From assembly GCA_026014745.1 (NCBI GenBank), contig JAOZHS010000002.1, positions 744,001 through 808,000 on the forward strand: a DNA stretch of 64,000 bases. The letters are read 5' to 3'. Source of the stretch: Candidatus Bathyarchaeota archaeon (GTDB lineage: Archaea; Thermoproteota; Bathyarchaeia; Bathyarchaeales; Bathycorpusculaceae). The notes beneath the pieces were generated by a model that saw nothing but the letters and a program-made list of their open reading frames with translations, made no database searches and was not told where the DNA came from. Both the position numbers and the translations under genes were made by a program. Below are positions 1 through 64,000 of this stretch, one piece after another; position 1 is the stretch's first letter; each line of letters begins with the position of its first letter.

Positions 1-1
1 T

Positions 2-517
2 AGCCCACAATGCGGCATTGTGAACTGGGTTTATGTTTCGCCTCATAACGGCAAAATGTATCCGATTAACCGCTTTGTAAATTTTGACCGCTTCTTCAAC
101 TCTATCCGCAAAACCGCGGAACACGCTGAATCCAAAGGCAGAGTGCAGTTGCTTGCGCCGCTGTTTATGGGTGCAATGATTTCGATGAATATGCTCTTAG
201 TCACCAAGGAAGTCGGCACCTTCACCTTGATGAAGAGCATCATGCAGATGCACATGAACCCCACCTACCAGTCACTGGGTAAAATCCGTCGCCGCATCTT
301 CCTTTTGGGCTGCATGGCGTTTATGGACAGCTACAACTTTGACGTCAACCGAGTCCGCCGATGTGTCGTCCACTACATCACCCCTGACAAGAAGATAATC
401 CCCTTCTGCGCCTACAACAACGTGCACCGTGTCGCCATCGAAAAAGACTACACCGAAAAACAAAAACAGGCTCAACCCCAAAAAATCCCCCAACAAATCG
501 CCGTCCGTAAACGATAG
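2..517 (+). CDS. Radical SAM protein, C-terminal fragment, tetraether synthase (Tes)-like
   Basis: The frame is open from base 2 and continues upstream through a Pro-Gln-Cys, so this is the C-terminal ~170 residues of a gene cut by the window edge; the GTG at 20 is internal. The conserved tail, with a Cys before 'VHYITPDKKIIPFCAYN', resembles the C-terminus of the MJ0619/Tes family. Those radical SAM proteins join two archaeol lipids into the membrane-spanning tetraether and carry extra Cys-bound metal centres at this end. The radical SAM motif itself lies outside the window, so the family call rests on the tail only. The last ~20 residues are Gln/Lys-rich and probably disordered. A different radical SAM subfamily with the same C-terminal domain remains possible. 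Confidence 0.55.
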   Translation, partial: SPQCGIVNWVYVSPHNGKMYPINRFVNFDRFFNSIRKTAEHAESKGRVQLLAPLFMGAMISMNMLLVTKEVGTFTLMKSIMQMHMNPTYQSLGKIRRRIFLLGCMAFMDSYNFDVNRVRRCVVHYITPDKKIIPFCAYNNVHRVAIEKDYTEKQKQAQPQKIPQQIAVRKR

Positions 518-576
518 TCGTTCTCACTCACTCTACTTTCTATTTTCTTGAAAAAACAAGTGGCATTTGACACTTA

Positions 577-592
577 GTCAAGGTTTCTTGAC
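577..592. promoter_or_regulatory. Inverted-repeat operator candidate GTCAAG-N4-CTTGAC
   Basis: This is a perfect 6-bp inverted repeat, GTCAAGGTTTCTTGAC, 95 bp before the surface-protein start at 687. The same 16 bases recur exactly at 52444-52459 upstream of another surface-protein gene. CTTG-N6-CAAG at 547-560 may be a weaker site. No binding protein is identified. Confidence 0.5.
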
Positions 593-620
593 TTACCTGT
601 TTGTGGTTCAGATTTTGTTG

Positions 621-636
621 GTCAAAAAAGTTTGAC
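621..636. promoter_or_regulatory. Second inverted repeat, GTCAAA-N4-TTTGAC
   Basis: GTCAAAAAAGTTTGAC has the same outer half-sites and the same total length as the repeat at 577-592. The two centres are 44 bp apart, close to four helical turns. This supports several sites for one factor upstream of the gene at 687. Confidence 0.4.
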
Positions 637-658
637 GAAAATTGTTTTATTGACAATT

Positions 659-678
659 CTTCAAGGAATATCTTGAAG
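659..678. promoter_or_regulatory. Third inverted repeat, CTTCAAG-N6-CTTGAAG
   Basis: Seven-base arms are separated by six bases, ending 8 bp before the ATG at 687. It could be an operator half-related to the two upstream sites, or an mRNA hairpin covering the ribosome-binding region, since no clear Shine-Dalgarno sequence is seen here. Confidence 0.35.
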
Positions 679-686
679 CTGATCTA

Positions 687-1829
687 ATGAAACTCTTTGC
701 GCTGACTTTAGTCTTTGCGCTTTTGGTTGTATCGGTAGCTCAGTTATCGCTGATTAATTTAGCGGGCGCGAACTTTTTTCCATATGGAGTGGAGTATGTG
801 CCACCAACGTTTGCGCCCTACATAACTATTCTAGCTGATGGAAACATAACTGGTCCCAATTTGCAATGCATAAACTGTACTGGAAATTATTACAGGTTGA
901 CCAGTGATCTCCAAAGTTGCGCAATTAATATTGAGTGCAGTAATATTGTGTTTGATGGCGCAGGGCATAACATTACTATTGTCAAAGATTCTAATGCTGG
1001 CGTGTTATTGTCACGTGCCCGCAATGTGACGGTTAAGAATCTTGAGTTGCATACGAGTGTATGGAAGGAAATTTTTGTCCTAGATTCTCAATATTGTCAT
1101 ATAACAGGTATAACCGGAAAATGTATCGCCCTCATTAATAGCAGTTTCAATACAATTGATGAGTGTACTTCAGGTGTAGAGCTTTATAATTACGCTGCAC
1201 ATAACCTCATTATCCGGAATAATCTGACTGAACTCTCAGCGGCTCACACCACTGCAACTTTTAACTGTATTTATGGAAATAATATGTTCTGTGAACCATA
1301 TATTCAACGCTCAAATTCGGGCACAATTCAATATTGGGATAATGGGTCACTTGGCAATTACTGGTCTCATTACTCCACAAAGTATCCTAATGGTTCTGAA
1401 CTTGACAAAAAAGGCGTATATGATACACCATACGTAATATCGAAAGGCAACATTGATTGTTTTCCCCTAGTATATAATAGGAAAACCCCTGAGCTAACTG
1501 TGTTTTGCTTAGAAAACGCTGTATACGCATCGGGCTTTCCGCTAAACTTCACTGTGGATAAAGCAACGGGTTGGATAGGTTATAGCTTAGATGGACACGC
1601 TAATGTAACCGTCACTGGCAACGTGACCGTCAATGGGCTGGCATCAGGTTTTCATAATTTAACCGTATATGCTACCGATCTTTATGGAATAGGTGGCGTT
1701 TCAAAAACAGTTACTTTTACAGTAACGAACCTTTTTCCAACGATTATTGTGATAGTATTATCTGTATCGGTGTCGCTGCTACTGTGTGTAGCTTATGTCC
1801 AAAAAAGACGATCGCATACAATGGGTTAG
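687..1829 (+). CDS. Secreted, membrane-anchored beta-helix (NosD-like) surface protein
   Basis: 380 residues: an N-terminal signal segment (1-25), a region of parallel beta-helix character with many Asn/Ile/Val turns (about 80-230), a 'GNYWSHY' motif typical of NosD-type carbohydrate-binding/sugar-hydrolysis proteins, a short Ig-like module (about 270-345), and a C-terminal membrane helix followed by Lys/Arg (350-376). Many N-x-S/T sequons fit an exported glycoprotein. The Ig-like end resembles the ends of the surface proteins at 51538 and 52569. The upstream region holds the GTCAAG inverted repeats. It runs convergently into the next gene, overlapping its end by 4 bp. No catalytic site is recognised, so a structural or adhesive role is the safest reading. 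Confidence 0.75.
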   Translation: MKLFALTLVFALLVVSVAQLSLINLAGANFFPYGVEYVPPTFAPYITILADGNITGPNLQCINCTGNYYRLTSDLQSCAINIECSNIVFDGAGHNITIVKDSNAGVLLSRARNVTVKNLELHTSVWKEIFVLDSQYCHITGITGKCIALINSSFNTIDECTSGVELYNYAAHNLIIRNNLTELSAAHTTATFNCIYGNNMFCEPYIQRSNSGTIQYWDNGSLGNYWSHYSTKYPNGSELDKKGVYDTPYVISKGNIDCFPLVYNRKTPELTVFCLENAVYASGFPLNFTVDKATGWIGYSLDGHANVTVTGNVTVNGLASGFHNLTVYATDLYGIGGVSKTVTFTVTNLFPTIIVIVLSVSVSLLLCVAYVQKRRSHTMG

Positions 1830-2347
1830 TTTGTTACTTGTATGTTTAGGATGCAGTAGTTGTAGCCTTCAAAAATGTAGGTTCCTGACTCGTCTTGATG
1901 CCAGAGCTCAAAAATCACGGAGTATTCGCCGGGGCTGTTTAGGGTGAGGACGGCGGAGTTTTCGGCTGTGGCTCCATTTTGAAGATTGTCAATGGTGAAG
2001 GTTTGGATGGGTTCGGCGGCTACGGGTAGGGTGCCTAGGTTTCGGGTGACCTTGACCTGCACCTCATAGTTGATGGGGTCGTTCATGTGGTTGACGACGT
2101 CGACGTAGACTTGGAAGGTGCTGTTCTGGTTCGCAACTAAAGTCGCCGGGTAGTCAAGGGCGTTTTTTTGTGAGTCCAAAATGTAGATGGTGCTGTAACT
2201 TTCGGGCTCAAGGTACAAAGCGGCAACCACAAAGTATCCTGCCACGACTGAGCAGACCACAATCAAGGCCACAAGAACTGCGACTAGGAAGCCTTTGTCA
2301 TCGTCTATACGGACTATTCTTCCAAGTTTGTCGGATTGTAGTCGCAT
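1826..2347 (-). CDS. DUF1616 C-terminal-domain membrane protein
   Basis: 173 residues. A cytoplasmic start is followed by one membrane helix (about 20-45), then an extracellular beta-rich domain. The pattern 'YILDSQKNALDYPATL' followed by a 'VNH' and a run of beta strands is that of the C-terminal half of DUF1616. The usual N-terminal four-helix half is absent and appears separately at 49387-49788. The start overlaps the end of the upstream glycosyltransferase by 50 bp, implying translational coupling, and the two probably form one transcript. DUF1616 proteins often lie in archaeal glycosylation/envelope loci; the molecular role is unknown. Confidence 0.7.
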   Translation of the reverse strand: MRLQSDKLGRIVRIDDDKGFLVAVLVALIVVCSVVAGYFVVAALYLEPESYSTIYILDSQKNALDYPATLVANQNSTFQVYVDVVNHMNDPINYEVQVKVTRNLGTLPVAAEPIQTFTIDNLQNGATAENSAVLTLNSPGEYSVIFELWHQDESGTYIFEGYNYCILNIQVTN

Positions 2348-3026
2348 CCAAGAAGCCCCTAAATATTGTACTAAATATCTGAATCCCCGACTTAAATGGT
2401 TTAAGCTTAGGTTTGCCGTAGCTGCGGAATTTGTATGTGGTGGGGATTTCTAGTATGGTGTAGCCTTCTTTGGCGAATTGAATCAGCATCTCAGTGGCAA
2501 ACGCCATATCGGTTTCTTTGAAGTGCATTTTATCTATAACTTCGCGTGAAATTGCCCTAAACCCTGATTGGGAGTCGCTTATGATTTGGCTGTAACAAAA
2601 GTCAAAGAAGAACGTGATGACCTTGTTTCCAAGGAAGTTGAAGAAGCCCATGGCTTTGTTGGGGTCATACATGCGGGTGGCTAAAACCATGTCGGCGTCT
2701 TTGGAGACCATGTGTTCGATGAGGCGGTTAATGTGCCTGAATTCGTAGGTGCCGTCAGCGTCAACCATGATGATGATGTTGCCTTTGGCGTTTTTCATGC
2801 CTGTTCGCAGGGCAACGCCGTAGCCTCGTCGGGGCTCGATGATTAAACGGCAGAAATTAACTTTCTTCACAATCTCTATGGTTCCATCGGTGGATTTGCC
2901 GTCCACAATAATAATTTCATGTGGATAATGGAGGTATTTGTGTACAGTAGTAACTGCATCTAGTATAGTGCCTGCTTCATTTAGTGTGGGAATGACCACC
3001 GAGACCATTTCAACTTTTGACGTCAT
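2298..3026 (-). CDS. Family 2 glycosyltransferase (dolichyl-phosphate sugar synthase type)
   Basis: 242 residues forming a single GT-A domain. 'VVIPTLNEAGTI' near the N-terminus and 'VDADGTYE' with the metal/nucleotide-binding Asp residues are diagnostic of GT2. The overall pattern ('IIIVDGKSTDGT', 'GYGVALRTGM') matches DPM1/DPG-synthase-like enzymes that move a hexose from a nucleotide sugar onto a polyprenyl phosphate at the inner membrane face. There is no membrane segment, so it resembles the soluble DPM1 type. It is followed by the DUF1616 gene and preceded by a GT4 gene on the same strand, a compact envelope-glycan operon. The donor sugar cannot be told from sequence. Confidence 0.85.
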   Translation of the reverse strand: MTSKVEMVSVVIPTLNEAGTILDAVTTVHKYLHYPHEIIIVDGKSTDGTIEIVKKVNFCRLIIEPRRGYGVALRTGMKNAKGNIIIMVDADGTYEFRHINRLIEHMVSKDADMVLATRMYDPNKAMGFFNFLGNKVITFFFDFCYSQIISDSQSGFRAISREVIDKMHFKETDMAFATEMLIQFAKEGYTILEIPTTYKFRSYGKPKLKPFKSGIQIFSTIFRGFLDATTIRQTWKNSPYRR

Positions 3027-3071
3027 GCGCTAACTTCCAATTCAAGGGGCTAATATGTTTCCGCTTCATGG

Positions 3072-4229
3072 TTAAATAAGTTCTTCGTATATCTGTGTTA
3101 ACTTCTCAACATTGGTTTCCCAGCTGAAACGTTCTTCGATGCGTGAACGCATTTCTTGGCGTTGCCGCGAGAAATCAACTTGAGCAAATTCTAACACGGC
3201 TTTTGCAAGCTTTTCGGGTTGATTGGGAGGTACCAGTTTTCCGTATTCGGGTAACAGAATCTCTCCTATTCCTCCGACGTCGGTGGCGACTACGGGTAAA
3301 CCGCAAGCCATTGCTTCTAATGCTACCAACGGCAAGCCTTCCCCTGATTTAGAGGGCAACACAAACAAATCAGCCAAATTATAATACGAAGGCAAATCCT
3401 CATCGCTCACAAACCCTGTCAACCTAAAGTTGCCTTCAATCCCCCGTTGCGCAACCTGCATCTTTACGCTTTCCGAGTCGGGACCTTTGCCTACAACCAC
3501 AAACACCACACGCGGGTTCTTCTTCACTGCGATTGTGGCGCTGTCAAGAAGGGTGTCTACGCCGTTTTTGTAAACCAGTCGCCGCACCGTCAAAACCACA
3601 ACTGCATCTTTTGGAATGCCGAGTTTGCGGCGCATTTCTTCACGTTTGCCAGCGATTAAGCGGAACCTTTTGAGGTCCACGCCATTATAGATGAGGGTAA
3701 CTTTGGAAGGTTTTGCTCCTAACCGTAGCACATATTCTTTGGTGGCGCCGCTAATGACAATGATTCTGTCGGCAGCGTTCAAATTCTGTTTTCCCACAGA
3801 CAGGTCATTAACAAGTTCGACTTGATCAAAGAAATTGTTGTACTCAATGAACGTGTTGTGTTGGGTGAGCACAAACGGTTTGCCGTATTGTTTGGCGAGT
3901 TTGCCCGCGAGTAGCGAGGTGAGGTAGGGGTGACCGTGGGCGTGCACGATTTTGCTTTCTGAAACTGCTTTTACAAATGTGGGGAAACTTGGCACAGTGG
4001 GGATGGAGTAGGGAATGCCCAATCGGAAGCCAGTGTTGACTGATTCATAGCAATGCACAGGCACGCCATCGACAGAATATGTTTTGGGGGTACCTATCCG
4101 ATTGGTGACAACTGTAGGAGAATAATTTGTATGGAGCAATCGCTTGCTTTGTTCGTTAACGACTTTTTCTATGCCGCCGACGTGGGGCAGAAAAGTGTGC
4201 GTGACGATGCAGAGCCGAGTTTGCGCCAT
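3072..4229 (-). CDS. Family 4 (GT-B) glycosyltransferase
   Basis: 385 residues. The N-terminal 'HTFLPHVGGIEKVV' is the acceptor-domain Gly-Gly loop of GT4. The C-terminal half has 'VGKGPDSESV', 'VSDEDLPSYYNLADLFVLPS' and the donor-binding 'EGLPLVALEAMACGLPVV' (the E-x7-E motif). It should be cytoplasmic or membrane-associated and transfer a sugar to a lipid-linked or surface glycan. It heads the run GT4, GT2, DUF1616 on the minus strand. The acceptor is not predictable. Confidence 0.88.
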   Translation of the reverse strand: MAQTRLCIVTHTFLPHVGGIEKVVNEQSKRLLHTNYSPTVVTNRIGTPKTYSVDGVPVHCYESVNTGFRLGIPYSIPTVPSFPTFVKAVSESKIVHAHGHPYLTSLLAGKLAKQYGKPFVLTQHNTFIEYNNFFDQVELVNDLSVGKQNLNAADRIIVISGATKEYVLRLGAKPSKVTLIYNGVDLKRFRLIAGKREEMRRKLGIPKDAVVVLTVRRLVYKNGVDTLLDSATIAVKKNPRVVFVVVGKGPDSESVKMQVAQRGIEGNFRLTGFVSDEDLPSYYNLADLFVLPSKSGEGLPLVALEAMACGLPVVATDVGGIGEILLPEYGKLVPPNQPEKLAKAVLEFAQVDFSRQRQEMRSRIEERFSWETNVEKLTQIYEELI

Positions 4230-4299
4230 GGAACCAACGTTAACTCCACAATTCAGGATATGTTATAACTCTTACGGTAGCCCCCACAGCGTAACTCGC

Positions 4300-4782
4300 C
4301 TATGGTTTGGCTTCGGCGTTTTTAAGCGCATTCGTATACACGTTCGATGACGCACCAGCTACCAGAGCTCCGATTGCATCGTTTGTCAGGGGCGGCAGTT
4401 CTTTTAAGATGCCAGGTTTGGCTTGGTCAAAGCGGACAAACTCAAACATGCCCCGTGACCCGCCAATGTAGGTGGCGATGGCTATGCCGATAAGCTCATC
4501 CGCAACTAGTCCTGGTCTGCCCATAAAACGTTCCACCGTTAAACCAGGGATTCTGCCATTCTCCGCTTCTTGTTGCGCATGGAAGGCTGCGACGATAAGT
4601 GTGGATATGTTGACGTCTTTTAGGATGTCGAGGAATTCGGCTTTGAGGGCTTGGGTGGCTTTTTCGGGGGTTTCGATACCGGGGTGAGGCACATACATTT
4701 CTAGCGCGCTGTCAATTAAGCTTTGAAGGGTGATGCCTCTTTCTTCGAGGTAGCTTAGCAGGGGCGGGGTTTGTTGGGTCAT
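4300..4782 (-). CDS. cobZ: CobZ-like alpha-ribazole phosphatase / PgpA-family protein
   Basis: 160 residues of the phosphatidylglycerophosphatase-A-like family. The hallmark 'VADELIGIAIATYIGG' and the preceding 'GRPGLVADE' are clear. In methanogenic archaea a PgpA-like protein (CobZ) dephosphorylates alpha-ribazole 5'-phosphate, or the completed cobalamin phosphate, in lower-ligand assembly. The soluble, helix-rich sequence without membrane segments and the cobT-cobS-cobY genes 0.8-3.9 kb away favour CobZ over a lipid phosphatase. It is transcribed away from the cob genes, with a dispersed repeat copy ~135 bp upstream. The role is inferred from family plus neighbourhood. Confidence 0.72.
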   Translation of the reverse strand: MTQQTPPLLSYLEERGITLQSLIDSALEMYVPHPGIETPEKATQALKAEFLDILKDVNISTLIVAAFHAQQEAENGRIPGLTVERFMGRPGLVADELIGIAIATYIGGSRGMFEFVRFDQAKPGILKELPPLTNDAIGALVAGASSNVYTNALKNAEAKP

Positions 4783-4826
4783 AAGTTTAACCGTCTTTTT
4801 TTAGGGTAAGGACAGTTTTAAGTGTT

Positions 4827-4946
4827 ATGAAAGGCAAAGTTGTTTTCACCCTTATTTTGGCTGTTGCCTCATTTAGCGTTATCTTTTCTGTTGCTGATCG
4901 CTGCTTCCTTCACCAATCTATTTGGGGTCTATTTGGATCCTATTAG
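4827..4946 (+). pseudogene. Truncated signal-peptide-like frame running into repeat copy 1
   Basis: 39 codons from ATG. The first ~23 residues are a clean signal-peptide pattern (Met-Lys-Gly-Lys then a hydrophobic run), after which the frame enters repeat copy 1 and stops at TAG. It may be the 5' end of a secreted-protein gene whose rest was lost when the repeat arrived, or chance. No clear ribosome site precedes it. The +1 frame over the same bases carries the peptide pattern shared with the other repeat copies. Confidence 0.25.
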
Positions 4947-5040
4947 TGGTTCTATGCAGAAACCTATAGGGGGTCTACTTTCCTAAGGGGGGTAGGTCAC
5001 TAATGGTGCAGAAACAGCCTAAACTATGTTAAAAACCAAG
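4916..5040 (-). repeat. Dispersed intergenic repeat, copy 1 (long form)
   Basis: Read on the minus strand this matches copies at 8812-8915 and 51264-51355. The 50-bp core (TGCATAGAACCACTAATAGG and flanks) is shared, but here it is split by an extra 19 bp (4964-4982) that is itself a degenerate copy of the adjacent CTACCCCCCTTAGG motif, so the core spans 4930-4998. Looser similarity (AACATAG, GTTTCTGC, ATTAGTGACC) continues outward on the 5040 side. It lies inverted relative to copy 2, the pair bracketing the PP-loop/cobT/cobS/cobY block. Confidence 0.85.
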
Positions 5041-5165
5041 TTTCCCTGCCTCACTGAAAATAGAAATACCGCTGTCAAACTCATTTAGCTACATAATTGT
5101 TTCAGGGCGTAGCCAACAAACCATTTTATCCCCCTCAAATCATAAAACCCAAGGAGCGATAGCAA

Positions 5166-5336
5166 ATAACAACCTCTTCTCAAGCTAAAGAAAAAGAAAA
5201 CCCCCAACCAGCGGCGTTTCTTAGTCCCCAAGCTACTGCCTATGCCAGCTTAACTATCTACAACAATATTGTCATTAACGTTAGTTTGACCTCCAAAAAA
5301 GCCGAGGACCGCCCAGAAGCATCTAAACCGTCTTAA
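5166..5336 (+). CDS. Possible 56-residue protein with non-standard ATA start
   Basis: A strong Shine-Dalgarno AAGGAG (5151-5156) is followed 9 bases later by ATA at 5166 and an open frame of 56 codons ending in TAA. The product is Gln/Pro/Ser-rich at both ends with a hydrophobic centre ('YASLTIYNNIVINVSL'). No ATG, GTG or TTG is in frame at the expected distance, so it is either a gene initiated at ATA, a gene that lost its ATG, or chance. I recognise no family. Confidence 0.3.
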   Translation: MTTSSQAKEKENPQPAAFLSPQATAYASLTIYNNIVINVSLTSKKAEDRPEASKPS

Positions 5337-5593
5337 TGGTTGTGTGCTGGGTTGTTTTATTGCCTGATTTCTTGCGTTTTACCTTTGGTGTTTAGTTGGC
5401 TGGGATTTCCGTAAGCCTTATATGAAAAGCATGGATAAACCATCCAACTCAGGGGCTCTACTTTGCAAAACACCAAGAAAACCCACAATGTTCCCTTCAA
5501 AGTTTTATCCAACGGCGGGTTAACTAAATGTTTGGCAAGTAAAACCTTATTTGAGTGTTTAACTGTTCCTAACAGTGTTTGGAGGAAAATAAG

Positions 5594-6262
5594 ATGAAAG
5601 TTGTTGCTTCATGGAGCGGCGGCAAAGACAGCGCCTACGCATATTACCTAGCAAAACAAGAAGGCCACGAAATCCTGAGCTTTCTTACTATGATGATGAG
5701 TGAATCCAAATCAAACTTCCACATGATACCTGCTGGCATACTTGACGCCCAAGCCAAAGCCATCGGAATCCCCCTAATCAAAAAAACCACCTCCCCAGAA
5801 ACCTACGAAGCCGATTTCAAAGCCGTCCTGCGCGAATGCAAAGCCAAAGGCGCCGAAGCCTTAGTCACAGGCGACATCTACGAAGTCGCAGGCCACGAAG
5901 AAGGTTGGCTTGGACGAGTCCTCAAAGAAGTCGGCTTAGCCGCAGTCAAGCCACTTTGGATGGGCGACACCAAACTAATCTATCAATACTACCTAAAATC
6001 GGGCTTCAAAGCAACAGTGGTACGCACCAACCGCGACCTCAGCCTCGACTGGCTTGGCCGCGTCTTGGACCAAAAATTCTACGATGACATCTTAAAGCTT
6101 CCCGGCGTAGACCCCTGCGGCGAAGGCGGCGAATACCACACGGTCATCACCGACGGACCCGGCTTCACACAAAAAGTCGAACTCGTCGAGTCTGAAAAGA
6201 AACGCTTAGATAATGGCTTTGGGTACTTAGAAATCAAACAGTATAAAGTAACTCCAAAGTAA
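5594..6262 (+). CDS. PP-loop ATPase of the diphthine-ammonia ligase (Dph6/MJ0570) family
   Basis: 222 residues from ATG at 5594, chosen because GGAGG at 5581-5585 is 8 bases upstream; an earlier TTG would overlap that site. The N-terminal 'ASWSGGKDSAYAYYLA' is the PP-loop ATP-pyrophosphatase signature, and 'GDPCGEGGEYHT'-type residues near 175-190 ('DPCGEGGEYHTVITDGP') are typical of the Dph6/MJ0570 family, which amidates diphthine on elongation factor 2. It lies 12 bp before cobT and probably in the same transcript. That could mean an adenylating or amidating role in corrinoid metabolism instead, but the sequence only supports the family. Confidence 0.82.
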   Translation: MKVVASWSGGKDSAYAYYLAKQEGHEILSFLTMMMSESKSNFHMIPAGILDAQAKAIGIPLIKKTTSPETYEADFKAVLRECKAKGAEALVTGDIYEVAGHEEGWLGRVLKEVGLAAVKPLWMGDTKLIYQYYLKSGFKATVVRTNRDLSLDWLGRVLDQKFYDDILKLPGVDPCGEGGEYHTVITDGPGFTQKVELVESEKKRLDNGFGYLEIKQYKVTPK

Positions 6263-6274
6263 GGCTGAACCCCG

Positions 6275-7363
6275 ATGGATGTCATATTTGCAAATAACGA
6301 GTTAAAGGCGAAAGCCTTCCTCCAAGAAATCGAAGGCAAAAACCCCCTTTTCATCGCAACCATCGCCACCACCGAAACCGGCAAAATCCCCGGTCTCTCA
6401 GCGGCAGGCGCAAACCCCGACTTCACCGACTTCACCCCACCCGCAGACGCCGAACTCCTCCTTTTAGGAAAATGCAGAAGCATCCGCGGCGTCCCCATCA
6501 CCCCCGACGGCATCCCCACACCCGCACTCATAACCACCTCCGCACTCCACTTAGCCGACATACCCGTCGTAGTGGTTAATGGTGGCGTTAAAGTCCAACC
6601 CCAAATCCCCTACATCGACGTCAACGGCAGCCCCGGACGCGACATCCGAAGCGGCGACTCCGTCGACAACGTCGAAGAAGTCATCGAACGCAGCAAAGTC
6701 ATCGGCGAACAACTCGCCAAAACAGCCGATTACCTCGTCATAGGCGAAAGCATCCCCGGCGGAACCACCACCGCCCTTGGCGTACTCTCAGCTTTGGGAG
6801 TAGATGCGCAAGGCAAAGTCAGCAGCACGCTCCCCCTAAACCCTCACAGCCTCAAAGCCGAAGTCGTCGCCGCAGGACTCAAAGCGGCAGGAGAAAAATT
6901 CGGTAGCCTCAAAGCCAACCCCATCAAAGCAGTTTCAGCTGTGGGCGACCCCATGATGGCGGCGCTGGCAGGTCTGGTCATAGGCGGTTCACGTCAAGCC
7001 CCAATTCTGATGGCAGGCGGCACCCAGATGACTGCGGTTTTAGCTGTGATAAACGCGCTTGAACCCAAGGCGCTGTGCAACGTCGCCGTCGGCACGACCC
7101 GCTGGGTGGCTAAAGACAAAAACTCTGACATCTGCGGCATCGTGCGCCAATTCTGTGACGTCCCCATCTTGGCGGCAGACCTAGATTTTGGGCCCTCTGC
7201 GTTTCCAGGTCTACAAATCTACGAAACTGGTCTCGTTAAGGAGGGGGTTGGTGCTGGTGGCGCTTCGATTGCGGCTATGGCCAAGACTGGCGGCGCAGTA
7301 ACCAAGGGTATCCTTCTTAAGGAGATAGAGCGTAATTATGCTCAATTAATGAGCATAAAGTGA
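6275..7363 (+). CDS. cobT: Nicotinate-nucleotide:dimethylbenzimidazole phosphoribosyltransferase-like CobT
   Basis: 362 residues matching the archaeal CobT type. Glycine-rich motifs include 'GESIPGGTTTALGVL' (about 155-170), 'VGDPMMAALAGLVIGG' (about 228-243) and a late 'GVGAGGASIAAMA'. The enzyme activates the lower-ligand base to its alpha-ribotide for attachment to the corrin nucleotide loop. It is followed 6 bp later by cobS and then overlapping cobY, so three consecutive lower-ligand steps are encoded together. The natural base substrate cannot be read from sequence; archaeal members often handle bases other than dimethylbenzimidazole. Confidence 0.87.
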   Translation: MDVIFANNELKAKAFLQEIEGKNPLFIATIATTETGKIPGLSAAGANPDFTDFTPPADAELLLLGKCRSIRGVPITPDGIPTPALITTSALHLADIPVVVVNGGVKVQPQIPYIDVNGSPGRDIRSGDSVDNVEEVIERSKVIGEQLAKTADYLVIGESIPGGTTTALGVLSALGVDAQGKVSSTLPLNPHSLKAEVVAAGLKAAGEKFGSLKANPIKAVSAVGDPMMAALAGLVIGGSRQAPILMAGGTQMTAVLAVINALEPKALCNVAVGTTRWVAKDKNSDICGIVRQFCDVPILAADLDFGPSAFPGLQIYETGLVKEGVGAGGASIAAMAKTGGAVTKGILLKEIERNYAQLMSIK

Positions 7364-7369
7364 CGCGGC

Positions 7370-8155
7370 TTGGCGATAAAACAACTTAAGAATTTGCTTT
7401 CTTTCTTAACCGTTTTCCCAGTCTCCATGGACGAAAACCTGTTTACAGACTGCGCGCGCAACATGTGGGTTTTTCCGCTGGTCGGCGCGTTTTTGGGTTT
7501 GTTAGCGGGTTTGTTCGGCTGGGTTGCCTATTATTTTCTGCCTTCCCTAGTGGTGGGCGCTATTGCTTTGGCTTTGTTGCTTTGGATGACCGGGCTGCAT
7601 CACACTGATGGACTGCTGGATTTCGGCGACGGCGTCATGGTACATGGCTCTGCGGAGAAAAAAATTGAGGTTATGCATGACCAACTCACAGGTGCAGGCG
7701 CCATCGGGCTCACAATGATGACGTATTTGATTACTGCCTTCGCGTTTGCAGGATACGGTCAAGTCGTCAATTATGGTGGCTTCTTTTTTGTTCCCCTGAT
7801 TTTCCCCGCCCTAATCATGGTTGAGTTGGGGGCGAAGCTGGCGATGGTTGTGGCAGCGTGGGCAGGCAAATCCGTCCATGAAGGCATGAACTCCCCGTTC
7901 CTTGCAGTAATGCATGGACCCAACGGCAACTGGCGACTATTAGCAGCTATTGCGGTTTCAGCGATAATTGCTGTGCCACTGCTCGGTTGGATGGGCCTCT
8001 TTGCTATCGTAGCGGCAGTTTTCACGGGGTTTGTGATGGTTGTCGTGGCACATCGTCACTTTAACGGCGTTACAGGCGACGTGTTTGGCGCTACCGACGA
8101 AATAACCCGCATGGTCTGTGCCGTTGTGATCTTGGCGGTGGCCACATGGCTATAA
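7370..8155 (+). CDS. cobS: Adenosylcobinamide-GDP ribazoletransferase (cobalamin synthase)
   Basis: 261 residues of an integral membrane protein with about six to seven helices. 'LHHTDGLLDFGDGVM' (about 78-92) is the Asp-rich CobS signature that binds metal and GDP-cobinamide, and 'HFNGVTGDVFGATDE' (about 226-240) is the second conserved motif. It joins GDP-cobinamide to alpha-ribazole or its phosphate at the membrane. The start is TTG at 7370; the upstream GTG at 7360 is out of frame. Its end overlaps cobY by 10 bp. Confidence 0.92.
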   Translation: MAIKQLKNLLSFLTVFPVSMDENLFTDCARNMWVFPLVGAFLGLLAGLFGWVAYYFLPSLVVGAIALALLLWMTGLHHTDGLLDFGDGVMVHGSAEKKIEVMHDQLTGAGAIGLTMMTYLITAFAFAGYGQVVNYGGFFFVPLIFPALIMVELGAKLAMVVAAWAGKSVHEGMNSPFLAVMHGPNGNWRLLAAIAVSAIIAVPLLGWMGLFAIVAAVFTGFVMVVVAHRHFNGVTGDVFGATDEITRMVCAVVILAVATWL

Positions 8156-8772
8156 CCGCGTTGGTTATGGCAGGCGGTAAAGGCACCCGCATGAAGTTGC
8201 CCCAAGAGAAGCCCCTAATCGAGGTCTGCGGCAAACCCACAATCACCTACGTACTAGCCGCGCTTAAAGCAGCTAAAAAAATCAGCCGCATAATCGTCGC
8301 CACCAGTCAAACAACCCCCCAAACCACTTCATTAATGCGCACGCTTGGCGTTGAAGTCATAGAGACACCCGGCAACGACTACGTATCCGACATGGGTTAT
8401 GTTGTCTCTACACTCAAGTTGGGTGTGTTTTTGGCGGTTGCAGCGGATTTGCCGTTGGTAGAGCCCTTGGTGATTGATGATATTGTAACGCATTATGAGC
8501 GTTGCGGCAAACCTGCCCTAACCGTTGCAGTGCCCTTAGAAACCAAAGCTTCATTGGGCATGTGTATCGAGTACTGCTTCCAAGAGGCGGGGCGCGATGT
8601 AGTTCCCGTAGGCATCAACGTCATCGACGGATCCAAACGCTATGGTGACGAATGGCTCGACCAAGACATCTACATCTTGGATAATCAAGAAATCGCCATC
8701 AACATCAACACGGTTTCAGAATTGCAGCTGGCAGAGCGACTGTTAGCCCAAAAAACTGGCGGCTGCCCCTGA
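8146..8772 (+). CDS. cobY: Adenosylcobinamide-phosphate guanylyltransferase CobY
   Basis: 208 residues forming a single nucleotidyltransferase domain. The N-terminal 'VMAGGKGTRMKLPQEKPLIE' is the GTP-binding loop characteristic of archaeal CobY, the non-orthologous replacement of bacterial CobU. It makes adenosyl-GDP-cobinamide, the substrate of CobS encoded just upstream. The ATG lies inside the end of cobS, which implies translational coupling. Its 3' end faces the amidohydrolase gene across repeat copy 2. Confidence 0.92.
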   Translation: MAITALVMAGGKGTRMKLPQEKPLIEVCGKPTITYVLAALKAAKKISRIIVATSQTTPQTTSLMRTLGVEVIETPGNDYVSDMGYVVSTLKLGVFLAVAADLPLVEPLVIDDIVTHYERCGKPALTVAVPLETKASLGMCIEYCFQEAGRDVVPVGINVIDGSKRYGDEWLDQDIYILDNQEIAININTVSELQLAERLLAQKTGGCP

Positions 8773-8811
8773 CCCCGCTGATAAAGACATCTGCCCTTCC
8801 TTCTTTCTACA

Positions 8812-8915
8812 GGATTCCAACATACGTTTGGGCTTGTTTTGTGCCAATAGTGACCTACCCCTCTTAGGTTTCTGCATAGAACCACTAATAGGATCCAAAT
8901 AGACGCCAAATAGGT
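8812..8915 (+). repeat. Dispersed intergenic repeat, copy 2
   Basis: The core at 8852-8901 matches copy 3 (51306-51355) at 49 of 50 positions. The upstream part (CCAACATACGTTTGGGCTTG, TGCCAATAGTGACC) is a looser match to the other copies. A further ~25 bp downstream (AGACGCCAAATAGGTT) matches copy 1 but not copy 3. It sits between convergent cobY and the amidohydrolase, inverted relative to copy 1. Confidence 0.85.
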
Positions 8916-8985
8916 TCGATAAACAGCAGAGAAAGCGATGATTAGCAATTGCCAGCGCAATACATTCCGCCGCTATCAGGGCAGG

Positions 8986-10590
8986 TTAAGAGACATTCAT
9001 GATTTCGCCGTCTACGATGACCATCTCGACTTTGATATCTTTGATTTTGTTGGTCTCGGCGGTTAGGGGGTCAGAGGAGAGCACGGTTAAATCAGCCAGT
9101 TTGCCCTCTTCGATGGAGCCTTTTTGGGTTTCCTCGCCTGAAGCGTAGGCTGCATCCAACGTGTAGAGCCGCAACGCCTCCAAGGGACTTAGCTGCTGCT
9201 CCGCTGAGCTTGGGCGTTCCACGAGTTCCTGCATGCCCAGCAGGGGGCTGAGGGGCTCCATGGGGCAATCTGAGCCGCCAGCAACCTTCACGCCCGCCTC
9301 GAGGAGGGTTTTTAGGGGGTGTAGCCAGCTTGCACGTGCTTTGCCAAGGTGTTCGGAAGCTGACCAGACGGCGAATTCGGTTGTGACTACTTTAGGCTGG
9401 ATGGTTACCACGGCGTTTTGCGCTTTTAGGCGGTTAAGAAGAGTTGGGTTTAGGAGGGCGGCTTGTTCGATGCGGAATCGAATGTTGCGCTGCTTTGCGG
9501 TTGCCTCGATTACGGATAGGGTGATGTCGATGGCTTTGTCGCCCATTGCGTGGATGACCGGTTGCAGCCCCGCCGCCAAGACCGCCTCAACCGAGTTCTG
9601 CAGGGTTTGGGGGTTGTAGTAGAGTTTGCCGCTGTTGCTTGGCTCGTCGCTGTAGGGCTCCGCGAGGGCGGCGGTTTTGGAGTCCAAGTAACCATCAGAG
9701 AAGAGTATGACGCCGCCGAGGCGCATCCTTAGGGGGTTTTTTGTGTGGAAGGTCGGGGCTTGTTTTAGGCAGGTTTCGGGGACAATCACGTTAACCCTTA
9801 GGGGCAGCTTGCCTTCCGACTCGAGTCGCTTGATGAGTGTGAGTTCGACTTCGGAGAGGATTATCCAGTCCACGCTGGTCAACCCCGCCTTTAGGACCTC
9901 TCGGAGGGCTACCGAGGTGGCGTCGGCGAGTTCGTCTGGGGTGGGTTCGGTGACGGCTTGCCAGATGAGGTTGGTGGCGCTGTCCCGAAAAACCCCAGTC
10001 AACTCACCCGCTGAGTCCCTGTCGATGGTTCCTCCAGTTGGGGTGGGGGTTTGTTTGGTCACATGAGCCTGCGTTAGGGCTTGGGAGTTGGCGACGCAGA
10101 CAAAAGCGGCTTCATGATAAAGAATCACAGGGTTATCTGGAACTGCCACATCCAAGTCGACTGCGGTAAGGTAGCGGTGTTCGCAGAGGCGTGCGTCGTT
10201 CCAGCCGCGTCCAATTATCCAGCCGCCCACAGGCATCCGAGCAGCCTTCTCACGCAGCAACCGCTGCACATCAGCCACCGAAACGGCACCTGTGAGGTCA
10301 AGCCAGAGTAGGCATCGCCCAAAATCCGCTACATGAATATGAGTATCAATTAAGCCCGGGACAACGGTTTTGCCTTCGAGGCGCAGAACTTTGGTGTCTT
10401 TGCTGATTAGTGCCTCGATTTCTTGGTTGGAGCCGACTTTGAGGATGCTGTTTTGCTGTATTGCTACGGCTTGGGCGTGGGGTTGGTTGGGGTTTAGGGT
10501 GTGGATGTTGGCGTTTAGGAGGGCTAAGTCCGCGGGCAAAGAGTCACTTCCATCTCCTCGTCTCAGCCGATGGCTAATAACGTTTTGCAT
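8986..10590 (-). CDS. Amidohydrolase-superfamily metal-dependent hydrolase (YtcJ-like)
   Basis: 534 residues. The metal-binding 'GLIDTHIHVADFG' (about 79-91), a later 'HAMGDKAID' and 'GGSDCPMEPLSPLLGMQ' near the C-terminus, plus the split beta-sandwich ends, are the YtcJ/N-acyl-amidohydrolase pattern of exoenzyme regulatory AepA-like proteins. It should hydrolyse an amide or related C-N bond in the cytoplasm; the substrate is unknown. It begins 2 bp after the stop of the propeller gene upstream on the same strand, so the two may be co-transcribed. After its TAA the same frame remains open for 80 codons across repeat copy 2. Confidence 0.85.
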   Translation of the reverse strand: MQNVISHRLRRGDGSDSLPADLALLNANIHTLNPNQPHAQAVAIQQNSILKVGSNQEIEALISKDTKVLRLEGKTVVPGLIDTHIHVADFGRCLLWLDLTGAVSVADVQRLLREKAARMPVGGWIIGRGWNDARLCEHRYLTAVDLDVAVPDNPVILYHEAAFVCVANSQALTQAHVTKQTPTPTGGTIDRDSAGELTGVFRDSATNLIWQAVTEPTPDELADATSVALREVLKAGLTSVDWIILSEVELTLIKRLESEGKLPLRVNVIVPETCLKQAPTFHTKNPLRMRLGGVILFSDGYLDSKTAALAEPYSDEPSNSGKLYYNPQTLQNSVEAVLAAGLQPVIHAMGDKAIDITLSVIEATAKQRNIRFRIEQAALLNPTLLNRLKAQNAVVTIQPKVVTTEFAVWSASEHLGKARASWLHPLKTLLEAGVKVAGGSDCPMEPLSPLLGMQELVERPSSAEQQLSPLEALRLYTLDAAYASGEETQKGSIEEGKLADLTVLSSDPLTAETNKIKDIKVEMVIVDGEIMNVS

Positions 10591-10592
10591 CC

Positions 10593-13211
10593 TTACAGTT
10601 TTCTGTTGAGGCGGGTTTTGTTTCTTTCACGAACAAAGTAACTAACTGCAAGAACCACCGCGATGATTATGGCAACCGTAGCTACAAGGACCCAAGTTGC
10701 AGGCGTCACCGATATGTCGATGCCGCCGGGTGTGGGAGTCGGAGTTGAGGTTTGACCTTCGCTTGTAGTGATGTTTTCTCGGAAGGCATAGAGGTTCCAG
10801 TCGTTGCAGCCGATGTAGAGCATATTGTTAGCTATCGTGGGTGAGGACCAGCTGCTGCTGGGCATATAGGCTGTATCTAGTTTGGCGCCTTCGTTAGTTG
10901 CGTCAAGCACGAATACGTGGCGTTGGCTGGTAACATCATAAACTTTGCCATCGGCGTAGGTTGGGGCAACGTAGAGTTCGTCGCCAGTGTAGAAGCTCCA
11001 GACCACTTCGCCAGTGTCAGCGTTAAGATAAGCAATGTTGAATTTGTCAATTATGATAACGTGACCGTCGACGTAGATGGGGGAGTTGTAGATGAATTCG
11101 CCAGCGTCTTTGTTAGTGAAGTTCCACAATACGTCACCTGTGTCTTCGTTTAGGGCGTAGTAGGTGATGGTGTTGGTGGGCACAAAGACTTTCCCGTCTG
11201 CCACCGAGGGAGAACCCAAAAGTTCGGTTCCGCCGATGAAAACGGGCTGGTAGGGGATATCTTGAGTCCAAATGGTGGAGCCAGACTGCGCGTTAAGCTT
11301 GTAGAGGACACCAGTTGTGGGACCCTCCGCAGTGAAAAAGACCGCGCCATCCGAAACGGCGGGAGAACACCCGATTGGACCAACGGTCGCGACTTTCCAA
11401 ACCACCTTGCCAGTATCAGCGTTTAAAGCGTAGAGGTTACCATCCAGAGACCCTATGTAGACCATGCCGCCTGACACTGTGGGCGAAGAGGTCATCACGA
11501 TGGTGGCGTAGGTGGCTTCTTGTTTGCCATTCACAAAGGTTTTCCAAAGCATATTCCCTGAATAAGCGTCTAAGCAGTAGACGTTGCCGTCGTCTCCGCC
11601 GGTGTAAACTTTGCCGTTAGCCACAGCCATGGAAGATTGAATGGGAGCGTTTGTGGCGAAGCTCCAAAGTAAATCGCCGCTCCATGCACCCACGGCGTAG
11701 ACATTTTTGTCTTGGGAGCCAAAGTAGACGACGCCGTCAACGATAGTGGGGGAAGAAATTATGGAGCCGCCTGTCTCGAACTTCCAAGAAAGCGTCAGGT
11801 TGTTTGGTCCCATAGGCGCAGTTGAGGAATGGGTTGTGTCGCTGCCCCACATAGACCAGTTACTCACAGGCACAGGGTCGGTTCCCATTGCCCAAAGCTG
11901 ATTAGCAGTAGAGTACTCGTTACCCGAGATAGTGTCCACCGCGGTGGTGACTTCGCCGGGGATTATGTAGAGGTTACCGTAGGCGACTATGGCGGATTCT
12001 TTGGGACCTAAAGCTTCCATGGGGAGCCGCCAAATCACATCGCCTGTCTGGGCATCAAGACAAGCATATTCAGAATAGCCGACCTCATCGTTATAGTAAG
12101 CATTTTGTCCAGTGGTAGCGTAGACTTTGCCGTCGGCAACCGTGGGAGCCCCTGGAAACATCAAAGGACCCGGACCAGTGTACTTCCAGACCAAGCTGCC
12201 AGTTTCGACGTCAAAAGCGTATAGGCAGCCATCCTTGTTTAGGGCATAGACGTTGCCGTAGCCAACTGCGGTGCCAACGCAGAAGTAGCCGTCACTCTCA
12301 GGACGATAAGTCCAAAGGATATCGCCGTTGGTGGCGTTAAAGCAATAAAGCGTGTTATCGTCGGTTCCGCCTCGCAGAAATCGACCCTCATAGTAGGAGC
12401 CGCTAAAAATCATCGGACCCTTAGTAAGGGTATCCCAGACCACATCGCCTGTTTTGGCGTCTAAGGCCATCTGATGATTATCAAAAGAGCCAGGGAAGAT
12501 GAGCCCACCACCGTAGGTTACGCCTGAACCGGTGCTTCCGCCTCCGGGCACGAAGGTTTTCCACTCTACTGTGGGCGGCGCCGAGGGGTTAGAGAAGTCC
12601 CATGCGTAGATGTAAGCGCCGATTTTGGTGTAGAACAGTTTCTCTTCAGGACTATACACGTTAGCAATAAAGAGAGGACCCGTGTCAGCGGTGAATTCGT
12701 CGCTGGTCCAAATTATGTCTCCCGTGTTGGGGTTTAGGCAGGTGCCCTCCACAACCATGTGGGAAGAGTCAATTTTGTAGGCAACAGGCCAGGTGCCGAC
12801 CATGGCTATGTCTTTTTGCCAAACGATTTCGCCTGCTTGATTTACGGCGACGACGCTGTGGCTGGTGCAGACATAAATCATGCCGTTAAACGCGACAAGG
12901 TAGGGTCCGATGCTGGTTATGTTGGTTTTCCACAGCACGTTGGAGGTTGCGGGGGCGGGTCCGCTGGAGAAGCGTGAAAAGGAGGAGTCAGCTTGGAATT
13001 GGGGCCACTCGTATTGGTTGAGGTTGCCGCCAGAGGAGGTTGCGGTGACCTGCGCGTTTGCAGTGTTTGGGATGGGTTGGAGTGAGAGGGCAGCAGAAAC
13101 TGCTGACACCACAAGGATTAGAATTAATATGGATACGGTTTTACGGTTTTTATTAATCGACGGTGCCCCCAAGAGGTACAATATCGCATGTGAGTGCGTG
13201 CTCTTGCCCAC
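10593..13211 (-). CDS. Secreted, membrane-anchored PQQ-like beta-propeller protein
   Basis: 872 residues: a hydrophobic signal segment around 25-45, then a long series of blade motifs of the kind 'VDGVVYFGSQDKNVYAV' and 'ANGKVYTGGDDGNVYCLDA' (more than ten, so at least one full and one partial propeller), a Thr/Pro-rich stretch and one membrane helix near 840-860 with a basic tail. No dehydrogenase catalytic residues are recognised, so it is more likely a binding or structural propeller. The track start is GTG at 13211. ATT at 13157 behind GGGGG (13166-13170) would give a cleaner signal peptide, but this is not decided. It is only a distant relative of the three propeller paralogues at 27-36 kb. 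Confidence 0.78.
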   Translation of the reverse strand: MGKSTHSHAILYLLGAPSINKNRKTVSILILILVVSAVSAALSLQPIPNTANAQVTATSSGGNLNQYEWPQFQADSSFSRFSSGPAPATSNVLWKTNITSIGPYLVAFNGMIYVCTSHSVVAVNQAGEIVWQKDIAMVGTWPVAYKIDSSHMVVEGTCLNPNTGDIIWTSDEFTADTGPLFIANVYSPEEKLFYTKIGAYIYAWDFSNPSAPPTVEWKTFVPGGGSTGSGVTYGGGLIFPGSFDNHQMALDAKTGDVVWDTLTKGPMIFSGSYYEGRFLRGGTDDNTLYCFNATNGDILWTYRPESDGYFCVGTAVGYGNVYALNKDGCLYAFDVETGSLVWKYTGPGPLMFPGAPTVADGKVYATTGQNAYYNDEVGYSEYACLDAQTGDVIWRLPMEALGPKESAIVAYGNLYIIPGEVTTAVDTISGNEYSTANQLWAMGTDPVPVSNWSMWGSDTTHSSTAPMGPNNLTLSWKFETGGSIISSPTIVDGVVYFGSQDKNVYAVGAWSGDLLWSFATNAPIQSSMAVANGKVYTGGDDGNVYCLDAYSGNMLWKTFVNGKQEATYATIVMTSSPTVSGGMVYIGSLDGNLYALNADTGKVVWKVATVGPIGCSPAVSDGAVFFTAEGPTTGVLYKLNAQSGSTIWTQDIPYQPVFIGGTELLGSPSVADGKVFVPTNTITYYALNEDTGDVLWNFTNKDAGEFIYNSPIYVDGHVIIIDKFNIAYLNADTGEVVWSFYTGDELYVAPTYADGKVYDVTSQRHVFVLDATNEGAKLDTAYMPSSSWSSPTIANNMLYIGCNDWNLYAFRENITTSEGQTSTPTPTPGGIDISVTPATWVLVATVAIIIAVVLAVSYFVRERNKTRLNRKL

Positions 13212-13364
13212 AAAAACAGTTTATGAAGTTGTTGGGGTATAAACCTTACGTTAAACCGCCACCCACAGCAACAAAGCGAAGTCTAAGGCTAAAACCCGTG
13301 TTTGCAGTAATTTATTAATCTCACAACTGCTCTAGAACATCAACTCTGCAGCCTGTGTGACTTC

Positions 13365-14816
13365 ATGCGTGTTTGCCTCATAAACCCACCGCGTATGCAA
13401 CCTAAACTCTGGGGAAAACCCAGCATTCTTCAACCCCTAGATTTAGCCTACATCGCAGCCGTCCTAGAACAGGAGCATGAAGTCCAAATTATCGACGCCG
13501 CCAACGAAGGCTGGAAAACCCTTCAAGAAGTCGACGGCAACAAGTACCGCCAAGGGCTAAAAAACGAGGAAATCCAGCAGCGCCTCAAACACTTCAACCC
13601 CGACGTGGTAGACATCACAATCCCATTCTCGGGCTGGTGCAAACCCGCATATGAAATGGCAGCCTTAGCCAAAGAAACAAACGAAAACGTCGTCACGGTT
13701 CTGAGTGGGCTGCATCCGTCGGCGCGCCCCAATGATTGTCTAAGCCACGCAAACGCAGATTACGTTATCATCGGCGAACCCGAACTCACCGCACAGGAGT
13801 TAGTTAACAGCCTAGAAAAGGATGGCGAAGTGGACCGCAAAGCAATCAGAGGCATAGGCTACAACCAAAACGGTCAACCCATCATCAATGCGCCTCGACC
13901 AGTCATCCAAAACCTCGACACACTCCCGATGCCAGCGAGGCATCTGCTACCCATGGATGAATACTTCGCTGCGGTCAAAGAGAACCAGCTTCGAGGCGAA
14001 ATCGGCAAGCACTGGACTACCATGATAACCAGCCGCGGATGCCCCTTCAACTGCGTATTCTGCACCGTCCACACCCTAATGGGCAAACAATGGCGAGGCA
14101 GGAGCCCAGCAAACGTCGCCGAAGAAATCCAACAACTCAAAGACACCTACAATGTGGAACAGATAGATTTTAGCGACGAAAACATCTGCCTTGACAACAA
14201 ACGCATGGAAGCCATCTGCGACCTCATCATAGAACGCAAATTCAACATTGAATGGTTCACGCCTAACGGTGTCCGCGCTGATACCCTCACGCCTGAGCTT
14301 TTGCAAAAGATGAAGGCTTCGGGATGCAAAAAAATCCGTCTCGCCCCGGAATCTGGCGTGCAACGCGTGGTGGATACAATCATTAAAAAGAACCTCAAAC
14401 TCACCGATGTAGAGCAGGCAATTGTTTGGGCGCGGCAAGCAGACATTCATGTGGGGCTCTTTTTTGTTTTGGGGCTTATTGGCGAGACAAAAGAAGACAT
14501 TGAGCAAACAATCGCCTACGCCTACAAGTTGCGTAAGTTGGGTGCGGAGAGTTTCCATTTCAGTATTGCCATGCCTGTGTATGGCACTGAACTCTATGAG
14601 CAAGCATCCAAAGGCGGCTACTTACGTGCCTGCTTTAGCGACGAGGCATTAGCAGCATCAGAACCGCTCATTGAAACCCCAAACTTCACCGCCGAGGAAC
14701 TCATTGAGCTTTGCAAGCGGGCTAACCAAGTTAACTCCACGGTCACTTGGGGCAAAATGTTGAGTGCCGCAAAGCACCCCCGAAAAGTGTTAAGCTTTCT
14801 ACGTAGCCGAGTTTGA
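13365..14816 (+). CDS. B12-binding-domain radical SAM protein (class B type)
   Basis: 483 residues. The N-terminal Rossmann-like cobalamin-binding domain begins 'MRVCLINPPR' and includes 'LDLAYIAAVLEQEHEVQIID'. The radical SAM core starts at 'TSRGCPFNCVFCTVHTLMG' (C-x3-C-x2-C, about 224-240). Such enzymes usually methylate or rearrange unactivated carbons using cobalamin and SAM. It stands alone on the plus strand and overlaps the end of the convergent SGNH hydrolase gene by 18 bp. It differs in its insert and C-terminus from the four other family members in the window; the substrate is unknown. Confidence 0.88.
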   Translation: MRVCLINPPRMQPKLWGKPSILQPLDLAYIAAVLEQEHEVQIIDAANEGWKTLQEVDGNKYRQGLKNEEIQQRLKHFNPDVVDITIPFSGWCKPAYEMAALAKETNENVVTVLSGLHPSARPNDCLSHANADYVIIGEPELTAQELVNSLEKDGEVDRKAIRGIGYNQNGQPIINAPRPVIQNLDTLPMPARHLLPMDEYFAAVKENQLRGEIGKHWTTMITSRGCPFNCVFCTVHTLMGKQWRGRSPANVAEEIQQLKDTYNVEQIDFSDENICLDNKRMEAICDLIIERKFNIEWFTPNGVRADTLTPELLQKMKASGCKKIRLAPESGVQRVVDTIIKKNLKLTDVEQAIVWARQADIHVGLFFVLGLIGETKEDIEQTIAYAYKLRKLGAESFHFSIAMPVYGTELYEQASKGGYLRACFSDEALAASEPLIETPNFTAEELIELCKRANQVNSTVTWGKMLSAAKHPRKVLSFLRSRV

Positions 14817-15554
14817 GACCACTACATTGTAAACTTGGGCTGCGACTACTTGTGCACCTGCTTCATTTAGGTGGACTCCGTCGCGGTAATATTCGGGGTG
14901 ACCTTCAAAAAGAGTAAACAAATTTATGGTTGGCACATCGGCTTCCTCAGCGGCTTGTAGGATGCTGGGGATTATTGTTTGCTCGAGATATTGAGGGTCG
15001 ATTCTGCCATGTCCGGTTTGCACCTCTAACACTGGAGGAGGCAGCATTACCCATATTTTGGGGTTGCTTGGAAGGGCTTTGAAGGCATCTATCAGCGTTA
15101 CGTAGTCGCCTACAAAGCTTGCATTATAAATCTCTAGGTTTGGTTGGGCATCGTTGGTTCCCAGCATAATGAACACCATGTCGGGCGCATACTCCAAAGC
15201 ATCATCGTGGAATGTGCTTGTGTTCATGTAGGGGGTGTCGGTGTTAAGCAGAACCGTTGTTGAGCCAACGCCGAAGTTGCCGACTGGATAAATTGTGCCA
15301 TTGTTCACGGCGCTATCGTAGCTTGAGGGGGTTATAGTGGAGTTGCCGATTGTGTAGGGTGCATTGCCGCCCAGCATCTGCCAAAGGTCATAGGTGTAAC
15401 CTGAGGATTGGGTTAGGCTGTCGCCGATGCAAGCAATGCGGATTTCATTTGATGAGGGCTGGTTGGGGGTAGACAAAACAATAAACGCCACTATCCCTGA
15501 TGACACGAATAGGACCACTAAACAGGCGACCAAGATTTTTCCAGTCTTGTTCAT
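14799..15554 (-). CDS. SGNH/GDSL-type hydrolase with N-terminal membrane anchor
   Basis: 251 residues from ATG at 15554, preferred over an upstream TTG. A membrane helix (about 8-28) is followed by the SGNH domain: block I 'ACIGDSLTQ' (catalytic Ser), block III 'IMLGTNDAQ' (Asn) and block V 'DGVHLN' (Asp, His). The active domain is therefore outside the cell. The start overlaps the acyltransferase-3 gene's end. The arrangement suggests O-acetyl transfer or removal on an extracellular polymer, the two halves of an OatA/PatB-like activity on separate chains. An esterase on imported substrates is the alternative. Confidence 0.85.
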   Translation of the reverse strand: MNKTGKILVACLVVLFVSSGIVAFIVLSTPNQPSSNEIRIACIGDSLTQSSGYTYDLWQMLGGNAPYTIGNSTITPSSYDSAVNNGTIYPVGNFGVGSTTVLLNTDTPYMNTSTFHDDALEYAPDMVFIMLGTNDAQPNLEIYNASFVGDYVTLIDAFKALPSNPKIWVMLPPPVLEVQTGHGRIDPQYLEQTIIPSILQAAEEADVPTINLFTLFEGHPEYYRDGVHLNEAGAQVVAAQVYNVVVSNSAT

Positions 15555-15561
15555 ACAAAAC

Positions 15562-16644
15562 TCAACCAATCAGTTTATCCAAGTATGGTATCTTTTTGAG
15601 TAAGATAACTATTCCCAAAGAAACAAACAGAACAATCACCGTCATCAAAGGAACCTCAATGATGGGATTGAGTGTGTTTCGGTTGAGCGCGAATCCGAAG
15701 TAACCGTTCTGGATGGACTCTAAAATTATCACGTGCAGGAAGTATATGCCTAAAGTGTTATCGCTAATGGCTTTAATTAGCTTGTCACGTCGGGAGAGAC
15801 CGAATTCTTGTTGAGGCGAAGGTGATTTGAGGGTAAGTAATAGTAAAAACAACATCACCGACGTTAGAATGACAGTGGGGCTGATGTATTCTTGGAAGAA
15901 GTACATGTCTGTGCCGTTTGTTGCAGCCAGCACGTAGGTGCCAATCGCAGTCAAGGCTATTCCCAGAAGCATCAAAAGCCCAATAGTTGAACGACGCATA
16001 TTCACCGAAGTGAGGAAGATTCCTAAAACAAAGTAGCCCACAAACCCGCCTATCACGAAAACGTTGGGGCTCAACAGGTAGGGCCCTATTAAACCGAAAA
16101 TAGGCAAAATAGCCACGCCCACAACCCATATGGCTATGAAGTATTTTACAAGCGTCCGATCTGCGTTCGCCAAAAGCGCTCGCAAGAGCGGCGTCAAAAT
16201 GTAGAGACCAAAAAGGACGTAGATGTACCAGAACTGGGTGTATGGACCATTGAGTAGCCCTTGCAGGATGGCGCCAAAAGAGAAGGGTATGCCTATGACT
16301 GCGAAGGTCCAGACAAAATAGATGGCAGCCCAAAAGAGGAAGGGCAATCCTATGCGGGCCCATCGTTTCTTAAAGAAGACCCTAAGACTTTCTTTTTCTT
16401 TTCCGGGTTGAAGTAAAAGCGCGCCAGTTACCATCAAAAACAGCGGAACCCCAAGCACGCCTAAAGTTTGATAAATATCCGCGACGGCCCAAGTGGTGAT
16501 TCCCAGCGGAGACAACGCATGGAGTTCTTGGCTGCTTATTATCCATTGACCTGTAGAATGAAGCAGAATAACCCCTACAATGGCTACCGCCCGAATCAAG
16601 TCAAAATTGTAGACACGACTTTTAGGCGGGTTGAGGTTTTCCAT
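15562..16644 (-). CDS. Acyltransferase family 3 membrane protein
   Basis: 360 residues with about ten membrane helices. 'FDLIRAVAIVGVILLHSTGQW' contains the conserved Arg and His of the OafB/OatA acyltransferase-3 domain, and 'GVPLFLMVTGALLL' is the second family motif. These proteins carry acetyl groups from the cytoplasm across the membrane to surface sugars. ATG at 16644 is used because the GAGAAGGTG before it is a good ribosome site; the longer TTG start would cover that site. It is flanked on both sides by SGNH hydrolase genes on the same strand, as expected for an O-acetylation module. Confidence 0.87.
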   Translation of the reverse strand: MENLNPPKSRVYNFDLIRAVAIVGVILLHSTGQWIISSQELHALSPLGITTWAVADIYQTLGVLGVPLFLMVTGALLLQPGKEKESLRVFFKKRWARIGLPFLFWAAIYFVWTFAVIGIPFSFGAILQGLLNGPYTQFWYIYVLFGLYILTPLLRALLANADRTLVKYFIAIWVVGVAILPIFGLIGPYLLSPNVFVIGGFVGYFVLGIFLTSVNMRRSTIGLLMLLGIALTAIGTYVLAATNGTDMYFFQEYISPTVILTSVMLFLLLLTLKSPSPQQEFGLSRRDKLIKAISDNTLGIYFLHVIILESIQNGYFGFALNRNTLNPIIEVPLMTVIVLFVSLGIVILLKKIPYLDKLIG

Positions 16645-16731
16645 GCTACACCTTCTCAACTCACACCCTAATTGAATTTGCGTTAATATGCTTTAGCAAA
16701 AAAAGCTTCAACGCCCCGTATGCAGGCAAGC

Positions 16732-17385
16732 CTAAGTTATGGCGTTGTAAATTTCAGTTGCTATAACTTCTGAACCGTTAACGTTTGGGTGAACACCATC
16801 TTCGAAGTCGTTTGGACTATTAAGCAACGGAGTATGCACATCGATTGTTGGCAAGTTTAGGTCGATTGCAGTTTGGTTGATTAGCGGTATTATCTCATTA
16901 TCCAAGACTTCAGGGGGAAGACCTATGGTGTTGTTAAAAGCGGGTGGTGGAATGACAATGTAGATTTTGGGGTGGGAGGAAAGGGATTGGAAATTAGAAA
17001 TTAACAGTTTATAGTCATCGACGAAGTTGCAGCGGCGTTCCTGACAAAAGAAGGCATCATTTGTCCCAAGCATAATCACCACAATATCGGGGTTAAACCG
17101 CTCAGCAACATAAAGTAACTCAGTCTGATTTAGGTAGGGCTTGTCAGCTTGAAGCGACACAGTGGTTCGACCGACCCCGAAATTCATTACACGATAGCCA
17201 TCTCCAAGCATCTCCGACAGGATCTCCGTGTACTCGGTGTCAGATGTTATGCTGTCACCAACACATGCCACACGTATAGGACTTGCAGGAGTGGCGCCGC
17301 GGGTTTCAAAGAAGAGAACTGCCAAACTGGCGACTAAAATAACTGCAAATAACACAGCGGCTAACTGTTTTGTGGAGGGCTTCAT
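16732..17385 (-). CDS. Second SGNH/GDSL-type hydrolase, membrane-anchored
   Basis: 217 residues. One N-terminal helix (about 8-25) precedes an SGNH domain with 'ACVGDSITSD' (Ser), 'IMLGTNDAF' (Asn) and 'DGVHPNVNG' (Asp/His). It is clearly paralogous to the protein at 14799 but shorter. It heads the minus-strand run SGNH, acyltransferase-3, SGNH. Having one hydrolase on either side of a transporter-like acyltransferase suggests opposing or substrate-specific acetyl transfer and removal. Which does which cannot be told. Confidence 0.84.
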   Translation of the reverse strand: MKPSTKQLAAVLFAVILVASLAVLFFETRGATPASPIRVACVGDSITSDTEYTEILSEMLGDGYRVMNFGVGRTTVSLQADKPYLNQTELLYVAERFNPDIVVIMLGTNDAFFCQERRCNFVDDYKLLISNFQSLSSHPKIYIVIPPPAFNNTIGLPPEVLDNEIIPLINQTAIDLNLPTIDVHTPLLNSPNDFEDGVHPNVNGSEVIATEIYNAIT

Positions 17386-17577
17386 CCTCAAAAACGTGTC
17401 TAGCTATTTCCTATAAGGTTTTTGCAATTGCATTAACCTTTTTTGGGCAGGTACAAAAAGGAAAAACAACATCAACCCTAAAGGAGAAGATGCCTACGCC
17501 ACAGCCGTTGGACAGCCGCATGTTTGCGAAATTGCTCAACCAGAAATTTAGCTTTGTATACTCGATTTACCAATGAT

Positions 17578-17585
17578 TTTATAAG
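17578..17585 (+). promoter_or_regulatory. TATA box, leaderless promoter
   Basis: TTTATAAG is centred about 25 bases before the ATG at 17606, the spacing expected between an archaeal TATA box and the first transcribed base. This supports a leaderless transcript starting at 17606. Confidence 0.55.
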
Positions 17586-17605
17586 TTTAAGAAATGTTGG
17601 CTAGA

Positions 17606-19645
17606 ATGGTTTGCATGACAAAACTGTGGGTTTTCGTCATATTGATAACGTTAACATTGTTAACGTCGGTTTTTATTGGAAATGCCTCCGCAGCCAATAG
17701 CCCGAACTGTTATGTGGGCATAACATTTGGCGGAACCACAGTGGAAGAAGCAAAACAACTAATCGACCAAGTAAAATCGTACATGAACCTTTTTGTGGTT
17801 GCGTCATGGACCATAAATGGTGGACCAAACGCGTCTGGGCTAACAGAAATCTGTGATTATGCCACAGCCGCCAACATGCACGTCATCGTTTACTTCAATT
17901 TTATTTTTCAAAACTACACTGGCAGCATTGGAAGTCGCTATAATTCTACCACTTGGGATGACTACGATATGTCGCCGTGGCATCGAGACTGGCTAAACGA
18001 AGCAAATGACCGCTATGGCGACAAATTCTTAGGCGCCTACCTCTATGATGAACCAGGAGGAAAACAAATCGACTGTGGCTACTGGAACAAAAACAACGCC
18101 ACATTCGCAGGCACCCCCATCACAATCTATCGCAACGCCACAACCTACGATGACGTCGCCAGAATCTTCACATCCAACATCGCCCGCAGCGGAAGCATGC
18201 AAGTCCTCACAAACACCACTTATCGATACAATCTAACGCACACAATTCCCGTCTTCACTTCAGACTACGCACTTTTCTGGTTTGACTACAAAGCAGGATT
18301 CGGCACCGTTTTTACTGAAATAGGAGAATTACACGAACAAAACAGAAAAATAGAACAAATCGCGCTGTGCCGAGGCGCCGCTAACGCTCAACACAAAGAT
18401 TGGGGCGCGATAATCACGTTTGCCAGTTATAATCCAATCACCCCCGAAGACGGAACAACCCTGCTCAATGACATGACTATGGCTTATGAGGCGGGAGCAA
18501 AATACGTCATCATCTTTAACTATGTAGTTGATGGGAAATGCTTCTTTACTGATGAGCAGTTTAACGCTATGAAACAATTCTGGGACAACATCCATGCATC
18601 TCCAGAAAGGCAAGGTATGTACAGTGGGCAAGTCGCCTTTGTGTTGCCAAATAATTATGGCTGGGGACTACGGGCACCTCATGATAAGATTTGGGGATTC
18701 TGGCCTGCCGATAACCAGTCGACACAAATCTGGAATAACATGAATGCCCTAATTGACAAGTACGGTCTAAACCTAGACATTGTCTATGATGACCCCCAGG
18801 TTGACATTCAAGGACTCTACGGTAGAACCTACCTGTGGAACAGCACCCTAAACCTCAACGACGATAACTTTGCAAGCCAACCCTACGTGTATATTCCCTT
18901 AGTCGGCTTTGTGGGTACAGTTGCAGGCGTATCCACCTATTGGGTTACTAAACGCAAAAAACAAACACCCCCAAAACCGCCATCTGCGCCTACACCGCAA
19001 CCACAAGTTATGACTACGCAGGGGCCATTGGTGCAAATCCAACAAACCCAACAACCACTACAAAGACCCAAAAGCATGCTTAAACCAAAAGTCGATTTAA
19101 ACCCAATCTTTGACTCATTCACCCAAACCATAGACCCCCTGTTTGATATTTTGGGGGCTCTGCATGGAGTGGTGAACTGGCAAATAGTAAAGGATAGTAT
19201 AGAGCATTGCAAATTTTTCAAGGTGATAGGCGCAAGGGACGCTGTTGGAAACCTAGATTTCCACAACCTAACACTCGCAGTCAAGAACCAGCAGCCCCAA
19301 GTTGCAGCCCAAGAATGTCGAGCGCTGATGAAAACGTTGCATGCTAACCTATCGACGCTTGCCACAGAAAACTACGACAAGGAAACCCAAGCCAGCTACA
19401 CTGCCCTTAAAGATGCAGTTGAGGGCTATGTTTTGCTTGACGATTTCTTGTTGGGACAGGTTTTAGGCGACGCCCAAGCTGAGAAAGAAAGAACCGCCCT
19501 TACTACGGTTCTGGAGGGCTACATTGAACAGGTTGATGTGGACGGCTTCACCGAATTAGTTGAAGCATTACGCAAAGGCACAGTCTTAGATGTTACAGCT
19601 AGCCGCACTCTGCTTCGAAGCGCACAAAAACAGACACTAAACTAA
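17606..19645 (+). CDS. Membrane-anchored glycosidase-like protein with cytoplasmic helical domain
   Basis: 679 residues from ATG 17606 (leaderless spacing; a Met three codons later is also possible). A signal peptide is followed by an extracellular TIM-barrel-like domain of ~400 residues with 'GAYLYDEPGG' (a candidate acid/base Glu) and 'KYVIIFNYVVDGK' strand ends, as in DUF4434-like glycoside hydrolases. Then come one membrane helix near 435-455 with a Lys/Arg stop, a Pro/Gln-rich linker of ~50 residues and a ~170-residue all-helical cytoplasmic domain without recognised motifs. Such an outside-enzyme/inside-helical design could couple glycan contact to a cytoplasmic partner. The function is unproven. 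Confidence 0.7.
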   Translation: MVCMTKLWVFVILITLTLLTSVFIGNASAANSPNCYVGITFGGTTVEEAKQLIDQVKSYMNLFVVASWTINGGPNASGLTEICDYATAANMHVIVYFNFIFQNYTGSIGSRYNSTTWDDYDMSPWHRDWLNEANDRYGDKFLGAYLYDEPGGKQIDCGYWNKNNATFAGTPITIYRNATTYDDVARIFTSNIARSGSMQVLTNTTYRYNLTHTIPVFTSDYALFWFDYKAGFGTVFTEIGELHEQNRKIEQIALCRGAANAQHKDWGAIITFASYNPITPEDGTTLLNDMTMAYEAGAKYVIIFNYVVDGKCFFTDEQFNAMKQFWDNIHASPERQGMYSGQVAFVLPNNYGWGLRAPHDKIWGFWPADNQSTQIWNNMNALIDKYGLNLDIVYDDPQVDIQGLYGRTYLWNSTLNLNDDNFASQPYVYIPLVGFVGTVAGVSTYWVTKRKKQTPPKPPSAPTPQPQVMTTQGPLVQIQQTQQPLQRPKSMLKPKVDLNPIFDSFTQTIDPLFDILGALHGVVNWQIVKDSIEHCKFFKVIGARDAVGNLDFHNLTLAVKNQQPQVAAQECRALMKTLHANLSTLATENYDKETQASYTALKDAVEGYVLLDDFLLGQVLGDAQAEKERTALTTVLEGYIEQVDVDGFTELVEALRKGTVLDVTASRTLLRSAQKQTLN

Positions 19646-19650
19646 GCTGC

Positions 19651-20997
19651 TTAGGTTTGCTCTTTGCCTCGGCCTCTTAACTTCGCCAAATTCGTAAATG
19701 CCCAACGAAGTGAGGGGGTGCGCCAAATCTTGTCGTTTAAGGCTGTTCGACCCATATTTTTACTATAGAAGGTGCCCCGCATGTATTCTTTGGCGATGTA
19801 GCGCCAAGAGTAGAAGCGATTGTAGAATTCACGACGGTTCTTAACCAAATCGAACTCGCCAAGTATGGGGTTCTCAAAAACCGGTGTTTGAAGGTCAAAT
19901 TTACTCCAATCTTTGGAGACTTTCCAACCCAACTCTTCAAGGTAACTCATCATATGCGTACCAGGGTAGGGTGTTGCTAGACAGAGGTAAACGTAATCTG
20001 GGTCAGCGCGATGAATAAAATCAAAAGTCTGCTTCAGAGACTCTTTAGTTTCGCCAGGGTACCCAATAATAACCGACATGGCAACGGATAACCCGACTTT
20101 TTTAGCCATTTTGACGGCTTTCTCATTTAGTTCCACAGTTGTTTTTTTGTGGACGGAGTCAAGGATTTTTTGGCAACCTGACTCAGCGCCGAAGCTGATG
20201 AGTTGGCAGTCAGCGGCTTTCATTTTTTCAAGGACTTCTCTGCTGATGCGGTCTACGCGGGTTTGGCAATCCCAAGGTACATTGATTTTTCGGCGGACCA
20301 TTTCGTCGCAGATTTGCATGGCACGGTCTAGGTCGTAAGTGAAAGCGTCATCGTAGAAGCTAAAAGCTCCTGCGCCAGCGTCATGGTTGCTTTTTAGCCA
20401 TTCTAATTCGTCTACGACTTTGATGGGGTCTCGGGCGCGGAAAGGTTTACCCGCCATCCTCGAAGACACACAGTAGCTGCATTGGAAGGGGCATCCGCGG
20501 CTAGTCAAAATTGGCAGAATGGTACGACCAAAGAAACGGTACTGTTTGAGGGCGAAGTACTGGTAAGCGGGATAGGGCAAGTCGTCGAGGTTCTGTATGA
20601 AGGGGCGGTCGGGGGTTTGGATGAGTTTGCCGTTTTGGCGATAAGATATGCCTTGTACGCTGCTGAGGTCGCCGCCGAGTTTTTGAAGCAGCTCCATTAT
20701 GGTGATTTCGCCTTCACCGCGCACAACGATGTCTATCGCGGGTTCCTCGGTCAGGACTTCTTTGTCAAGAAAAGTCGCGTGAGGTCCACCTAAAATTACG
20801 GTGCAGTTGGGTACGTTTTGTTTGGTGACTCGTGCCATCAAATAAGCAGACCCAATAGTAGGCGTCACTGAGGTTATGCCGACTACGTCGGGTTGGTAGC
20901 TGGCGAACTCTTTGCCCAAAGCTTCATGATTCAAACCGAGCGCGAGGCAATCGAAGACTTTGAGTTCATGCCCACTCTTCTCGATAACCGAAGCCAA
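19651..20997 (-). CDS. B12-binding-domain radical SAM protein; true start lies upstream
   Basis: The coordinates use TTG at 20997, the first standard start, but homology demands more. The same frame upstream encodes 'LKVALVIPPSFDIRKLWCPN', the canonical first strand and loop of the B12-binding domain, and no ATG, GTG or TTG occurs between the in-frame TGA near 21127 and 20997. ATC at 21099 is the likeliest site. The core has 'TSRGCPFQCSYC' (C-x3-C-x2-C), 'DDAFTYD' and 'QTRVDRI', and is closest to the protein at 23647 in the window. It follows the 21116 gene on the same strand, probably as one transcript. A cobalamin/SAM-dependent methylation or carbon-carbon chemistry is expected; the substrate is unknown. 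Confidence 0.86.
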   Translation of the reverse strand: MASVIEKSGHELKVFDCLALGLNHEALGKEFASYQPDVVGITSVTPTIGSAYLMARVTKQNVPNCTVILGGPHATFLDKEVLTEEPAIDIVVRGEGEITIMELLQKLGGDLSSVQGISYRQNGKLIQTPDRPFIQNLDDLPYPAYQYFALKQYRFFGRTILPILTSRGCPFQCSYCVSSRMAGKPFRARDPIKVVDELEWLKSNHDAGAGAFSFYDDAFTYDLDRAMQICDEMVRRKINVPWDCQTRVDRISREVLEKMKAADCQLISFGAESGCQKILDSVHKKTTVELNEKAVKMAKKVGLSVAMSVIIGYPGETKESLKQTFDFIHRADPDYVYLCLATPYPGTHMMSYLEELGWKVSKDWSKFDLQTPVFENPILGEFDLVKNRREFYNRFYSWRYIAKEYMRGTFYSKNMGRTALNDKIWRTPSLRWAFTNLAKLRGRGKEQT

Positions 20998-21115
20998 ATA
21001 AGCAAGCCCGATGGGGAGGTTGGGGCACCAGAGTTTGCGTATGTCAAAAGACGGCGGGATAACTAAGGCAACTTTGAGTTTTTTCTTTGCGAGGGAGATT
21101 TTAAACTCAGCCGTT

Positions 21116-22492
21116 TTAACGCATCCTCATCACGGACTTTATGAAGGGAACTAACCCATCCCGTCGGATTCTACGCAGAAGCGTCTTGGGCGCCGTGTTA
21201 AACCCGCGTTGGTAACGTTGCTGAATTGCGACGACGTCTTCATAGTTGAATTGGTCAGTTTTTACGAAAGCCAAAAAGTCATCCATGCGGTCATAGAGGT
21301 GCTTCTCCAAAACCTCATCATAGAGCTTACTGGTTGGACAGGCGATGAACACATAGAAGGTACACCAGTCGGGACCAAGCTTCTTGGCAAACTTGTAAGT
21401 AGCCTCCATATCTGCCAAGGTTTCGCCGGGGATTCCCAGCATGAACGAGGCAGCGATGTTTATTTTCGCTTTGCGAACCATTTTGAAGGCTGCTTCAATC
21501 TTTTCGGGGGTCGTGTGAGTGTTGAGCTTTTCTAAAATACGCGGAACACCAGATTGGATACCAAAGAAGATGGTTCTACAACCCGCAGCATACATTTCTT
21601 TGAGTAAATCTTCAGAGAGCAAATCAACGCGTGTGTCACAAGCCCATTCAATGTCGAGGTTGTTTTCGCGTATCTGGTGGCAGAGTTCAATTGTGCGTTG
21701 CTTGTTAATCGTAAAGTTATCGTCAATGAAGTAGATGCCTTTGGAGCCGAATTTCTCTTTCATATATTTGAGTTCGCCAATCACCCTCTCAGGGCTAAAA
21801 GCGCGGCACTTCATGCCCCAGAGTTCCTTGGTTTCACAGTAACTACAATCATAGGGGCAGCCACGCATAACATGCATGACATCTGCGGGTTGGGCTTTTA
21901 GGTATCCGAGGTGGCGGTCATAGAAATTCATATCCAACAGATGACGCGCTGGATAGGGAATTGTGTCTAAATCCTCGATTAGTTTGGGTGGGGTTTTGGA
22001 GATTTTGCCGTTGAGTCGGCAGGCGACGCCGGGGATTTGCGCGATGGTTTTCTGGTCTGCGCCTTTGGTTATTTGGGTGGCTAACTCGATCATGGCGCGT
22101 TCGCCTTCGCCCATCACGGCGTAGTCAACCTCTGGGTTTTCCAGAGCAGAATCGGGCAGATAGGATGCATGCCAACCGCCGAACACAACTTTAGTTGAAG
22201 GAGAGACTTCTTTGATGACTTTAGCCATTTCTACGGCGCGACGGTAAGTTACGGAGCCGCAGGTTATGCCGACTATGTCGGGTTTGCGTTTTGCGACTTC
22301 GGTCTTGACAAACTCTATGGTTGAGCGGAGTTGATAGTTGTCAAGCATTTGGACTTCAAAACCGGCTTTCTCCAATGCGCCGGCAACGTAGGATAATCCT
22401 AATGGGGGGAGTCTGGCTGGCACACCCCAAGGCGAATCAGTTGGTGGAATGGTGGTCATTAATAGAATCAATGGAATTTTCCCCTCACTCAT
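21116..22492 (-). CDS. B12-binding-domain radical SAM protein
   Basis: 458 residues. The N-terminal cobalamin-binding domain carries 'LPPLGLSYVAGALEKAGFEV', 'PDIVGITCGS' and 'VVFGGWHASYLP'. The radical SAM motif is 'MRGCPYDCSYC' near 210, followed by 'IYFIDDNFTIN' and 'ACDTRVDLLSED'. It is of the BchE/HpnR-like class B type, used for methyl transfer to lipids, pigments or other unactivated carbons. It is the first gene of a two-gene run with the next family member (stop at 21116, downstream open frame beginning within ~20 bp). The window's several paralogues suggest successive modifications of one product class, possibly membrane lipids. Confidence 0.88.
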   Translation of the reverse strand: MSEGKIPLILLMTTIPPTDSPWGVPARLPPLGLSYVAGALEKAGFEVQMLDNYQLRSTIEFVKTEVAKRKPDIVGITCGSVTYRRAVEMAKVIKEVSPSTKVVFGGWHASYLPDSALENPEVDYAVMGEGERAMIELATQITKGADQKTIAQIPGVACRLNGKISKTPPKLIEDLDTIPYPARHLLDMNFYDRHLGYLKAQPADVMHVMRGCPYDCSYCETKELWGMKCRAFSPERVIGELKYMKEKFGSKGIYFIDDNFTINKQRTIELCHQIRENNLDIEWACDTRVDLLSEDLLKEMYAAGCRTIFFGIQSGVPRILEKLNTHTTPEKIEAAFKMVRKAKINIAASFMLGIPGETLADMEATYKFAKKLGPDWCTFYVFIACPTSKLYDEVLEKHLYDRMDDFLAFVKTDQFNYEDVVAIQQRYQRGFNTAPKTLLRRIRRDGLVPFIKSVMRMR

Positions 22493-22628
22493 GTCAACGT
22501 GTACTCAATAGCATGAGTTTGTTTGATAATAAAGTTAACTGTGTTACCATATTTCGGCGAGTTTGGCGGAAACGCAGCAGTAACCGGCAAAGACGTAGTC
22601 GGCTGGGTGCAGTGGTGTCGATTAACGC

Positions 22629-22635
22629 TTATATG
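22629..22635 (+). promoter_or_regulatory. TATA box, leaderless promoter
   Basis: TTATATG is centred about 28 bases before ATG 22660 with no Shine-Dalgarno sequence between them, consistent with a leaderless mRNA for the downstream gene. Confidence 0.5.
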
Positions 22636-22659
22636 TGATTCAACTCCAAATCATCTTGC

Positions 22660-23556
22660 ATGAAAAAACCGCTAATAGCCCTCTATGTTGTAGTCATAGT
22701 ATGCAGTATATTGGCGGTTTCGCTTCTACAGAATCAACTAAGCATTAACGATAACTCGCAGCCCACCCCACAAACTACCCCCCAAACCAGCGCCCAAGCC
22801 CCAGCCAACAGCACCATCGACCCGACATTGCAAAACGCCATAACCAACGCCGTTAACTTCCTCGAACAAACCCAAGACCCCACGGGACTCTTAATGCAAA
22901 ACGTACTCTATCGCCAATTCGGCATAACCGAATTCAACACGTCCCTACAACGCTTTGACCAGATCCTTGACTCAAACCATGAACCAATCAACCGCGTATT
23001 CCGCAGAATCGCTGACCACAACAACCAAGTCTACCCAGACGACTTCAAGGCAGTAACCGACCAACTGGACCGCGTCACTGTCCCCGCCCTCTACTCAGAC
23101 GTCATGGAACTACCAGACGACTACCTTGAAAGGCTCACAAATGCTCGAGACGATGGCTTTTATTTCGCGCAGAAATCAACCGAAAACAGTGGAGGTTATC
23201 TGTTGACGCATGCTTTATTGGCGGTTATTTGGCTGGAAGAAAACAATTGTGACCTTCAGCTCCCAGCAGACTTCAAAGAAACGCTCTACAGAGATACCGC
23301 TGCTTTGATAGGTGACGGGTCAAAAGTCAATGACATACAACTGGAGGCAGCCGCGTTTCTATATGAAGCAGGCCAAGGCGATTTGATAAGTGATGAGTTT
23401 GTGCAGAACGTTCTTGCAGCGCAGTTTATTGATGGGGGATGGGCGATTAGTCAGGATGTGCCCAGCAACACCTATTGGCATCCCACTGTCTTGGCTTTGA
23501 TGATGCTGTTGCATGTAGCTTATCCAGCTCAAGAGTATCCGCCCATGCTTGCATAA
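22660..23556 (+). CDS. Secreted protein with prenyltransferase/cyclase-like repeats (tentative)
   Basis: 298 residues. An N-terminal membrane/signal helix (5-25) is followed by a Gln/Pro/Thr linker and a helical domain. The near-C-terminal 'DGGWAISQDVPSNTYWHPTV' resembles the 'DGGW' repeat of alpha/alpha-toroid proteins (terpene cyclases, pectate lyases of family 10, alpha-2-macroglobulin-like domains), and an earlier hydrophobic helix pair fits such a toroid. No catalytic Asp-rich motif is evident. It lies between B12-binding radical SAM genes, on the same strand as the next one ~90 bp downstream. Beyond a secreted helical protein, the function is not recognised. Confidence 0.6.
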   Translation: MKKPLIALYVVVIVCSILAVSLLQNQLSINDNSQPTPQTTPQTSAQAPANSTIDPTLQNAITNAVNFLEQTQDPTGLLMQNVLYRQFGITEFNTSLQRFDQILDSNHEPINRVFRRIADHNNQVYPDDFKAVTDQLDRVTVPALYSDVMELPDDYLERLTNARDDGFYFAQKSTENSGGYLLTHALLAVIWLEENNCDLQLPADFKETLYRDTAALIGDGSKVNDIQLEAAAFLYEAGQGDLISDEFVQNVLAAQFIDGGWAISQDVPSNTYWHPTVLALMMLLHVAYPAQEYPPMLA

Positions 23557-23646
23557 AACCCTAACTAATCCAACATCATTCAAACTGAGTGGGATAGGCT
23601 TAATTAATTCGCGGTTAAAAGTATACAAAAAAGGGAGGCGGGAAAC

Positions 23647-25083
23647 ATGACAAATTCACGCAAAATAAGAGCCTTGTTGATTAGTCCGCCTCCTGCGTCG
23701 CGCTGGGCATTTGTAGATTACCAAAGCCCCACCATCGGTCTTGCCTACTTAGCGGCTGTTCTACAAAAAGAGGGACATGAAGTCCAAGTGATCGACGCCC
23801 CAGCGCTGCATCAAACGTTTAGCCACATCACACAAATAATTGGGAGCTTCCAACCCGACCTTGTAGGCATAACCGCAGTATCTGCCACTTTTAACTCGGC
23901 ACTCCAAGTCGCCCAAATCGCCAAACAAGCCAACCCCAAAACCCTAACGGTCATAGGCGGCCCCCATGTATCCATCGCAGAGGACCAGTTCCTTCTGCAG
24001 CACCCCGAAGTGGACTTCGTCGTCAAAGGAGAGGGCGAACAAACCATACTGGAACTGGCACGCTACGCAGCTAACCCAAACGCCAGTGACCCAGACGGCA
24101 TTGCAGGAATATCTTTTGCCAAAAACGGTCAAGTAACCCACACCAAAAGCCGCGCCTGCATCCAAAACCTCGACAACTTACCGTACCCCGCATGGCAACT
24201 GTTCCCCCTAATCAAATACCGCTTGTTCATGAAAATCGGTATCCCCATGCAAACCAGCCGAGGCTGCACCAGCCAATGCAGTTTCTGCACCATCCCAACC
24301 ATGGCAGGCAACACCAATCGAGTTCGCAGCCCAAAAAGCATAGTCGACGAAATGCAATACGTTAAAGCAAACTACCATGCAGACTACGTCACATTCACTG
24401 ACGAGGTCTTCACTTACGATAAGCGACATGCTATAGGCATCTGCGAAGAGATTGCTGCCCGCCGTGTCAAGTTGCCATGGGATTGCCAAACCCGCGTGGA
24501 TTTAGTTTCGCCAGAACTTTTAGCACAAATGAAGGCAGCTAATTGCCAATGCATTAATTTCGGCATAGAATCTGGAAGCCAACAAATTCTGCGCGCCATG
24601 CACAAAGGAACCACCGTCAAACAAAGCGCAGACGCTATTCGGTGGTCTAAGGAGGCGGGATTGTCAGTTACGGTGTCTTTGGCGTTGGGTTATCCGGGTG
24701 AAACCCAAGAAACGCTGATGGAAACTATGGAGTTCATCAGACGAACCCAGCCCGATGACCTTTACCTGTTTTTGGCGACGCCGTTCCCAAGCACCCAGCT
24801 TCGAGAGGTCGTTTCAGATTTGGGGTGGAAGATGTCGCAGGACTGGAACACCTACGAGATGCAAACCGCCAGCTTTGACAACCCCGACATACCTTTCGAC
24901 CAGATAAACAAAGCTCGAGAAATCTTTTACAACCAACTCTACTCGCCAGCCTATATTCTTCGGCACGCAGTCAAACGCACGATTTATAGTCAAATCATGG
25001 TGGAGAATGCGTTGCATCAGTTGCTGTGGCGGATAAAGTTGACGTGGCTTTCGTCAAATTTCAAGAGATTCGTACGCCTATAG
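23647..25083 (+). CDS. B12-binding-domain radical SAM protein
   Basis: 478 residues. 'PTIGLAYLAAVLQKEGHEVQ', 'GITAVSATFNS' and 'VIGGPHVS' define the cobalamin domain. 'TSRGCTSQCSFCTIPTMAG' gives the SAM-cluster cysteines (C-x3-C-x2-C), followed by 'FTDEVFTYD' and 'WDCQTRVDLVSPE'. It is most similar to the 19651 protein through the whole length, including the C-terminal ~90 residues, so the two look like a duplicated pair on opposite strands. A Shine-Dalgarno GGGAGG is present 5-10 bases before the ATG. The substrate is unknown. Confidence 0.89.
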   Translation: MTNSRKIRALLISPPPASRWAFVDYQSPTIGLAYLAAVLQKEGHEVQVIDAPALHQTFSHITQIIGSFQPDLVGITAVSATFNSALQVAQIAKQANPKTLTVIGGPHVSIAEDQFLLQHPEVDFVVKGEGEQTILELARYAANPNASDPDGIAGISFAKNGQVTHTKSRACIQNLDNLPYPAWQLFPLIKYRLFMKIGIPMQTSRGCTSQCSFCTIPTMAGNTNRVRSPKSIVDEMQYVKANYHADYVTFTDEVFTYDKRHAIGICEEIAARRVKLPWDCQTRVDLVSPELLAQMKAANCQCINFGIESGSQQILRAMHKGTTVKQSADAIRWSKEAGLSVTVSLALGYPGETQETLMETMEFIRRTQPDDLYLFLATPFPSTQLREVVSDLGWKMSQDWNTYEMQTASFDNPDIPFDQINKAREIFYNQLYSPAYILRHAVKRTIYSQIMVENALHQLLWRIKLTWLSSNFKRFVRL

Positions 25084-25205
25084 AAGCAGCTGTCAAACTT
25101 TACTTTTCTATATATACCAATAAAGGTGCAATCAATAACTTTGAGTGAACTAGGGAAAACCATTTATGTCAACAAAACAGATGACCAAAGACAACAGGCA
25201 CCACA

Positions 25206-26258
25206 ATGCAAAAAACAAACAAACTCGACGAAATCGATGCGAAAATTTTACAAACGCTCCTTAAAGACTCTAGGACCAGCTATACAGCAATAGCTAAAAA
25301 CTGCAACTTATCAGTCACCGCCGTAAAAAGACGCCATGAACGCCTCAAAAAAATCGGCGTGATAAATGATGAAATCATGCTGGTTAATCCCTACAGTTTA
25401 GGTTTCAAATGTATTGTTGACTTAGGAATTATAACCACTGTAGAAAATGAGCAGGAAGTTGTACAATTCCTCAACAGCAAACCCTACATCTGCGGTGCCT
25501 CAGGCAACTTTGGAAGATACAACGTTCATGCATTCATAGTACTTACCGACACGGAAAAACTATCAAGCATCCTCGCAGAAATTGAGACCAACCCAAAAGT
25601 TCTCATTATAGACAGCCTCATCTGGGCAGAACCAATAAACATGGATCACCCCGAGAACTTAATAATTAAACCACTAAAACAAGCTCAAACAGGCCTAAAG
25701 CCACTTGAAGTTAACCAAAACACCGAAAATTTAGACGAGACAGACAGACAAATTACAGCGTTACTCGCACAGAACGCTCGAAAGCCCTTCCGAGAAATCG
25801 CCAAGCAACTGGGCATTTCGCCTAAAAACGTGATTTACAGGTATAACCGGCTTAGAGGAAAAGTGTTGACCAAAGCAACAATATCTATTGATTTGAATAA
25901 AATCGGCTATTTAGCTTTGGCACACGTTTTTATCAAGGTTTCCAACCGAAGCAAGATGCAACAAATAGTTGATAAAATCTTTAGAATACCAAACTTGATT
26001 GTGGCAATCAGATTGATTGGACCATATGATGTTAGGGCTTTGGTGGCTATTGAGAATTTTGATGATCTGTTTGAGGTTACAGAGAATTTCCGAAAAATAA
26101 GAGGTATTGAAAAAGCAGACACATATTTGTATAGGTCATTTTGCAGGTGGCCACTTAACTTATTTGCTTCTCTGCTTTGGACAAAGGGGCAAATTCACCC
26201 GTTCCTACCAGAGGCACAAATTCAAACCGAAGAACAACAACATTCTGCCGCCGCCTAA
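25206..26258 (+). CDS. Tandem Lrp/AsnC-type regulator (two HTH-ligand units)
   Basis: 350 residues made of two similar halves. Each has an AsnC-type winged helix ('LDEIDAKILQTLLKDSRTSY' at the start; 'LDETDRQITALLAQNARKPF' near 178) followed by a ligand-binding-like alpha/beta domain. Most Lrp proteins have one unit and form octamers, so a fused dimer is unusual. A TATA box (CTATATATACC) is near 25112-25122, leaving a long leader. Siroheme decarboxylases (AhbA/AhbB) share this architecture and the next gene is a SPASM radical SAM protein, so that enzyme role was considered. The second-domain motifs look like ordinary Lrp. Confidence 0.78.
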   Translation: MQKTNKLDEIDAKILQTLLKDSRTSYTAIAKNCNLSVTAVKRRHERLKKIGVINDEIMLVNPYSLGFKCIVDLGIITTVENEQEVVQFLNSKPYICGASGNFGRYNVHAFIVLTDTEKLSSILAEIETNPKVLIIDSLIWAEPINMDHPENLIIKPLKQAQTGLKPLEVNQNTENLDETDRQITALLAQNARKPFREIAKQLGISPKNVIYRYNRLRGKVLTKATISIDLNKIGYLALAHVFIKVSNRSKMQQIVDKIFRIPNLIVAIRLIGPYDVRALVAIENFDDLFEVTENFRKIRGIEKADTYLYRSFCRWPLNLFASLLWTKGQIHPFLPEAQIQTEEQQHSAAA

Positions 26259-26362
26259 AAAAAACCGTAAACAATATTTAACGCATAATCTTTTTGTAGT
26301 CCGAGAAATATAGGGTAAAGAAAGAAAAAAATGGGAATCTCTTGGAGAATGGGGGTTTTGAG

Positions 26363-27445
26363 ATGGCAAAGAAAGGTCCTTTACTTATGACTTCTTGGCG
26401 GTCAACCGGCGCCTGCAACGCTCGTTGCGCATACTGCAACGTCGATGCCACCGGAAAACATGCCGAGAGAGAATTAACAACCCAAGAAGCTATGAAATTA
26501 GTGGATGAGGTGCACAATTTCGGCGTTAGATGGTTCGGAATCAAAGGTGGCGAACCATTGATGCGACCAGACATCTTTGAAATCGTGAAATACGCCAAAA
26601 GCTTGGGGTTAAATGTATGCCTCTTAACTAACGGCTGCTTTGTTGATGGCGCCATCTACGATAATTTGGTGAAATATCAGGTTTGGACGTCTGTTAGCAT
26701 TGATGGCCCTGAAGAAATAAATGACAAACTACGTGGAAAAGGCTCATACCAGAAAGCCCTAGCGGCCATCAAAAAATTATCCGAAGGCAAAATCCTCAAC
26801 GGTCTAGCCGCAGCAATCACAAAAATCAACTATCAACATTTAGACCACGTCGCAGAATTAGCTGAAAAGTATCATGCCAACTTTGTGTGGTACAACCATT
26901 TGGTTCCAAGCGGCAGAGCAAAAGAAACCCAAGACCTATCCCCAACGCCTGAACAGTTAGAATGGACATTAAACCACATCTGGGATTTAACAGAGAAATA
27001 TGAGGGCAAATTCGAAATCCACGTTCACTGTCCTCACTATGCACGGGTGGTCAAGCAACGCAATATCTCCAACTTTGACGAATGGTACGAACACAAATAC
27101 CACGGAAAATGCACCTATTTTGCATTTGGCGGATATCTCAGCGTAACAGAAAACGGCGACCTAATACCCTGCTTCTACACCGACCTCCGCCCCTCGGAAC
27201 CCATGATGCTAGGAAACATTCGACAAAAAGGCCTAACTAAAGCGTGGGATGAAGTCCAAAAATCAGCGTACTATCGAAGCTTCCAAAACAGAAACTTGCT
27301 TAAGGGCAAATGTGGAGTCTGCGAATACCGCGAGCTTTGCGGGGGATGCCGAAACAGAGCCTACGCCTATACTGGCGACATCTACGGTGAAGACGGCGCA
27401 TGCGCCTATGTACCTGAGGCACTTCGTAAAAAAGAAAAACCTTAA
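26363..27445 (+). CDS. Radical SAM/SPASM-type protein (AhbC/AhbD/NirJ-like pattern)
   Basis: 360 residues from ATG 26363, with GGGGG ~8 bases upstream; an earlier TTG overlaps that site. The N-terminal 'TGACNARCAYCN' holds the SAM-cluster cysteines, 'WFGIKGGEPLMRPDIFEI' is the GGEP motif, and the C-terminus has 'CGVCEYRELCGGCRNRAY' plus a later Cys, the auxiliary-cluster layout of SPASM and heme-synthase-like proteins. It is strongly paralogous to the 41936 protein (same order of motifs, 'HLVPSGRA', 'GVCEYRE'). It follows the Lrp-type gene by ~100 bp. Candidate roles are the alternative heme pathway or peptide/protein modification; the sequence does not decide. Confidence 0.82.
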   Translation: MAKKGPLLMTSWRSTGACNARCAYCNVDATGKHAERELTTQEAMKLVDEVHNFGVRWFGIKGGEPLMRPDIFEIVKYAKSLGLNVCLLTNGCFVDGAIYDNLVKYQVWTSVSIDGPEEINDKLRGKGSYQKALAAIKKLSEGKILNGLAAAITKINYQHLDHVAELAEKYHANFVWYNHLVPSGRAKETQDLSPTPEQLEWTLNHIWDLTEKYEGKFEIHVHCPHYARVVKQRNISNFDEWYEHKYHGKCTYFAFGGYLSVTENGDLIPCFYTDLRPSEPMMLGNIRQKGLTKAWDEVQKSAYYRSFQNRNLLKGKCGVCEYRELCGGCRNRAYAYTGDIYGEDGACAYVPEALRKKEKP

Positions 27446-27500
27446 TTTTCTTTTTTAACTCCATTTTGTTTTTTAAAAAATCATTTTTTATTTTAATTTT
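27446..27500. terminator. T/A-rich bidirectional terminator region
   Basis: T-tracts on the plus strand (TTTTCTTTTTT, TTTTGTTTTTT) and A-runs reading as T-tracts on the minus strand lie between the convergent SPASM gene and propeller gene 27563. This is typical of archaeal U-rich termination in both directions. Confidence 0.5.
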
Positions 27501-27562
27501 ATTGCTCATCAGAATTTAAACAAAAAAAGAAAAGAGAGGATGTTTATTTTTGGCTTGTCTGC

Positions 27563-30283
27563 CTATGGGTGTTTCCGGAGCATTATCATTGCTAGAACTG
27601 CACCGACTAAGACAACAGCGATTATGACACCGACTATTGCTGGAATGAAATACATATCAGCCATAGATTGGGGTGCCTCTGTTGGAGCTGGAGTTGATGC
27701 GGGTCCATCGCCTACTGTTAGGTAGGTTGATGATGCTGAGGGTCCGTAGGAGTTTGTGCCTGCGAATTCTGCAACGATTTGGTAGGTACCTGGAACTTCG
27801 GGTTGGTATGCGAGGCCATAGTTGCCGTACATGTCGCTTGTTGTTGTGCCTATGTTGATCCAGTTGCCGTTGGGGTCGATTGCGTGTAATGTTACGTCGA
27901 CACCGTATGCGTCTGTTGGTTGTGGTCGCTGGTGGAACATGTATTCCATCCAAGCATCCATGCATGCATCTGCAATTGCTGGAGTGCCCTTAAGTGAGAA
28001 GTCAAGACTGCCAGTGGAGGTTTGTCTGCCGTATTGTGTTTGGTCTGTGACAGTGCCGGTTAGGGTTACGCTATTTCCTAATGTTGGAACGATCTGTGGA
28101 GCTGAAACTGTAGTTGCGCTGGGTCCTTTACCGAAGCAGTAGAGTTGCATATCATGACAGTCAACGTATAGTAATCGTCCGTCTGCTAAGATTGGAGCTG
28201 TTGTTGGCCAGCCTGTTAGACCCCAGACTTGTTGTCCGCTGGTTACGTTGACACACCAAATCATAGCGTCACGTCGAATTGGGTTGTTGACAGAGTGTTC
28301 GCTGGAGTAGAGGTAGAGTAAACCGTCGCCTGAAAGGAAGCCGTAGGATGTTGGTGTATACTGATAGGAGGTTTCGTCTAGTCCGACCATTGGAGCTGTC
28401 CAGTTCCAAAGGAAATCGCCAGTCTTAGCGTCGAATGCGCGAACGACACCACTGTAGCCACCGCAGTCAATGAACATGTTATTGTAGCAGATACCAGTGT
28501 AACCACCATAGAATTGGAACTGTTCCGCTTTGGGTGCAGTCCAAAGTTGGCTACCTGTGTTGAGGTCATAGATAAAGTAGCGTAGAGTCATCGGGTCATA
28601 GTACCAGAATATGCCTGCTTGATCGTTTACACCACCGAAGGCTGTGTTTTTGCTGCTGTATTGCTCTTGTTGACCGTATGAGTCGCCAGCTGTTGGGGGA
28701 GCAGTGAAGTTATAGTTCTTGATTATTGCGCCCACTTCGCCTACTTTGAGACTTACTATGACAACAGTTCCGGGAACGCTAACAGTGCCGTTATTAGAGC
28801 CTGCATAGATGATTATTATTTTATCGTCAGGAATAACTTGCCGTAAGCTAATACCGCTTTTTAGCGGGAAGTTAGGTAAGCTGACGTTTGTTGAGTAGCC
28901 GTACTTGCCATCGTAGGTTCGGTTAAGTTCAGGTCGCCACATCCAGTTGACGTTGCTGCCTGACCCACTGTCATGTATAACATAGTTAGGCCACATGATT
29001 GCTTGTGAAGTATTCCAGCATTGTAGATACCAATTAGGTGCTGATGAAGTTCCCAGATTGACAATGTTGTATCTGAGTATGCTTCCGTCAGTTCCTACTG
29101 CAGAGGTACCACTTCCTGTGTTGTTTATGCTGCAGATGTAGCTACCGCTAAAGTCATCATACATATCCCATGTGTTAGATTTTCCAGTACTGGTTACCCA
29201 GTAGTAGCCAAGAGTGCCGTGTTGGTTAGGAGAGTCATAGGTGTATACTTGTCCGAATGCGGGTGCGCCGTAGGGTATGTTGCCTGTGCTTGAGAACATG
29301 CCGCCTGCACCTGTAACTGGACCTGTGGTGTTGCGGAAGTAGATTGTTTCACCAGTGTAGAGATCAACGCAGTAGAAGCCTTCACGTGGGTTAGTGTTGA
29401 CTGTGTAGTAGACTTTACCGTTTAGAACAATTGATGGACCGCCAAATTGTTCGTATGATTGGCCGCTGTAGTAAGAGTTGTCAGCGCTAGAAGTGTTAAC
29501 AGTTGAGACACCGCCTGCAAGACCACCGTTAAAGTATTGTCGAGTCCACAGAACGTGTGAACTAGCGGGACCTATGCTGTAGGGGTCATATCTACCGTTG
29601 TTGCCGTATTGGTTAAGTTCACTTGCGCCGAGCCATTGACCCATCGTGTATTTACTCCAACCTCTGTTAGCGTCGTAGACTGGTCGTGTCCAATAGTCGT
29701 TTGGAAGAGGAGTTTCATTGTAGCGTGCTACTTGTTCTTCTGTGACGGTAAGGGTTACAGTTTCGCTTACGCCCTTTTCAAAGACTACACCGACTGGAGA
29801 CCATCCAGCTGGAATGTTGTTGGGATTGGGTGGAGAACCTGAAGGCCACCAACCAACACCACCGGGGGACATTGCGCCTCTGCTGGCGCCACCGTCAATG
29901 ACGTGCTCCCGCATGATAGCTTGGATGATATATTCGCCAGTTGCTTCTGGTGTAAAGTATGTGAATGCTGCGCCGACGGGGTCAGATTCGATGTTTGAGA
30001 TTGTTTCGTTTGTGCCATCTGGCTTTATGACGTTAACGTCGAAGTAGAAGCGGTCACCATAGTCGCCTATAGCAGTGGGTGGGAGCTTGTCACACCAGAA
30101 AGCGATGATGACGTTTTGACCCACACCGATTGTGTTAGGAGCAACTGAAACGTAGACCATATCTGCGTACCTGTTCTGGTAGGCTGCACTAGCTGAAGGC
30201 ATGAAAACGACTGAAGCTGCAATTGATGCCAATAATGTCAAAGCAAGCAAAGAAGCAAATGTTTTATTTTTTACAATTTTCAT
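27563..30283 (-). CDS. Large secreted Ig/PQQ-like propeller surface protein, paralogue 3
   Basis: 906 residues: a signal peptide ending near Ala-33, an Ig-like domain with 'PDGTNETISNIESDPVGAA' (about 85-105), a Gly/Trp-rich patch, a PQQ-type propeller core with 'NPREGFYCVDLYTGETIYF' blades, a second Ig-like domain after 'GKGPSATTVSAP' that contains a conserved 'AWMEYMFHQRP' insert, and a C-terminal helix with Lys/Arg. It should sit on the outer face of the membrane with many N-glycosylation sequons. It is the last of three tandem paralogues, each with its own leader. Nearly identical stretches with the 30570 gene indicate recent duplication or conversion. A binding or S-layer-associated role is inferred. 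Confidence 0.78.
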   Translation of the reverse strand: MKIVKNKTFASLLALTLLASIAASVVFMPSASAAYQNRYADMVYVSVAPNTIGVGQNVIIAFWCDKLPPTAIGDYGDRFYFDVNVIKPDGTNETISNIESDPVGAAFTYFTPEATGEYIIQAIMREHVIDGGASRGAMSPGGVGWWPSGSPPNPNNIPAGWSPVGVVFEKGVSETVTLTVTEEQVARYNETPLPNDYWTRPVYDANRGWSKYTMGQWLGASELNQYGNNGRYDPYSIGPASSHVLWTRQYFNGGLAGGVSTVNTSSADNSYYSGQSYEQFGGPSIVLNGKVYYTVNTNPREGFYCVDLYTGETIYFRNTTGPVTGAGGMFSSTGNIPYGAPAFGQVYTYDSPNQHGTLGYYWVTSTGKSNTWDMYDDFSGSYICSINNTGSGTSAVGTDGSILRYNIVNLGTSSAPNWYLQCWNTSQAIMWPNYVIHDSGSGSNVNWMWRPELNRTYDGKYGYSTNVSLPNFPLKSGISLRQVIPDDKIIIIYAGSNNGTVSVPGTVVIVSLKVGEVGAIIKNYNFTAPPTAGDSYGQQEQYSSKNTAFGGVNDQAGIFWYYDPMTLRYFIYDLNTGSQLWTAPKAEQFQFYGGYTGICYNNMFIDCGGYSGVVRAFDAKTGDFLWNWTAPMVGLDETSYQYTPTSYGFLSGDGLLYLYSSEHSVNNPIRRDAMIWCVNVTSGQQVWGLTGWPTTAPILADGRLLYVDCHDMQLYCFGKGPSATTVSAPQIVPTLGNSVTLTGTVTDQTQYGRQTSTGSLDFSLKGTPAIADACMDAWMEYMFHQRPQPTDAYGVDVTLHAIDPNGNWINIGTTTSDMYGNYGLAYQPEVPGTYQIVAEFAGTNSYGPSASSTYLTVGDGPASTPAPTEAPQSMADMYFIPAIVGVIIAVVLVGAVLAMIMLRKHP

Positions 30284-30311
30284 TTTCTCAGTTTCCTATT
30301 AAGTTTTTTTT

Positions 30312-30336
30312 CTGAACGATTCAAATAATCGGTCAG
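30312..30336. promoter_or_regulatory. Inverted repeat in the leader of the 27563-30283 gene
   Basis: Ten-base arms (CTGAACGATT and AATCGGTCAG, one mismatch) around a five-base loop lie 29-53 bp upstream of the start. They could act as an operator or an RNA hairpin. The ribosome-site leader AGGAAACTGAGAAAATG is nearly shared with the 33762-36536 paralogue. Confidence 0.35.
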
Positions 30337-30569
30337 TAAAGCAGCTTTATCAGCGCCAGTCCTTTATTAAACTTGTGTAAAAAAATAGCGATTGATGATA
30401 AAATAGAGTATAAAGCGCGAATTTATTCTAGAAATTTACGGTATGAATCAAAAATTCCCAAAAAAATTGTACTTTCGAAAAATTTAAAAAGCGATGACTG
30501 CGAAGCAGGCGACTAAAAGGGGTTAACAAAAAAAATAAAGAAGGGAAGGATTTGATTTTTGTTTGCTGT

Positions 30570-33353
30570 TTATGGACGTTTGCGGACTACCAGTACGATA
30601 ACAACGCCAACTAAGACTATAGTGACGATGATACCGATAACGGCTGGAACGAAGTATAGGTCAGTCATGGATTGTGGTTGTGGTGTTGCTGTTGGAGCGG
30701 TTGTTGCTTCGTTGCCGATTGCTAAGTATGTGGTTCCGAATGATGGGCCGTATGAGTTGGAGCCGTCGAATGTAGCGATGATTTGGTAGGTACCTGGAAC
30801 TTCTGGGGTGTATGTGAAACCGTAGTTGCCTGCTGAGTCGCTGGTTGTGTCGCCGATGTGGACGTAGTTGCCGTTGGGGTCAATGGTATCTAAGCTGACT
30901 GGAACACCGACTGCATCAGAGGGCATTGGTCGCTGGTGGAACATGTATTCCATCCAAGCATCCATGCATGCATCGCCGATTGCTGGAGTGCCCTTAAGTG
31001 AAAAGTCAAGACTGCCAGTGGAGGTACGTCTGCCGTATTGTGTTTGGTCTGTGACAGTGCCTGTGATAACGACACTTGAGCCTAAGGTTGGAACAGTCTG
31101 CGGAGCTGTAACTGTAGTTGCGCTGGGTCCTTTACCGAAGCAGTAGAGTTGCATATCGTGGCAATCAACCACGAGTAGGCGTCCGTCTGCTAAGATTGGA
31201 GAACCGCTTGGCCAATCAGTTAGACCCCAGACTTGTTTACCGCTGGTAACGTTAACACACCAAATCATTGCATCGCGTCGGATTGGGTTGTTGACAGAGT
31301 GTTCGTTTGAGTAGAGGTAGAGTAAACCGTCGCCTGAGAGACAACCGTAGGAAGTGGGTGTATACTGATAGGAGGTTTCGCCTTCGCCGACGCTTGGAGC
31401 TGACCAGTTCCAAAGGAACTCACCAGTTCTTGCGTTAAATGCGCGGACGACACCGCCGTAGTTGCCTGTGTCTATTAGTTGTCCGTTGTAAACAATCAAG
31501 GTACCCATACCGTAGAATTCCATTTGGGGTCCTGCGGGCATGGTCCAGAGTTGTTTACCGTTTGCAAGGTCGTAGATGTAGAAGAGTCTGTTCATAGAGT
31601 CAGTGTACCAGAAGATACCGGCTTGTTCGTTAATGCCTCCGAAAACTGTGCCTTTGCTACTGTATTGCTCGTTCTGTCCGTATGAGTCACTGCAAGTTGC
31701 TGGCGCGGAGAAGTTATAGCTGTATAGGATGCTTCCTACACTTCCAGGTCTTAGGTCGATAGCATATACGCTGCCTGGAAGAGAAGTACTTGCTGTGCCG
31801 TTGTTAACACCCGCGTAGATAACGATGAGTTTATCGTCAGGGATAACCTGTCGAATACTAGTGGTTGAACCTTGAAGTTTAAGGTTGGATAAGCTCACGT
31901 TTGCTGAGAAGCCATAGCGACCGTCGTATGTTTGGTTGAGGTTAGGTCTCCATAGCCAGTTAGTGTTAGTGCCTGAACCGCTGTTGTGGATTACGTAGAA
32001 TGGATACATGATAGCTTGTGTTGTGTTCCATACTTGTAGGTACCATTGCGGGGAGGCTGATGTGCCTAAGTTGACAATGTTGTAGCGCAGTATACTGCCG
32101 TCAACGCCGACTGCGGAGGTTCCTGTTGCGCCTTGAACTACGTTTCGGTTGTCAGAAGTTCGGGTTACTGTCGTTAGGTTACCTATGCTACAGATGTAGC
32201 TACCAGAGAAGTCATCGTACATATCCCAACGTGGACTTGTGTATGATCCGCCAAATCCAGTTGTCCATGTTCCGCCTTCAGTGTTGGTTACCCAGTAGTA
32301 GCCAAGAGTGCCGTGTTGGTTAGGAGAGTCATAAGTTAAGACTTGCCCCATTGAGGGTGCACCTGCAATTATGCGTCCAGTACTTGTTTGTCCAGTGCCT
32401 ATGCCGCCAACGACGCCTGTAGTGTTGCGGAAGTAGATTGTTTCACCAGTGTAGAGATCAACGCACATGAAGCCTTCGCGGGGGTTTGTTTCGACCGTCC
32501 AGTAGATTTTACCGTTTAGAACGATGGATGGACCGCTAAAGCTTTCGTAGGACTGACCGCTGTAGTAAGAGTTGTCAGCGCTAGAAGTGTTTACTGTTGA
32601 GACACCGCCTGCAAGACCACCGTTAAAGTATGGTTTAGTCCATAGAATGTGTGAACTTGCTGGACCTGTGGTGTAGGGGTTGTATTTGTTACCGTTGCCG
32701 TATTGTGCAAGTTCGTTAGCATTCAACCATTGTCCCATAAGGACTGAGGACCAACCTCTGTTTGCATCATAGACGGGGCGAGTCCAGTAGTCGTTTGGAA
32801 GTGGAGTTTCATTGTAGCGTGGTACTGGAGATGAAGTCACGTTGAGGATTTCGTATTGGCTTACAGCGCCTTTAAAGACAATGCCTACGGGGTTAAAGTT
32901 AGCGATTGGTTGACCGGAAGGCCACCATCCTGCACCGCCGGGTGCAACTGCGCCTCTGCTGGCGCCGCCGTCGATGGTGTGGTCTTGCATTATAGCTTGG
33001 ATGACGTAGGTTCCTTCTTGATCGGGTGTGTACATTGTGTAGCCTGCGCCGACGGGGTCAGATTCAATGTCGGAGATAGTTTCGTTTGTTCCGTCAGGTT
33101 TGATGATGTTTACATCAAAAGTCCAACGGTCACCATAGTCGCCTAAGGCGGTTGGTGGGAGTTTGTCACACCAGAAAGTGATGATTACACTTTGACCGGT
33201 GCCGACAGCGTTTGGTGCTAATGCTAGATAGCACATGTCGTCATATTCTGTTCTGGCTGCAGAAACTGAGGGCATAGTAAGGGAGATGGCGATAGATAGC
33301 AGCAAAGTGATGGCGATAAAGGAGGCTAGAGTTTTGTTATTTATTGGTTTCAT
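30570..33353 (-). CDS. Large secreted Ig/PQQ-like propeller surface protein, paralogue 2
   Basis: 927 residues with the same order as its neighbour: signal peptide (1-32), Ig-like domain, propeller with 'NPREGFMCVDLYTGETIYF' and 'TAP'-type blade ends, Ig-like domain with the 'AWMEYMFHQRP' insert, and a C-terminal membrane helix with a short basic tail. Over the insert region (about 30930-31025) it differs from the 27563 gene at only a handful of bases, and the block around 32565-32640 is likewise near-identical. The start has GAGAGG eight bases upstream. No catalytic residues are recognised; ligand or glycan binding at the surface is the working idea. Confidence 0.78.
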   Translation of the reverse strand: MKPINNKTLASFIAITLLLSIAISLTMPSVSAARTEYDDMCYLALAPNAVGTGQSVIITFWCDKLPPTALGDYGDRWTFDVNIIKPDGTNETISDIESDPVGAGYTMYTPDQEGTYVIQAIMQDHTIDGGASRGAVAPGGAGWWPSGQPIANFNPVGIVFKGAVSQYEILNVTSSPVPRYNETPLPNDYWTRPVYDANRGWSSVLMGQWLNANELAQYGNGNKYNPYTTGPASSHILWTKPYFNGGLAGGVSTVNTSSADNSYYSGQSYESFSGPSIVLNGKIYWTVETNPREGFMCVDLYTGETIYFRNTTGVVGGIGTGQTSTGRIIAGAPSMGQVLTYDSPNQHGTLGYYWVTNTEGGTWTTGFGGSYTSPRWDMYDDFSGSYICSIGNLTTVTRTSDNRNVVQGATGTSAVGVDGSILRYNIVNLGTSASPQWYLQVWNTTQAIMYPFYVIHNSGSGTNTNWLWRPNLNQTYDGRYGFSANVSLSNLKLQGSTTSIRQVIPDDKLIVIYAGVNNGTASTSLPGSVYAIDLRPGSVGSILYSYNFSAPATCSDSYGQNEQYSSKGTVFGGINEQAGIFWYTDSMNRLFYIYDLANGKQLWTMPAGPQMEFYGMGTLIVYNGQLIDTGNYGGVVRAFNARTGEFLWNWSAPSVGEGETSYQYTPTSYGCLSGDGLLYLYSNEHSVNNPIRRDAMIWCVNVTSGKQVWGLTDWPSGSPILADGRLLVVDCHDMQLYCFGKGPSATTVTAPQTVPTLGSSVVITGTVTDQTQYGRRTSTGSLDFSLKGTPAIGDACMDAWMEYMFHQRPMPSDAVGVPVSLDTIDPNGNYVHIGDTTSDSAGNYGFTYTPEVPGTYQIIATFDGSNSYGPSFGTTYLAIGNEATTAPTATPQPQSMTDLYFVPAVIGIIVTIVLVGVVIVLVVRKRP

Positions 33354-33370
33354 ATTTTTTCCTCTCGTTT

Positions 33371-33436
33371 TATTGAACGCCTACTAGGTCTATAGTTAGG
33401 GTTCAATAGAGCAGGCGTAACAGCGTTTACGCTTTT
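33371..33436. promoter_or_regulatory. Paired inverted repeats upstream of propeller paralogue 2
   Basis: TATTGAAC (33371-33378) pairs exactly with GTTCAATA (33401-33408), and ACGCCT/AGGCGT offers an alternative pairing (33377-33382 with 33413-33418). AGCGTTTACGCTTT follows at 33422-33435 and recurs at 58408-58421 before another gene. The rest of the 408-bp gap (33437-33761) is A/T-rich with no gene seen. Confidence 0.35.
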
Positions 33437-33761
33437 AAGATTTTCGCACGAAAAATCAAATTTTGAGAAATTATGGGAAAATAAGCCATCATTATGCCAA
33501 AAATTTAGCACATAACGCCATTAATTTCCGAAAAAATCGCATGAATATTTTACATTGGCAATAACACGAAACTCACGGGAGAACCATATCTTGGCGTCGC
33601 CACTAACTGAGAAGGCCATGCAAGGAGCTTATAAATTTTATGTCAAGCAATGTTGAACACGCAAGTTTTTAACAGCTTTTGACAACAATTTTCAAATTAT
33701 TCCAAAATAACATAATGTTTTTTGAAAATCAACAAAAAAAAGAAAAAAGGGTAAGTTATAA

Positions 33762-36536
33762 TCATGGACGCTTTCGAAGCGCCAAAACTATAACAACAGT
33801 AGCAATAGCGATTGCGACGATTATGCTGATTGTTGCGGGCAACAGATACATGTCAGCTACAGAATCGGGTTGCACGGTAGGTTCAGGTGTTTGGGTTGCT
33901 TGCGTTTCACTGACGGTTAGATATGTTGTTGAAGAGGATGGACCATACGAGTTAGAGCCTGCAAAGGTAGCGATAATCTGGTAGATACCAGGAACTTCGG
34001 GCGTATAGGAAAAGCCAAAGTTGCCGCTGCTGTCACTTGTTACGTTGCCGATGTGGACATAGTTGCCGTTGGGGTCAATGGTGTCTAAACTGACTTCAAC
34101 GCCCACTGCATCAGTTGGTTTTGGTCGCTGGTGGAACATGTATTCCATCCAGGAATCCATGCTTGAGTCGCCGATTGCGGGGGTGCCTTTGAGTGAAAAG
34201 TCTAAGTCGCCATTAACGTTGTGCCTACCGTACGCTGACTGGTCAGTAACCGTACCTGTAAGGGTTACAGTTTGGCCTAACATTGGAGAGAGTTGGGGCG
34301 CGGAAACGGTGGTTGCGCTGGGTCCTTTGCCTAAACAGTAGATTTGGTTATCGTGGTTGTCTAGGTATAACATGCGGTTGTCAGAGATTACAACTTTAGA
34401 GAGGGCGTTGTTTGCTGTGTTGGGGTATGCGGTTAGTCGCCAGACTTGTTCGCCGCTGTCTGCATCGATACATATGATTGAGCCGTCGCGTCTAATTGGG
34501 ACTGTTTCACCTGCCCAACCAGTTGAGCCGTGCATGTAGAGGTAGTGTTGTCCAGTTGCAGCGTCGTCTACGAAGAAGACTAAGCTAAGGGGTGTGTATT
34601 CAAGTCCTTGAGTTTCTAGGTTGCCCAAGAAGGGTGCGGTGTAGTTCCAGAGTAAGTCACCGGAGGTTGCATCAAAGCAGTCCAATACACCATAGGAGCC
34701 GTAAGAGTAGGCTTTGCCGTTGTGAACGTTTATGGTCATTCCGTAGAAGGCAAATTGGTTGGGTTCAGTGTAGGTCCAGATCTCTTTGCCAGTTGTGAGG
34801 CTATACATCCACATTTTTCCGGTTACTTTTTCAGTGAACCAGAAGACGTCGTCATCTACTGAAACGCCGCCTAAGGATACGCCTCCGCCGTTGGTTGCGT
34901 TGGGGAAGTTATCTGAGGCTTTTGGCGCGGTGAAGCTGACATCTTTTGTTACAGTTCCCCATGAGCCGGGTGCTAAGCTGTAGAGTCTAACAAAGCCAGG
35001 TATGTTTCCTCTACCGTCGTTTTGTCCGCCGTATGCAACAACGACATGTTTGTCAGGTACAACAGATTGGACAGAGCCGCTGCCGATGCTTGCAACAGAG
35101 ATGTTCATTGTGTAACCATTGAGGCCGTCATAGACTGCACCGTAGTCCGAGGAGGACATGCCAACATTTACTGAGCCGGGTCTCCAGAACCAGTATGCGT
35201 TATCTGAAGTCGCAGTGTTGGGGAGGTTGGTTGTGCCATTAGGGAGTGTTGCTGGGTAAGCTACGCCATAGGAGGGTCTCCACCAGATTGCTTGAGTGGA
35301 GTTCCAAATTTGCATGTAATAGTTGGGGTTAGTTGTGTTTCCTAGGTTCACGAAGTTGAGGTAGCATACGCTTCCGATTACATCTCGGAATTGTGTACCA
35401 GAGGCACCCGTGGAGACGGGCATCATCATGCCGAACCATCCGGGAGCTAATACTGGTTGTCCGTTTACAATCAGGGGTTGGGTTACGTTTGCGATTTTGC
35501 ATATGGATTTTCCAGAGTATCCGTCAAGCATTTCCCATGTTGAGCCCACACTTGTTTTTCCAGCGGGGAGGGTTACGCCTGAGGTTCGCCAGAGGTATGA
35601 GAAACCGCCGTGTTGGTTGGGTGAGTCGTAGTTGAGGACTTGGCCGAACGTGGGTATGGCAGCATTTCCTATGGTGTTGTTTTCGAAGTAGATGGTTTCG
35701 CCTGTGTAGAGGTCGATACAGTACCAGCCCTGTCTTGGTGGGTTCTGTACGGAATAGTATGCTTTGCCTTCTAGGACAACTATGGGACTGGAGAAGCCTT
35801 CGTATGCGATGCCGTTGTAGTAGCTTGTGTCATCGAATCCGCCCATGATACCGCCGGTCCAGTAGGGTGCTGTCCAAAGGATGTGGCTGCTGGCTACGCC
35901 TTGGGTATTAGGGATGCCAGTTGCGCGCATGTTTTCGTAGGAGGGTCCGCCTAACCATTGACCCATTGCGACGTTACCCCATCCACGGTTAGTATCGTAG
36001 ACTGGGCGAGTCCAGTAGTCAGTTGGTAGGGGGGTTTCTTGATAGTGGGATATGGGTTCTTCTTGTACGGTGAAAGTGTTGGGTCTGCTTGTGCTGGGTG
36101 CGTAGATGTCGCCGACATAGATGCTGTTTGTTTGACCAGGTTCGCCAGTTAAGGTTGCACCGGGGAAGCTTGCTTGAACAGTGTAAACGCCTGTTTTGGT
36201 GGGGGTGTAAACGATGAATGCGCCGCCCACTGGGTCGGAGGTTATGGGTCCTTTGGTTTCGTTGTTTCCTTCAGGGTCGGTGATTGTTAAGTAGAACGTC
36301 CAGCGGTCACCCATCGAACCGTATGCTGTGGGTGGGTTAGCGTTTAGGTACATTTGTATGAGGATTTCTTGGCCTACGCCAACTACGGGTTGACTTGGAA
36401 AGACGTAGGTGTACGTGTTGAGGTTATATGCAGGGTTGTGTGCTGTGGCAGGTTGAGTTGTCAAGACAATTGCGAGGGAAGCCACCATGAGGGTGACTAA
36501 AGCTATAGAGCTAGCTTGCTTTTTTGATATATGCAT
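33762..36536 (-). CDS. Large secreted Ig/PQQ-like propeller surface protein, paralogue 1
   Basis: 924 residues from ATG 36536, chosen because AAGGAAACTGAAAAAA precedes it, as in the 27563 paralogue, and a normal signal peptide follows. The longer TTG start at 36593 adds a basic stretch with no such support. It is first in the tandem array and the most divergent: its N-terminal Ig domain has 'GDRWTFYLTITDPEGNNETK', the propeller blades resemble the others, and the C-terminal Ig/'SWMEYMFHQRP'/membrane-helix end is shared. Probably each of the three genes is transcribed from its own promoter, given gaps of 290-410 bp. Confidence 0.78.
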   Translation of the reverse strand: MHISKKQASSIALVTLMVASLAIVLTTQPATAHNPAYNLNTYTYVFPSQPVVGVGQEILIQMYLNANPPTAYGSMGDRWTFYLTITDPEGNNETKGPITSDPVGGAFIVYTPTKTGVYTVQASFPGATLTGEPGQTNSIYVGDIYAPSTSRPNTFTVQEEPISHYQETPLPTDYWTRPVYDTNRGWGNVAMGQWLGGPSYENMRATGIPNTQGVASSHILWTAPYWTGGIMGGFDDTSYYNGIAYEGFSSPIVVLEGKAYYSVQNPPRQGWYCIDLYTGETIYFENNTIGNAAIPTFGQVLNYDSPNQHGGFSYLWRTSGVTLPAGKTSVGSTWEMLDGYSGKSICKIANVTQPLIVNGQPVLAPGWFGMMMPVSTGASGTQFRDVIGSVCYLNFVNLGNTTNPNYYMQIWNSTQAIWWRPSYGVAYPATLPNGTTNLPNTATSDNAYWFWRPGSVNVGMSSSDYGAVYDGLNGYTMNISVASIGSGSVQSVVPDKHVVVAYGGQNDGRGNIPGFVRLYSLAPGSWGTVTKDVSFTAPKASDNFPNATNGGGVSLGGVSVDDDVFWFTEKVTGKMWMYSLTTGKEIWTYTEPNQFAFYGMTINVHNGKAYSYGSYGVLDCFDATSGDLLWNYTAPFLGNLETQGLEYTPLSLVFFVDDAATGQHYLYMHGSTGWAGETVPIRRDGSIICIDADSGEQVWRLTAYPNTANNALSKVVISDNRMLYLDNHDNQIYCLGKGPSATTVSAPQLSPMLGQTVTLTGTVTDQSAYGRHNVNGDLDFSLKGTPAIGDSSMDSWMEYMFHQRPKPTDAVGVEVSLDTIDPNGNYVHIGNVTSDSSGNFGFSYTPEVPGIYQIIATFAGSNSYGPSSSTTYLTVSETQATQTPEPTVQPDSVADMYLLPATISIIVAIAIATVVIVLALRKRP

Positions 36537-36827
36537 TTTTTTCAGTTTCCTTTTCGTTTGCTTGGACAAGGGATAGCTAACTTGCCTTGCCAAACGCTAA
36601 AAATGTCGATGCGTTAGTTTAATAAGTTTTTCCATAAACATCGCATACAAATAAAATAAATTATAAAATACGAACTTTCTTAATAAAAAAGTTTCACAAA
36701 ATCACATTTTTTCAAAAAAGTAACAACTCAACACCAAGAACAGAATCGGCAATGGTGTCTTTACGGAAACTTTATAACATTATCGAGCGGTTTTTACACA
36801 TAAACCAGACAGAGACGAGACCATCAA

Positions 36828-38129
36828 ATGAAATCATCTGCCTCAGAAAAAAGCCAACCAGAAGCTTATGAAGCTCGACAAAACTGGCCTCCCTACACAT
36901 ACAGGGATTACCCAGACATAAAACCTGAAACTTACCAAGCATTCTTAGAATTTTTAAACACAGAAAACACCAGCGGAAGACTCATGGAGTTACAACCATG
37001 GATTTCAGTCTGCGACTCAAAATGCGCCTTCTGCTACTTCCCCACTGCACCTACCCGCTTGGTCCAAATAGACCATTACCTTGAACTCCTCAAAAAAGAG
37101 CTTGATATGTACGCTAAAACACGCTACGTCAAAACCAGCGTATTCGACGAGATAGTCCTCGGCGGCGGAACCCCCAGCGTCTTATCCGCAGAACAAATGA
37201 TTGACCTAATTGACTTCTGCAAAGAAAGATTCACCACAAACAAAGAATACTTCATCAAAGTCACAGGTTCTTCTAAGACTTTGGCGCTGCCAAAAATCGA
37301 TAAACTCGCCGCATACGGCATCTACCAAATGGATATGGGTGCCCAAACCTTTGATGATAACATTCGAAAACTGCTCTGCCTCCCCGACAGCGCCGCAGAC
37401 GTTGAAAGAGCAATTCGGCACGCCCGCAAATTGGACTTATGCGTCTGTGTAGACCTCATGTATAACCTTCCAGGGCAAACCATGGAAAGCTGGGTTGCTA
37501 CACTCAAAAAAGCCATAGAGTTAGACGTAGAAATCGACGCCTACTCATTACATGTTGACCCAGGAACCGCCCTTGAAAAGATGATTCAAACAGGCAAGTC
37601 ACCTCCTGTCGGAGACGGCGAACACGAAAAAGCACTATATTTAACAGCCTACAAGATGCTAACGGACGCTGGCTACAAAGCAGTCGGTCATGACCGCTAC
37701 AGCCGCAACGAATGGCATATGCGCGAAAACTGCCTCAACGGCTGGCCATGGGGCGGCATCCTAACGACCGGCGCAGGTTGCTTTATGGGTTACCTGCAAA
37801 GGTTCAGCTACAGCAACATCGAAGAAATCCACGAATACATGAACGTCGTCAGCAGCGGAAAGCTCCCCATTACAAGACTATCAAAATCTGATGACGACGA
37901 GATGATGCGACGGGAAATGAGCAGGCTATATCTGCGTTTGCCAGTCAGTAAGAAAGAGTTTATGGAGAAATTCGGCAAGTTACCCGAAGATGTCTTTCCC
38001 AAACAGCTCAAGAACCTCCAAGAGAAGGGACTCATTGAGATAGACGATAAAGAAGTTCGCATCACCAAGCAGGGTGAAGTCTGGAAAGGCAACATCGCTT
38101 GGGAATTCGCTGCAAACCAGCAACACTAA
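36828..38129 (+). CDS. HemN/HemW-like radical SAM protein (coproporphyrinogen-oxidase-related)
   Basis: 433 residues. 'ISVCDSKCAFCYFPT' gives the SAM-cluster cysteines; the fourth Cys of true HemN (CxC) is Tyr here. 'DEIVLGGGTPSVLSAEQM' and 'VDLMYNLPGQTMESW' are classic HemN/HemW family motifs, and the C-terminal ~70 residues form a winged-helix-like HemN_C domain. Relatives include HemW heme chaperones and the HutW/ChuW heme-degrading methyltransferases. With two SPASM proteins nearby a tetrapyrrole role is plausible, but there is no heme-binding motif I can point to. It is transcribed away from the propeller array. Confidence 0.82.
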   Translation: MKSSASEKSQPEAYEARQNWPPYTYRDYPDIKPETYQAFLEFLNTENTSGRLMELQPWISVCDSKCAFCYFPTAPTRLVQIDHYLELLKKELDMYAKTRYVKTSVFDEIVLGGGTPSVLSAEQMIDLIDFCKERFTTNKEYFIKVTGSSKTLALPKIDKLAAYGIYQMDMGAQTFDDNIRKLLCLPDSAADVERAIRHARKLDLCVCVDLMYNLPGQTMESWVATLKKAIELDVEIDAYSLHVDPGTALEKMIQTGKSPPVGDGEHEKALYLTAYKMLTDAGYKAVGHDRYSRNEWHMRENCLNGWPWGGILTTGAGCFMGYLQRFSYSNIEEIHEYMNVVSSGKLPITRLSKSDDDEMMRREMSRLYLRLPVSKKEFMEKFGKLPEDVFPKQLKNLQEKGLIEIDDKEVRITKQGEVWKGNIAWEFAANQQH

Positions 38130-38138
38130 ACATAACAA

Positions 38139-38158
38139 TTTTTTTCTTTTCGGTTTTT
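38139..38158 (+). terminator. T-tract terminator after the HemN-like gene
   Basis: TTTTTTTCTTTTCGGTTTTT lies directly after the stop at 38129, on the sense strand, as expected for U-tract termination in archaea. Confidence 0.5.
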
Positions 38159-38212
38159 AGAAGAGTTTCTTGTTATTTAAAATAAAAAGAAGAAGGGGGG
38201 TATGTTGATTAT

Positions 38213-38878
38213 TTAATGCCTTACTGGTTGGAGGCCATACCAGGTCATGACTTTTGCGATTATTGGCGCGATTATACCGAGAATAATCATTGGCAGCATT
38301 GCAAGGAATAGTGCATATCCGGGGTTCGCTGCGGACATATATGCAGCTTGGGCAACTGTTATGTTGAATGTGAATTGTAAGGCACCGACAACTAGAGCTG
38401 CTGTTAGACCTGCACCGAGCATGCGTTTGAAGTTCATTGAACCATTCGCGAGTCCACCTGCAATGTAGCCGCAGAGGATACCGCCCACGATGTAGTTCCC
38501 GATGAAGCTTGGATCTGCATAGAGGTTTGTGGTCATGCCATAGTTCATTGCGGTATATTGGTTATTGTAGCCTGCTTCGCCGAGGTACAAGAGTGTACCC
38601 ATGATGAAGCCTGATGCTCCACCAGCCCATTTGTTCCAGACTAAGCCCAGAATGATTGGGATAGCAAATATGACCATTTGTGCAAAGCCATGAGTGAAGA
38701 TTGCGGTTAGGAATGCATAAGGAGATGCGCCTGCGCCTGTCATTGGATCGCCTGCAGGGAACCAGCCGTCAAGTGCGGGTCGAAGTACTGCTGGGAATGC
38801 AACGATGATTAAACCAACGATTACTGGTACAATTAAGCCGTAGAGTATAGTAGATAGCTTGAATTTTTCTGTTTCCAA
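38213..38878 (-). CDS. Unknown six-helix membrane protein next to rnfCD
   Basis: 221 residues from TTG 38878 (GGGATA upstream). About six membrane helices are separated by Gly/Asn/Tyr-rich loops, with one long extracytoplasmic loop near 100-125 ('YNNQYTAMNYGMTTNLYAD'). It has none of the RnfA/RnfE motifs and no Cys for a metal cluster. It lies ~190 bp after rnfC on the same strand and may be part of the same unit. I do not recognise the family; a membrane partner, ion channel or transporter are all possible. Confidence 0.6.
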   Translation of the reverse strand: METEKFKLSTILYGLIVPVIVGLIIVAFPAVLRPALDGWFPAGDPMTGAGASPYAFLTAIFTHGFAQMVIFAIPIILGLVWNKWAGGASGFIMGTLLYLGEAGYNNQYTAMNYGMTTNLYADPSFIGNYIVGGILCGYIAGGLANGSMNFKRMLGAGLTAALVVGALQFTFNITVAQAAYMSAANPGYALFLAMLPMIILGIIAPIIAKVMTWYGLQPVRH

Positions 38879-39071
38879 ATTTTATCCCTTGACTTATTTA
38901 CGTGGTGGCATGTTAATAAGCTTAATGCTTACAGGCTTGTCGAGCAAGAGGTTACAATCAAAAAAATGATAATACGGATGGGCACAATTCAGATGGATAG
39001 TTATTTTTGCAAAATGCCCTTTTTTGGAAGAAAAGTCTAAAAAATAAATAAAAGAAAAGGAAAGGGATGGC

Positions 39072-40355
39072 TTATTGACGTGCCATCTTTATAGTTGCAG
39101 ACAGAGGCAGCCTTGAGGGACAAACATATGAGCAGGTGCCGCATGCGATGCAGTCGTTTGCATAAAGTTTCTGAGCTTTCTCAAATTCGCCTTTTATGGC
39201 AGCGTTGTAGATTTCAATCGGATGCAGACGTACGGGGCATGCACCTATGCATCTTCCGCAGTGCATACAAGCGGTTTGCACTTGGCCTTTTTTGGCTTTG
39301 CTTTTTGCGAAGACGATGATGCTTGAGGTGCGTTTGGTGACGGGTGAGTCAATGGTTTGGAGTGCTTGACCCATCATAACTCCGCCGACGACTACGTCTT
39401 TGATGTCGCTTACGTTGTTTGCCTTTAGGATGTCACTGACGGGGGTGCCGATTTTTACGAGGAGGTTTTTGGGTTTTGCGACGTCGCCGTTTAATGTGGT
39501 GACTCTCGAGATGAGGGCTTCACCTTCGAAGACGGCGTTTGCGATGGCATTGAGGGTTGCAACGTTTTGGACAATGGTGCCCATTTCGTAGCTGCGTTTG
39601 CCTGGCGGGGTTTCATAGTTTAGGATTGCTTTCTGAAGTAGACTTGCGTCGCCTTGCTGGTAGGTCAAATGTTTTGCGATGACTTCAGTGTCAGCTTCTT
39701 TGCTGAAGGCTGCTTGTAGTTTAGGAACAGCTTCAACTTTGCTGTCTTTGGTAGCAATGATAACTTTGGGGTTGCCTAAGATTTTGCGGATAACACGAAC
39801 TCCTCGAACCAAGTTTTGGGTTTGCTCAATCATGAGGCGTTCGTCTGCAGTGTCGTAGGGTTCGCCTTCTGCACCGTTCACGATTATTTGTTTGATTTTT
39901 TTGTCTGCGGGTATGCTGAGTTTGACGCTTGTTGGGAAACCTGCACCACCTAAACCAATGATGCCTGCTTCGCGGATGCGTTTTAAGAGGTCTGCGCTGG
40001 AGATGTCTTTGAATTCGCTTTCAGATATGGGCTTTAAGCTTGTGTCTTTGGTTTTTTTGTTGTCGTTTTCGATGAAGATTGCTTCACTTTCGTATCCAAA
40101 GCAACTGTTGAAGACGTTTTCGATTTTTACGACTTTGCCTGAGATTGGGCTGTGGACGGGTGCACTGACGCGTTCAGTGGAGTCTGCGATTTTTTGTCCC
40201 ATCGCAACGGTGTCGCCAACGGAAACAATGGGTTTGTTGTTTTCGCCGGTTTGCTGGTTGACTAGGACAACTGCAAGTTTGGGGTCAGCGAAGACTTCAA
40301 TGGGGGTTTTTCGTGCAACGTCTTTGACTTCTTTTATTACAACTAAGTTTGCCAT
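39072..40355 (-). CDS. rnfC: RnfC-like electron-transport subunit
   Basis: 427 residues from the ATG at 40355, nine bases after GGGAG; another ATG three codons earlier overlaps that site. It has an N-terminal biotinyl-like Rnf domain with 'GDTVAMGQKIAD' and 'VHSPISGKVVKI', a Gly-rich 'GIIGLGGAGFPTSVKL' nucleotide/flavin-binding loop, and two C-terminal ferredoxin motifs, 'CMHCGRCIGACP' and 'CIACGTCSYVCP'. RnfC passes electrons between a soluble carrier and the membrane Rnf parts. It directly follows rnfD (overlapping ATGA), but rnfA, B, E and G are not here, unlike a full rnf operon. Confidence 0.88.
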   Translation of the reverse strand: MANLVVIKEVKDVARKTPIEVFADPKLAVVLVNQQTGENNKPIVSVGDTVAMGQKIADSTERVSAPVHSPISGKVVKIENVFNSCFGYESEAIFIENDNKKTKDTSLKPISESEFKDISSADLLKRIREAGIIGLGGAGFPTSVKLSIPADKKIKQIIVNGAEGEPYDTADERLMIEQTQNLVRGVRVIRKILGNPKVIIATKDSKVEAVPKLQAAFSKEADTEVIAKHLTYQQGDASLLQKAILNYETPPGKRSYEMGTIVQNVATLNAIANAVFEGEALISRVTTLNGDVAKPKNLLVKIGTPVSDILKANNVSDIKDVVVGGVMMGQALQTIDSPVTKRTSSIIVFAKSKAKKGQVQTACMHCGRCIGACPVRLHPIEIYNAAIKGEFEKAQKLYANDCIACGTCSYVCPSRLPLSATIKMARQ

Positions 40356-40360
40356 TTTAA

Positions 40361-41539
40361 TCATCTCCCAAAGGGTTTGCCTATTCTTATGCGGTCAATA
40401 AGTGGCACCGTTAAGTTCATGATAATCAGTGCTAGCAAGGAGCCGCCAAGGAAGTTCATATATGTTTGTATTAGGACCGTTAGTACACCTAAGCCGACGC
40501 CGAAGATAATTTGTCCCGTTCCCGAAAACGGTGTTGTCGCGGGGTCTGTTGCCATAAAGAAGCCCAAGAAGATCGAGCTGCCGATGAACACTTCAAAGAG
40601 CAATCTTGACACAAGGTCAGTGTCTGCATAGACGGTTGACATGATCAAAGACATGACGACGATTGAAGCAAAGTATGCGCCTGTAACTTTCCATTTGAAG
40701 TATTTGTGTGCGAGAGCAAACAGAGCGATGCCGACGATGATTACCAAGATGCTTGAAGCGCCTCCGGGCCATCCGTGGAACTTCTCAAGGATCATGAGCG
40801 AGTTTAAGTCTGCAACAGCAGTGCTGGAGGGGTTAGCGTAGCATGATTGAAGGTAGCTTGTGAAAGAACCCAGACCGTTGCTTCCAACGGGTAAGTCTCC
40901 TCCACCTAATGGACCAGCGAGAAGCGGCATACCGATACCGCCTGTCTCCATTGAGGCGTAGTGTTCTTTGGGCAACAGCATTGTGAAGAGGAATGGAAGG
41001 AGTATGAGGAATTTTGCGGCTGCGGCAGGGTTGAGTGGTTTCCTTGCACCACCTGCGCCGAGGACTTTTTTGAAGACCACTTGGCCGACCATGGTGATGA
41101 GGGCAACGAACACGAAAGCGTTAGGTGCAGTGAAGGTTGCAATGGGCATCACATCGCCAGTGCCCATAGCCATGGAGGGGACACCAAGCGAGAAACAAAG
41201 TGTAACAATTAGCGCAAAAACAGCTGAAGACCAAATGTTGAGTTGACTGTCGGAGACTAATTTGCTAAATAGCAGGTCTATTCCGATTGCTACGCCGAGA
41301 GCTACGAGAGCGTTAATTAGCAAGATTGCGCCAAGAGGCATTTGCCATGAGCCAGTTAGCGTGGTATAGATTTGTAATTGTGCATCTGTGGGGCAGGTGA
41401 CTGGGAACCAGAGAATAGCGGTGACGACGGTTATTACAAGTAGAGCAGCAAACGTGTATTGCATAATGCGGGTCTTAGACATTGGAGCGTTTATGTGGGG
41501 GGCAGGTTTAACTTGTTCACTTATGGATTCACTACTCAT
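40361..41539 (-). CDS. rnfD: RnfD-like membrane subunit
   Basis: 392 residues with about nine to ten helices. Family motifs include 'GQVVFKKVLGAGGARKPLNP', 'ATDPATTPFSGTGQIIFG' and 'TYMNFLGGSLLALIIMNL'. In RnfD/NqrB a Thr in an S/T-G-A-T motif carries covalent FMN. The corresponding segment here appears to be 'GWPGGASSILV', with Ser at the attachment position. It leads into rnfC with an ATGA overlap. The N-terminal ~25 residues are an extra polar tail. No ApbE flavin transferase gene is in the window, so flavinylation is uncertain. Confidence 0.85.
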   Translation of the reverse strand: MSSESISEQVKPAPHINAPMSKTRIMQYTFAALLVITVVTAILWFPVTCPTDAQLQIYTTLTGSWQMPLGAILLINALVALGVAIGIDLLFSKLVSDSQLNIWSSAVFALIVTLCFSLGVPSMAMGTGDVMPIATFTAPNAFVFVALITMVGQVVFKKVLGAGGARKPLNPAAAAKFLILLPFLFTMLLPKEHYASMETGGIGMPLLAGPLGGGDLPVGSNGLGSFTSYLQSCYANPSSTAVADLNSLMILEKFHGWPGGASSILVIIVGIALFALAHKYFKWKVTGAYFASIVVMSLIMSTVYADTDLVSRLLFEVFIGSSIFLGFFMATDPATTPFSGTGQIIFGVGLGVLTVLIQTYMNFLGGSLLALIIMNLTVPLIDRIRIGKPFGR

Positions 41540-41935
41540 TTTTAGTTAACCTTCTCAAATGAAAGGTGTTATTAAAAGTCTTAGCTATTAAACTCTTTCG
41601 GAAAAAGCAAGTTAACAGGGGATAATTCGCCTAAAAAACCTTTGATCCATGTTAAACCCGTGTTAATTGATGGTTTACTACTAAAAAATTAATTTTAGGC
41701 AGCGGAAAAGAGCTTTTTAGGCAAACGTGGTCCCTAAGTTGCGCCTGTCTGGACGGCGTTTAGCCGCAATGGGGAGCTAGGAAAACTTTGACAGAAATCG
41801 CAGTCGTCAGAGGACCAAACAATGAGAGGTCACATCATAGGCCCACTCCAGCAATATGGGGGTACTTCTGGTTTTTTGTTTGTTTTCAGTAAGTTTTATA
41901 TCGACAGGGGAAATCTATTCTCCGTTGTGAATTAA
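41540..41935. other. Intergenic region with a GC-richer patch, no gene accepted
   Basis: About 400 bp between divergent rnfD and the SPASM gene. A GC-richer patch near 41725-41815 (around GCGCCTGTCTGGACGGCGTT) interrupts A/T-rich sequence and could be a small RNA, but I see no known family in it. A 37-codon frame at 41822-41935 was rejected because the TATA box at 41895 would lie inside it. Confidence 0.4.
41895..41902 (+). promoter_or_regulatory. TATA box for the SPASM gene at 41936
   Basis: TTTATATC is centred about 38 bases before ATG 41936, predicting a leader of about 12 bases. It shows transcription starts after the small upstream frame. Confidence 0.5.
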
Positions 41936-43042
41936 ATGAATCCAACCACGGCACCCTTGTTTATGGTTGTTTGGCGGTGTACCCGCAACTGTGTTGGCTC
42001 TTGCAGGTATTGCAGTTACATTAAAGATTATGCAAAGGACCAAGAGCTAAGCACCGAAGAAGCCAAACATATGGTTGATGAAATGGCAGAATTCGGCTCA
42101 CAATGGTTTGGAATCAGCGGTGGAGAGCCTCTGGTTCGACCCGACATTTGGGAAATCATTGAGTATGCTGAGAAGGAGCATGGCCTCAATGTCAGTTTAA
42201 TTACAAGCGGCTATGCTTGGGATGAAGAGCGCTTCGACAAATTGCGCAAATATAACGTTAAAACAGCCATTAGCATTGACGGCGAAAAAGACTCAAACGA
42301 CCACATCAGACGCAAGGGAGGCTACGATAAAGCCCTGCACGCTATGCAGAAACTTAGCAGCGTCGGCTTATTGGACTGTTTAGTCACAACCATGACTAAA
42401 TATAACATTCACCAGATGGCCCACACCGCCAAGTTAGCGGAGGACTATCACGCCCGCTCAGTCGTCTACCACAACCTTGTTCCAGTCGGACGCGCAGGCG
42501 AAAACATGGAAGACCTCGCCCCAACACCCGAACAATACGAAGTAGCATTCAACGAAATCTATGAAATCCAGCGACGACTCTACGGCAAAGTCAAAGTCAA
42601 CGTTTACTCACCCTTCTACGCACGCATCGTGAAACAGAAAAACACCTCAGACTTCTGGGAATGGTATAACGAAGGCTACCTCGGCAGATGCACCATCGGC
42701 GGCAACTATATCGGCATTACAGAAAACGGCGACTACCGAAGCTGCGGTTTCCATGAAGGCTACCGCATTGGCAACGTCAAAACCACGAAACTACGCGATG
42801 CATGGGAAGACCTCCAGAAGAGTGAATTCCACCTCAAACTACGCGACAAAAATAACCTCAAGGGCAGATGTGGAGTCTGCGAGTACCGAGAAATCTGCGG
42901 TGGATGCCGAACCCGAGCCGAATACTACACGGGTGACCTCTTCGAATCCGACCCAGCCTGCAACTACATTCCCAAGGTGCTACAGGAAGACCCTAAGTAT
43001 CTTGAGAAGCTCAGAGCAAACCCTATGGGTAAAGTACAGTAA
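41936..43042 (+). CDS. Radical SAM/SPASM-type protein, paralogue of the 26363 protein
   Basis: 368 residues. 'CTRNCVGSCRYCSY' gives C-x3-C-x3-C-x2-C, of which the last three form the SAM-cluster motif; the extra first Cys is not seen in the 26363 paralogue. 'WFGISGGEPLVRPDIWEI' and the C-terminal 'CGVCEYREICGGCRTRAE' then 'SDPACNYIP' match the auxiliary-cluster end. Both proteins share 'HNLVPVGRA/HLVPSGRA' and a central 'HYARVVKQ/FYARIVKQ' segment, so they are recent paralogues flanking the propeller array. Roles range from the alternative heme pathway to maturation of a secreted protein. Confidence 0.82.
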   Translation: MNPTTAPLFMVVWRCTRNCVGSCRYCSYIKDYAKDQELSTEEAKHMVDEMAEFGSQWFGISGGEPLVRPDIWEIIEYAEKEHGLNVSLITSGYAWDEERFDKLRKYNVKTAISIDGEKDSNDHIRRKGGYDKALHAMQKLSSVGLLDCLVTTMTKYNIHQMAHTAKLAEDYHARSVVYHNLVPVGRAGENMEDLAPTPEQYEVAFNEIYEIQRRLYGKVKVNVYSPFYARIVKQKNTSDFWEWYNEGYLGRCTIGGNYIGITENGDYRSCGFHEGYRIGNVKTTKLRDAWEDLQKSEFHLKLRDKNNLKGRCGVCEYREICGGCRTRAEYYTGDLFESDPACNYIPKVLQEDPKYLEKLRANPMGKVQ

Positions 43043-43048
43043 ACCATA

Positions 43049-43079
43049 TTTCTTTTTTATTTTTTGTTAATTTCTTTTC
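43049..43079 (+). terminator. T-tract terminator after the SPASM gene
   Basis: Two runs of T (TTTCTTTTTTATTTTTTG and TTTCTTTTC) directly follow the stop at 43042, before the convergent membrane-protein gene. Confidence 0.45.
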
Positions 43080-43112
43080 AGAGAACCTGATTGTTCTATC
43101 AATAGACCGACT

Positions 43113-45425
43113 TTAGGTTTGGTTTGCTATTTTGAAAATCGCGTATCGGTCGTTGGAGTAGATTAATTGCAGAAGACGGTTGTTTATCATTTTGGTGTCA
43201 AGCTGGTTTTTGTCATAGACAATGAAGCCGACGTTTCGGCCGCTCATGTAGTCGCGGAAGTCACGGGTCTCTACAGAGAAAGGCGGCACTTGCAAGCTAA
43301 AGATTCCTTCAAGGTTCTCACGAGTTAGGGTGGGATAGCTGTTTTTTGCCAAAGCTAACACCTCGTAACTGGAGGTTGCGGTTTGGTTAACGCCTATACT
43401 GTTGTATTGATATTGGAAGCGGACCGCGTCGATTTGACGATTAAGCAACGAGCCAATGTTACCCCAAGAGGGCAGATCAGTGAAGTTATAGGCATAAGCA
43501 ACGTCGTTTGTGTCGTCGTATAAACCGAGATAGTGATTTGTTAGATGGGCGTCGACGAAGTTAACTGTAATCCAGTCAGGACCTTGCGACTGCAGGGGTT
43601 CAGGAGCATCCCAAGGATTAACCCAATCCAGCAACCCCGGAATCTCAACGGAGTCAAACTTCCACTGAAGATCAAAGAAGGTGCTCAGATACAAAGTCAC
43701 GTCGGTTATATCGCTTTGCAAAGGCGTGATAGCCCAAGAAACGTCAAGAGGATAGCTGGTGTTTTGGAAACGCACGGTTTTTGTGAGGGTTATGTTGTCG
43801 TTAGTGTAGATGAACTGAATCTGTTTGGGGTCAGTTTGGTTTTGGAGGTTTATGTGCATAGCCATGTGATTGAGAGTGACCTTGTTGACCGTACCTTGCT
43901 GGGTGTAATTTAGGAAATCCCCGCTCCGTGAGGTGTAAGCAACTTGGTTCCAGACCATGTCGAGGGGCACAAAGATTTCTTGCGAGATGTCACCTTTGGC
44001 TTCATAAGCGGAAAGCATGGTTTGGGGATGCTCAATCTCATAAGACAAACTTAACACTGATTCGGCGACTTCGTTGCGTTCAATAATGGGATTAGTTTGG
44101 GCAATGACGCTTTTGCCTGAGAATTCCTGGAACCAAAAACCAGGGTTTTCTGAAACCACAATGGTGGAGTTTTCGGGGTAGTTATCGCGGAGCCAGAGCC
44201 CTGCATCGTAGGCTTTGGGGTCAGTGGTGGAGTAGAAGGTGCCTGCCTCCAAGATTTTACCGTAAACCGTATCTGCACGCACCACCACAGCGGATGCCGC
44301 GATTACAATCAGGGCCACGGTGACTGCTTTAACCCAGTTTTTGCGGAAGCTTGCCCGGTGCTTCGCGTAGAATTCGGGAGCTTTTTGAATTAGGAATATA
44401 GCGGTGACCGCGGCGAAAATAGCCAGAGGTGGAGTTAGGTAGTAGATGAACCATTGGAAAGGTAAGAATAGCCCCACAAGGTAGGATTGGGCAAAAAAGA
44501 AGGGAACCACAAAGCTGCAGACCAGAACCAAAAAGAAAAGCATGCGCTTCGTTGCGCGAAGCGTCTTGTAGGCAAGGTAGAATCCGCCTATGGCAAGCAA
44601 CAGAAGGAAACCGAAGTTAACCGTATAGGCATTGAGTGTGGTTGCGCCGATTTGGTAGGCGTAGGTTTTTTGGCTAAAGAAGAGGATGTAGACTAGTTCG
44701 CCAAGATAGCCAATCATGGCGTGGAAGTAATAGATGAAAAACGCGATGCCACCGCCAAAAATCAGTGCGATGATTACTTTGAGGGAGGCACCACGAGATT
44801 TAATGAGCATAAACAGCAGAATAGGCGGCAACATAAAGAAGGCGACAAACGTTGCCAACTGATGTGTCAACACAACCGAGAAAGCAAAAAAGAATGTAAC
44901 CACAAGGTAACCGGTTTTCTCGACGGATAGTGGCAAATAAGTTAGTAGTAAAAGCAGGAAACCGATTCCTAAAACGGTGGTGCAGCCGCCCCATTGGTTG
45001 AGCTCAAAGATGGGAAAGCACATCAATAGAAGAATTGCGGCTGCGACGCCGACTTTTTTGGTGAAGAATTTGCTGGCCAACAGGTAAACTGACATGACCA
45101 TAATCCAATTCACAATCACCGTGACAACTTTAACCATAAAGATGAACTGACCGATGTCGCTTGCTCCACTAAGAGAGATGAACATTGCTAAGACGATTTC
45201 ATAGAGAGGCGGCGTCCAACTCACGGTCGAGAGGGGGATTTGTTGGGTGTTAAGAAATATTTGGGCTTTTTCAAGATGCACCGCGGGGTCGTTGCCTAAG
45301 ACGACGCCGTTCATAGATATGACTATGTAGAAGATTGTTAAAACCACAACTGAGAAAACGGCAAAGAAGAGGACTTCTAGTTTTTTTGGTTTCGTTAGTC
45401 TATCCATCAAGGCGTCAGCGTTCAC
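43113..45425 (-). CDS. Large GT-C-like membrane protein (putative glycosyltransferase)
   Basis: 770 residues. The N-terminal ~400 form about 12 helices. The first extracytoplasmic loop has 'GNDPAVHLEKAQ', similar to the Asp/His loop of GT-C polyprenyl-phosphate-sugar transferases, and the C-terminal ~350 residues are a soluble extracellular domain with many beta strands. It overlaps the next gene upstream by four bases (ATGA), so the two are translated together, and resembles it in design. The role would be addition of a sugar to surface protein or lipid, but no catalytic proof is visible; archaeal proteins of this build are mostly uncharacterised. Confidence 0.72.
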   Translation of the reverse strand: MNADALMDRLTKPKKLEVLFFAVFSVVVLTIFYIVISMNGVVLGNDPAVHLEKAQIFLNTQQIPLSTVSWTPPLYEIVLAMFISLSGASDIGQFIFMVKVVTVIVNWIMVMSVYLLASKFFTKKVGVAAAILLLMCFPIFELNQWGGCTTVLGIGFLLLLLTYLPLSVEKTGYLVVTFFFAFSVVLTHQLATFVAFFMLPPILLFMLIKSRGASLKVIIALIFGGGIAFFIYYFHAMIGYLGELVYILFFSQKTYAYQIGATTLNAYTVNFGFLLLLAIGGFYLAYKTLRATKRMLFFLVLVCSFVVPFFFAQSYLVGLFLPFQWFIYYLTPPLAIFAAVTAIFLIQKAPEFYAKHRASFRKNWVKAVTVALIVIAASAVVVRADTVYGKILEAGTFYSTTDPKAYDAGLWLRDNYPENSTIVVSENPGFWFQEFSGKSVIAQTNPIIERNEVAESVLSLSYEIEHPQTMLSAYEAKGDISQEIFVPLDMVWNQVAYTSRSGDFLNYTQQGTVNKVTLNHMAMHINLQNQTDPKQIQFIYTNDNITLTKTVRFQNTSYPLDVSWAITPLQSDITDVTLYLSTFFDLQWKFDSVEIPGLLDWVNPWDAPEPLQSQGPDWITVNFVDAHLTNHYLGLYDDTNDVAYAYNFTDLPSWGNIGSLLNRQIDAVRFQYQYNSIGVNQTATSSYEVLALAKNSYPTLTRENLEGIFSLQVPPFSVETRDFRDYMSGRNVGFIVYDKNQLDTKMINNRLLQLIYSNDRYAIFKIANQT

Positions 45426-47869
45426 CCGTCTTGATTGAGGTTCCCCACGACCTGAAAGATGGCGACTTCGCTGTTAATAAATACAAGGTCAAATGCGGGG
45501 TCATGCAGAAACTTGGATGCCATTTCAGTCGGCATTTGTTGGTCGCCTTCAACGTGAAGGATAACGTAGGAAACGTTGTGATCTTGGAGCGAAATCTTGT
45601 AGTCAAAAGATTCAGCAAACCCTTCGGAGCTAACAACGTCACCGAAAGAATTCAAATTCGCGCTTATCAAGGGAACAAAATAGTCATTCATTGTTTGCTG
45701 GTCAGCGTAGTATTGGAGGCTGTCGGTAACGGAGTAGGCGGCTGCCTGTATCTGATACTGGAAGTGGACTTGGTTTTGCAAATTATATTCTAAATGCATC
45801 TTGTTGGAGTGCTCGGTTGGAGCAGTCACAGCCGGCTGGTTCTCGTTAAAGATGAGTTGCCCAAACGTTTTCACGCCTAAATCAATCAACCCAATGGTCT
45901 GTGAATCCGCGTAGGGTATTGTGATGCCTTTGCTTTCTACATCAATATCCAACCAATTCAACTCAACATTGGGCAGGGCAGTGTCTAGTGTTGCGGTCAA
46001 GTTGACGAAACGGACGCCACGGTAGATGGTGGTGTATTGAGTATAGTTGAAGTAGTCGTTGCCTCGGCGGACCACTATGAGGTTATAGTCAGGATCAACT
46101 TGGGGATACGAGGTCATATACATATCTCGCACCGTAAGTTGATCCAAAGAAGTCGAATACTGCACGCCATCCACACTGTATTTTATGATGTTTTGATTGC
46201 TGTCAAAGTTGAAGAAAGAGTAGGGGAAGTAGGTCCAGTTGAGGTTAGCTAAGATTTCAGGGTTATGCCGTGCGATGTAGCCGCCGTCTTCGCGTACCTG
46301 CACCAACCCGTTATCTACCAGATAATTTGTATCAAGAAGGTTGCTGGCGTTCTTAGCAAGCGGAAACTCCCGTGCAAGCGTCAAATACTGCGGGTCCACC
46401 GCGCTGAGAGTGGGACGCTGGGCAAACCCAGAGAGCCACCAACCGTAATGAGCATCCGAAACCAAAATGGCATCTGCGGGAGTGTTTTCCTTAAGCCACT
46501 GAATAGCTTCCCAGCCGGGTTCATCCATGAACTGATAGAAATTCTCAATCGTCCGACCTTGAATAGGGGTCATAAAAATAGGGATAACAAAAAAAGAGAA
46601 CAATAGAAAGCTCAGTAGAAAGAGGCTGTAGACGGTTTTGTGGGTCGCATGTTTGGAGATCCATGCGGCTGTCTTGTCGGCGTTTTGTTTTGCTTTTTGG
46701 TTTTGTCTGTCAAGAGCACGATGCAGACTGGTAGGATAGGAAACCGGGGGGGTTGGCGCGGGGGTGGGTTTGGCTTGTTCTTTTTGACTCTGCAGCGTTC
46801 GGTAGGCGTCTACGGTTTTAGCGAAGAAATCTGCGCCATGATCAATGAGCATCGCGATAAATATCATAATGGGTAAAATGACGAAGTACAAGAAGCGGTT
46901 GTAGTCGATTATGAAACCAAACAGGTAGCCCTGTGTTAAAATGAGGGGTACCAATAGCCAGCTGCATAGCAGAAATGTTGGGAGGGTGAGGTATTTTCCT
47001 TGATATTTTTTTGAGAAGAGCAGAAACGCGGGGATGATTAAGAATAAGGGTAGCACTAATTCGAGGGGGAGGATTCTTGTGGAGAGGGTAGCGGCGTTGA
47101 TTGCGTCTGTTCCAGCTGAGACGTTGAAGGTAGAGTTGTCCTTTAGATAGGCGGGTACCGCGCTTGCAATGAAAGGAGATACCAAGGCAATTCCGATAAA
47201 GACGGGAAGTAACCAGTAAACGCCGGTTTTTCGGGTGACGCCTAAGCTTTTAGGAGCAATAAAGATGGCGAGTACCGAGAGGAAGGTTACGCCCACAAAG
47301 ATGGCTGCGCTCAAGGAGTGAGATAAAAATAATGAGGCCACCAAAAGCGAGGTGGATGCCAAAAAGGGCGTTGGGGAGAAGCGGTCCTTTTGGAGATACA
47401 AATAGAAAATTAGCGGAATAAGCAGCAGGGTTATGGCGTTGGGGTAGCCTCCCCAGAGCAGCATTTCGATGTCGAAGCGGGAAATCGCTACCAAAAACGC
47501 CACAATAAACGCTGCGGACTCATTCCATATTCTGCGGGTGATAAGGTAAGAGGCTAAAACGAGCAGAGAGGAGAATAGGGATACAGCGACTGCTTGAGCT
47601 ATGTATTCGGGTAGCCCTGTCATGAAGATGATTGCTGCGGAAAAGATGTGGTATCCGGGGAAGGTTAAGGATAGTCCGCCGCCTATTTGGTAGAAGTTCC
47701 ACAGAAAATTCGTGTTTCCAGAAGCTGTGATGGAGTAGATGACGCTGTTGTGTAGTCCAATGTCGGCGCCGGAGGGGAACCCATTCCAGAGCATAAAGAG
47801 TAAACGGTAAATGAAGGAGAAAACGAAAACTAACAGTAACAGAAGGGGCTTTCTTGTTAACTTTAGCAT
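45422..47869 (-). CDS. Large GT-C-like membrane protein, first of an overlapping pair
   Basis: 815 residues: about 12-14 helices with an early 'GADIGLHNSVIYSI' loop carrying Asp and His, a cytoplasmic Pro/Gln/Lys-rich insert near 360-400, another helix, then a ~400-residue extracellular domain with segments such as 'DAHYGWWLSGFAQRPT'. This domain order resembles membrane proteins annotated as 6-pyruvoyl-tetrahydropterin-synthase-related or STT3-like in archaea. It is followed by its distant paralogue with a four-base overlap. It is transcribed divergently from the corrinoid/MtrH pair. Confidence 0.72.
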   Translation of the reverse strand: MLKLTRKPLLLLLVFVFSFIYRLLFMLWNGFPSGADIGLHNSVIYSITASGNTNFLWNFYQIGGGLSLTFPGYHIFSAAIIFMTGLPEYIAQAVAVSLFSSLLVLASYLITRRIWNESAAFIVAFLVAISRFDIEMLLWGGYPNAITLLLIPLIFYLYLQKDRFSPTPFLASTSLLVASLFLSHSLSAAIFVGVTFLSVLAIFIAPKSLGVTRKTGVYWLLPVFIGIALVSPFIASAVPAYLKDNSTFNVSAGTDAINAATLSTRILPLELVLPLFLIIPAFLLFSKKYQGKYLTLPTFLLCSWLLVPLILTQGYLFGFIIDYNRFLYFVILPIMIFIAMLIDHGADFFAKTVDAYRTLQSQKEQAKPTPAPTPPVSYPTSLHRALDRQNQKAKQNADKTAAWISKHATHKTVYSLFLLSFLLFSFFVIPIFMTPIQGRTIENFYQFMDEPGWEAIQWLKENTPADAILVSDAHYGWWLSGFAQRPTLSAVDPQYLTLAREFPLAKNASNLLDTNYLVDNGLVQVREDGGYIARHNPEILANLNWTYFPYSFFNFDSNQNIIKYSVDGVQYSTSLDQLTVRDMYMTSYPQVDPDYNLIVVRRGNDYFNYTQYTTIYRGVRFVNLTATLDTALPNVELNWLDIDVESKGITIPYADSQTIGLIDLGVKTFGQLIFNENQPAVTAPTEHSNKMHLEYNLQNQVHFQYQIQAAAYSVTDSLQYYADQQTMNDYFVPLISANLNSFGDVVSSEGFAESFDYKISLQDHNVSYVILHVEGDQQMPTEMASKFLHDPAFDLVFINSEVAIFQVVGNLNQDG

Positions 47870-47941
47870 CCACTCTCTCCTAAGGAAATATGTCTTACTT
47901 ATTGATTATTTGTGAGTCAAAGCTTAAATATGAATTTCGAG

Positions 47942-47949
47942 TATAAAAA
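47942..47949 (+). promoter_or_regulatory. TATA box for the corrinoid/MtrH operon
   Basis: TATAAAAAG is centred about 40 bases before ATG 47985. A short leader with AGGTG (47975-47979) follows. The consensus-like box hints at strong expression. Confidence 0.55.
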
Positions 47950-47984
47950 GCCCAGAGTATCTAAAAAGGAAAAAAGGTGTTTAA

Positions 47985-48410
47985 ATGTCGTGGCTTAAAT
48001 CTATGATGGAAAAAGAGCCTCCAGAACCAGAGAATCCATTAGGCATAGTCGTTATCGGCAACATTGAACCAGACATGCATGACACAGCAAAAGAAGCAGT
48101 CCGCCGATCTCTAAAACGCGCAGGCTTCAAAACCATTGACGTCGGAAAAAGCGTTGCTCCCCAAGTATTCATTGACAAAATAAAAGAAAACAACGCAAAC
48201 CTACTTGCACTCTCCGTCAACACAGTCCCAGCAAAGAACAACTTAGCAAAACTTGACGAACTCTTGAAGGCAAACGGCCTCAAAGAGAAAGTCGGCATCA
48301 TCATGGGCGGCGCAGCAGTCAAGAAAGAAGACGCAGACGCACTTGGCGCAATCTTTGGCAAAAACAAAGAAGAAGCTCCAGAACTAGCAAAGAAAGCTCT
48401 TAAGAAATAA
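47985..48410 (+). CDS. Stand-alone corrinoid (B12-binding) protein without cap domain
   Basis: 141 residues: just the Rossmann B12-binding domain. D30-x-H32-x-x-A35 ('DMHDTA') provides the cobalt-ligand His; the usual Gly after it is Ala. The spacing to 'SVN' (Ser-77) and 'GG' (108-109) fits the family rule. The four-helix cap domain that normally precedes this in MtbC/MttC/MtaC-type proteins is missing. It is 18 bp before an MtrH-type gene, so it should accept or donate a methyl group to that methyltransferase. No methylamine, methanol or O-demethylase partner is in the window. Confidence 0.88.
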   Translation: MSWLKSMMEKEPPEPENPLGIVVIGNIEPDMHDTAKEAVRRSLKRAGFKTIDVGKSVAPQVFIDKIKENNANLLALSVNTVPAKNNLAKLDELLKANGLKEKVGIIMGGAAVKKEDADALGAIFGKNKEEAPELAKKALKK

Positions 48411-48428
48411 TCCATCAGATGTGGAAAA

Positions 48429-49340
48429 ATGTCCTTTAAATTCCAAACCCAACAAAACATCTATGAGATTGGTAAAGCAAAAATTGGCGGTCAACCAGGA
48501 GAAAATCCAACTTTCCTGATTGGTTCCATCTTTTGGCTAGGCCAAAAAATGGTCCAAGACGCAAACAAAGGCATTTTTGATGCAAAAGCTGCCGAAGAAA
48601 TTATTAACAGATGCCAAACTCAAAGCGACATAACCGGTGTACCATTCGCTCTGGACATTGTCGCAACAACCGAAACAGCATTCGAAAAATACATTGATTT
48701 CGTACCGAAACACACTGAAGCACCACTCATGCTTGACGCAATGAGTCCCAGAACTCGTATGGCAGCAGCGAATCTCGCAAAGAAGATGGGCCTCGCAGAC
48801 AGGTGCCTCTACAACTCTGTCTATAAAGGCGTCACCGATGCTGAACTCGCTAACCTCAAAGAAAGCGGCATCAAAATGTCCATCGTGCTAGCTGATGACC
48901 CCAAAGATACCACCTTAGAAGGCAAGATGAATGTTATCGTTGAAGCGTTAGCATTAGCCGAAAAAGGCGGCATCACCAAACCACTGATCGACACAGCCAT
49001 TCCCGCATTCGAACCAGACATGGGAACCTCTGTGCGCACCATACCAGTCATGAAAGAAAAGTATGGTCACCCTGTAGGCTTAGGCAGCGGCAACGTTGTC
49101 ACAACCATGGGTTGGGTCAAAGCAAACGTCGCAAAAGAATTCCGCAAGGGACCCGTCTGTGCAACCAACACCATCATGCAAATGGCCGGCGCAAACTGGC
49201 TCATGATTGGTCCAGCTGAACAAGCAGAATGGGTATTCCCAGCAGTCGCAGTCACTGACACATACATTGCATCAGCAGCAGCCGACCTCGGAACAAGACC
49301 CCTCGAAGAGACTCATCCAATCTATAAGATGTTCATGTAA
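48429..49340 (+). CDS. mtrH: MtrH-family methyltransferase (tetrahydromethanopterin/folate side)
   Basis: 303 residues of the MtrH family. 'GGQPGENPTFLIGSIFW' near the N-terminus, 'LALDIVATTE'-like strands and 'NVVTTMGWVKANVAKEF' match the TIM-barrel pterin-binding methyltransferases. In methanogens MtrH moves the methyl group between tetrahydromethanopterin and the corrinoid of MtrA. Here the other Mtr subunits are absent and a soluble corrinoid protein is encoded just upstream, the arrangement of methyl-group-assimilating or methyl-oxidising systems in Bathyarchaeia and some bacteria. The pterin used and the upstream methyl donor are unknown. The symbol follows family, not proven function. 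Confidence 0.9.
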   Translation: MSFKFQTQQNIYEIGKAKIGGQPGENPTFLIGSIFWLGQKMVQDANKGIFDAKAAEEIINRCQTQSDITGVPFALDIVATTETAFEKYIDFVPKHTEAPLMLDAMSPRTRMAAANLAKKMGLADRCLYNSVYKGVTDAELANLKESGIKMSIVLADDPKDTTLEGKMNVIVEALALAEKGGITKPLIDTAIPAFEPDMGTSVRTIPVMKEKYGHPVGLGSGNVVTTMGWVKANVAKEFRKGPVCATNTIMQMAGANWLMIGPAEQAEWVFPAVAVTDTYIASAAADLGTRPLEETHPIYKMFM

Positions 49341-49386
49341 AAACATCTTCCTTATTTTTTATTTTAAAAAAATAAAGGAATCTACT

Positions 49387-49788
49387 CTGAAACCTCTCAA
49401 ATGGCTCCTAATAATCGTCGTTTTCACAGCGCTAACCTTACTTGCTACTTATCTTTTGGCGGTTCCAAGCGGCCAAGAATTCTCCGCCAGCCTCATCCCA
49501 CGCTATATCCTTAGCTTTGTGTTCATCTCTTTTCTGCCCGGTTATTGTCTTGTGAATATTTTGTTTGTCGGCAAGAACCAACTGGATATAGTTGAAGAAA
49601 TAGTGCTTTCCGTCGCGTTAAGTTTCGCTTTAGCTGGCTTAATGGGATTATTTTTGGGACTCTCCCCCATAGGCATCAATCTAAACTCGATAGCGGTTTC
49701 CCTGAGCATTCTTGTGTTGACGCTTTCAGTAGTTGCGTTTGTAAGGAAAACAAAAAGCTTAGGAAAGCTTGATGTGCATAGCCCTTAG
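49387..49788 (+). CDS. DUF1616 N-terminal-domain membrane protein, probable CTG start
   Basis: The frame is open from inside mtrH, but the recognisable protein begins about 49387 at CTG, 7 bases after AAAGGAA (49374-49380); no ATG, GTG or TTG lies between that ribosome site and the first helix. The ~133 residues form four helices with 'RYILSFVFISFLPGYCLVNI' and 'LDIVEEIVLSVALSFALAGL', the N-terminal half of DUF1616. The extracellular C-terminal half is missing here and occurs alone at 1826-2347. The last 30 bp overlap the convergent radical SAM gene. A truncated gene or a deliberately split pair are both possible. Confidence 0.6.
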   Translation: MKPLKWLLIIVVFTALTLLATYLLAVPSGQEFSASLIPRYILSFVFISFLPGYCLVNILFVGKNQLDIVEEIVLSVALSFALAGLMGLFLGLSPIGINLNSIAVSLSILVLTLSVVAFVRKTKSLGKLDVHSP

Positions 49789-51144
49789 GGCATATGCCGC
49801 TGAAGTTTTCACTGCAGAAATCCCGTAAGTTCCGCCTTTTCGCATCATCTTAAACACGTAGCCTGGACGTAGATAGAATTGTTGGTAGGCTTTATAGCGG
49901 AGTTCGGCAAGTTTCTCCATGCTAAGCTGCGGGGTCTCAAAAGTGGGACCTGCCGTGTCGAATTTGTCAAAGTCAGTAACACGTAACCAGCCATTTTTGA
50001 TGACCTGCTCATACATGGGTGTACCGGGGTAGGGGGTTGCTACGTAGAAGCCGACGTCGTCGGGGTTGACTTTTTTGACGAAGTTTATGGTGGCTTTGGC
50101 GGTTTCTTCTGTTTCGCCTGGGAAGCCCAAAACGACGTTTGCGATGGTCATTAAGCCGACTTGTTGTGCGGTTTTGAAGGAATCAAGGGTTTGGTCGAGT
50201 TTGATTTTTTTGTGCATTGCGCCAAGGATGGCTTCGGAACCGGATTCAACGCCCATCCATACAGCGATGCAGCCTGCGTCTTTCATGGTTTTTAGCAGTT
50301 CGCGGTCAACCATGTCTACGCGGGTGCCGCAGTCCCACATCATGTTTAGTTTGCGTGTGTGGAGTTCTTCGCAGATTTTTAGGACTCGGTTTCGGTCAAC
50401 TGAGAAGGCGTCGTCGTAGAAGGTGACTTGGTCTACGCCATATTTGTCGTGGACAAGTTGCATTTCGTCGACGACGTTTTTGGCGCTGCGCCAGCGGTAG
50501 CCTCTGCCGAACATGCGCACGGTGCTGCAGAAGTCGCACCAAAACACGCAGCCGCGGCTTGACATGAGGGGGATGAGGATTTTGCCCATGCGTTTGAGGT
50601 TTTCCATTGGCATCAGGTGATGTGCGGGGAAGGGTAGGGCGTCGAGGTCTTGTATGAGTGGGCGGTCTTCGGTGCGGCGGATGGCTCCGTCTTTTTGGCG
50701 ATAGGTTATGCCTAATACGTTTGTTAGGGGTTCGTTGTGTTGGAGTTTTTCTAAAAGTTCAACGAAGGTTGCTTCTCCTTCTCGGCGGACCACGATGTCT
50801 AGGCTTGGGTATTCGTTGAGGGCGTTTTCGTCCCAAAATGTGCCGTGACTGCCGCCCAGCATGGTTGTTGCGTTGGGGTGGAGTTCTTTGGCGATGTCGA
50901 TTAGTTGCATCGCGGACTTGTAAAGCAGAGTCGTTGCGGTGACGCCGACGACTTCGGGGGATTCTTTGCTCATGCGGGCGCGGAAGAGGTCACTGGTTAA
51001 ATGTTCAGCTTGGCAGTCGATGACGCTGATTTCGTGGCCTTCTTTTTCGGCGACTGCAGCCAGATATGCTAGCCCCAAGGGGATGAACGGGGGGTGGGAG
51101 TGGACATGTGGCGGATAGGGAGGATTGATAAGAGTAACTTTCAC
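49759..51144 (-). CDS. B12-binding-domain radical SAM protein
   Basis: 461 residues. 'MKVTLINPPYPP', 'IPLGLAYLAAVAEKEGHEIS', 'VVGVTATTLLYKSA' and 'MLGGSHGTFWDE' mark the cobalamin domain. 'SSRGCVFWCDFCSTVRMFG' gives the SAM-cluster Cys (about 205-212). 'FYDDAFSVDRNRV' and 'DCGTRVDMVDRE' follow. It is the fifth member of the family in the window and sits ~120 bp from dispersed repeat copy 3. It has no obvious partner gene, and its 3' end overlaps the DUF1616 half-gene tail to tail. It is likely a methylase or cyclase for a lipid or other apolar substrate, by family only. Confidence 0.89.
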   Translation of the reverse strand: MKVTLINPPYPPHVHSHPPFIPLGLAYLAAVAEKEGHEISVIDCQAEHLTSDLFRARMSKESPEVVGVTATTLLYKSAMQLIDIAKELHPNATTMLGGSHGTFWDENALNEYPSLDIVVRREGEATFVELLEKLQHNEPLTNVLGITYRQKDGAIRRTEDRPLIQDLDALPFPAHHLMPMENLKRMGKILIPLMSSRGCVFWCDFCSTVRMFGRGYRWRSAKNVVDEMQLVHDKYGVDQVTFYDDAFSVDRNRVLKICEELHTRKLNMMWDCGTRVDMVDRELLKTMKDAGCIAVWMGVESGSEAILGAMHKKIKLDQTLDSFKTAQQVGLMTIANVVLGFPGETEETAKATINFVKKVNPDDVGFYVATPYPGTPMYEQVIKNGWLRVTDFDKFDTAGPTFETPQLSMEKLAELRYKAYQQFYLRPGYVFKMMRKGGTYGISAVKTSAAYALRAMHIKLS

Positions 51145-51537
51145 AGTGTGATACGCCCTTCGTTGGAAGGGTTAGACGTTAAAACGCATTATATAGTTTT
51201 CTCAACAACGCTACACGCCCCGAAATAAGGGAAATCATGCAGAATAACGGTTTTAGCAAAGCACTGGTTTTCAACATACTAATGAGGCGTTTCTGCGTCA
51301 ATACTGACCTACCCCCCTTAGGTTTCTGCATAGAACCACTAATAGGATCCAAATATGTTTTCCAAAGTCCTAAATTACTGAATTTCTTTGCAAACACCAA
51401 AAAGCAGTGCACAGCGATATGCAGTCGGGCACTTGCATAGCCCATTCAGGCGGGGTCGGTCATGTCTCACCTGTCAGCCCAGAGCCCAGCCGCCGCCTAT
51501 AAGCAATTTTGGCAAACAAACAGCATAACAAAAAATA
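51145..51537. other. Intergenic region holding repeat copy 3
   Basis: About 390 bp between two minus-strand genes. Apart from repeat copy 3 it has open frames on both strands (88 codons on the minus strand at 51179-51445), neither with a ribosome site or a recognised product. The minus-strand frame carries the peptide pattern shared by the repeats and probably reflects the repeat itself. Confidence 0.5.
51264..51355 (+). repeat. Dispersed intergenic repeat, copy 3
   Basis: Core 51306-51355 matches copy 2 at 49 of 50 positions and copy 1 apart from its 19-bp insertion. Upstream CTGGTTTTCAACATA and GTTTCTGC match copy 1's flank. Beyond 51356 the similarity ends abruptly, whereas copies 1 and 2 continue. 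The neighbouring genes differ from those around copies 1 and 2, so it is not a simple cobalamin-gene control element. Confidence 0.85.
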
Positions 51538-52395
51538 CTATTTTGATGCATGAGAACGCTTTTTAAAAAACAAGACGACGCCAACAATAACAACCGCCGT
51601 TAACAATGCACCAGCCGCCGGCACAATCAAGGAAACCTCAACTGCTTGCGCTGCGGGGGGTATTGCTGCGACGGAGAAGTATTCAGTTTCAGAAGCTCCT
51701 AAGTTACCTGCAGTGTCCCAAGCATAGACAGTTATGTTGTACTCTCCCGCAGGCAAAGGAGACATAGTCGAGTTCGCGTTGACCGTAACGTTTTGTTGCC
51801 CGTTTAGGCTGTAGGCGATTTTTGAGTAAGCCTTGCTGACCGTGAGGTTAAGCGGGACCTCCGAGGTTGAGGACACGTTTTCTGGGGGCAAAACCGAAAC
51901 AGTTGGTGCCGTGCGGTCTATTGTGAAGCTTATTGTCGCTGTAGAGCTTATGAAAAACTCTTTGCGGGTTAACTCTTTCTCGTTTGTGTAGAAGCCCATC
52001 CCAACGGCATTTATCACTATGTTATGTTGTCCCTCGGGAACGTTTGAGAGTAGAAGGTTGAACGTCGCCTGTTCTTGGCAGCCTTGGAGAATATCGTTTG
52101 TGTCTTTTTTCCAATCGGTTTGGTACGTTACGCGTTGCACGGTTGTAAATGAAGCGGTTCTTGATTGTGGAGCAGTCACATTGAAAGCTAACGACACACG
52201 ACTGGTATTATAAGCGGTATTGTTGTTCGGTGAAGCCACGTTGATTGTAGGTGGGTATGTCTCTTGGTCGGGAGGCACCTGACCAGTTATCATATAAGGG
52301 TTTGCCACACCATAGGCAACCAAATTGGCGTCAACCATTAACAGAACCAGAAAAGCGATCACGAAAATGGAGAGGTTGCCTTGCCTTGAATCCAC
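51538..52395 (-). CDS. Secreted Ig-like-domain surface protein, membrane-anchored
   Basis: 285 residues from GTG 52395, supported by GAAGGAG about six bases upstream; the longer TTG start spans that site. A signal segment is followed by an Ig-like domain with 'PTINVASPNNNTAYNTS', a second with 'YSLNGQQNVTVNANST' and 'GEYNITVYAWDTAGN', and a C-terminal helix with Lys/Arg/His. It resembles the protein at 52569 and the end of the protein at 687. Two GTCAAG/CTTGAC sites lie 49-98 bp upstream, one identical to that before the gene at 687, so the two genes are probably co-regulated. Binding or structural surface role inferred. Confidence 0.72.
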   Translation of the reverse strand: MDSRQGNLSIFVIAFLVLLMVDANLVAYGVANPYMITGQVPPDQETYPPTINVASPNNNTAYNTSRVSLAFNVTAPQSRTASFTTVQRVTYQTDWKKDTNDILQGCQEQATFNLLLSNVPEGQHNIVINAVGMGFYTNEKELTRKEFFISSTATISFTIDRTAPTVSVLPPENVSSTSEVPLNLTVSKAYSKIAYSLNGQQNVTVNANSTMSPLPAGEYNITVYAWDTAGNLGASETEYFSVAAIPPAAQAVEVSLIVPAAGALLTAVVIVGVVLFFKKRSHASK

Positions 52396-52443
52396 AAAGA
52401 CTCCTTCACTCAACGGTTTCTTTCTTGCCTAAAAACGTTTTTT

Positions 52444-52459
52444 GTCAAGGTTTCTTGAC
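52444..52459. promoter_or_regulatory. Inverted-repeat operator candidate GTCAAG-N4-CTTGAC (second locus)
   Basis: The 16 bases GTCAAGGTTTCTTGAC are identical to those at 577-592, 52 kb away. Here the site is 49 bp upstream of the GTG start at 52395. Such identity between promoters of related surface proteins suggests a shared transcription factor. Confidence 0.55.
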
Positions 52460-52477
52460 AAAAGAGAGGGATCTTTG

Positions 52478-52493
52478 GTTGAGGTTTCTTGAC
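52478..52493. promoter_or_regulatory. Second, degenerate copy of the operator
   Basis: GTTGAGGTTTCTTGAC matches the site at 52444 except in the left arm, and its right half with the following TTA is identical to bases 583-596. The two sites are 34 bp apart, about three helical turns. Confidence 0.45.
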
Positions 52494-52568
52494 TTATCGT
52501 TAAATTAGAGCAGCAACATGGAAAATGGACGTTTGTAATCGGACATTAGAATTTGATTTCGCTCGCCC

Positions 52569-53399
52569 TTAGTTGTTACGATTCACTTTTCTAATTGCTA
52601 TGAGGGCGCCAAGTAAAATTACTGAAATAATCACTGCTAAAGAAGCAACAATAATCATAGTAAACATTGGATCATTTGGGATGTTAACGTTGAAGAAGAC
52701 CGTTTCGGAGGCATCTATACGGCCCGATGGCTCTTCCGTATAAGCAATGATATAATGCTTTCCGTTGGACAAACCAGTCAAGGTTGTGTTTCCAGTAATC
52801 GGGACTTTTTCTTGTCCGTCGACGGCATAAAAAACATTGTTAACTGGATGGTCCACGGTGATGTTTAAAGGAAAAGAAGAATTTGTTAAGGTGGCATTTT
52901 GAGATGGATAACTTATTTTTGGAGTTGTGTACATTTCAAAGTTAACTGATGAATTGCTTTTTAGCCAGCAATTATACTCATGAAGACCATCCTTCAAGAT
53001 TTCGCCATCCGCCCCTGCTGCTACTGTTAATGTATGCGGACCGAAGGGAATGTCAGTGATGTTAAAGTCAAATTGGGTAATATCACCTGTTTTTTTCCCA
53101 ACTACTGAAACATATTCTTGTATCCAATCGCCCTTATACGAAACCCCTAAAGTGTACATATTATAGTTGTGACCTTTGGGGTCGGTTACCGTTATGCTTA
53201 CATTTAGAGTTCCATTGGAATAGTCTGCGTTGGCTATTGGAGTTACAATAGTAATTCTTGGCGGGGCAACATTTGCTGGAGCAGGTCTATTCCCAAAAAA
53301 GAAGTCATATCCGGAAGGATTAGCCCTAGTTACTTGTAAGGTGTAAACGATTAACAAACTTAGAACCAAAATTAGACACAATACGCCTAACTTTTGCAT
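52569..53399 (-). CDS. Secreted Ig-like-domain surface protein, paralogue
   Basis: 276 residues: a signal peptide (1-25), two Ig-like repeats ('PRITIVTPIANADYSNGT'; 'TLTNSSFPLNITVDHPVNNV'), 'VFYAVDGQEKVPITGNTTLT' as in the neighbouring paralogue, and a C-terminal helix with basic tail. It lies 170 bp upstream of the 51538 gene on the same strand but, unlike it, has no GTCAAG/CTTGAC site in the 100 bp before its start, so the two may be regulated differently. Function unknown beyond an exposed, probably glycosylated protein. Confidence 0.7.
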   Translation of the reverse strand: MQKLGVLCLILVLSLLIVYTLQVTRANPSGYDFFFGNRPAPANVAPPRITIVTPIANADYSNGTLNVSITVTDPKGHNYNMYTLGVSYKGDWIQEYVSVVGKKTGDITQFDFNITDIPFGPHTLTVAAGADGEILKDGLHEYNCWLKSNSSVNFEMYTTPKISYPSQNATLTNSSFPLNITVDHPVNNVFYAVDGQEKVPITGNTTLTGLSNGKHYIIAYTEEPSGRIDASETVFFNVNIPNDPMFTMIIVASLAVIISVILLGALIAIRKVNRNN

Positions 53400-53501
53400 T
53401 TTTTACTACACTTAAATGCGCAGGCTCTTCTTAGATTTATCTTTTACTCAATTTGGAATAAATTCTAAATTGTTTTAAACATAAAAAACGAGCCGGGCAA
53501 A

Positions 53502-55163
53502 TCATGAAAATGTTAAAACAAAAATTCGCCCCGGCTCCTCCCAAAACACCGTGGGTTCATAGTGGAATCTGCCCGTCGCCATCAATGTCTGGTTGAAATC
53601 GGGGAACGAGAGGGTTGTACCAAAATAATGATACTTCGCGCCGCCATACTCGTCGACTAAGAGGTATTTTATGTGGTTGGCTTCGCATTGGTTGATGAGC
53701 TGCGTCATGTTGAAATTCGGCGTGTAGGTGTCCACGGGCTCCGCTGGAAACTGATACACTCCGATGGGTGTGGGGGAGTTTTGGTTGAGGTAGAACCAGA
53801 CGATGCTTTGGTCCATCAAGTTGAAGGGGCAAAGCACCATAACGTTTTCGCCCTCGGAGAGGTGGCTTGTGACATAGCTAACCGCGTCCCCGATGGGCAA
53901 TTCGACCTGATAATTCTCAGAAATGCTATATGCGTCGCCTACGCTAAACGCAAAACCAACTAAAGTAACAGCGATTAAGCCGCACGCAGCCCCCTGCATC
54001 AACATCCTCTTGGGCACACTCAAATGAGGCAGCCGCCAAGTCTTCTGCAACCAACCCAACCCCGACACAACCAAATTCGAAGCCGCAATCGCCAAAACAG
54101 GAAACAGCGGAATAAGGTAGCGCCACTCCCTGTTCGGGATGGCTGTGAAGAAGACGTAGACGACGATGAACCAGATGAGCAGGTATTTGTCTTGGGTTTT
54201 GTGTCTTAGCGCTAAACCCACCAGCCCTGCCAACCCCAAAACGTAAAGCACCACCGAGATGGGATGCACTGTGGGGTATTGTGCGGCTAATTCGATGAGG
54301 TAGAAGATGGGCACCTGCACCCAACTCGGCAACCCATCATACCAAGAGGGGAAACGTCCAACGCCCGTGCTGTAGAGGGATTTGTCGGGGTTGCCGATGT
54401 TTAAGGCATAGAGCCACTGATTTAGCATCCCTGCTGAATACAATCCATAAAACAGCGCCGCCAACGGCACCACCACCGCCAAAACAGCCAAAATTAAACG
54501 GGGAACCGTGCGGAACTTCTCCATCAAATAGCCCCGCCCTAAAACCGCCAAAGCCACCGCCGCCACCACAAGCGCAATCACCGTCTGATACTTCGTTGCC
54601 ACGCCCAAAGCAAAAGCCACGATGCTTAGCGCTAGAAACTTGGTTTGATGCTTGGTTAACCAAACAAAAAACGACGCCAACGTCAACGTGAAGAAAAAGA
54701 GCAGGGTGGTTTCTATCATACCCATGCGGCTAAGCAGCACATAGCCAGGTATTACCGCTAGAAAGGCGCTGGCAAGCAATGCAGTTTTAGCACCGTAAAA
54801 TCGCAGGGTAAACTCGAAAACCACTCCCATAGACAGCAGCGAAAATGCTACTGAGACAAGTCGCCCCGTAAAGACGCCCACGCCGCCCACAGAGTAGAAG
54901 CCTGCAATGAGAACGCTGTAGAGAGGCGGATAGAAATTGTTCCATGCCGCATACTGCTCCAAGTTGCCACGCAGTAGCAGGATGCCTGCGTTGAGGTTGC
55001 CGACTTCATCCCACTGCACAGGCATCACGGCTAAACCGCCGATTGGGGGGATACCGAAAATCAATATCAGCCCGTAAACTAACGCGAATGCCAAAAAGGC
55101 GAGACGCCAACGGTTCACGCCAGCCCTAACCCAAGCCGCAATCGAATTAAAGCTGACCTTCAA
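53502..55163 (-). CDS. ArnT/PMT-like integral membrane glycosyltransferase
   Basis: 553 residues with about 12 helices. The first loop 'PVQWDEVGNLNAGILLLRGN' with its Asp-Glu pair and 'WNNFYPPLYSVLIAGFY' are the signature of GT39/GT83 (PMT, ArnT) GT-C enzymes, which transfer a sugar from a polyprenyl phosphate to proteins or lipids outside the membrane. The ~120-residue soluble end ('LLVDEYGGAKYHYFGTT') is typical. It stands alone on the minus strand next to the surface-protein genes, a natural target set, though this is inference. Confidence 0.82.
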   Translation of the reverse strand: MKVSFNSIAAWVRAGVNRWRLAFLAFALVYGLILIFGIPPIGGLAVMPVQWDEVGNLNAGILLLRGNLEQYAAWNNFYPPLYSVLIAGFYSVGGVGVFTGRLVSVAFSLLSMGVVFEFTLRFYGAKTALLASAFLAVIPGYVLLSRMGMIETTLLFFFTLTLASFFVWLTKHQTKFLALSIVAFALGVATKYQTVIALVVAAVALAVLGRGYLMEKFRTVPRLILAVLAVVVPLAALFYGLYSAGMLNQWLYALNIGNPDKSLYSTGVGRFPSWYDGLPSWVQVPIFYLIELAAQYPTVHPISVVLYVLGLAGLVGLALRHKTQDKYLLIWFIVVYVFFTAIPNREWRYLIPLFPVLAIAASNLVVSGLGWLQKTWRLPHLSVPKRMLMQGAACGLIAVTLVGFAFSVGDAYSISENYQVELPIGDAVSYVTSHLSEGENVMVLCPFNLMDQSIVWFYLNQNSPTPIGVYQFPAEPVDTYTPNFNMTQLINQCEANHIKYLLVDEYGGAKYHYFGTTLSFPDFNQTLMATGRFHYEPTVFWEEPGRIFVLTFS

Positions 55164-55310
55164 GGCTACCCCACGCAGAATCTTTAGGGCAAAACAGCTT
55201 ATAAAACAATCTTTAACCCACCCCCTCTTAACGCAGAGGCAGACCCCTAGAAATTTATAGGCAACCTCAAATAGTGAGGATGCATTGAAATAACAAAAGA
55301 AGGGTCAATT

Positions 55311-55460
55311 TTGACAAATGTGAAGTTGAAGACTAAAGGAAAAAAATACTACCAAAACACTCACGGAAAAATCTGCAGAGTTAAAGCCAAAACAAAGCTA
55401 AACAAGCTATCGCACCTAAAGAAAGCGCAAAGAAAACTAAAAGCGCAAGTTAAAGCCTAA
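55311..55460 (+). CDS. Small highly basic protein (49 residues)
   Basis: TTG start at 55311 with AGAAGGG about 10 bases upstream; GTG at 55320 is an alternative. The product is rich in Lys/Arg with little acid ('KTKGKKYYQNTHGKICRVKA', then 'LKKAQRKLKAQVKA'), as in ribosome- or nucleic-acid-associated small proteins. A terminator-like structure follows at 55514. No family is recognised, but base composition and lack of stops fit a real gene. Confidence 0.5.
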   Translation: MTNVKLKTKGKKYYQNTHGKICRVKAKTKLNKLSHLKKAQRKLKAQVKA

Positions 55461-55513
55461 ATTTAGCATACCGTTAATCGGTTTACCTTCAAACGGTAAG
55501 GGTCGTATACTCT

Positions 55514-55541
55514 AAACTGAGGAGTTTTTTTGTTTTTACCA
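55514..55541 (+). terminator. Hairpin plus T-tract terminator after the small basic gene
   Basis: ACTC and GAGT arms around TAAACTGAG are followed by TTTTTTTG and another TTTTT. An upstream inverted pair (ACCGTT/AACGGT, 55470-55498) may add structure. It lies 55-80 bases after the stop at 55460. Confidence 0.4.
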
Positions 55542-55582
55542 CGCCGCCAAATGCCCTTTAGGGATGGCAAATACAGCTAAAG

Positions 55583-55825
55583 TCAGGTTAAACCGTCGGG
55601 ATGTTTTTCCATCCACTGCAAAGCATAAGCTTCAGCTTTAGACGCCGTTGCATATTCAGGAGAAATACGGGTCCCTTCGGCGTTGCTAGTTTGTTGCCCA
55701 ACGAAAAGAAGGGCATGATACGTTTGGCTAAAATCTTTTTTTGCAACTATCAGAGTCTGCCCTGTAGTTTGGTTAACAAAGCCACCGTTGTTACTGATTC
55801 TGCGCCAACCTTTAATTAACTTCAC
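55583..55825 (-). CDS. Small hypothetical protein
   Basis: 80 residues, soluble, beginning 'MKLIKGWRRISNNGGFVNQT' and containing 'GQTLIVAKKDF' and a C-terminal helix 'KAEAYALQWMEKHPDG'. The layout (a beta hairpin and a helix) resembles small archaeal proteins of unknown function often found near ribosomal or stress genes. It precedes nothing in an operon and follows the Zn-ribbon gene on the same strand by ~40 bp, so they may be one transcript. Not recognised further. Confidence 0.6.
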   Translation of the reverse strand: MKLIKGWRRISNNGGFVNQTTGQTLIVAKKDFSQTYHALLFVGQQTSNAEGTRISPEYATASKAEAYALQWMEKHPDGLT

Positions 55826-55862
55826 AGTTCAAGCTCCAAAAAGGTCACAATATCGACGAGCA

Positions 55863-56051
55863 TTATCTACGCCTTGCCCACACCTGTTTAGGCTCAAAAC
55901 AACTAGTTGCCTGTGCTTTTTGAGATGGATTCGCTAAACGTTTAGCAAAGCAAGTTTTGCAGTAAACCGGTTTTCCGGGAGTCGGTTTGAAAGGTACAGT
56001 TGTAGGTTGATTGCAGGTAGCGCATTTTGCGTCATAGAGAGTTCTTTGCAT
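55863..56051 (-). CDS. Small zinc-ribbon protein
   Basis: 62 residues from ATG 56051, chosen for GGGGTGA six bases before it; a longer start at 56075 lacks support. 'CATCNQPTTVPFKPTPGKPV' followed by 'YCKTC' forms C-x2-C ... C-x2-C, a common archaeal/bacterial zinc-ribbon type of unknown function, probably nucleic-acid- or protein-binding. A basic C-terminal tail ends Arg-Arg-Arg. It likely shares a transcript with the 55583 gene. Confidence 0.7.
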   Translation of the reverse strand: MQRTLYDAKCATCNQPTTVPFKPTPGKPVYCKTCFAKRLANPSQKAQATSCFEPKQVWARRR

Positions 56052-56471
56052 TTTTTCACCCCTATTTAGTATCAAGGCTGGAACTGTTTGTTACTGAGTC
56101 TTCTTTTTAACGTAGACAAAGTGCATCAAACCTCAGCTGTTTGTAATATTTGAAAAGAATCCTTATTCAGATAGGCGCACCCAGGGGGATAAGAGAACTC
56201 TTCAAGGCATGGAGTATATCAACGACCTAATAAAGGAATGGATAGAAAAAAGGTTTTTTGACAAAAAATTCCGCGCCAATAATCAAAAATCAATAAAAGG
56301 TCGCAGATAAAACGATTAATTAGGCAAAAACAGAAGATCCACCTGTTTATGTCGCAGATAGATATATTAGGTATAGAGTCGTAATTTATATGGGAATGTA
56401 CCGAGTTTTTAGAGTAAAATCTAACCACTTCTGAGATAGTCACGCTACCTCACATTTCTGGAGACAAAAAA
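56052..56471. other. Intergenic region, TATA box and one doubtful mini-frame
   Basis: 420 bp between divergent genes. TTTATATG (about 56394-56401) is a TATA candidate for the 56472 gene, predicting a ~50-base leader with GGAG at 56460. A 33-codon frame from ATG 56209 to TAA 56310 has no ribosome site and is not accepted. TCGCAGATA occurs twice (56301, 56352) without clear meaning. Confidence 0.45.
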
Positions 56472-57014
56472 ATGAATGTTGAAGAAAAAACTCAATTTAT
56501 AATGGCTATCCGAAATCTCACGTTCACCAAAGAAGAAAAACACCCCAACTACACCGACACCACAGCCAAAGATAGCTCAAACAAAAAAATTCTCTTACGC
56601 ACCATAGAACCACAAGGAAGAACAGGATTCACGGGAGTAGACGACGTAAAAAGCATGAGCAGACTAATGGAAAACGAAGACTACGAGGTAGGCATCCTCA
56701 TCAGCAAACGCTTCACAACTGCCGCCCTCGAAGAAATATCGAATAAAAATATACAATTAATTTCCGACGATTACATGCCACACTTTGAGACAGGAACACT
56801 CTACCAAACGATAATTAACTGCGTCAACAACCAATGCAAAGTCAACTGCGGAAAAATTCCACAGAAAAAATCCGATTGCGAAGATAAAATAGAAAACAAA
56901 CCGTGCAAAGTCAAAGCGCTCAGCGATAATTCATTGTTCCATTTTGAACAGGGCTGGGTCGGCTTAATGCAAAATGACCTAAAAAAGCTCCTAGCACTAA
57001 AAGCTGCTCAATAA
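56472..57014 (+). CDS. Mrr/restriction-endonuclease-like domain protein with degenerate active site (tentative)
   Basis: 180 residues. 'GRTGFTGVDDVKSMSRLMEN' followed by 'VGILISKRFTTAALEEI' and 'NIQLISDD' follow the second half of the Mrr-like PD-(D/E)xK fold, where the catalytic Q/E-x-K strand would be 'LLRTIEP'; its Lys is absent, so nuclease activity is doubtful. The C-terminal third has a Cys cluster ('NCVNNQCKVNCGK', then Cys at about 133 and 142) that could bind zinc. It has a clear ribosome site (GGAG) and TATA box. No partner methylase or defence gene is next to it. The fold assignment is from pattern only. Confidence 0.45.
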   Translation: MNVEEKTQFIMAIRNLTFTKEEKHPNYTDTTAKDSSNKKILLRTIEPQGRTGFTGVDDVKSMSRLMENEDYEVGILISKRFTTAALEEISNKNIQLISDDYMPHFETGTLYQTIINCVNNQCKVNCGKIPQKKSDCEDKIENKPCKVKALSDNSLFHFEQGWVGLMQNDLKKLLALKAAQ

Positions 57015-57043
57015 CCAACTTTTTTAAATAAGAAAAAGAATGT

Positions 57044-57313
57044 TTAGCTGATTAATTCAACTGTTGTTCCTATCGCTTGACCGGGAACACCATGAACGAA
57101 TCGCGCAAGAACCATACCATTTTTGCCATGTGTACGCATAATTTTTCCAGTCATCGTACTGGTTTGGTTTTTCCAAGTTACTCTCTGCCCGACTAGTTTT
57201 CCTGCTAAACCTTCGGAGTCAATACCGGAAAACTCGATTAGACATTCTTTTGATGCTTGCGCTTTGGGTCCTATTCGGAAATTTGTTATTCGTCCATAAA
57301 TTTTTTGAGACAA
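57044..57313 (-). CDS. rpl35ae: Ribosomal protein eL33 (L35Ae)
   Basis: 89 residues. 'GQRVTWKNQTSTMTGKIMRT' followed by 'HGKNGMVLARFVHGVPGQAIG' and 'TTVELIS' match the L35Ae beta-barrel protein of the large archaeal/eukaryotic ribosomal subunit. It supports an archaeal, probably Thermoproteota-related host, as the gene is patchily present in archaea. It runs tail-to-tail with the 56472 gene (30 bp apart) and has no other ribosomal genes beside it. Confidence 0.9.
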   Translation of the reverse strand: MSQKIYGRITNFRIGPKAQASKECLIEFSGIDSEGLAGKLVGQRVTWKNQTSTMTGKIMRTHGKNGMVLARFVHGVPGQAIGTTVELIS

Positions 57314-57425
57314 AAATATTCACCGTTTTTAAGTGCCCCTTTAGAGAGCCTTCGAGCTTTTAAAGGTGCCCTAAACATACATAGAAAAGCGTTACAAAAA
57401 ACAAAAAGAAAGAAGAAAGGGAAGT

Positions 57426-58328
57426 TTATTTGTAGAGTTGTTCCCAGCGGGCGAAAAGATCCAGCACTTCGTCGCCGCCGTGGTCTTTGAGAAACTCGCG
57501 GGTTTCTTTGTCGGCTGCGGCTTCTTTTTGGAACTTCTGGATATATTCAGCTTTTTCGGCAAGGAAGATGATGCCGTCTACGCCTTGGCGGGCAACGCGG
57601 GTTGCAACAGTCATGATTTGTTTGGTTGGTGCCACGGTGTCCCAGGTTTCGTTTGGTCCACGGACATAGAAGTTTACGAAGGTGGGTTTCTTTAGTTGAC
57701 TCTTAAAGCCGCGTGCGATTGTTTCCCAGTACCAAGGAGTTGGGTAGGCTTTGCTAAACATTGGGATAACAAAGTAGTCAGCGTATTGGGCTAAAGCTTC
57801 AAAGTCATAGCCAAAACGAACTTTACCCAACAATGGGTCAGGAAGCAAGTTAACAAAGAGGGGTTTGCCAGAGACGATTTCTTTAACTTCTGCAAGGAAG
57901 TCAGTTACTGTTTTTGCACGCCATTCTACCCAGCTAAGACCACTCTTGGCTTGTGCCGCGATGCAACGTGGGCAAGTGCAGAAACCTTGGTCTGCGAAGT
58001 GTTGGCTGCTGATGCTGATGCCGGGAGTTTGTTTGGCGGATTCAGCAATGATTTTAAGGTTATATTCGCGGGCTTCGGGGTTAGTCATGCAAACAACGTC
58101 CCAGCGGAGGTTGAAACGTTTGTTGGTGCGCAATGCTGGACCGAAGCTGCTCATGGAGACCCAGTCGGGGCGTTTTGCCGCCATGTTGTTGTCGCCAAAT
58201 ACAGCGATGTTAGTGTACATTTTGGGGTTTACTTTTCCGACTATGCCGGATTCTGATTTCTGTCGGTAAAAGTTGTAGTCGACGCCTTCAACAGGCTCGG
58301 GTTGATATAGAAACACACCGAATTTCAA
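57426..58328 (-). CDS. TIM-barrel glycosidase-like protein with CxCPxC motif, twin A
   Basis: 300 residues without signal peptide. Beta strands and helices alternate as in glycosidase-like TIM barrels. 'SSQHFADQGFCTCPRC' followed by 'KSGLSWVEWRAKTVTDFL' is the most conserved part and is repeated almost exactly in twin B (59822), so H, D, Q and the three Cys may bind a metal or form the active site. A TATA (CTTATAAC on this strand, near 58381-58390) and the AGCGTTTACGCTTT element precede it. CbiZ and ferredoxin genes are upstream on the same strand. I cannot name the substrate. Confidence 0.68.
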   Translation of the reverse strand: MKFGVFLYQPEPVEGVDYNFYRQKSESGIVGKVNPKMYTNIAVFGDNNMAAKRPDWVSMSSFGPALRTNKRFNLRWDVVCMTNPEAREYNLKIIAESAKQTPGISISSQHFADQGFCTCPRCIAAQAKSGLSWVEWRAKTVTDFLAEVKEIVSGKPLFVNLLPDPLLGKVRFGYDFEALAQYADYFVIPMFSKAYPTPWYWETIARGFKSQLKKPTFVNFYVRGPNETWDTVAPTKQIMTVATRVARQGVDGIIFLAEKAEYIQKFQKEAAADKETREFLKDHGGDEVLDLFARWEQLYK

Positions 58329-58407
58329 GTCATTACACCATCGATTTGTAATCGTTTTGTATGGAATTGGAATTGCAGGTTATAAGTCTTTGCAGTTTAG
58401 CGGCTTA

Positions 58408-58421
58408 AGCGTTTACGCTTT
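58408..58421. promoter_or_regulatory. AGCGTTTACGCTTT element upstream of twin A
   Basis: A 4-bp-armed inverted repeat with T-run, identical in 14 bases to 33422-33435 upstream of propeller paralogue 2. Here it is ~25 bp upstream of the TATA box on the same strand. Operator or chance. Confidence 0.3.
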
Positions 58422-58498
58422 AGTTTGGAATACGATTTTCGTTTTAAATGTGTAAGCCTAACCAACATTTAGTCAAAAAAATTTACATCGTAAAGCCA

Positions 58499-59533
58499 TC
58501 AGGCACGTTTTGCTGTGGCAGCCTTGACTATTTTGATTAATGCAGCTTTTATCAGAGGAGGCAAATCAACAGCGTCGTAGTTGGGCAGACTTGTGTAGTC
58601 GATTTCAGCGATGCCCTTGCTTGCGGTTTCCCAGTTTTCAATGTCGGAAGGTAACAGATTTTTCTGGTAATCCTCATCAAGCTTTGCTGCTGCCAACAAT
58701 AACCCACCTAAAGAGGGAGTATTCTTGAGGATCTCAGCTAAACCCTCAACGCTAATTGTTAAGCCTTCAATTTTGGAAACTTCCGTCGCCAACTTTTCCA
58801 GCGGCAAATGCCGCTCTTTTAGGCGGGCTGCAACTGTGCGGGTTCCCCAAAAGGGTTCCTGCTTAAGCAACGCTTCATGTACTGCGGCTCGGGTACAGGA
58901 GCCGACGAGTTTGCCCAGTTTGGAGGCGGGACCTGCTAAAGTTATGGGTTTGCCCTTGCCAGTTGTGACAACGGTGACGCTGTCGGTTATGGAGCCCGTT
59001 GCGGAGTCGCCTGTGTAGCGGCTTCGGATATCGAGGTCGCGTAACGCTGCGGTTTTGGCTTCGGTGGCGGTGATGAGGGCGGCGACCATGCAGCTCTCTG
59101 AGGGGTTGCCGTCTATGAATACGATGATGTTTATGGTTCCTGTGATTTCGTAGACATCCATTTCTTCGCCTGAGGCTTCGCCATGTTGGCATCCTGCAGT
59201 GGCAAATATACTAACGGTGTAGTCGGGGGTTTTTTTGGTGAATTGGCTGTAGTTTTTTATTTTTGCCGCGGTTACCATGGCGAGGTAATCTGCGGGTAAA
59301 TCGAGTTTTGCCTTTGATGAGGTGATGAGTTCAAGCGGGTCAAGGTGCAAGGAACGGTCGTTATAGCCGTCCGGCACTCCTACATTGAGGACAGCATGAA
59401 CCTGTTTGCACCCGCCGTTAAATATTGCAGAACTAACTGTTTTTAAAGCGTTATGTGAAAATACGGCTAGCACATTTTCGTGAACAACAAACTTTGCTCC
59501 GCCGCCAAGCTCAACTGCATCCAAGCCATCCAA
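58499..59533 (-). CDS. cbiZ: CbiZ-like adenosylcobinamide amidohydrolase
   Basis: 344 residues. The N-terminal ~220 match CbiZ: 'VLAVFSHNALKTVSSAIFNG' early, 'TAGCQHGEASG' and 'GTINIIVFIDGNPSESCMVA' in the middle, and 'TKAAALRDLDIRSRYTGDSATG'-like residues ('ALRDLDIRSRYTGDSATG') before 'VVTTGKGKP'. CbiZ cuts the amide bond of adenosylcobinamide so that incomplete or foreign corrinoids re-enter synthesis, feeding the CobTSYZ steps encoded at 4-9 kb. The extra C-terminal ~110 residues with helices ('GLLLAAAKLDEDYQ') are not part of short CbiZ proteins. It follows the ferredoxin gene by 11 bp. Confidence 0.85.
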   Translation of the reverse strand: MDGLDAVELGGGAKFVVHENVLAVFSHNALKTVSSAIFNGGCKQVHAVLNVGVPDGYNDRSLHLDPLELITSSKAKLDLPADYLAMVTAAKIKNYSQFTKKTPDYTVSIFATAGCQHGEASGEEMDVYEITGTINIIVFIDGNPSESCMVAALITATEAKTAALRDLDIRSRYTGDSATGSITDSVTVVTTGKGKPITLAGPASKLGKLVGSCTRAAVHEALLKQEPFWGTRTVAARLKERHLPLEKLATEVSKIEGLTISVEGLAEILKNTPSLGGLLLAAAKLDEDYQKNLLPSDIENWETASKGIAEIDYTSLPNYDAVDLPPLIKAALIKIVKAATAKRA

Positions 59534-59544
59534 TCCCCATAAAA

Positions 59545-59763
59545 CTACTTTTGGGGGTTACTGGCATTTATAGTAATAGCTTTAGAGGGACACAAATTAA
59601 CGCAGATTCCACACTTTGTGCATTGCACAACCTCAATAAGTTGGGGCTTGTGGTTTTTGCCCTCTTCTAGGGCGCCCTGTGGACAAACACCGATGCATAT
59701 TTGCCCCGTGCACGGCTGACACTTTGAAAGGTCAATAACTATTGAAGCCTTACGTTTGTCCAT
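59545..59763 (-). CDS. Small 2[4Fe-4S]-type ferredoxin with unusual first motif
   Basis: 72 residues from ATG 59763. The second cluster motif 'CTKCGICVNLCP' is canonical C-x2-C-x2-C-x3-C-P. The first reads 'CQPCTGQICIGVCP', C-x2-C-x4-C-x3-C-P, with two extra residues. It may still bind [4Fe-4S] or a different cluster. It is the first gene of a unit with cbiZ (11 bp apart). Electron supply to corrinoid reduction during salvage is a reasonable but unproven role. The divergent twin-B gene shares its TATA box. Confidence 0.82.
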   Translation of the reverse strand: MDKRKASIVIDLSKCQPCTGQICIGVCPQGALEEGKNHKPQLIEVVQCTKCGICVNLCPSKAITINASNPQK

Positions 59764-59791
59764 GCGAATCAACAATTAAATAAGCGCCAAG

Positions 59792-59799
59792 AATATATC
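59792..59799. promoter_or_regulatory. Shared palindromic TATA box for divergent genes
   Basis: AATATATC reads GATATATT on the other strand. Its centre is ~27 bases before the twin-B ATG (59822) and ~32 bases before the ferredoxin ATG (59763), so one TATA element can serve both directions with leaderless or near-leaderless transcripts. Confidence 0.5.
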
Positions 59800-59821
59800 T
59801 TTTGCGAGCAAGGTATTGGGC

Positions 59822-60706
59822 ATGAAAATTGGCTTAGTCACCTACAAACCAGAACACGTCGAAGGCTACGATGTCCACGTTTACTATTCAAAATGGGCTG
59901 ACGGGCAAGCTTTCCCCGCCGCCAAAGGCATGCAAAACGATGTCACCGTCTTCTGCGACGCCAAAGCCATCCGCGAAGACCCCTCCATCGTCGCCACCTC
60001 CCCGGGAGGACCTGCCCTTCGGCGAAACCGAAAATCCAACTTAGCATTTGACTTTGTATGTCCCACACACGCCGGCTACCGCGCCAAAGTCTACGACTAC
60101 CTTGACAGCCTAACCAAACAAGACATCGAAGGCATAACACTCAACCTCTACCATTTCCCAGACCAAGAATACTGCACCTGCCCCAGATGCACCGAACAGC
60201 ACCAAAAGAGCGGTTTAAGCTGGACGGATTGGCGAGCCAAAGTCGTAACCGATTTTCTGCGGGAAGCCAAAACCCACACCAAAGGCACCTTCGCCGTGGA
60301 AATGTTCCCCGACCCCGTGTTAGCTAAGGAACGCTTCGGCATTGACTTTCCAGCAATCGCCGAGTTAGTAGATTACTTCCATGTACCGCTCTCATCAAGA
60401 GACTACTTCACCAACTACTGGGTAGACACCATTGTGCGCGACTTCGTAGCAACCCTCAAAAAACCTGTGGTTGTGGAGCTAAGCGCAGAAATGCCCACTG
60501 ACGAGAAACTTGACGCTGTCCTAAAAACTGTCTCGTACATTTCCCGCCACAATCTCATGGCCACACTGCTACTGGTTCATGATTCGGAAAACGCCCGCCA
60601 AATCGCCAAGTACGCGGTTCATAACAGCGATTTCCACGAGTGGCTCGACTTGAACGAGTTCACAAAAATGAAACAGATAGTGGATGGCTGGGCAAAAATC
60701 TACTAG
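59822..60706 (+). CDS. TIM-barrel glycosidase-like protein with CxCPxC motif, twin B
   Basis: 294 residues from ATG 59822 (leaderless spacing; the earlier TTG adds two residues). It matches twin A in length and order: 'KIGLVTYKPEHVEGYDVHVY' (twin A 'KFGVFLYQPEPVEGVDYNFY'), 'PALRRNRKSNLAFDFVC' and 'HFPDQEYCTCPRC' with 'KSGLSWTDWRAKVVTDFL'. No signal peptide or membrane helix. It is transcribed divergently from ferredoxin-cbiZ with a shared promoter. Cytosolic glycosidase-like fold and conserved Cys motif suggest processing of an imported or intracellular compound, perhaps a corrinoid conjugate; nothing proves it. Confidence 0.68.
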   Translation: MKIGLVTYKPEHVEGYDVHVYYSKWADGQAFPAAKGMQNDVTVFCDAKAIREDPSIVATSPGGPALRRNRKSNLAFDFVCPTHAGYRAKVYDYLDSLTKQDIEGITLNLYHFPDQEYCTCPRCTEQHQKSGLSWTDWRAKVVTDFLREAKTHTKGTFAVEMFPDPVLAKERFGIDFPAIAELVDYFHVPLSSRDYFTNYWVDTIVRDFVATLKKPVVVELSAEMPTDEKLDAVLKTVSYISRHNLMATLLLVHDSENARQIAKYAVHNSDFHEWLDLNEFTKMKQIVDGWAKIY

Positions 60707-60734
60707 CCACCTTCTTCTTTATTGAGCAGCAAAG

Positions 60735-61493
60735 CTAAGTTTTTTGGTTACTAATTTTTGCACGGTAGGCTCTTAACCGCTCCATATCCAAATCCGCCGT
60801 CAACACAGAATCCTCAGGCGCATCTGTAACCTCACCGAGAACTGCCCAAGGAGCAATGATGGCGCTTCTGCCGCCCCGCATATTCGAGCTAACGTTGCCG
60901 ACTTTTAGGATGAACATGCCATAGTCGCGTGCGATGCCCTCGGTTAAGGGGTGACCTTTCACGGTTGGATGAGTACCCATAGCCGCCACGGGCAGGGTAA
61001 CAACTTCAGCGCCTAATGCAGCAACTTTTTTGACCAAGTCGGGGTCGAAGGTGTCTGCACATACAATCATGCCGAGCCTGCCAAAATCAGTGTCTATAAC
61101 AAGTGGTTCTGAACCTCGAGAGACGCCTGCGTCAACTTCAGCTTTTATGGGGTTAATTTTTTTGTATCTTGCAAGCATTACCCCGTTGCGCCACAGCGTG
61201 CTGGTGTTGTAGTATTTTCCGTTGTCCTCTTGGAGTACAGAGCCGCCAAGCAGGTAGATGTTGCCGATTTCTTTAGAGATTTCTTGAAGGAACTGGAGAG
61301 TTTTGGTTGCGGTTTCTTGGCTGATTTTGGGGGCGTCCGCGAAGTGGGCCATGCAGTTGGGGACGGTGAAATATTCGGGGAGGGCGATTAGAGTTGGGTT
61401 TTGTTTGGCTGCTTTTTGGACTGCTGTTTTTGCGGCTGTGAGGTTTTCTTGGAGGTTTGTGCGGATTTCCATGTGGAGAACGCTGACTTTCAC
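60735..61493 (-). CDS. Carbon-nitrogen hydrolase (nitrilase superfamily)
   Basis: 252 residues with all three catalytic residues: Glu in 'TLIALPEYF' (about 41), Lys in 'ARYKKINPIKAE' (about 113) and Cys in 'GMIVCADTFDP' (about 146). Members hydrolyse amides or nitriles, or transfer ammonia. 'YYNTSTLWRNGVMLARYKKI' and 'VGNVSSNMRGGRSAI' are typical of the omega-amidase/N-carbamoyl hydrolase branches. Soluble and cytoplasmic. It ends tail-to-tail with twin B. Substrate not determinable. Confidence 0.88.
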   Translation of the reverse strand: MKVSVLHMEIRTNLQENLTAAKTAVQKAAKQNPTLIALPEYFTVPNCMAHFADAPKISQETATKTLQFLQEISKEIGNIYLLGGSVLQEDNGKYYNTSTLWRNGVMLARYKKINPIKAEVDAGVSRGSEPLVIDTDFGRLGMIVCADTFDPDLVKKVAALGAEVVTLPVAAMGTHPTVKGHPLTEGIARDYGMFILKVGNVSSNMRGGRSAIIAPWAVLGEVTDAPEDSVLTADLDMERLRAYRAKISNQKT

Positions 61494-61640
61494 TTGGGGT
61501 ACCTCATTTGTTGTAGTGATTTCGTTTTTTGGGATTTAAACATAGTTGCTTGTAACGTTAATGGAAAGAATTCTTTACAAGTTGCCGATTGTTCAAAATC
61601 TATATCGTGTATCAGCACAGTTGTTTAATATTTGATGGCT

Positions 61641-61670
61641 TTTATATGCATACAGTTAACTTTATATGCA
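61641..61670 (+). promoter_or_regulatory. Duplicated TATA element TTTATATGCA
   Basis: TTTATATGCA occurs twice, at 61641-61650 and 61661-61670. The downstream box would start transcription near 61690, with GAGAGGG in a short leader before the TTG start at 61702; the upstream one would give a longer leader. Confidence 0.5.
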
Positions 61671-61701
61671 CCGCGGATGACAAACACAGTAAAGAGAGGG
61701 A

Positions 61702-62691
61702 TTGAATTTGACCCTTAATGAGTCTGAAGTAAGCAAACTTGTCCCAGAAGTAAGAACATTAGTAAATAAAGTTGTCAAAAGAAATCTAGCTGATGGATTC
61801 CTGTTCTCAGCAGGAACCGACACCCAAATCATCGCCTACGAAGCCGTGAAATACAAACCAGACATACCCTGCCTCACCCTAGCATTCAAACATGGACAAC
61901 CCAAAGACACCCAATACGTCAAAAAAATGGTTGAGCTCCTCCACCTCAAACAGGAAACATACGAATTCGGCAAAGAAGACGTCTACAAATTCTACCCCAA
62001 AGTGGTGGAAGCACTCAAAAAATATGACCCCATGGAAATCCGCAACAGCCTCCCCGTTTACATTGGCTTAACCCTGCTAAAACCCAAGGGCATCAAAACG
62101 GTCTTCACCGGCGACGCCCTAGACGAGCTTTTCGGTTACCCATGGCAGTTCCACCTCTCAGAGGAACAGTTTGCAATCAAACAGCAAGAAATGTGGGCGG
62201 AAATGGGCTTTTCCTCGTTCCCGATGGCAGAATCTCTTGGCATGCAAATTAAGGCACCCTACCGCGACCCTGACTTCATGGATTGGGCAATGAAATTGCC
62301 AATTAAATACAAGATTAACATGTACAACGGCGTCAAATACAGCAAATGGATTCTACGCAAAGCCTACGAAGACGTCATACCTAAAGACATCATCTGGAGA
62401 CCCAAAGCACCCCTAGAAGCAGGCACCGGAACCGAAACATTACGCACATACTTCAACGACCTAGTAGAAGACAAAGAATTCAACGAAAAGAAAGCAGCAA
62501 TCAAAGCAGAAGACGACGTCGAAATCCAAGACAAAGAACAACTGCTCTACTACGAAGTATTCCGCAAGAAATTTGGCAAACCCAAAGACGTGTTCCCCAA
62601 AGTTGAAGGCGGCGTCCAATGCCCCAAATGCAAGAGCTACATTAAGACCAAAATCCAGTTCTGCAAAACCTGCGGAGCCTACCCAATCTAA
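61702..62691 (+). CDS. Asparagine-synthase-like PP-loop protein with zinc ribbon
   Basis: 329 residues from TTG 61702 (GAGAGGG upstream). It corresponds to the synthetase half of asparagine synthase B: a degenerate PP-loop 'FLFSAGTDTQIIA' in place of SGGxDS, 'FTGDALDELFGYPW' in place of the GEGADELFGGY motif, and a later Lys/Trp-rich 'YSKWILRKAYEDVIP'. The N-terminal glutaminase is absent, so ammonia or another nucleophile would be used. The C-terminal 'CPKCKSYIKTKIQFCKTCG' forms a zinc ribbon. ATP-dependent amidation or thiolation of an unknown acid is plausible. Confidence 0.82.
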   Translation: MNLTLNESEVSKLVPEVRTLVNKVVKRNLADGFLFSAGTDTQIIAYEAVKYKPDIPCLTLAFKHGQPKDTQYVKKMVELLHLKQETYEFGKEDVYKFYPKVVEALKKYDPMEIRNSLPVYIGLTLLKPKGIKTVFTGDALDELFGYPWQFHLSEEQFAIKQQEMWAEMGFSSFPMAESLGMQIKAPYRDPDFMDWAMKLPIKYKINMYNGVKYSKWILRKAYEDVIPKDIIWRPKAPLEAGTGTETLRTYFNDLVEDKEFNEKKAAIKAEDDVEIQDKEQLLYYEVFRKKFGKPKDVFPKVEGGVQCPKCKSYIKTKIQFCKTCGAYPI

Positions 62692-62779
62692 TCTTTCCTT
62701 TTTCTTTGTTAATTTATCAAGTTTCTAGGCATTAGCGTTTTTAGTTAGGGTTTACTTTCCATAGGAGAGGACCCCTTTG

Positions 62780-63886
62780 ATGCCATCGATACCAACCGTG
62801 TTGGAGGCTAGAGGCGCTTTTTTTGGTAAGCGATTCGTACGGTTGAGTTTGGTTTTGTTTCTGATACTTCTCTTATTGGGCACAGTCATGCAGGTATCGG
62901 CGGAAACCTCACACTACACCGTCGTTAGCCAATGGGGCAGTTATGGGTCAGAAAATGGTCAATTTGATAAACCAAGCAGCATCGCAGTTGACCAAGCTGG
63001 CAACGTCTACATATGTGACTCCGCCAATAATCGTGTACAAAAATTCTCCAGCTACGGAACGTATGAGTTGCAATGGGGCAGCCCAGGTTCAGAGGAAGGT
63101 CAATTCAGCAATCCCTGCGCCATAGCGCTCGATAAGGAGACAAACGTCTACGTCGCTGACAACGGCAATAGTCGGGTGCAAAAGTTTTCTGCCAACGGAA
63201 CTTTTATGCTCGAATTCAAAAAAGACAAGCCAGATGCCTTTAGTCCCTGCGGCATCGCCTTAGACACTTCAGGCAACCTATATGTTTCTGACGCAGCCAA
63301 CAACTGCATCATCAAGTTCTCCAGCAACGGTACCTACCTAACGCGTTGGGGAAGCCAAGGTTCAAACCAAGGCCAACTCAACCATCCGATGGGACTTGCC
63401 GTCGATGCACAGGGTAACGTCATTGTTGCAGACACCCAAAATAACCGCATCCAAAAGTTCTCTGAAAACGGAACCTACCTCGGTCAATGGGGCAGTTTTG
63501 GCTCCAGTAACCTACAATTTAGCCGTCCCAGCGATGTCGCAGTCGACGCAAACGGATACCTGTACGTTGCTGACGCTGGAAATAACAGAATTCAGGTGCT
63601 CTCTTCAAACGGGGCATATTTGGAGCAGTTTGGCGAATACGGCTCTATCGAAGGCCAATTCAATGATCCTACAGGCGTGGACGTTGACACCGCTGGCAAT
63701 ACGCTCTACATAGCCGACACAAACAATAACCGTGTACAGGTTTTTGTGGCTTCATGTTTGACCTGCGCGCCAGAGCCGCCGTGGGCAGCAAGCATCCTTG
63801 TCATTTTTGGCATAGTCGCGGTGGCTTTGGCTGTAAAGTTTAGGTCCAGATTCCATAAGAATTGGCTTTTTTGGGAAAAACCTTAA
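62780..63886 (+). CDS. NHL-repeat surface protein, membrane-anchored
   Basis: 368 residues from ATG 62780 (GGAGAGG upstream). A signal segment (about 20-45) is followed by six NHL repeats, each ending like 'YICDSANNRVQKFS' or 'YVADAGNNRIQVLS' with linking 'GQFDKPSSIAVD' strands, enough for one six-bladed propeller. Then come a short Cys-containing linker ('SCLTCAPEPPW'), one helix (about 335-352) and a basic tail. It should be displayed outside the cell and bind protein, nucleic acid or glycan ligands; the ligand is unknown. It joins the window's several propeller-type surface proteins, although NHL and PQQ-type repeats differ. Confidence 0.82.
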   Translation: MPSIPTVLEARGAFFGKRFVRLSLVLFLILLLLGTVMQVSAETSHYTVVSQWGSYGSENGQFDKPSSIAVDQAGNVYICDSANNRVQKFSSYGTYELQWGSPGSEEGQFSNPCAIALDKETNVYVADNGNSRVQKFSANGTFMLEFKKDKPDAFSPCGIALDTSGNLYVSDAANNCIIKFSSNGTYLTRWGSQGSNQGQLNHPMGLAVDAQGNVIVADTQNNRIQKFSENGTYLGQWGSFGSSNLQFSRPSDVAVDANGYLYVADAGNNRIQVLSSNGAYLEQFGEYGSIEGQFNDPTGVDVDTAGNTLYIADTNNNRVQVFVASCLTCAPEPPWAASILVIFGIVAVALAVKFRSRFHKNWLFWEKP

Positions 63887-63939
63887 TTCCCCATTTATGT
63901 ACTCTTCAAAAACACAATTACCTTGCAGAGTGACTATGT

Positions 63940-64000
63940 ATGGCTAAGCTTAGTGACTTAAAGTGGGCTATGGGATTAAGTATCTTTGCGGCAAGCTTCA
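63940..64000 (+). CDS. Start of a further gene, cut by the window edge
   Basis: ATG at 63940 opens a frame running off the end with a hydrophobic start, 'MAKLSDLKWAMGLSIFAASF'. Only about 20 residues are visible, so it could be the beginning of a membrane or secreted protein. There is no clear ribosome site. Confidence 0.35.
   Translation, partial: MAKLSDLKWAMGLSIFAASF

What the first reader, a model, noticed from the sequence alone, without database searches (positions are those of the whole stretch)
4916..51355. Three-copy dispersed intergenic repeat with a strictly conserved 50-bp core
Copies at 4916-5040 (minus), 8812-8915 (plus) and 51264-51355 (plus) share a core that is 49/50 identical between copies 2 and 3, and in copy 1 is interrupted only by 19 extra bases that look like a degenerate duplication of the neighbouring CTACCCCCCTTAGG. 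Outside the core the similarity fades (AACATA, GTTTCTGC, AGTGACC), so the core looks constrained while the flanks drift. The genes next to the copies and their orientations differ, which argues against a gene-specific riboswitch. It has no terminal transposase. It could be a non-autonomous mobile element, a small RNA gene or a recombination site.
Basis: seen in the sequence. Interest (0 to 1): 0.72.

Follow-up and report, generated by a model that had tools for sequence, protein, structure and literature searches.

The report
Modular dispersed repeat in Bathyarchaeia chromosomes
The three copies in the window belong to a previously unreported (as far as I could search) family of short non-coding DNA repeats that sit between genes at about 60 places along this archaeon's chromosome; the family is shared by part of one archaeal family, looks like a repeat that copies or overwrites itself, and may mark or destabilise chromosome sites.

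Summary
The three copies are real and their 50-bp core is 49-50/50 identical once copy 1's 19-base insert is removed. They are a small part of a large family: at least 61 loci in this 2.7-Mb genome, intergenic and about half in each orientation. Relatives occur in 44 of 91 genomes of the same GTDB family (18 genera). Counts are bimodal: tens of copies, or almost none.

The element is modular: leader, then 1-4 tandem ~61-bp units, then tail, like the pneumococcal BOX element. It shows no conserved RNA structure, no clear terminal inverted repeats, and no Y1/RAYT transposase in this genome.

Copies occupy orthologous intergenic sites across species (upstream of pyrE in seven species, same orientation), yet their sequence follows the host genome rather than the site, so copies are homogenised within each genome. 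Loci are spaced more evenly than chance, and in the closest comparable species pair they coincide with synteny breakpoints.

Best explanation: a BOX/REP-like non-autonomous repeat, spread and homogenised by an unidentified mechanism (0.5). Main rival: dispersed binding sites for a chromosomal protein, possibly origin-box-like (0.3). A structured small RNA is not supported.

The parts
4916..5040 (-). Copy 1, whole. Leader about 4999-5040, unit head 4982-4998, 19-base extra head 4963-4981, rest of unit 4930-4962, start of tail 4916-4929
4963..4981 (-). 19-base insert AAAGTAGACCCCCTATAGG: a second C-rich/CTATAGG unit head; same or similar variant in L034, L028, L093
8812..8851 (+). Copy 2 leader (AACATA...CCAATAGT)
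8852..8901 (+). Copy 2 core unit (type a): GACCTACCCCTCTTAGGTTTCTGCATAGAACCACTAATAGGATCCAAATA
8902..8945 (+). Copy 2 tail (GACGCCAAATAGGTTCGATAAACAGCAGAGAAAGC...), similar to tails of other copies but fading; right end approximate
51264..51305 (+). Copy 3 leader
51306..51355 (+). Copy 3 core unit (type a)
51356..51450 (+). Copy 3 diverged tail, still holding AGCAGTGCACAGCGATATGCAGTCGGGCACTTGCATAGCCC, which recurs in tails of other copies; right end approximate

Best explanation
A large family of modular, non-coding, non-autonomous chromosomal repeats: leader, 1-4 tandem ~61-bp units of a few recurring types, tail. It behaves like BOX/REP repeats of bacteria. Copies were seeded in intergenic DNA long ago and persist at orthologous sites. 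They are homogenised within each genome by copying between loci (ectopic gene conversion, or re-insertion into existing copies), and lineages amplify different modules. The dispersed homology also appears to make loci prone to rearrangement. SHOWN: dispersal, modularity, orthologous sites, within-genome homogenisation, patchy presence, breakpoint association in one species pair. INFERRED: that copying or conversion between loci is the cause, and that an unknown trans-acting enzyme or the recombination machinery does it.
For: At least 61 loci in this genome, half in each orientation, intergenic, in every gene arrangement. Modular arrays with unit spacing mostly about 60-62 bp and unit types a/b/c in different numbers and orders. 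Same site and orientation upstream of pyrE in seven species, with empty sites in eight others whose pyrE promoter is intact; module content differs from species to species. Further shared sites, such as guaA. Nearest neighbour of a unit is in the same genome in 60% of cases against 19% for shuffled labels (maximum 32%); units at orthologous sites resemble their own genome more than their orthologue. G010 has almost no units but about 106 hits of an upstream module that its relative G018 carries in composites. Breakpoints at 8 of 10 mapped G018 loci against 1 of 14 intergenic controls. No conserved RNA structure.
Against: No transposase or recombinase partner was found; Y1_Tnp is absent from this genome and from several other element-rich genomes. 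No clean TIR or target duplication was seen, and no fresh insertion into a gene. The unit is strongly conserved between genera and loci are spaced more evenly than random (CV 0.62 against 0.95, 0 of 5000 simulations), which a purely selfish repeat does not obviously predict.
Confidence: 0.5

Rival explanations
1. The unit is a dispersed binding site for a chromosomal protein (chromosome organisation, segregation or replication control). The reverse strand reads GGTTCTATGCAGAAACC-TAAG-GGGGTAGG, a dyad followed by a G-string, like this genus's own origin recognition boxes upstream of orc1 (TTTTCCAGTAGAAACGTTGGGGTGTG). Orc1/Cdc6 or another protein would bind about 60 evenly spaced sites.
For: Even spacing along the chromosome; long core conserved between genera without RNA structure; TA(G) steps every 11-12 bp and 61-bp unit spacing, i.e. 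on one DNA face (read; 11-bp shifted hits); whole sets absent from some lineages, as if lost together; similarity of unit to local ORBs P 0.003-0.016 by shuffling.
Against: The ORB idea was chosen after looking, P values are modest and the dyad-to-G-string distance differs (4-6 against 3). All 32 genomes have Orc1 genes (two in nearly all) whether or not they have the repeat. The equally conserved right half (CTAATAGGATCCAAATA) has no counterpart in the ORB. Module content turns over freely at orthologous sites.
Confidence: 0.3
2. A classical MITE mobilised by an IS transposase of the host.
For: Copy number, intergenic placement, both orientations; homogenised subfamilies per genome.
Against: No TIR pair in the aligned copies and 3' ends fade at different points; no shared transposase gene beside copies; no Y1_Tnp in the genome; orthologous placement kept across species at 70-90% protein identity. 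Other transposase families were not searched.
Confidence: 0.09
3. A gene family for structured small RNAs, or an RNA regulatory leader.
For: Long conserved core; an upstream imperfect hairpin in some own-genome copies (mean z -0.8 against +0.2 in control).
Against: No consensus structure in units or leader; whole element folds no better than shuffled on either strand; no Rfam match; no fixed position or orientation relative to genes.
Confidence: 0.06
4. Assembly artefact or contaminant sequence.
For: MAG-type genomes; some copies in other genomes lie near contig ends.
Against: Copies with unique flanks across three large contigs; same sites in independently assembled species.
Confidence: 0.01

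Closest known systems
BOX elements of Streptococcus pneumoniae (boxA-boxB(n)-boxC; PMC3049150)
   Same: Short intergenic interspersed repeat; end modules around a variable number of tandem middle modules; about half of insertions are shared between strains; module number varies at a site; no own coding capacity.
   Different: BOX and related repeats form extensive predicted RNA secondary structure; none here. Here orthologous sites are shared between species at 70-80% protein identity, loci are evenly spaced, and units of several types occur in different orders. No sequence relation was tested or claimed.
REP/BIME with RAYT transposase (PMC2817692)
   Same: Tens to hundreds of intergenic copies in both orientations, species-specific variants, composite arrangements; GTAGG is present on the reverse strand of the unit.
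   Different: No conserved palindrome after a GTAG head; Y1_Tnp is absent from this and several element-rich genomes.
Archaeal origin recognition boxes (ORB; PMC4010727)
   Same: GAAAC plus a G-string with an imperfect dyad; repeated units.
   Different: Dispersed over at least 61 loci instead of beside orc1; spacing between dyad and G-string differs; an extra conserved half with no ORB counterpart.
MITEs
   Same: Short, non-coding, multi-copy.
   Different: No TIR, no target duplication, no transposase found.

Membership tests
BOX-type modular repeat | end modules flanking a variable number of tandem middle modules | tested here: met
   leader, 1-4 units, tail
BOX-type modular repeat | stable stem-loop when transcribed | tested here: not met
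   so it is not filed as a BOX element, only as working like one
REP/RAYT | palindrome with GT(A/G)G head | tested here: not met
   GTAGG present, but no consensus pairing in unit or leader
REP/RAYT | cognate Y1 (RAYT) transposase in the genome | tested here: not met
   PF01797: 0 matches in G000, G012, G013, G018, G022, G010
MITE | terminal inverted repeats | tested here: not met
   none evident in aligned copies; ends not exactly mapped
MITE | target-site duplication | tested here: inconclusive
   occupied and empty sites compared, but flanks too diverged for exact ends
ORB (Orc1/Cdc6 site) | sequence match to the genus's own ORBs | tested here: inconclusive
   P 0.003-0.016 against shuffles, post hoc
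ORB (Orc1/Cdc6 site) | binding by Orc1/Cdc6 | not testable with these tools
   needs EMSA or ChIP
Structured ncRNA family | covarying conserved secondary structure | tested here: not met
   0 predicted pairs over 44 units and 58 leaders; no Rfam match in the window

The most novel reading that the evidence does not exclude
The units are an archaeal chromosome-wide set of about 60 evenly spaced, sequence-specific protein sites (possibly derived from origin recognition boxes), maintained as a set by gene conversion and lost as a set when the partner is lost: a dispersed chromosome-organising or replication-control system not described in archaea.
Probability: 0.15. Interest if true: 0.9.

Novelty: new variant of a known kind. 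Interest (0 to 1): 0.6.

Why it matters
Short interspersed repeats are well studied in bacteria, but I found no report of such a family in Bathyarchaeia. This one can be compared across dozens of genomes that either have it or lack it. It combines three features not usually seen together: sites shared between well-separated species, homogenisation within each genome, and even spacing. That makes it possible to ask directly whether such repeats are selfish or organise the chromosome, and whether they drive rearrangement in archaea.

Tried and rejected
Rfam search of the window: no match. RNA folding and consensus structure of units, leader and whole element: nothing; an upstream hairpin in some copies is weak. 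Gene-linked riboswitch or terminator: rejected, since orientations relative to genes are mixed (>E< 31, <E< 22, <E> 21, >E> 16). A protein gene travelling with the element: none shared among flanks. Y1/RAYT partner: absent. Extra Orc1 paralogue as partner: no difference between genomes with and without repeats. Viral origin: no exact hit in viral contigs. Coding: unit lengths vary by 1-2 nt and contain stops. Exact ends and target duplications from the G018/G010 pair: left open, flanks rearranged.

Full report
WHAT IS IN THE WINDOW. The three copies are real. The core GACCTACCCC[C/T]CTTAGGTTTCTGCATAGAACCACTAATAGGATCCAAATA is 49/50 identical between copies 2 and 3. Copy 1 is identical to copy 3 once its 19 extra bases are taken out. 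Those 19 bases are a second unit head and recur in other copies. Copy 2 lies between convergent genes, copy 1 between divergent genes, and copy 3 between two genes on the minus strand.

HOW MANY. The core has 46 hits in the own genome against 0 for the reversed control. A 33-nt core pattern has 47 hits. A 17-nt motif has 117 hits against 2 control hits; some of these 117 are the same unit counted twice, through 11-bp shifted or palindromic matches. Joined into loci, I can list 61. They are 20-24 per Mb on all three contigs and in both orientations. By simple ORF calls they are intergenic; only a few overlap the end of a short ORF.

ANATOMY. An element is a leader (TTTTCAACATGCTAATG...GCGCCAATAGT), one to four units, and a tail (CAAATAGGTTCGTTGAAAGCAAAAGAAAGCA...). 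Units within an array are mostly 60-62 bp apart. Three unit types recur in several species: a (GAACCACTAATAGG), b (GAGTTTCTAATAGG) and c (CTTGGATATTAGG), in different numbers and orders. Near-invariant stretches are CCCC, GTTTC, CA, CTAWTAG and CAAATA. TA(G) recurs every 11-12 bp, read from the consensus; hits shifted by 11 bp show the same. Upstream modules with CCCC...TTATATAAAG belong to longer composites in other species.

NOT A STRUCTURED RNA. RNAalifold predicts no pair for 44 units or 58 leaders. A whole element folds no better than shuffled sequence on either strand (z +0.8 and +0.5). There is no Rfam hit in the window.

DISTRIBUTION. A sequence-only model of the unit finds the family in 44 of 91 genomes of the same GTDB family and in 18 of 33 genera. 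Counts are mostly either tens or near zero, and high counts are limited by the tool's scoring cap. With the 17-nt motif, rich genomes have 56-157 hits and others 0-7. In a class-wide sample of 121 genomes it is abundant only in this family, with 1-6 weak copies in one sister family and none elsewhere. Named hits are all Candidatus Bathyarchaeota MAGs; none was found in the viral collection.

SHARED SITES. The phoU-pyrE intergenic region carries the element in seven species, always in the same orientation, between the phoU stop and the pyrE promoter. Eight other species have an empty site with the promoter intact. Other sites are shared between species too, such as guaA. Presence and absence are interleaved on a PyrE+PhoU tree, which suggests repeated loss of the whole set, or repeated gain.

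HOMOGENISED WITHIN GENOMES. The nearest relative of a unit is in the same genome in 60% of cases against 19% expected. At shared sites the units resemble their own genome more than their orthologue. The other-species loci were fetched with patterns based on this genome's core, so this sample is biased towards similarity between species, which makes the test conservative. G013 copies share a ~110-bp insert at a fixed place, including the copy at the shared pyrE site. So variants move between loci while sites stay.

REARRANGEMENT. G018 and G010 are about 87% identical in DNA where they align. G018 is rich in units, and G010 has three matches in 1.3 Mb. Eight of ten G018 element loci with both flanks mapped are at synteny breakpoints, against 3 of 38 contig windows and 1 of 14 intergenic windows (Fisher P = 2e-5 and 5e-4). 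Controls come from one contig, and misjoins at repeats cannot be fully excluded. G010 instead has about 106 hits of an upstream module, CCACGCGACGTCTCA..CTCCCCTCCCTTATATAAAG, which G018 also carries. Across the genus this module is frequent only in genomes that also have at least a few units.

SPACING. The 61 loci are more evenly spaced than random (CV 0.62 against 0.95, 0 of 5000 simulations). The list may miss a few loci, and the cause could be function, insertion immunity, or loss of close neighbours.

PARTNERS. No gene family accompanies the copies. Y1_Tnp is absent from this genome and from other element-rich ones. All 32 genomes of the genus have Orc1 genes (two in nearly all), whatever their repeat content. 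The units resemble the genus's own ORBs upstream of orc1, but this test was post hoc and modest.

VERDICT. The element works like a BOX- or REP-type interspersed repeat (PMC3049150, PMC2817692) but fails defining features of both (structure, palindrome, RAYT), so I do not file it in either family. I rank 'non-autonomous repeat spread and homogenised by unknown means' first (0.5) and 'dispersed protein-binding site' second (0.3). The even spacing and the conserved core keep the second alive.

Noticed in passing
window 27563-36593 (-): Three consecutive large ORFs (906, 927, 943 aa) are paralogues: 60-89% DNA identity over long stretches (repeats D1-D8, D11, D13).
   Followed up: no
L156:4237-4937 and the same region in L158, L160, L162-L169: Upstream of orc1-1 in all 11 genomes checked there are conserved ORB-like boxes (TTTTCCAGTAGAAACNTTGGGGTGTG; inverted CACCCCTATGTTTCCTCTCGAAG): the likely replication origin of this genus.
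   Followed up: partly
L065, L067, L068, L071, L048 (G013): A ~110-bp insert with inverted ends (GTTTACCGCGACCAT...ATGGTCGCAGTAAA) sits at a fixed place before the leader in several G013 copies: probably another small mobile element that then spread with its host repeat.
   Followed up: partly
G010 contigs C7, C1, C5 (L194-L202, L233-L292): Related sub-element CCACGCGACGTCTCA..CTCCCCTCCCTTATATAAAG, about 106 hits in the genome, without the units; TATA-like end.
   Followed up: partly
L210, L211, L217, L219 (G018): G018 elements have long tails with complementary arms (AACGCA...TGCGTT) flanking the unit; could mark element ends in that subfamily.
   Followed up: no
L020, about 260 bases past the core, in the element's orientation; L029 on the same side: One copy lies about 200 bases upstream of what looks like a 5S rRNA gene; another (L029) lies close to what looks like a tRNA gene. 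Read by eye, not run through a gene finder.
   Followed up: no
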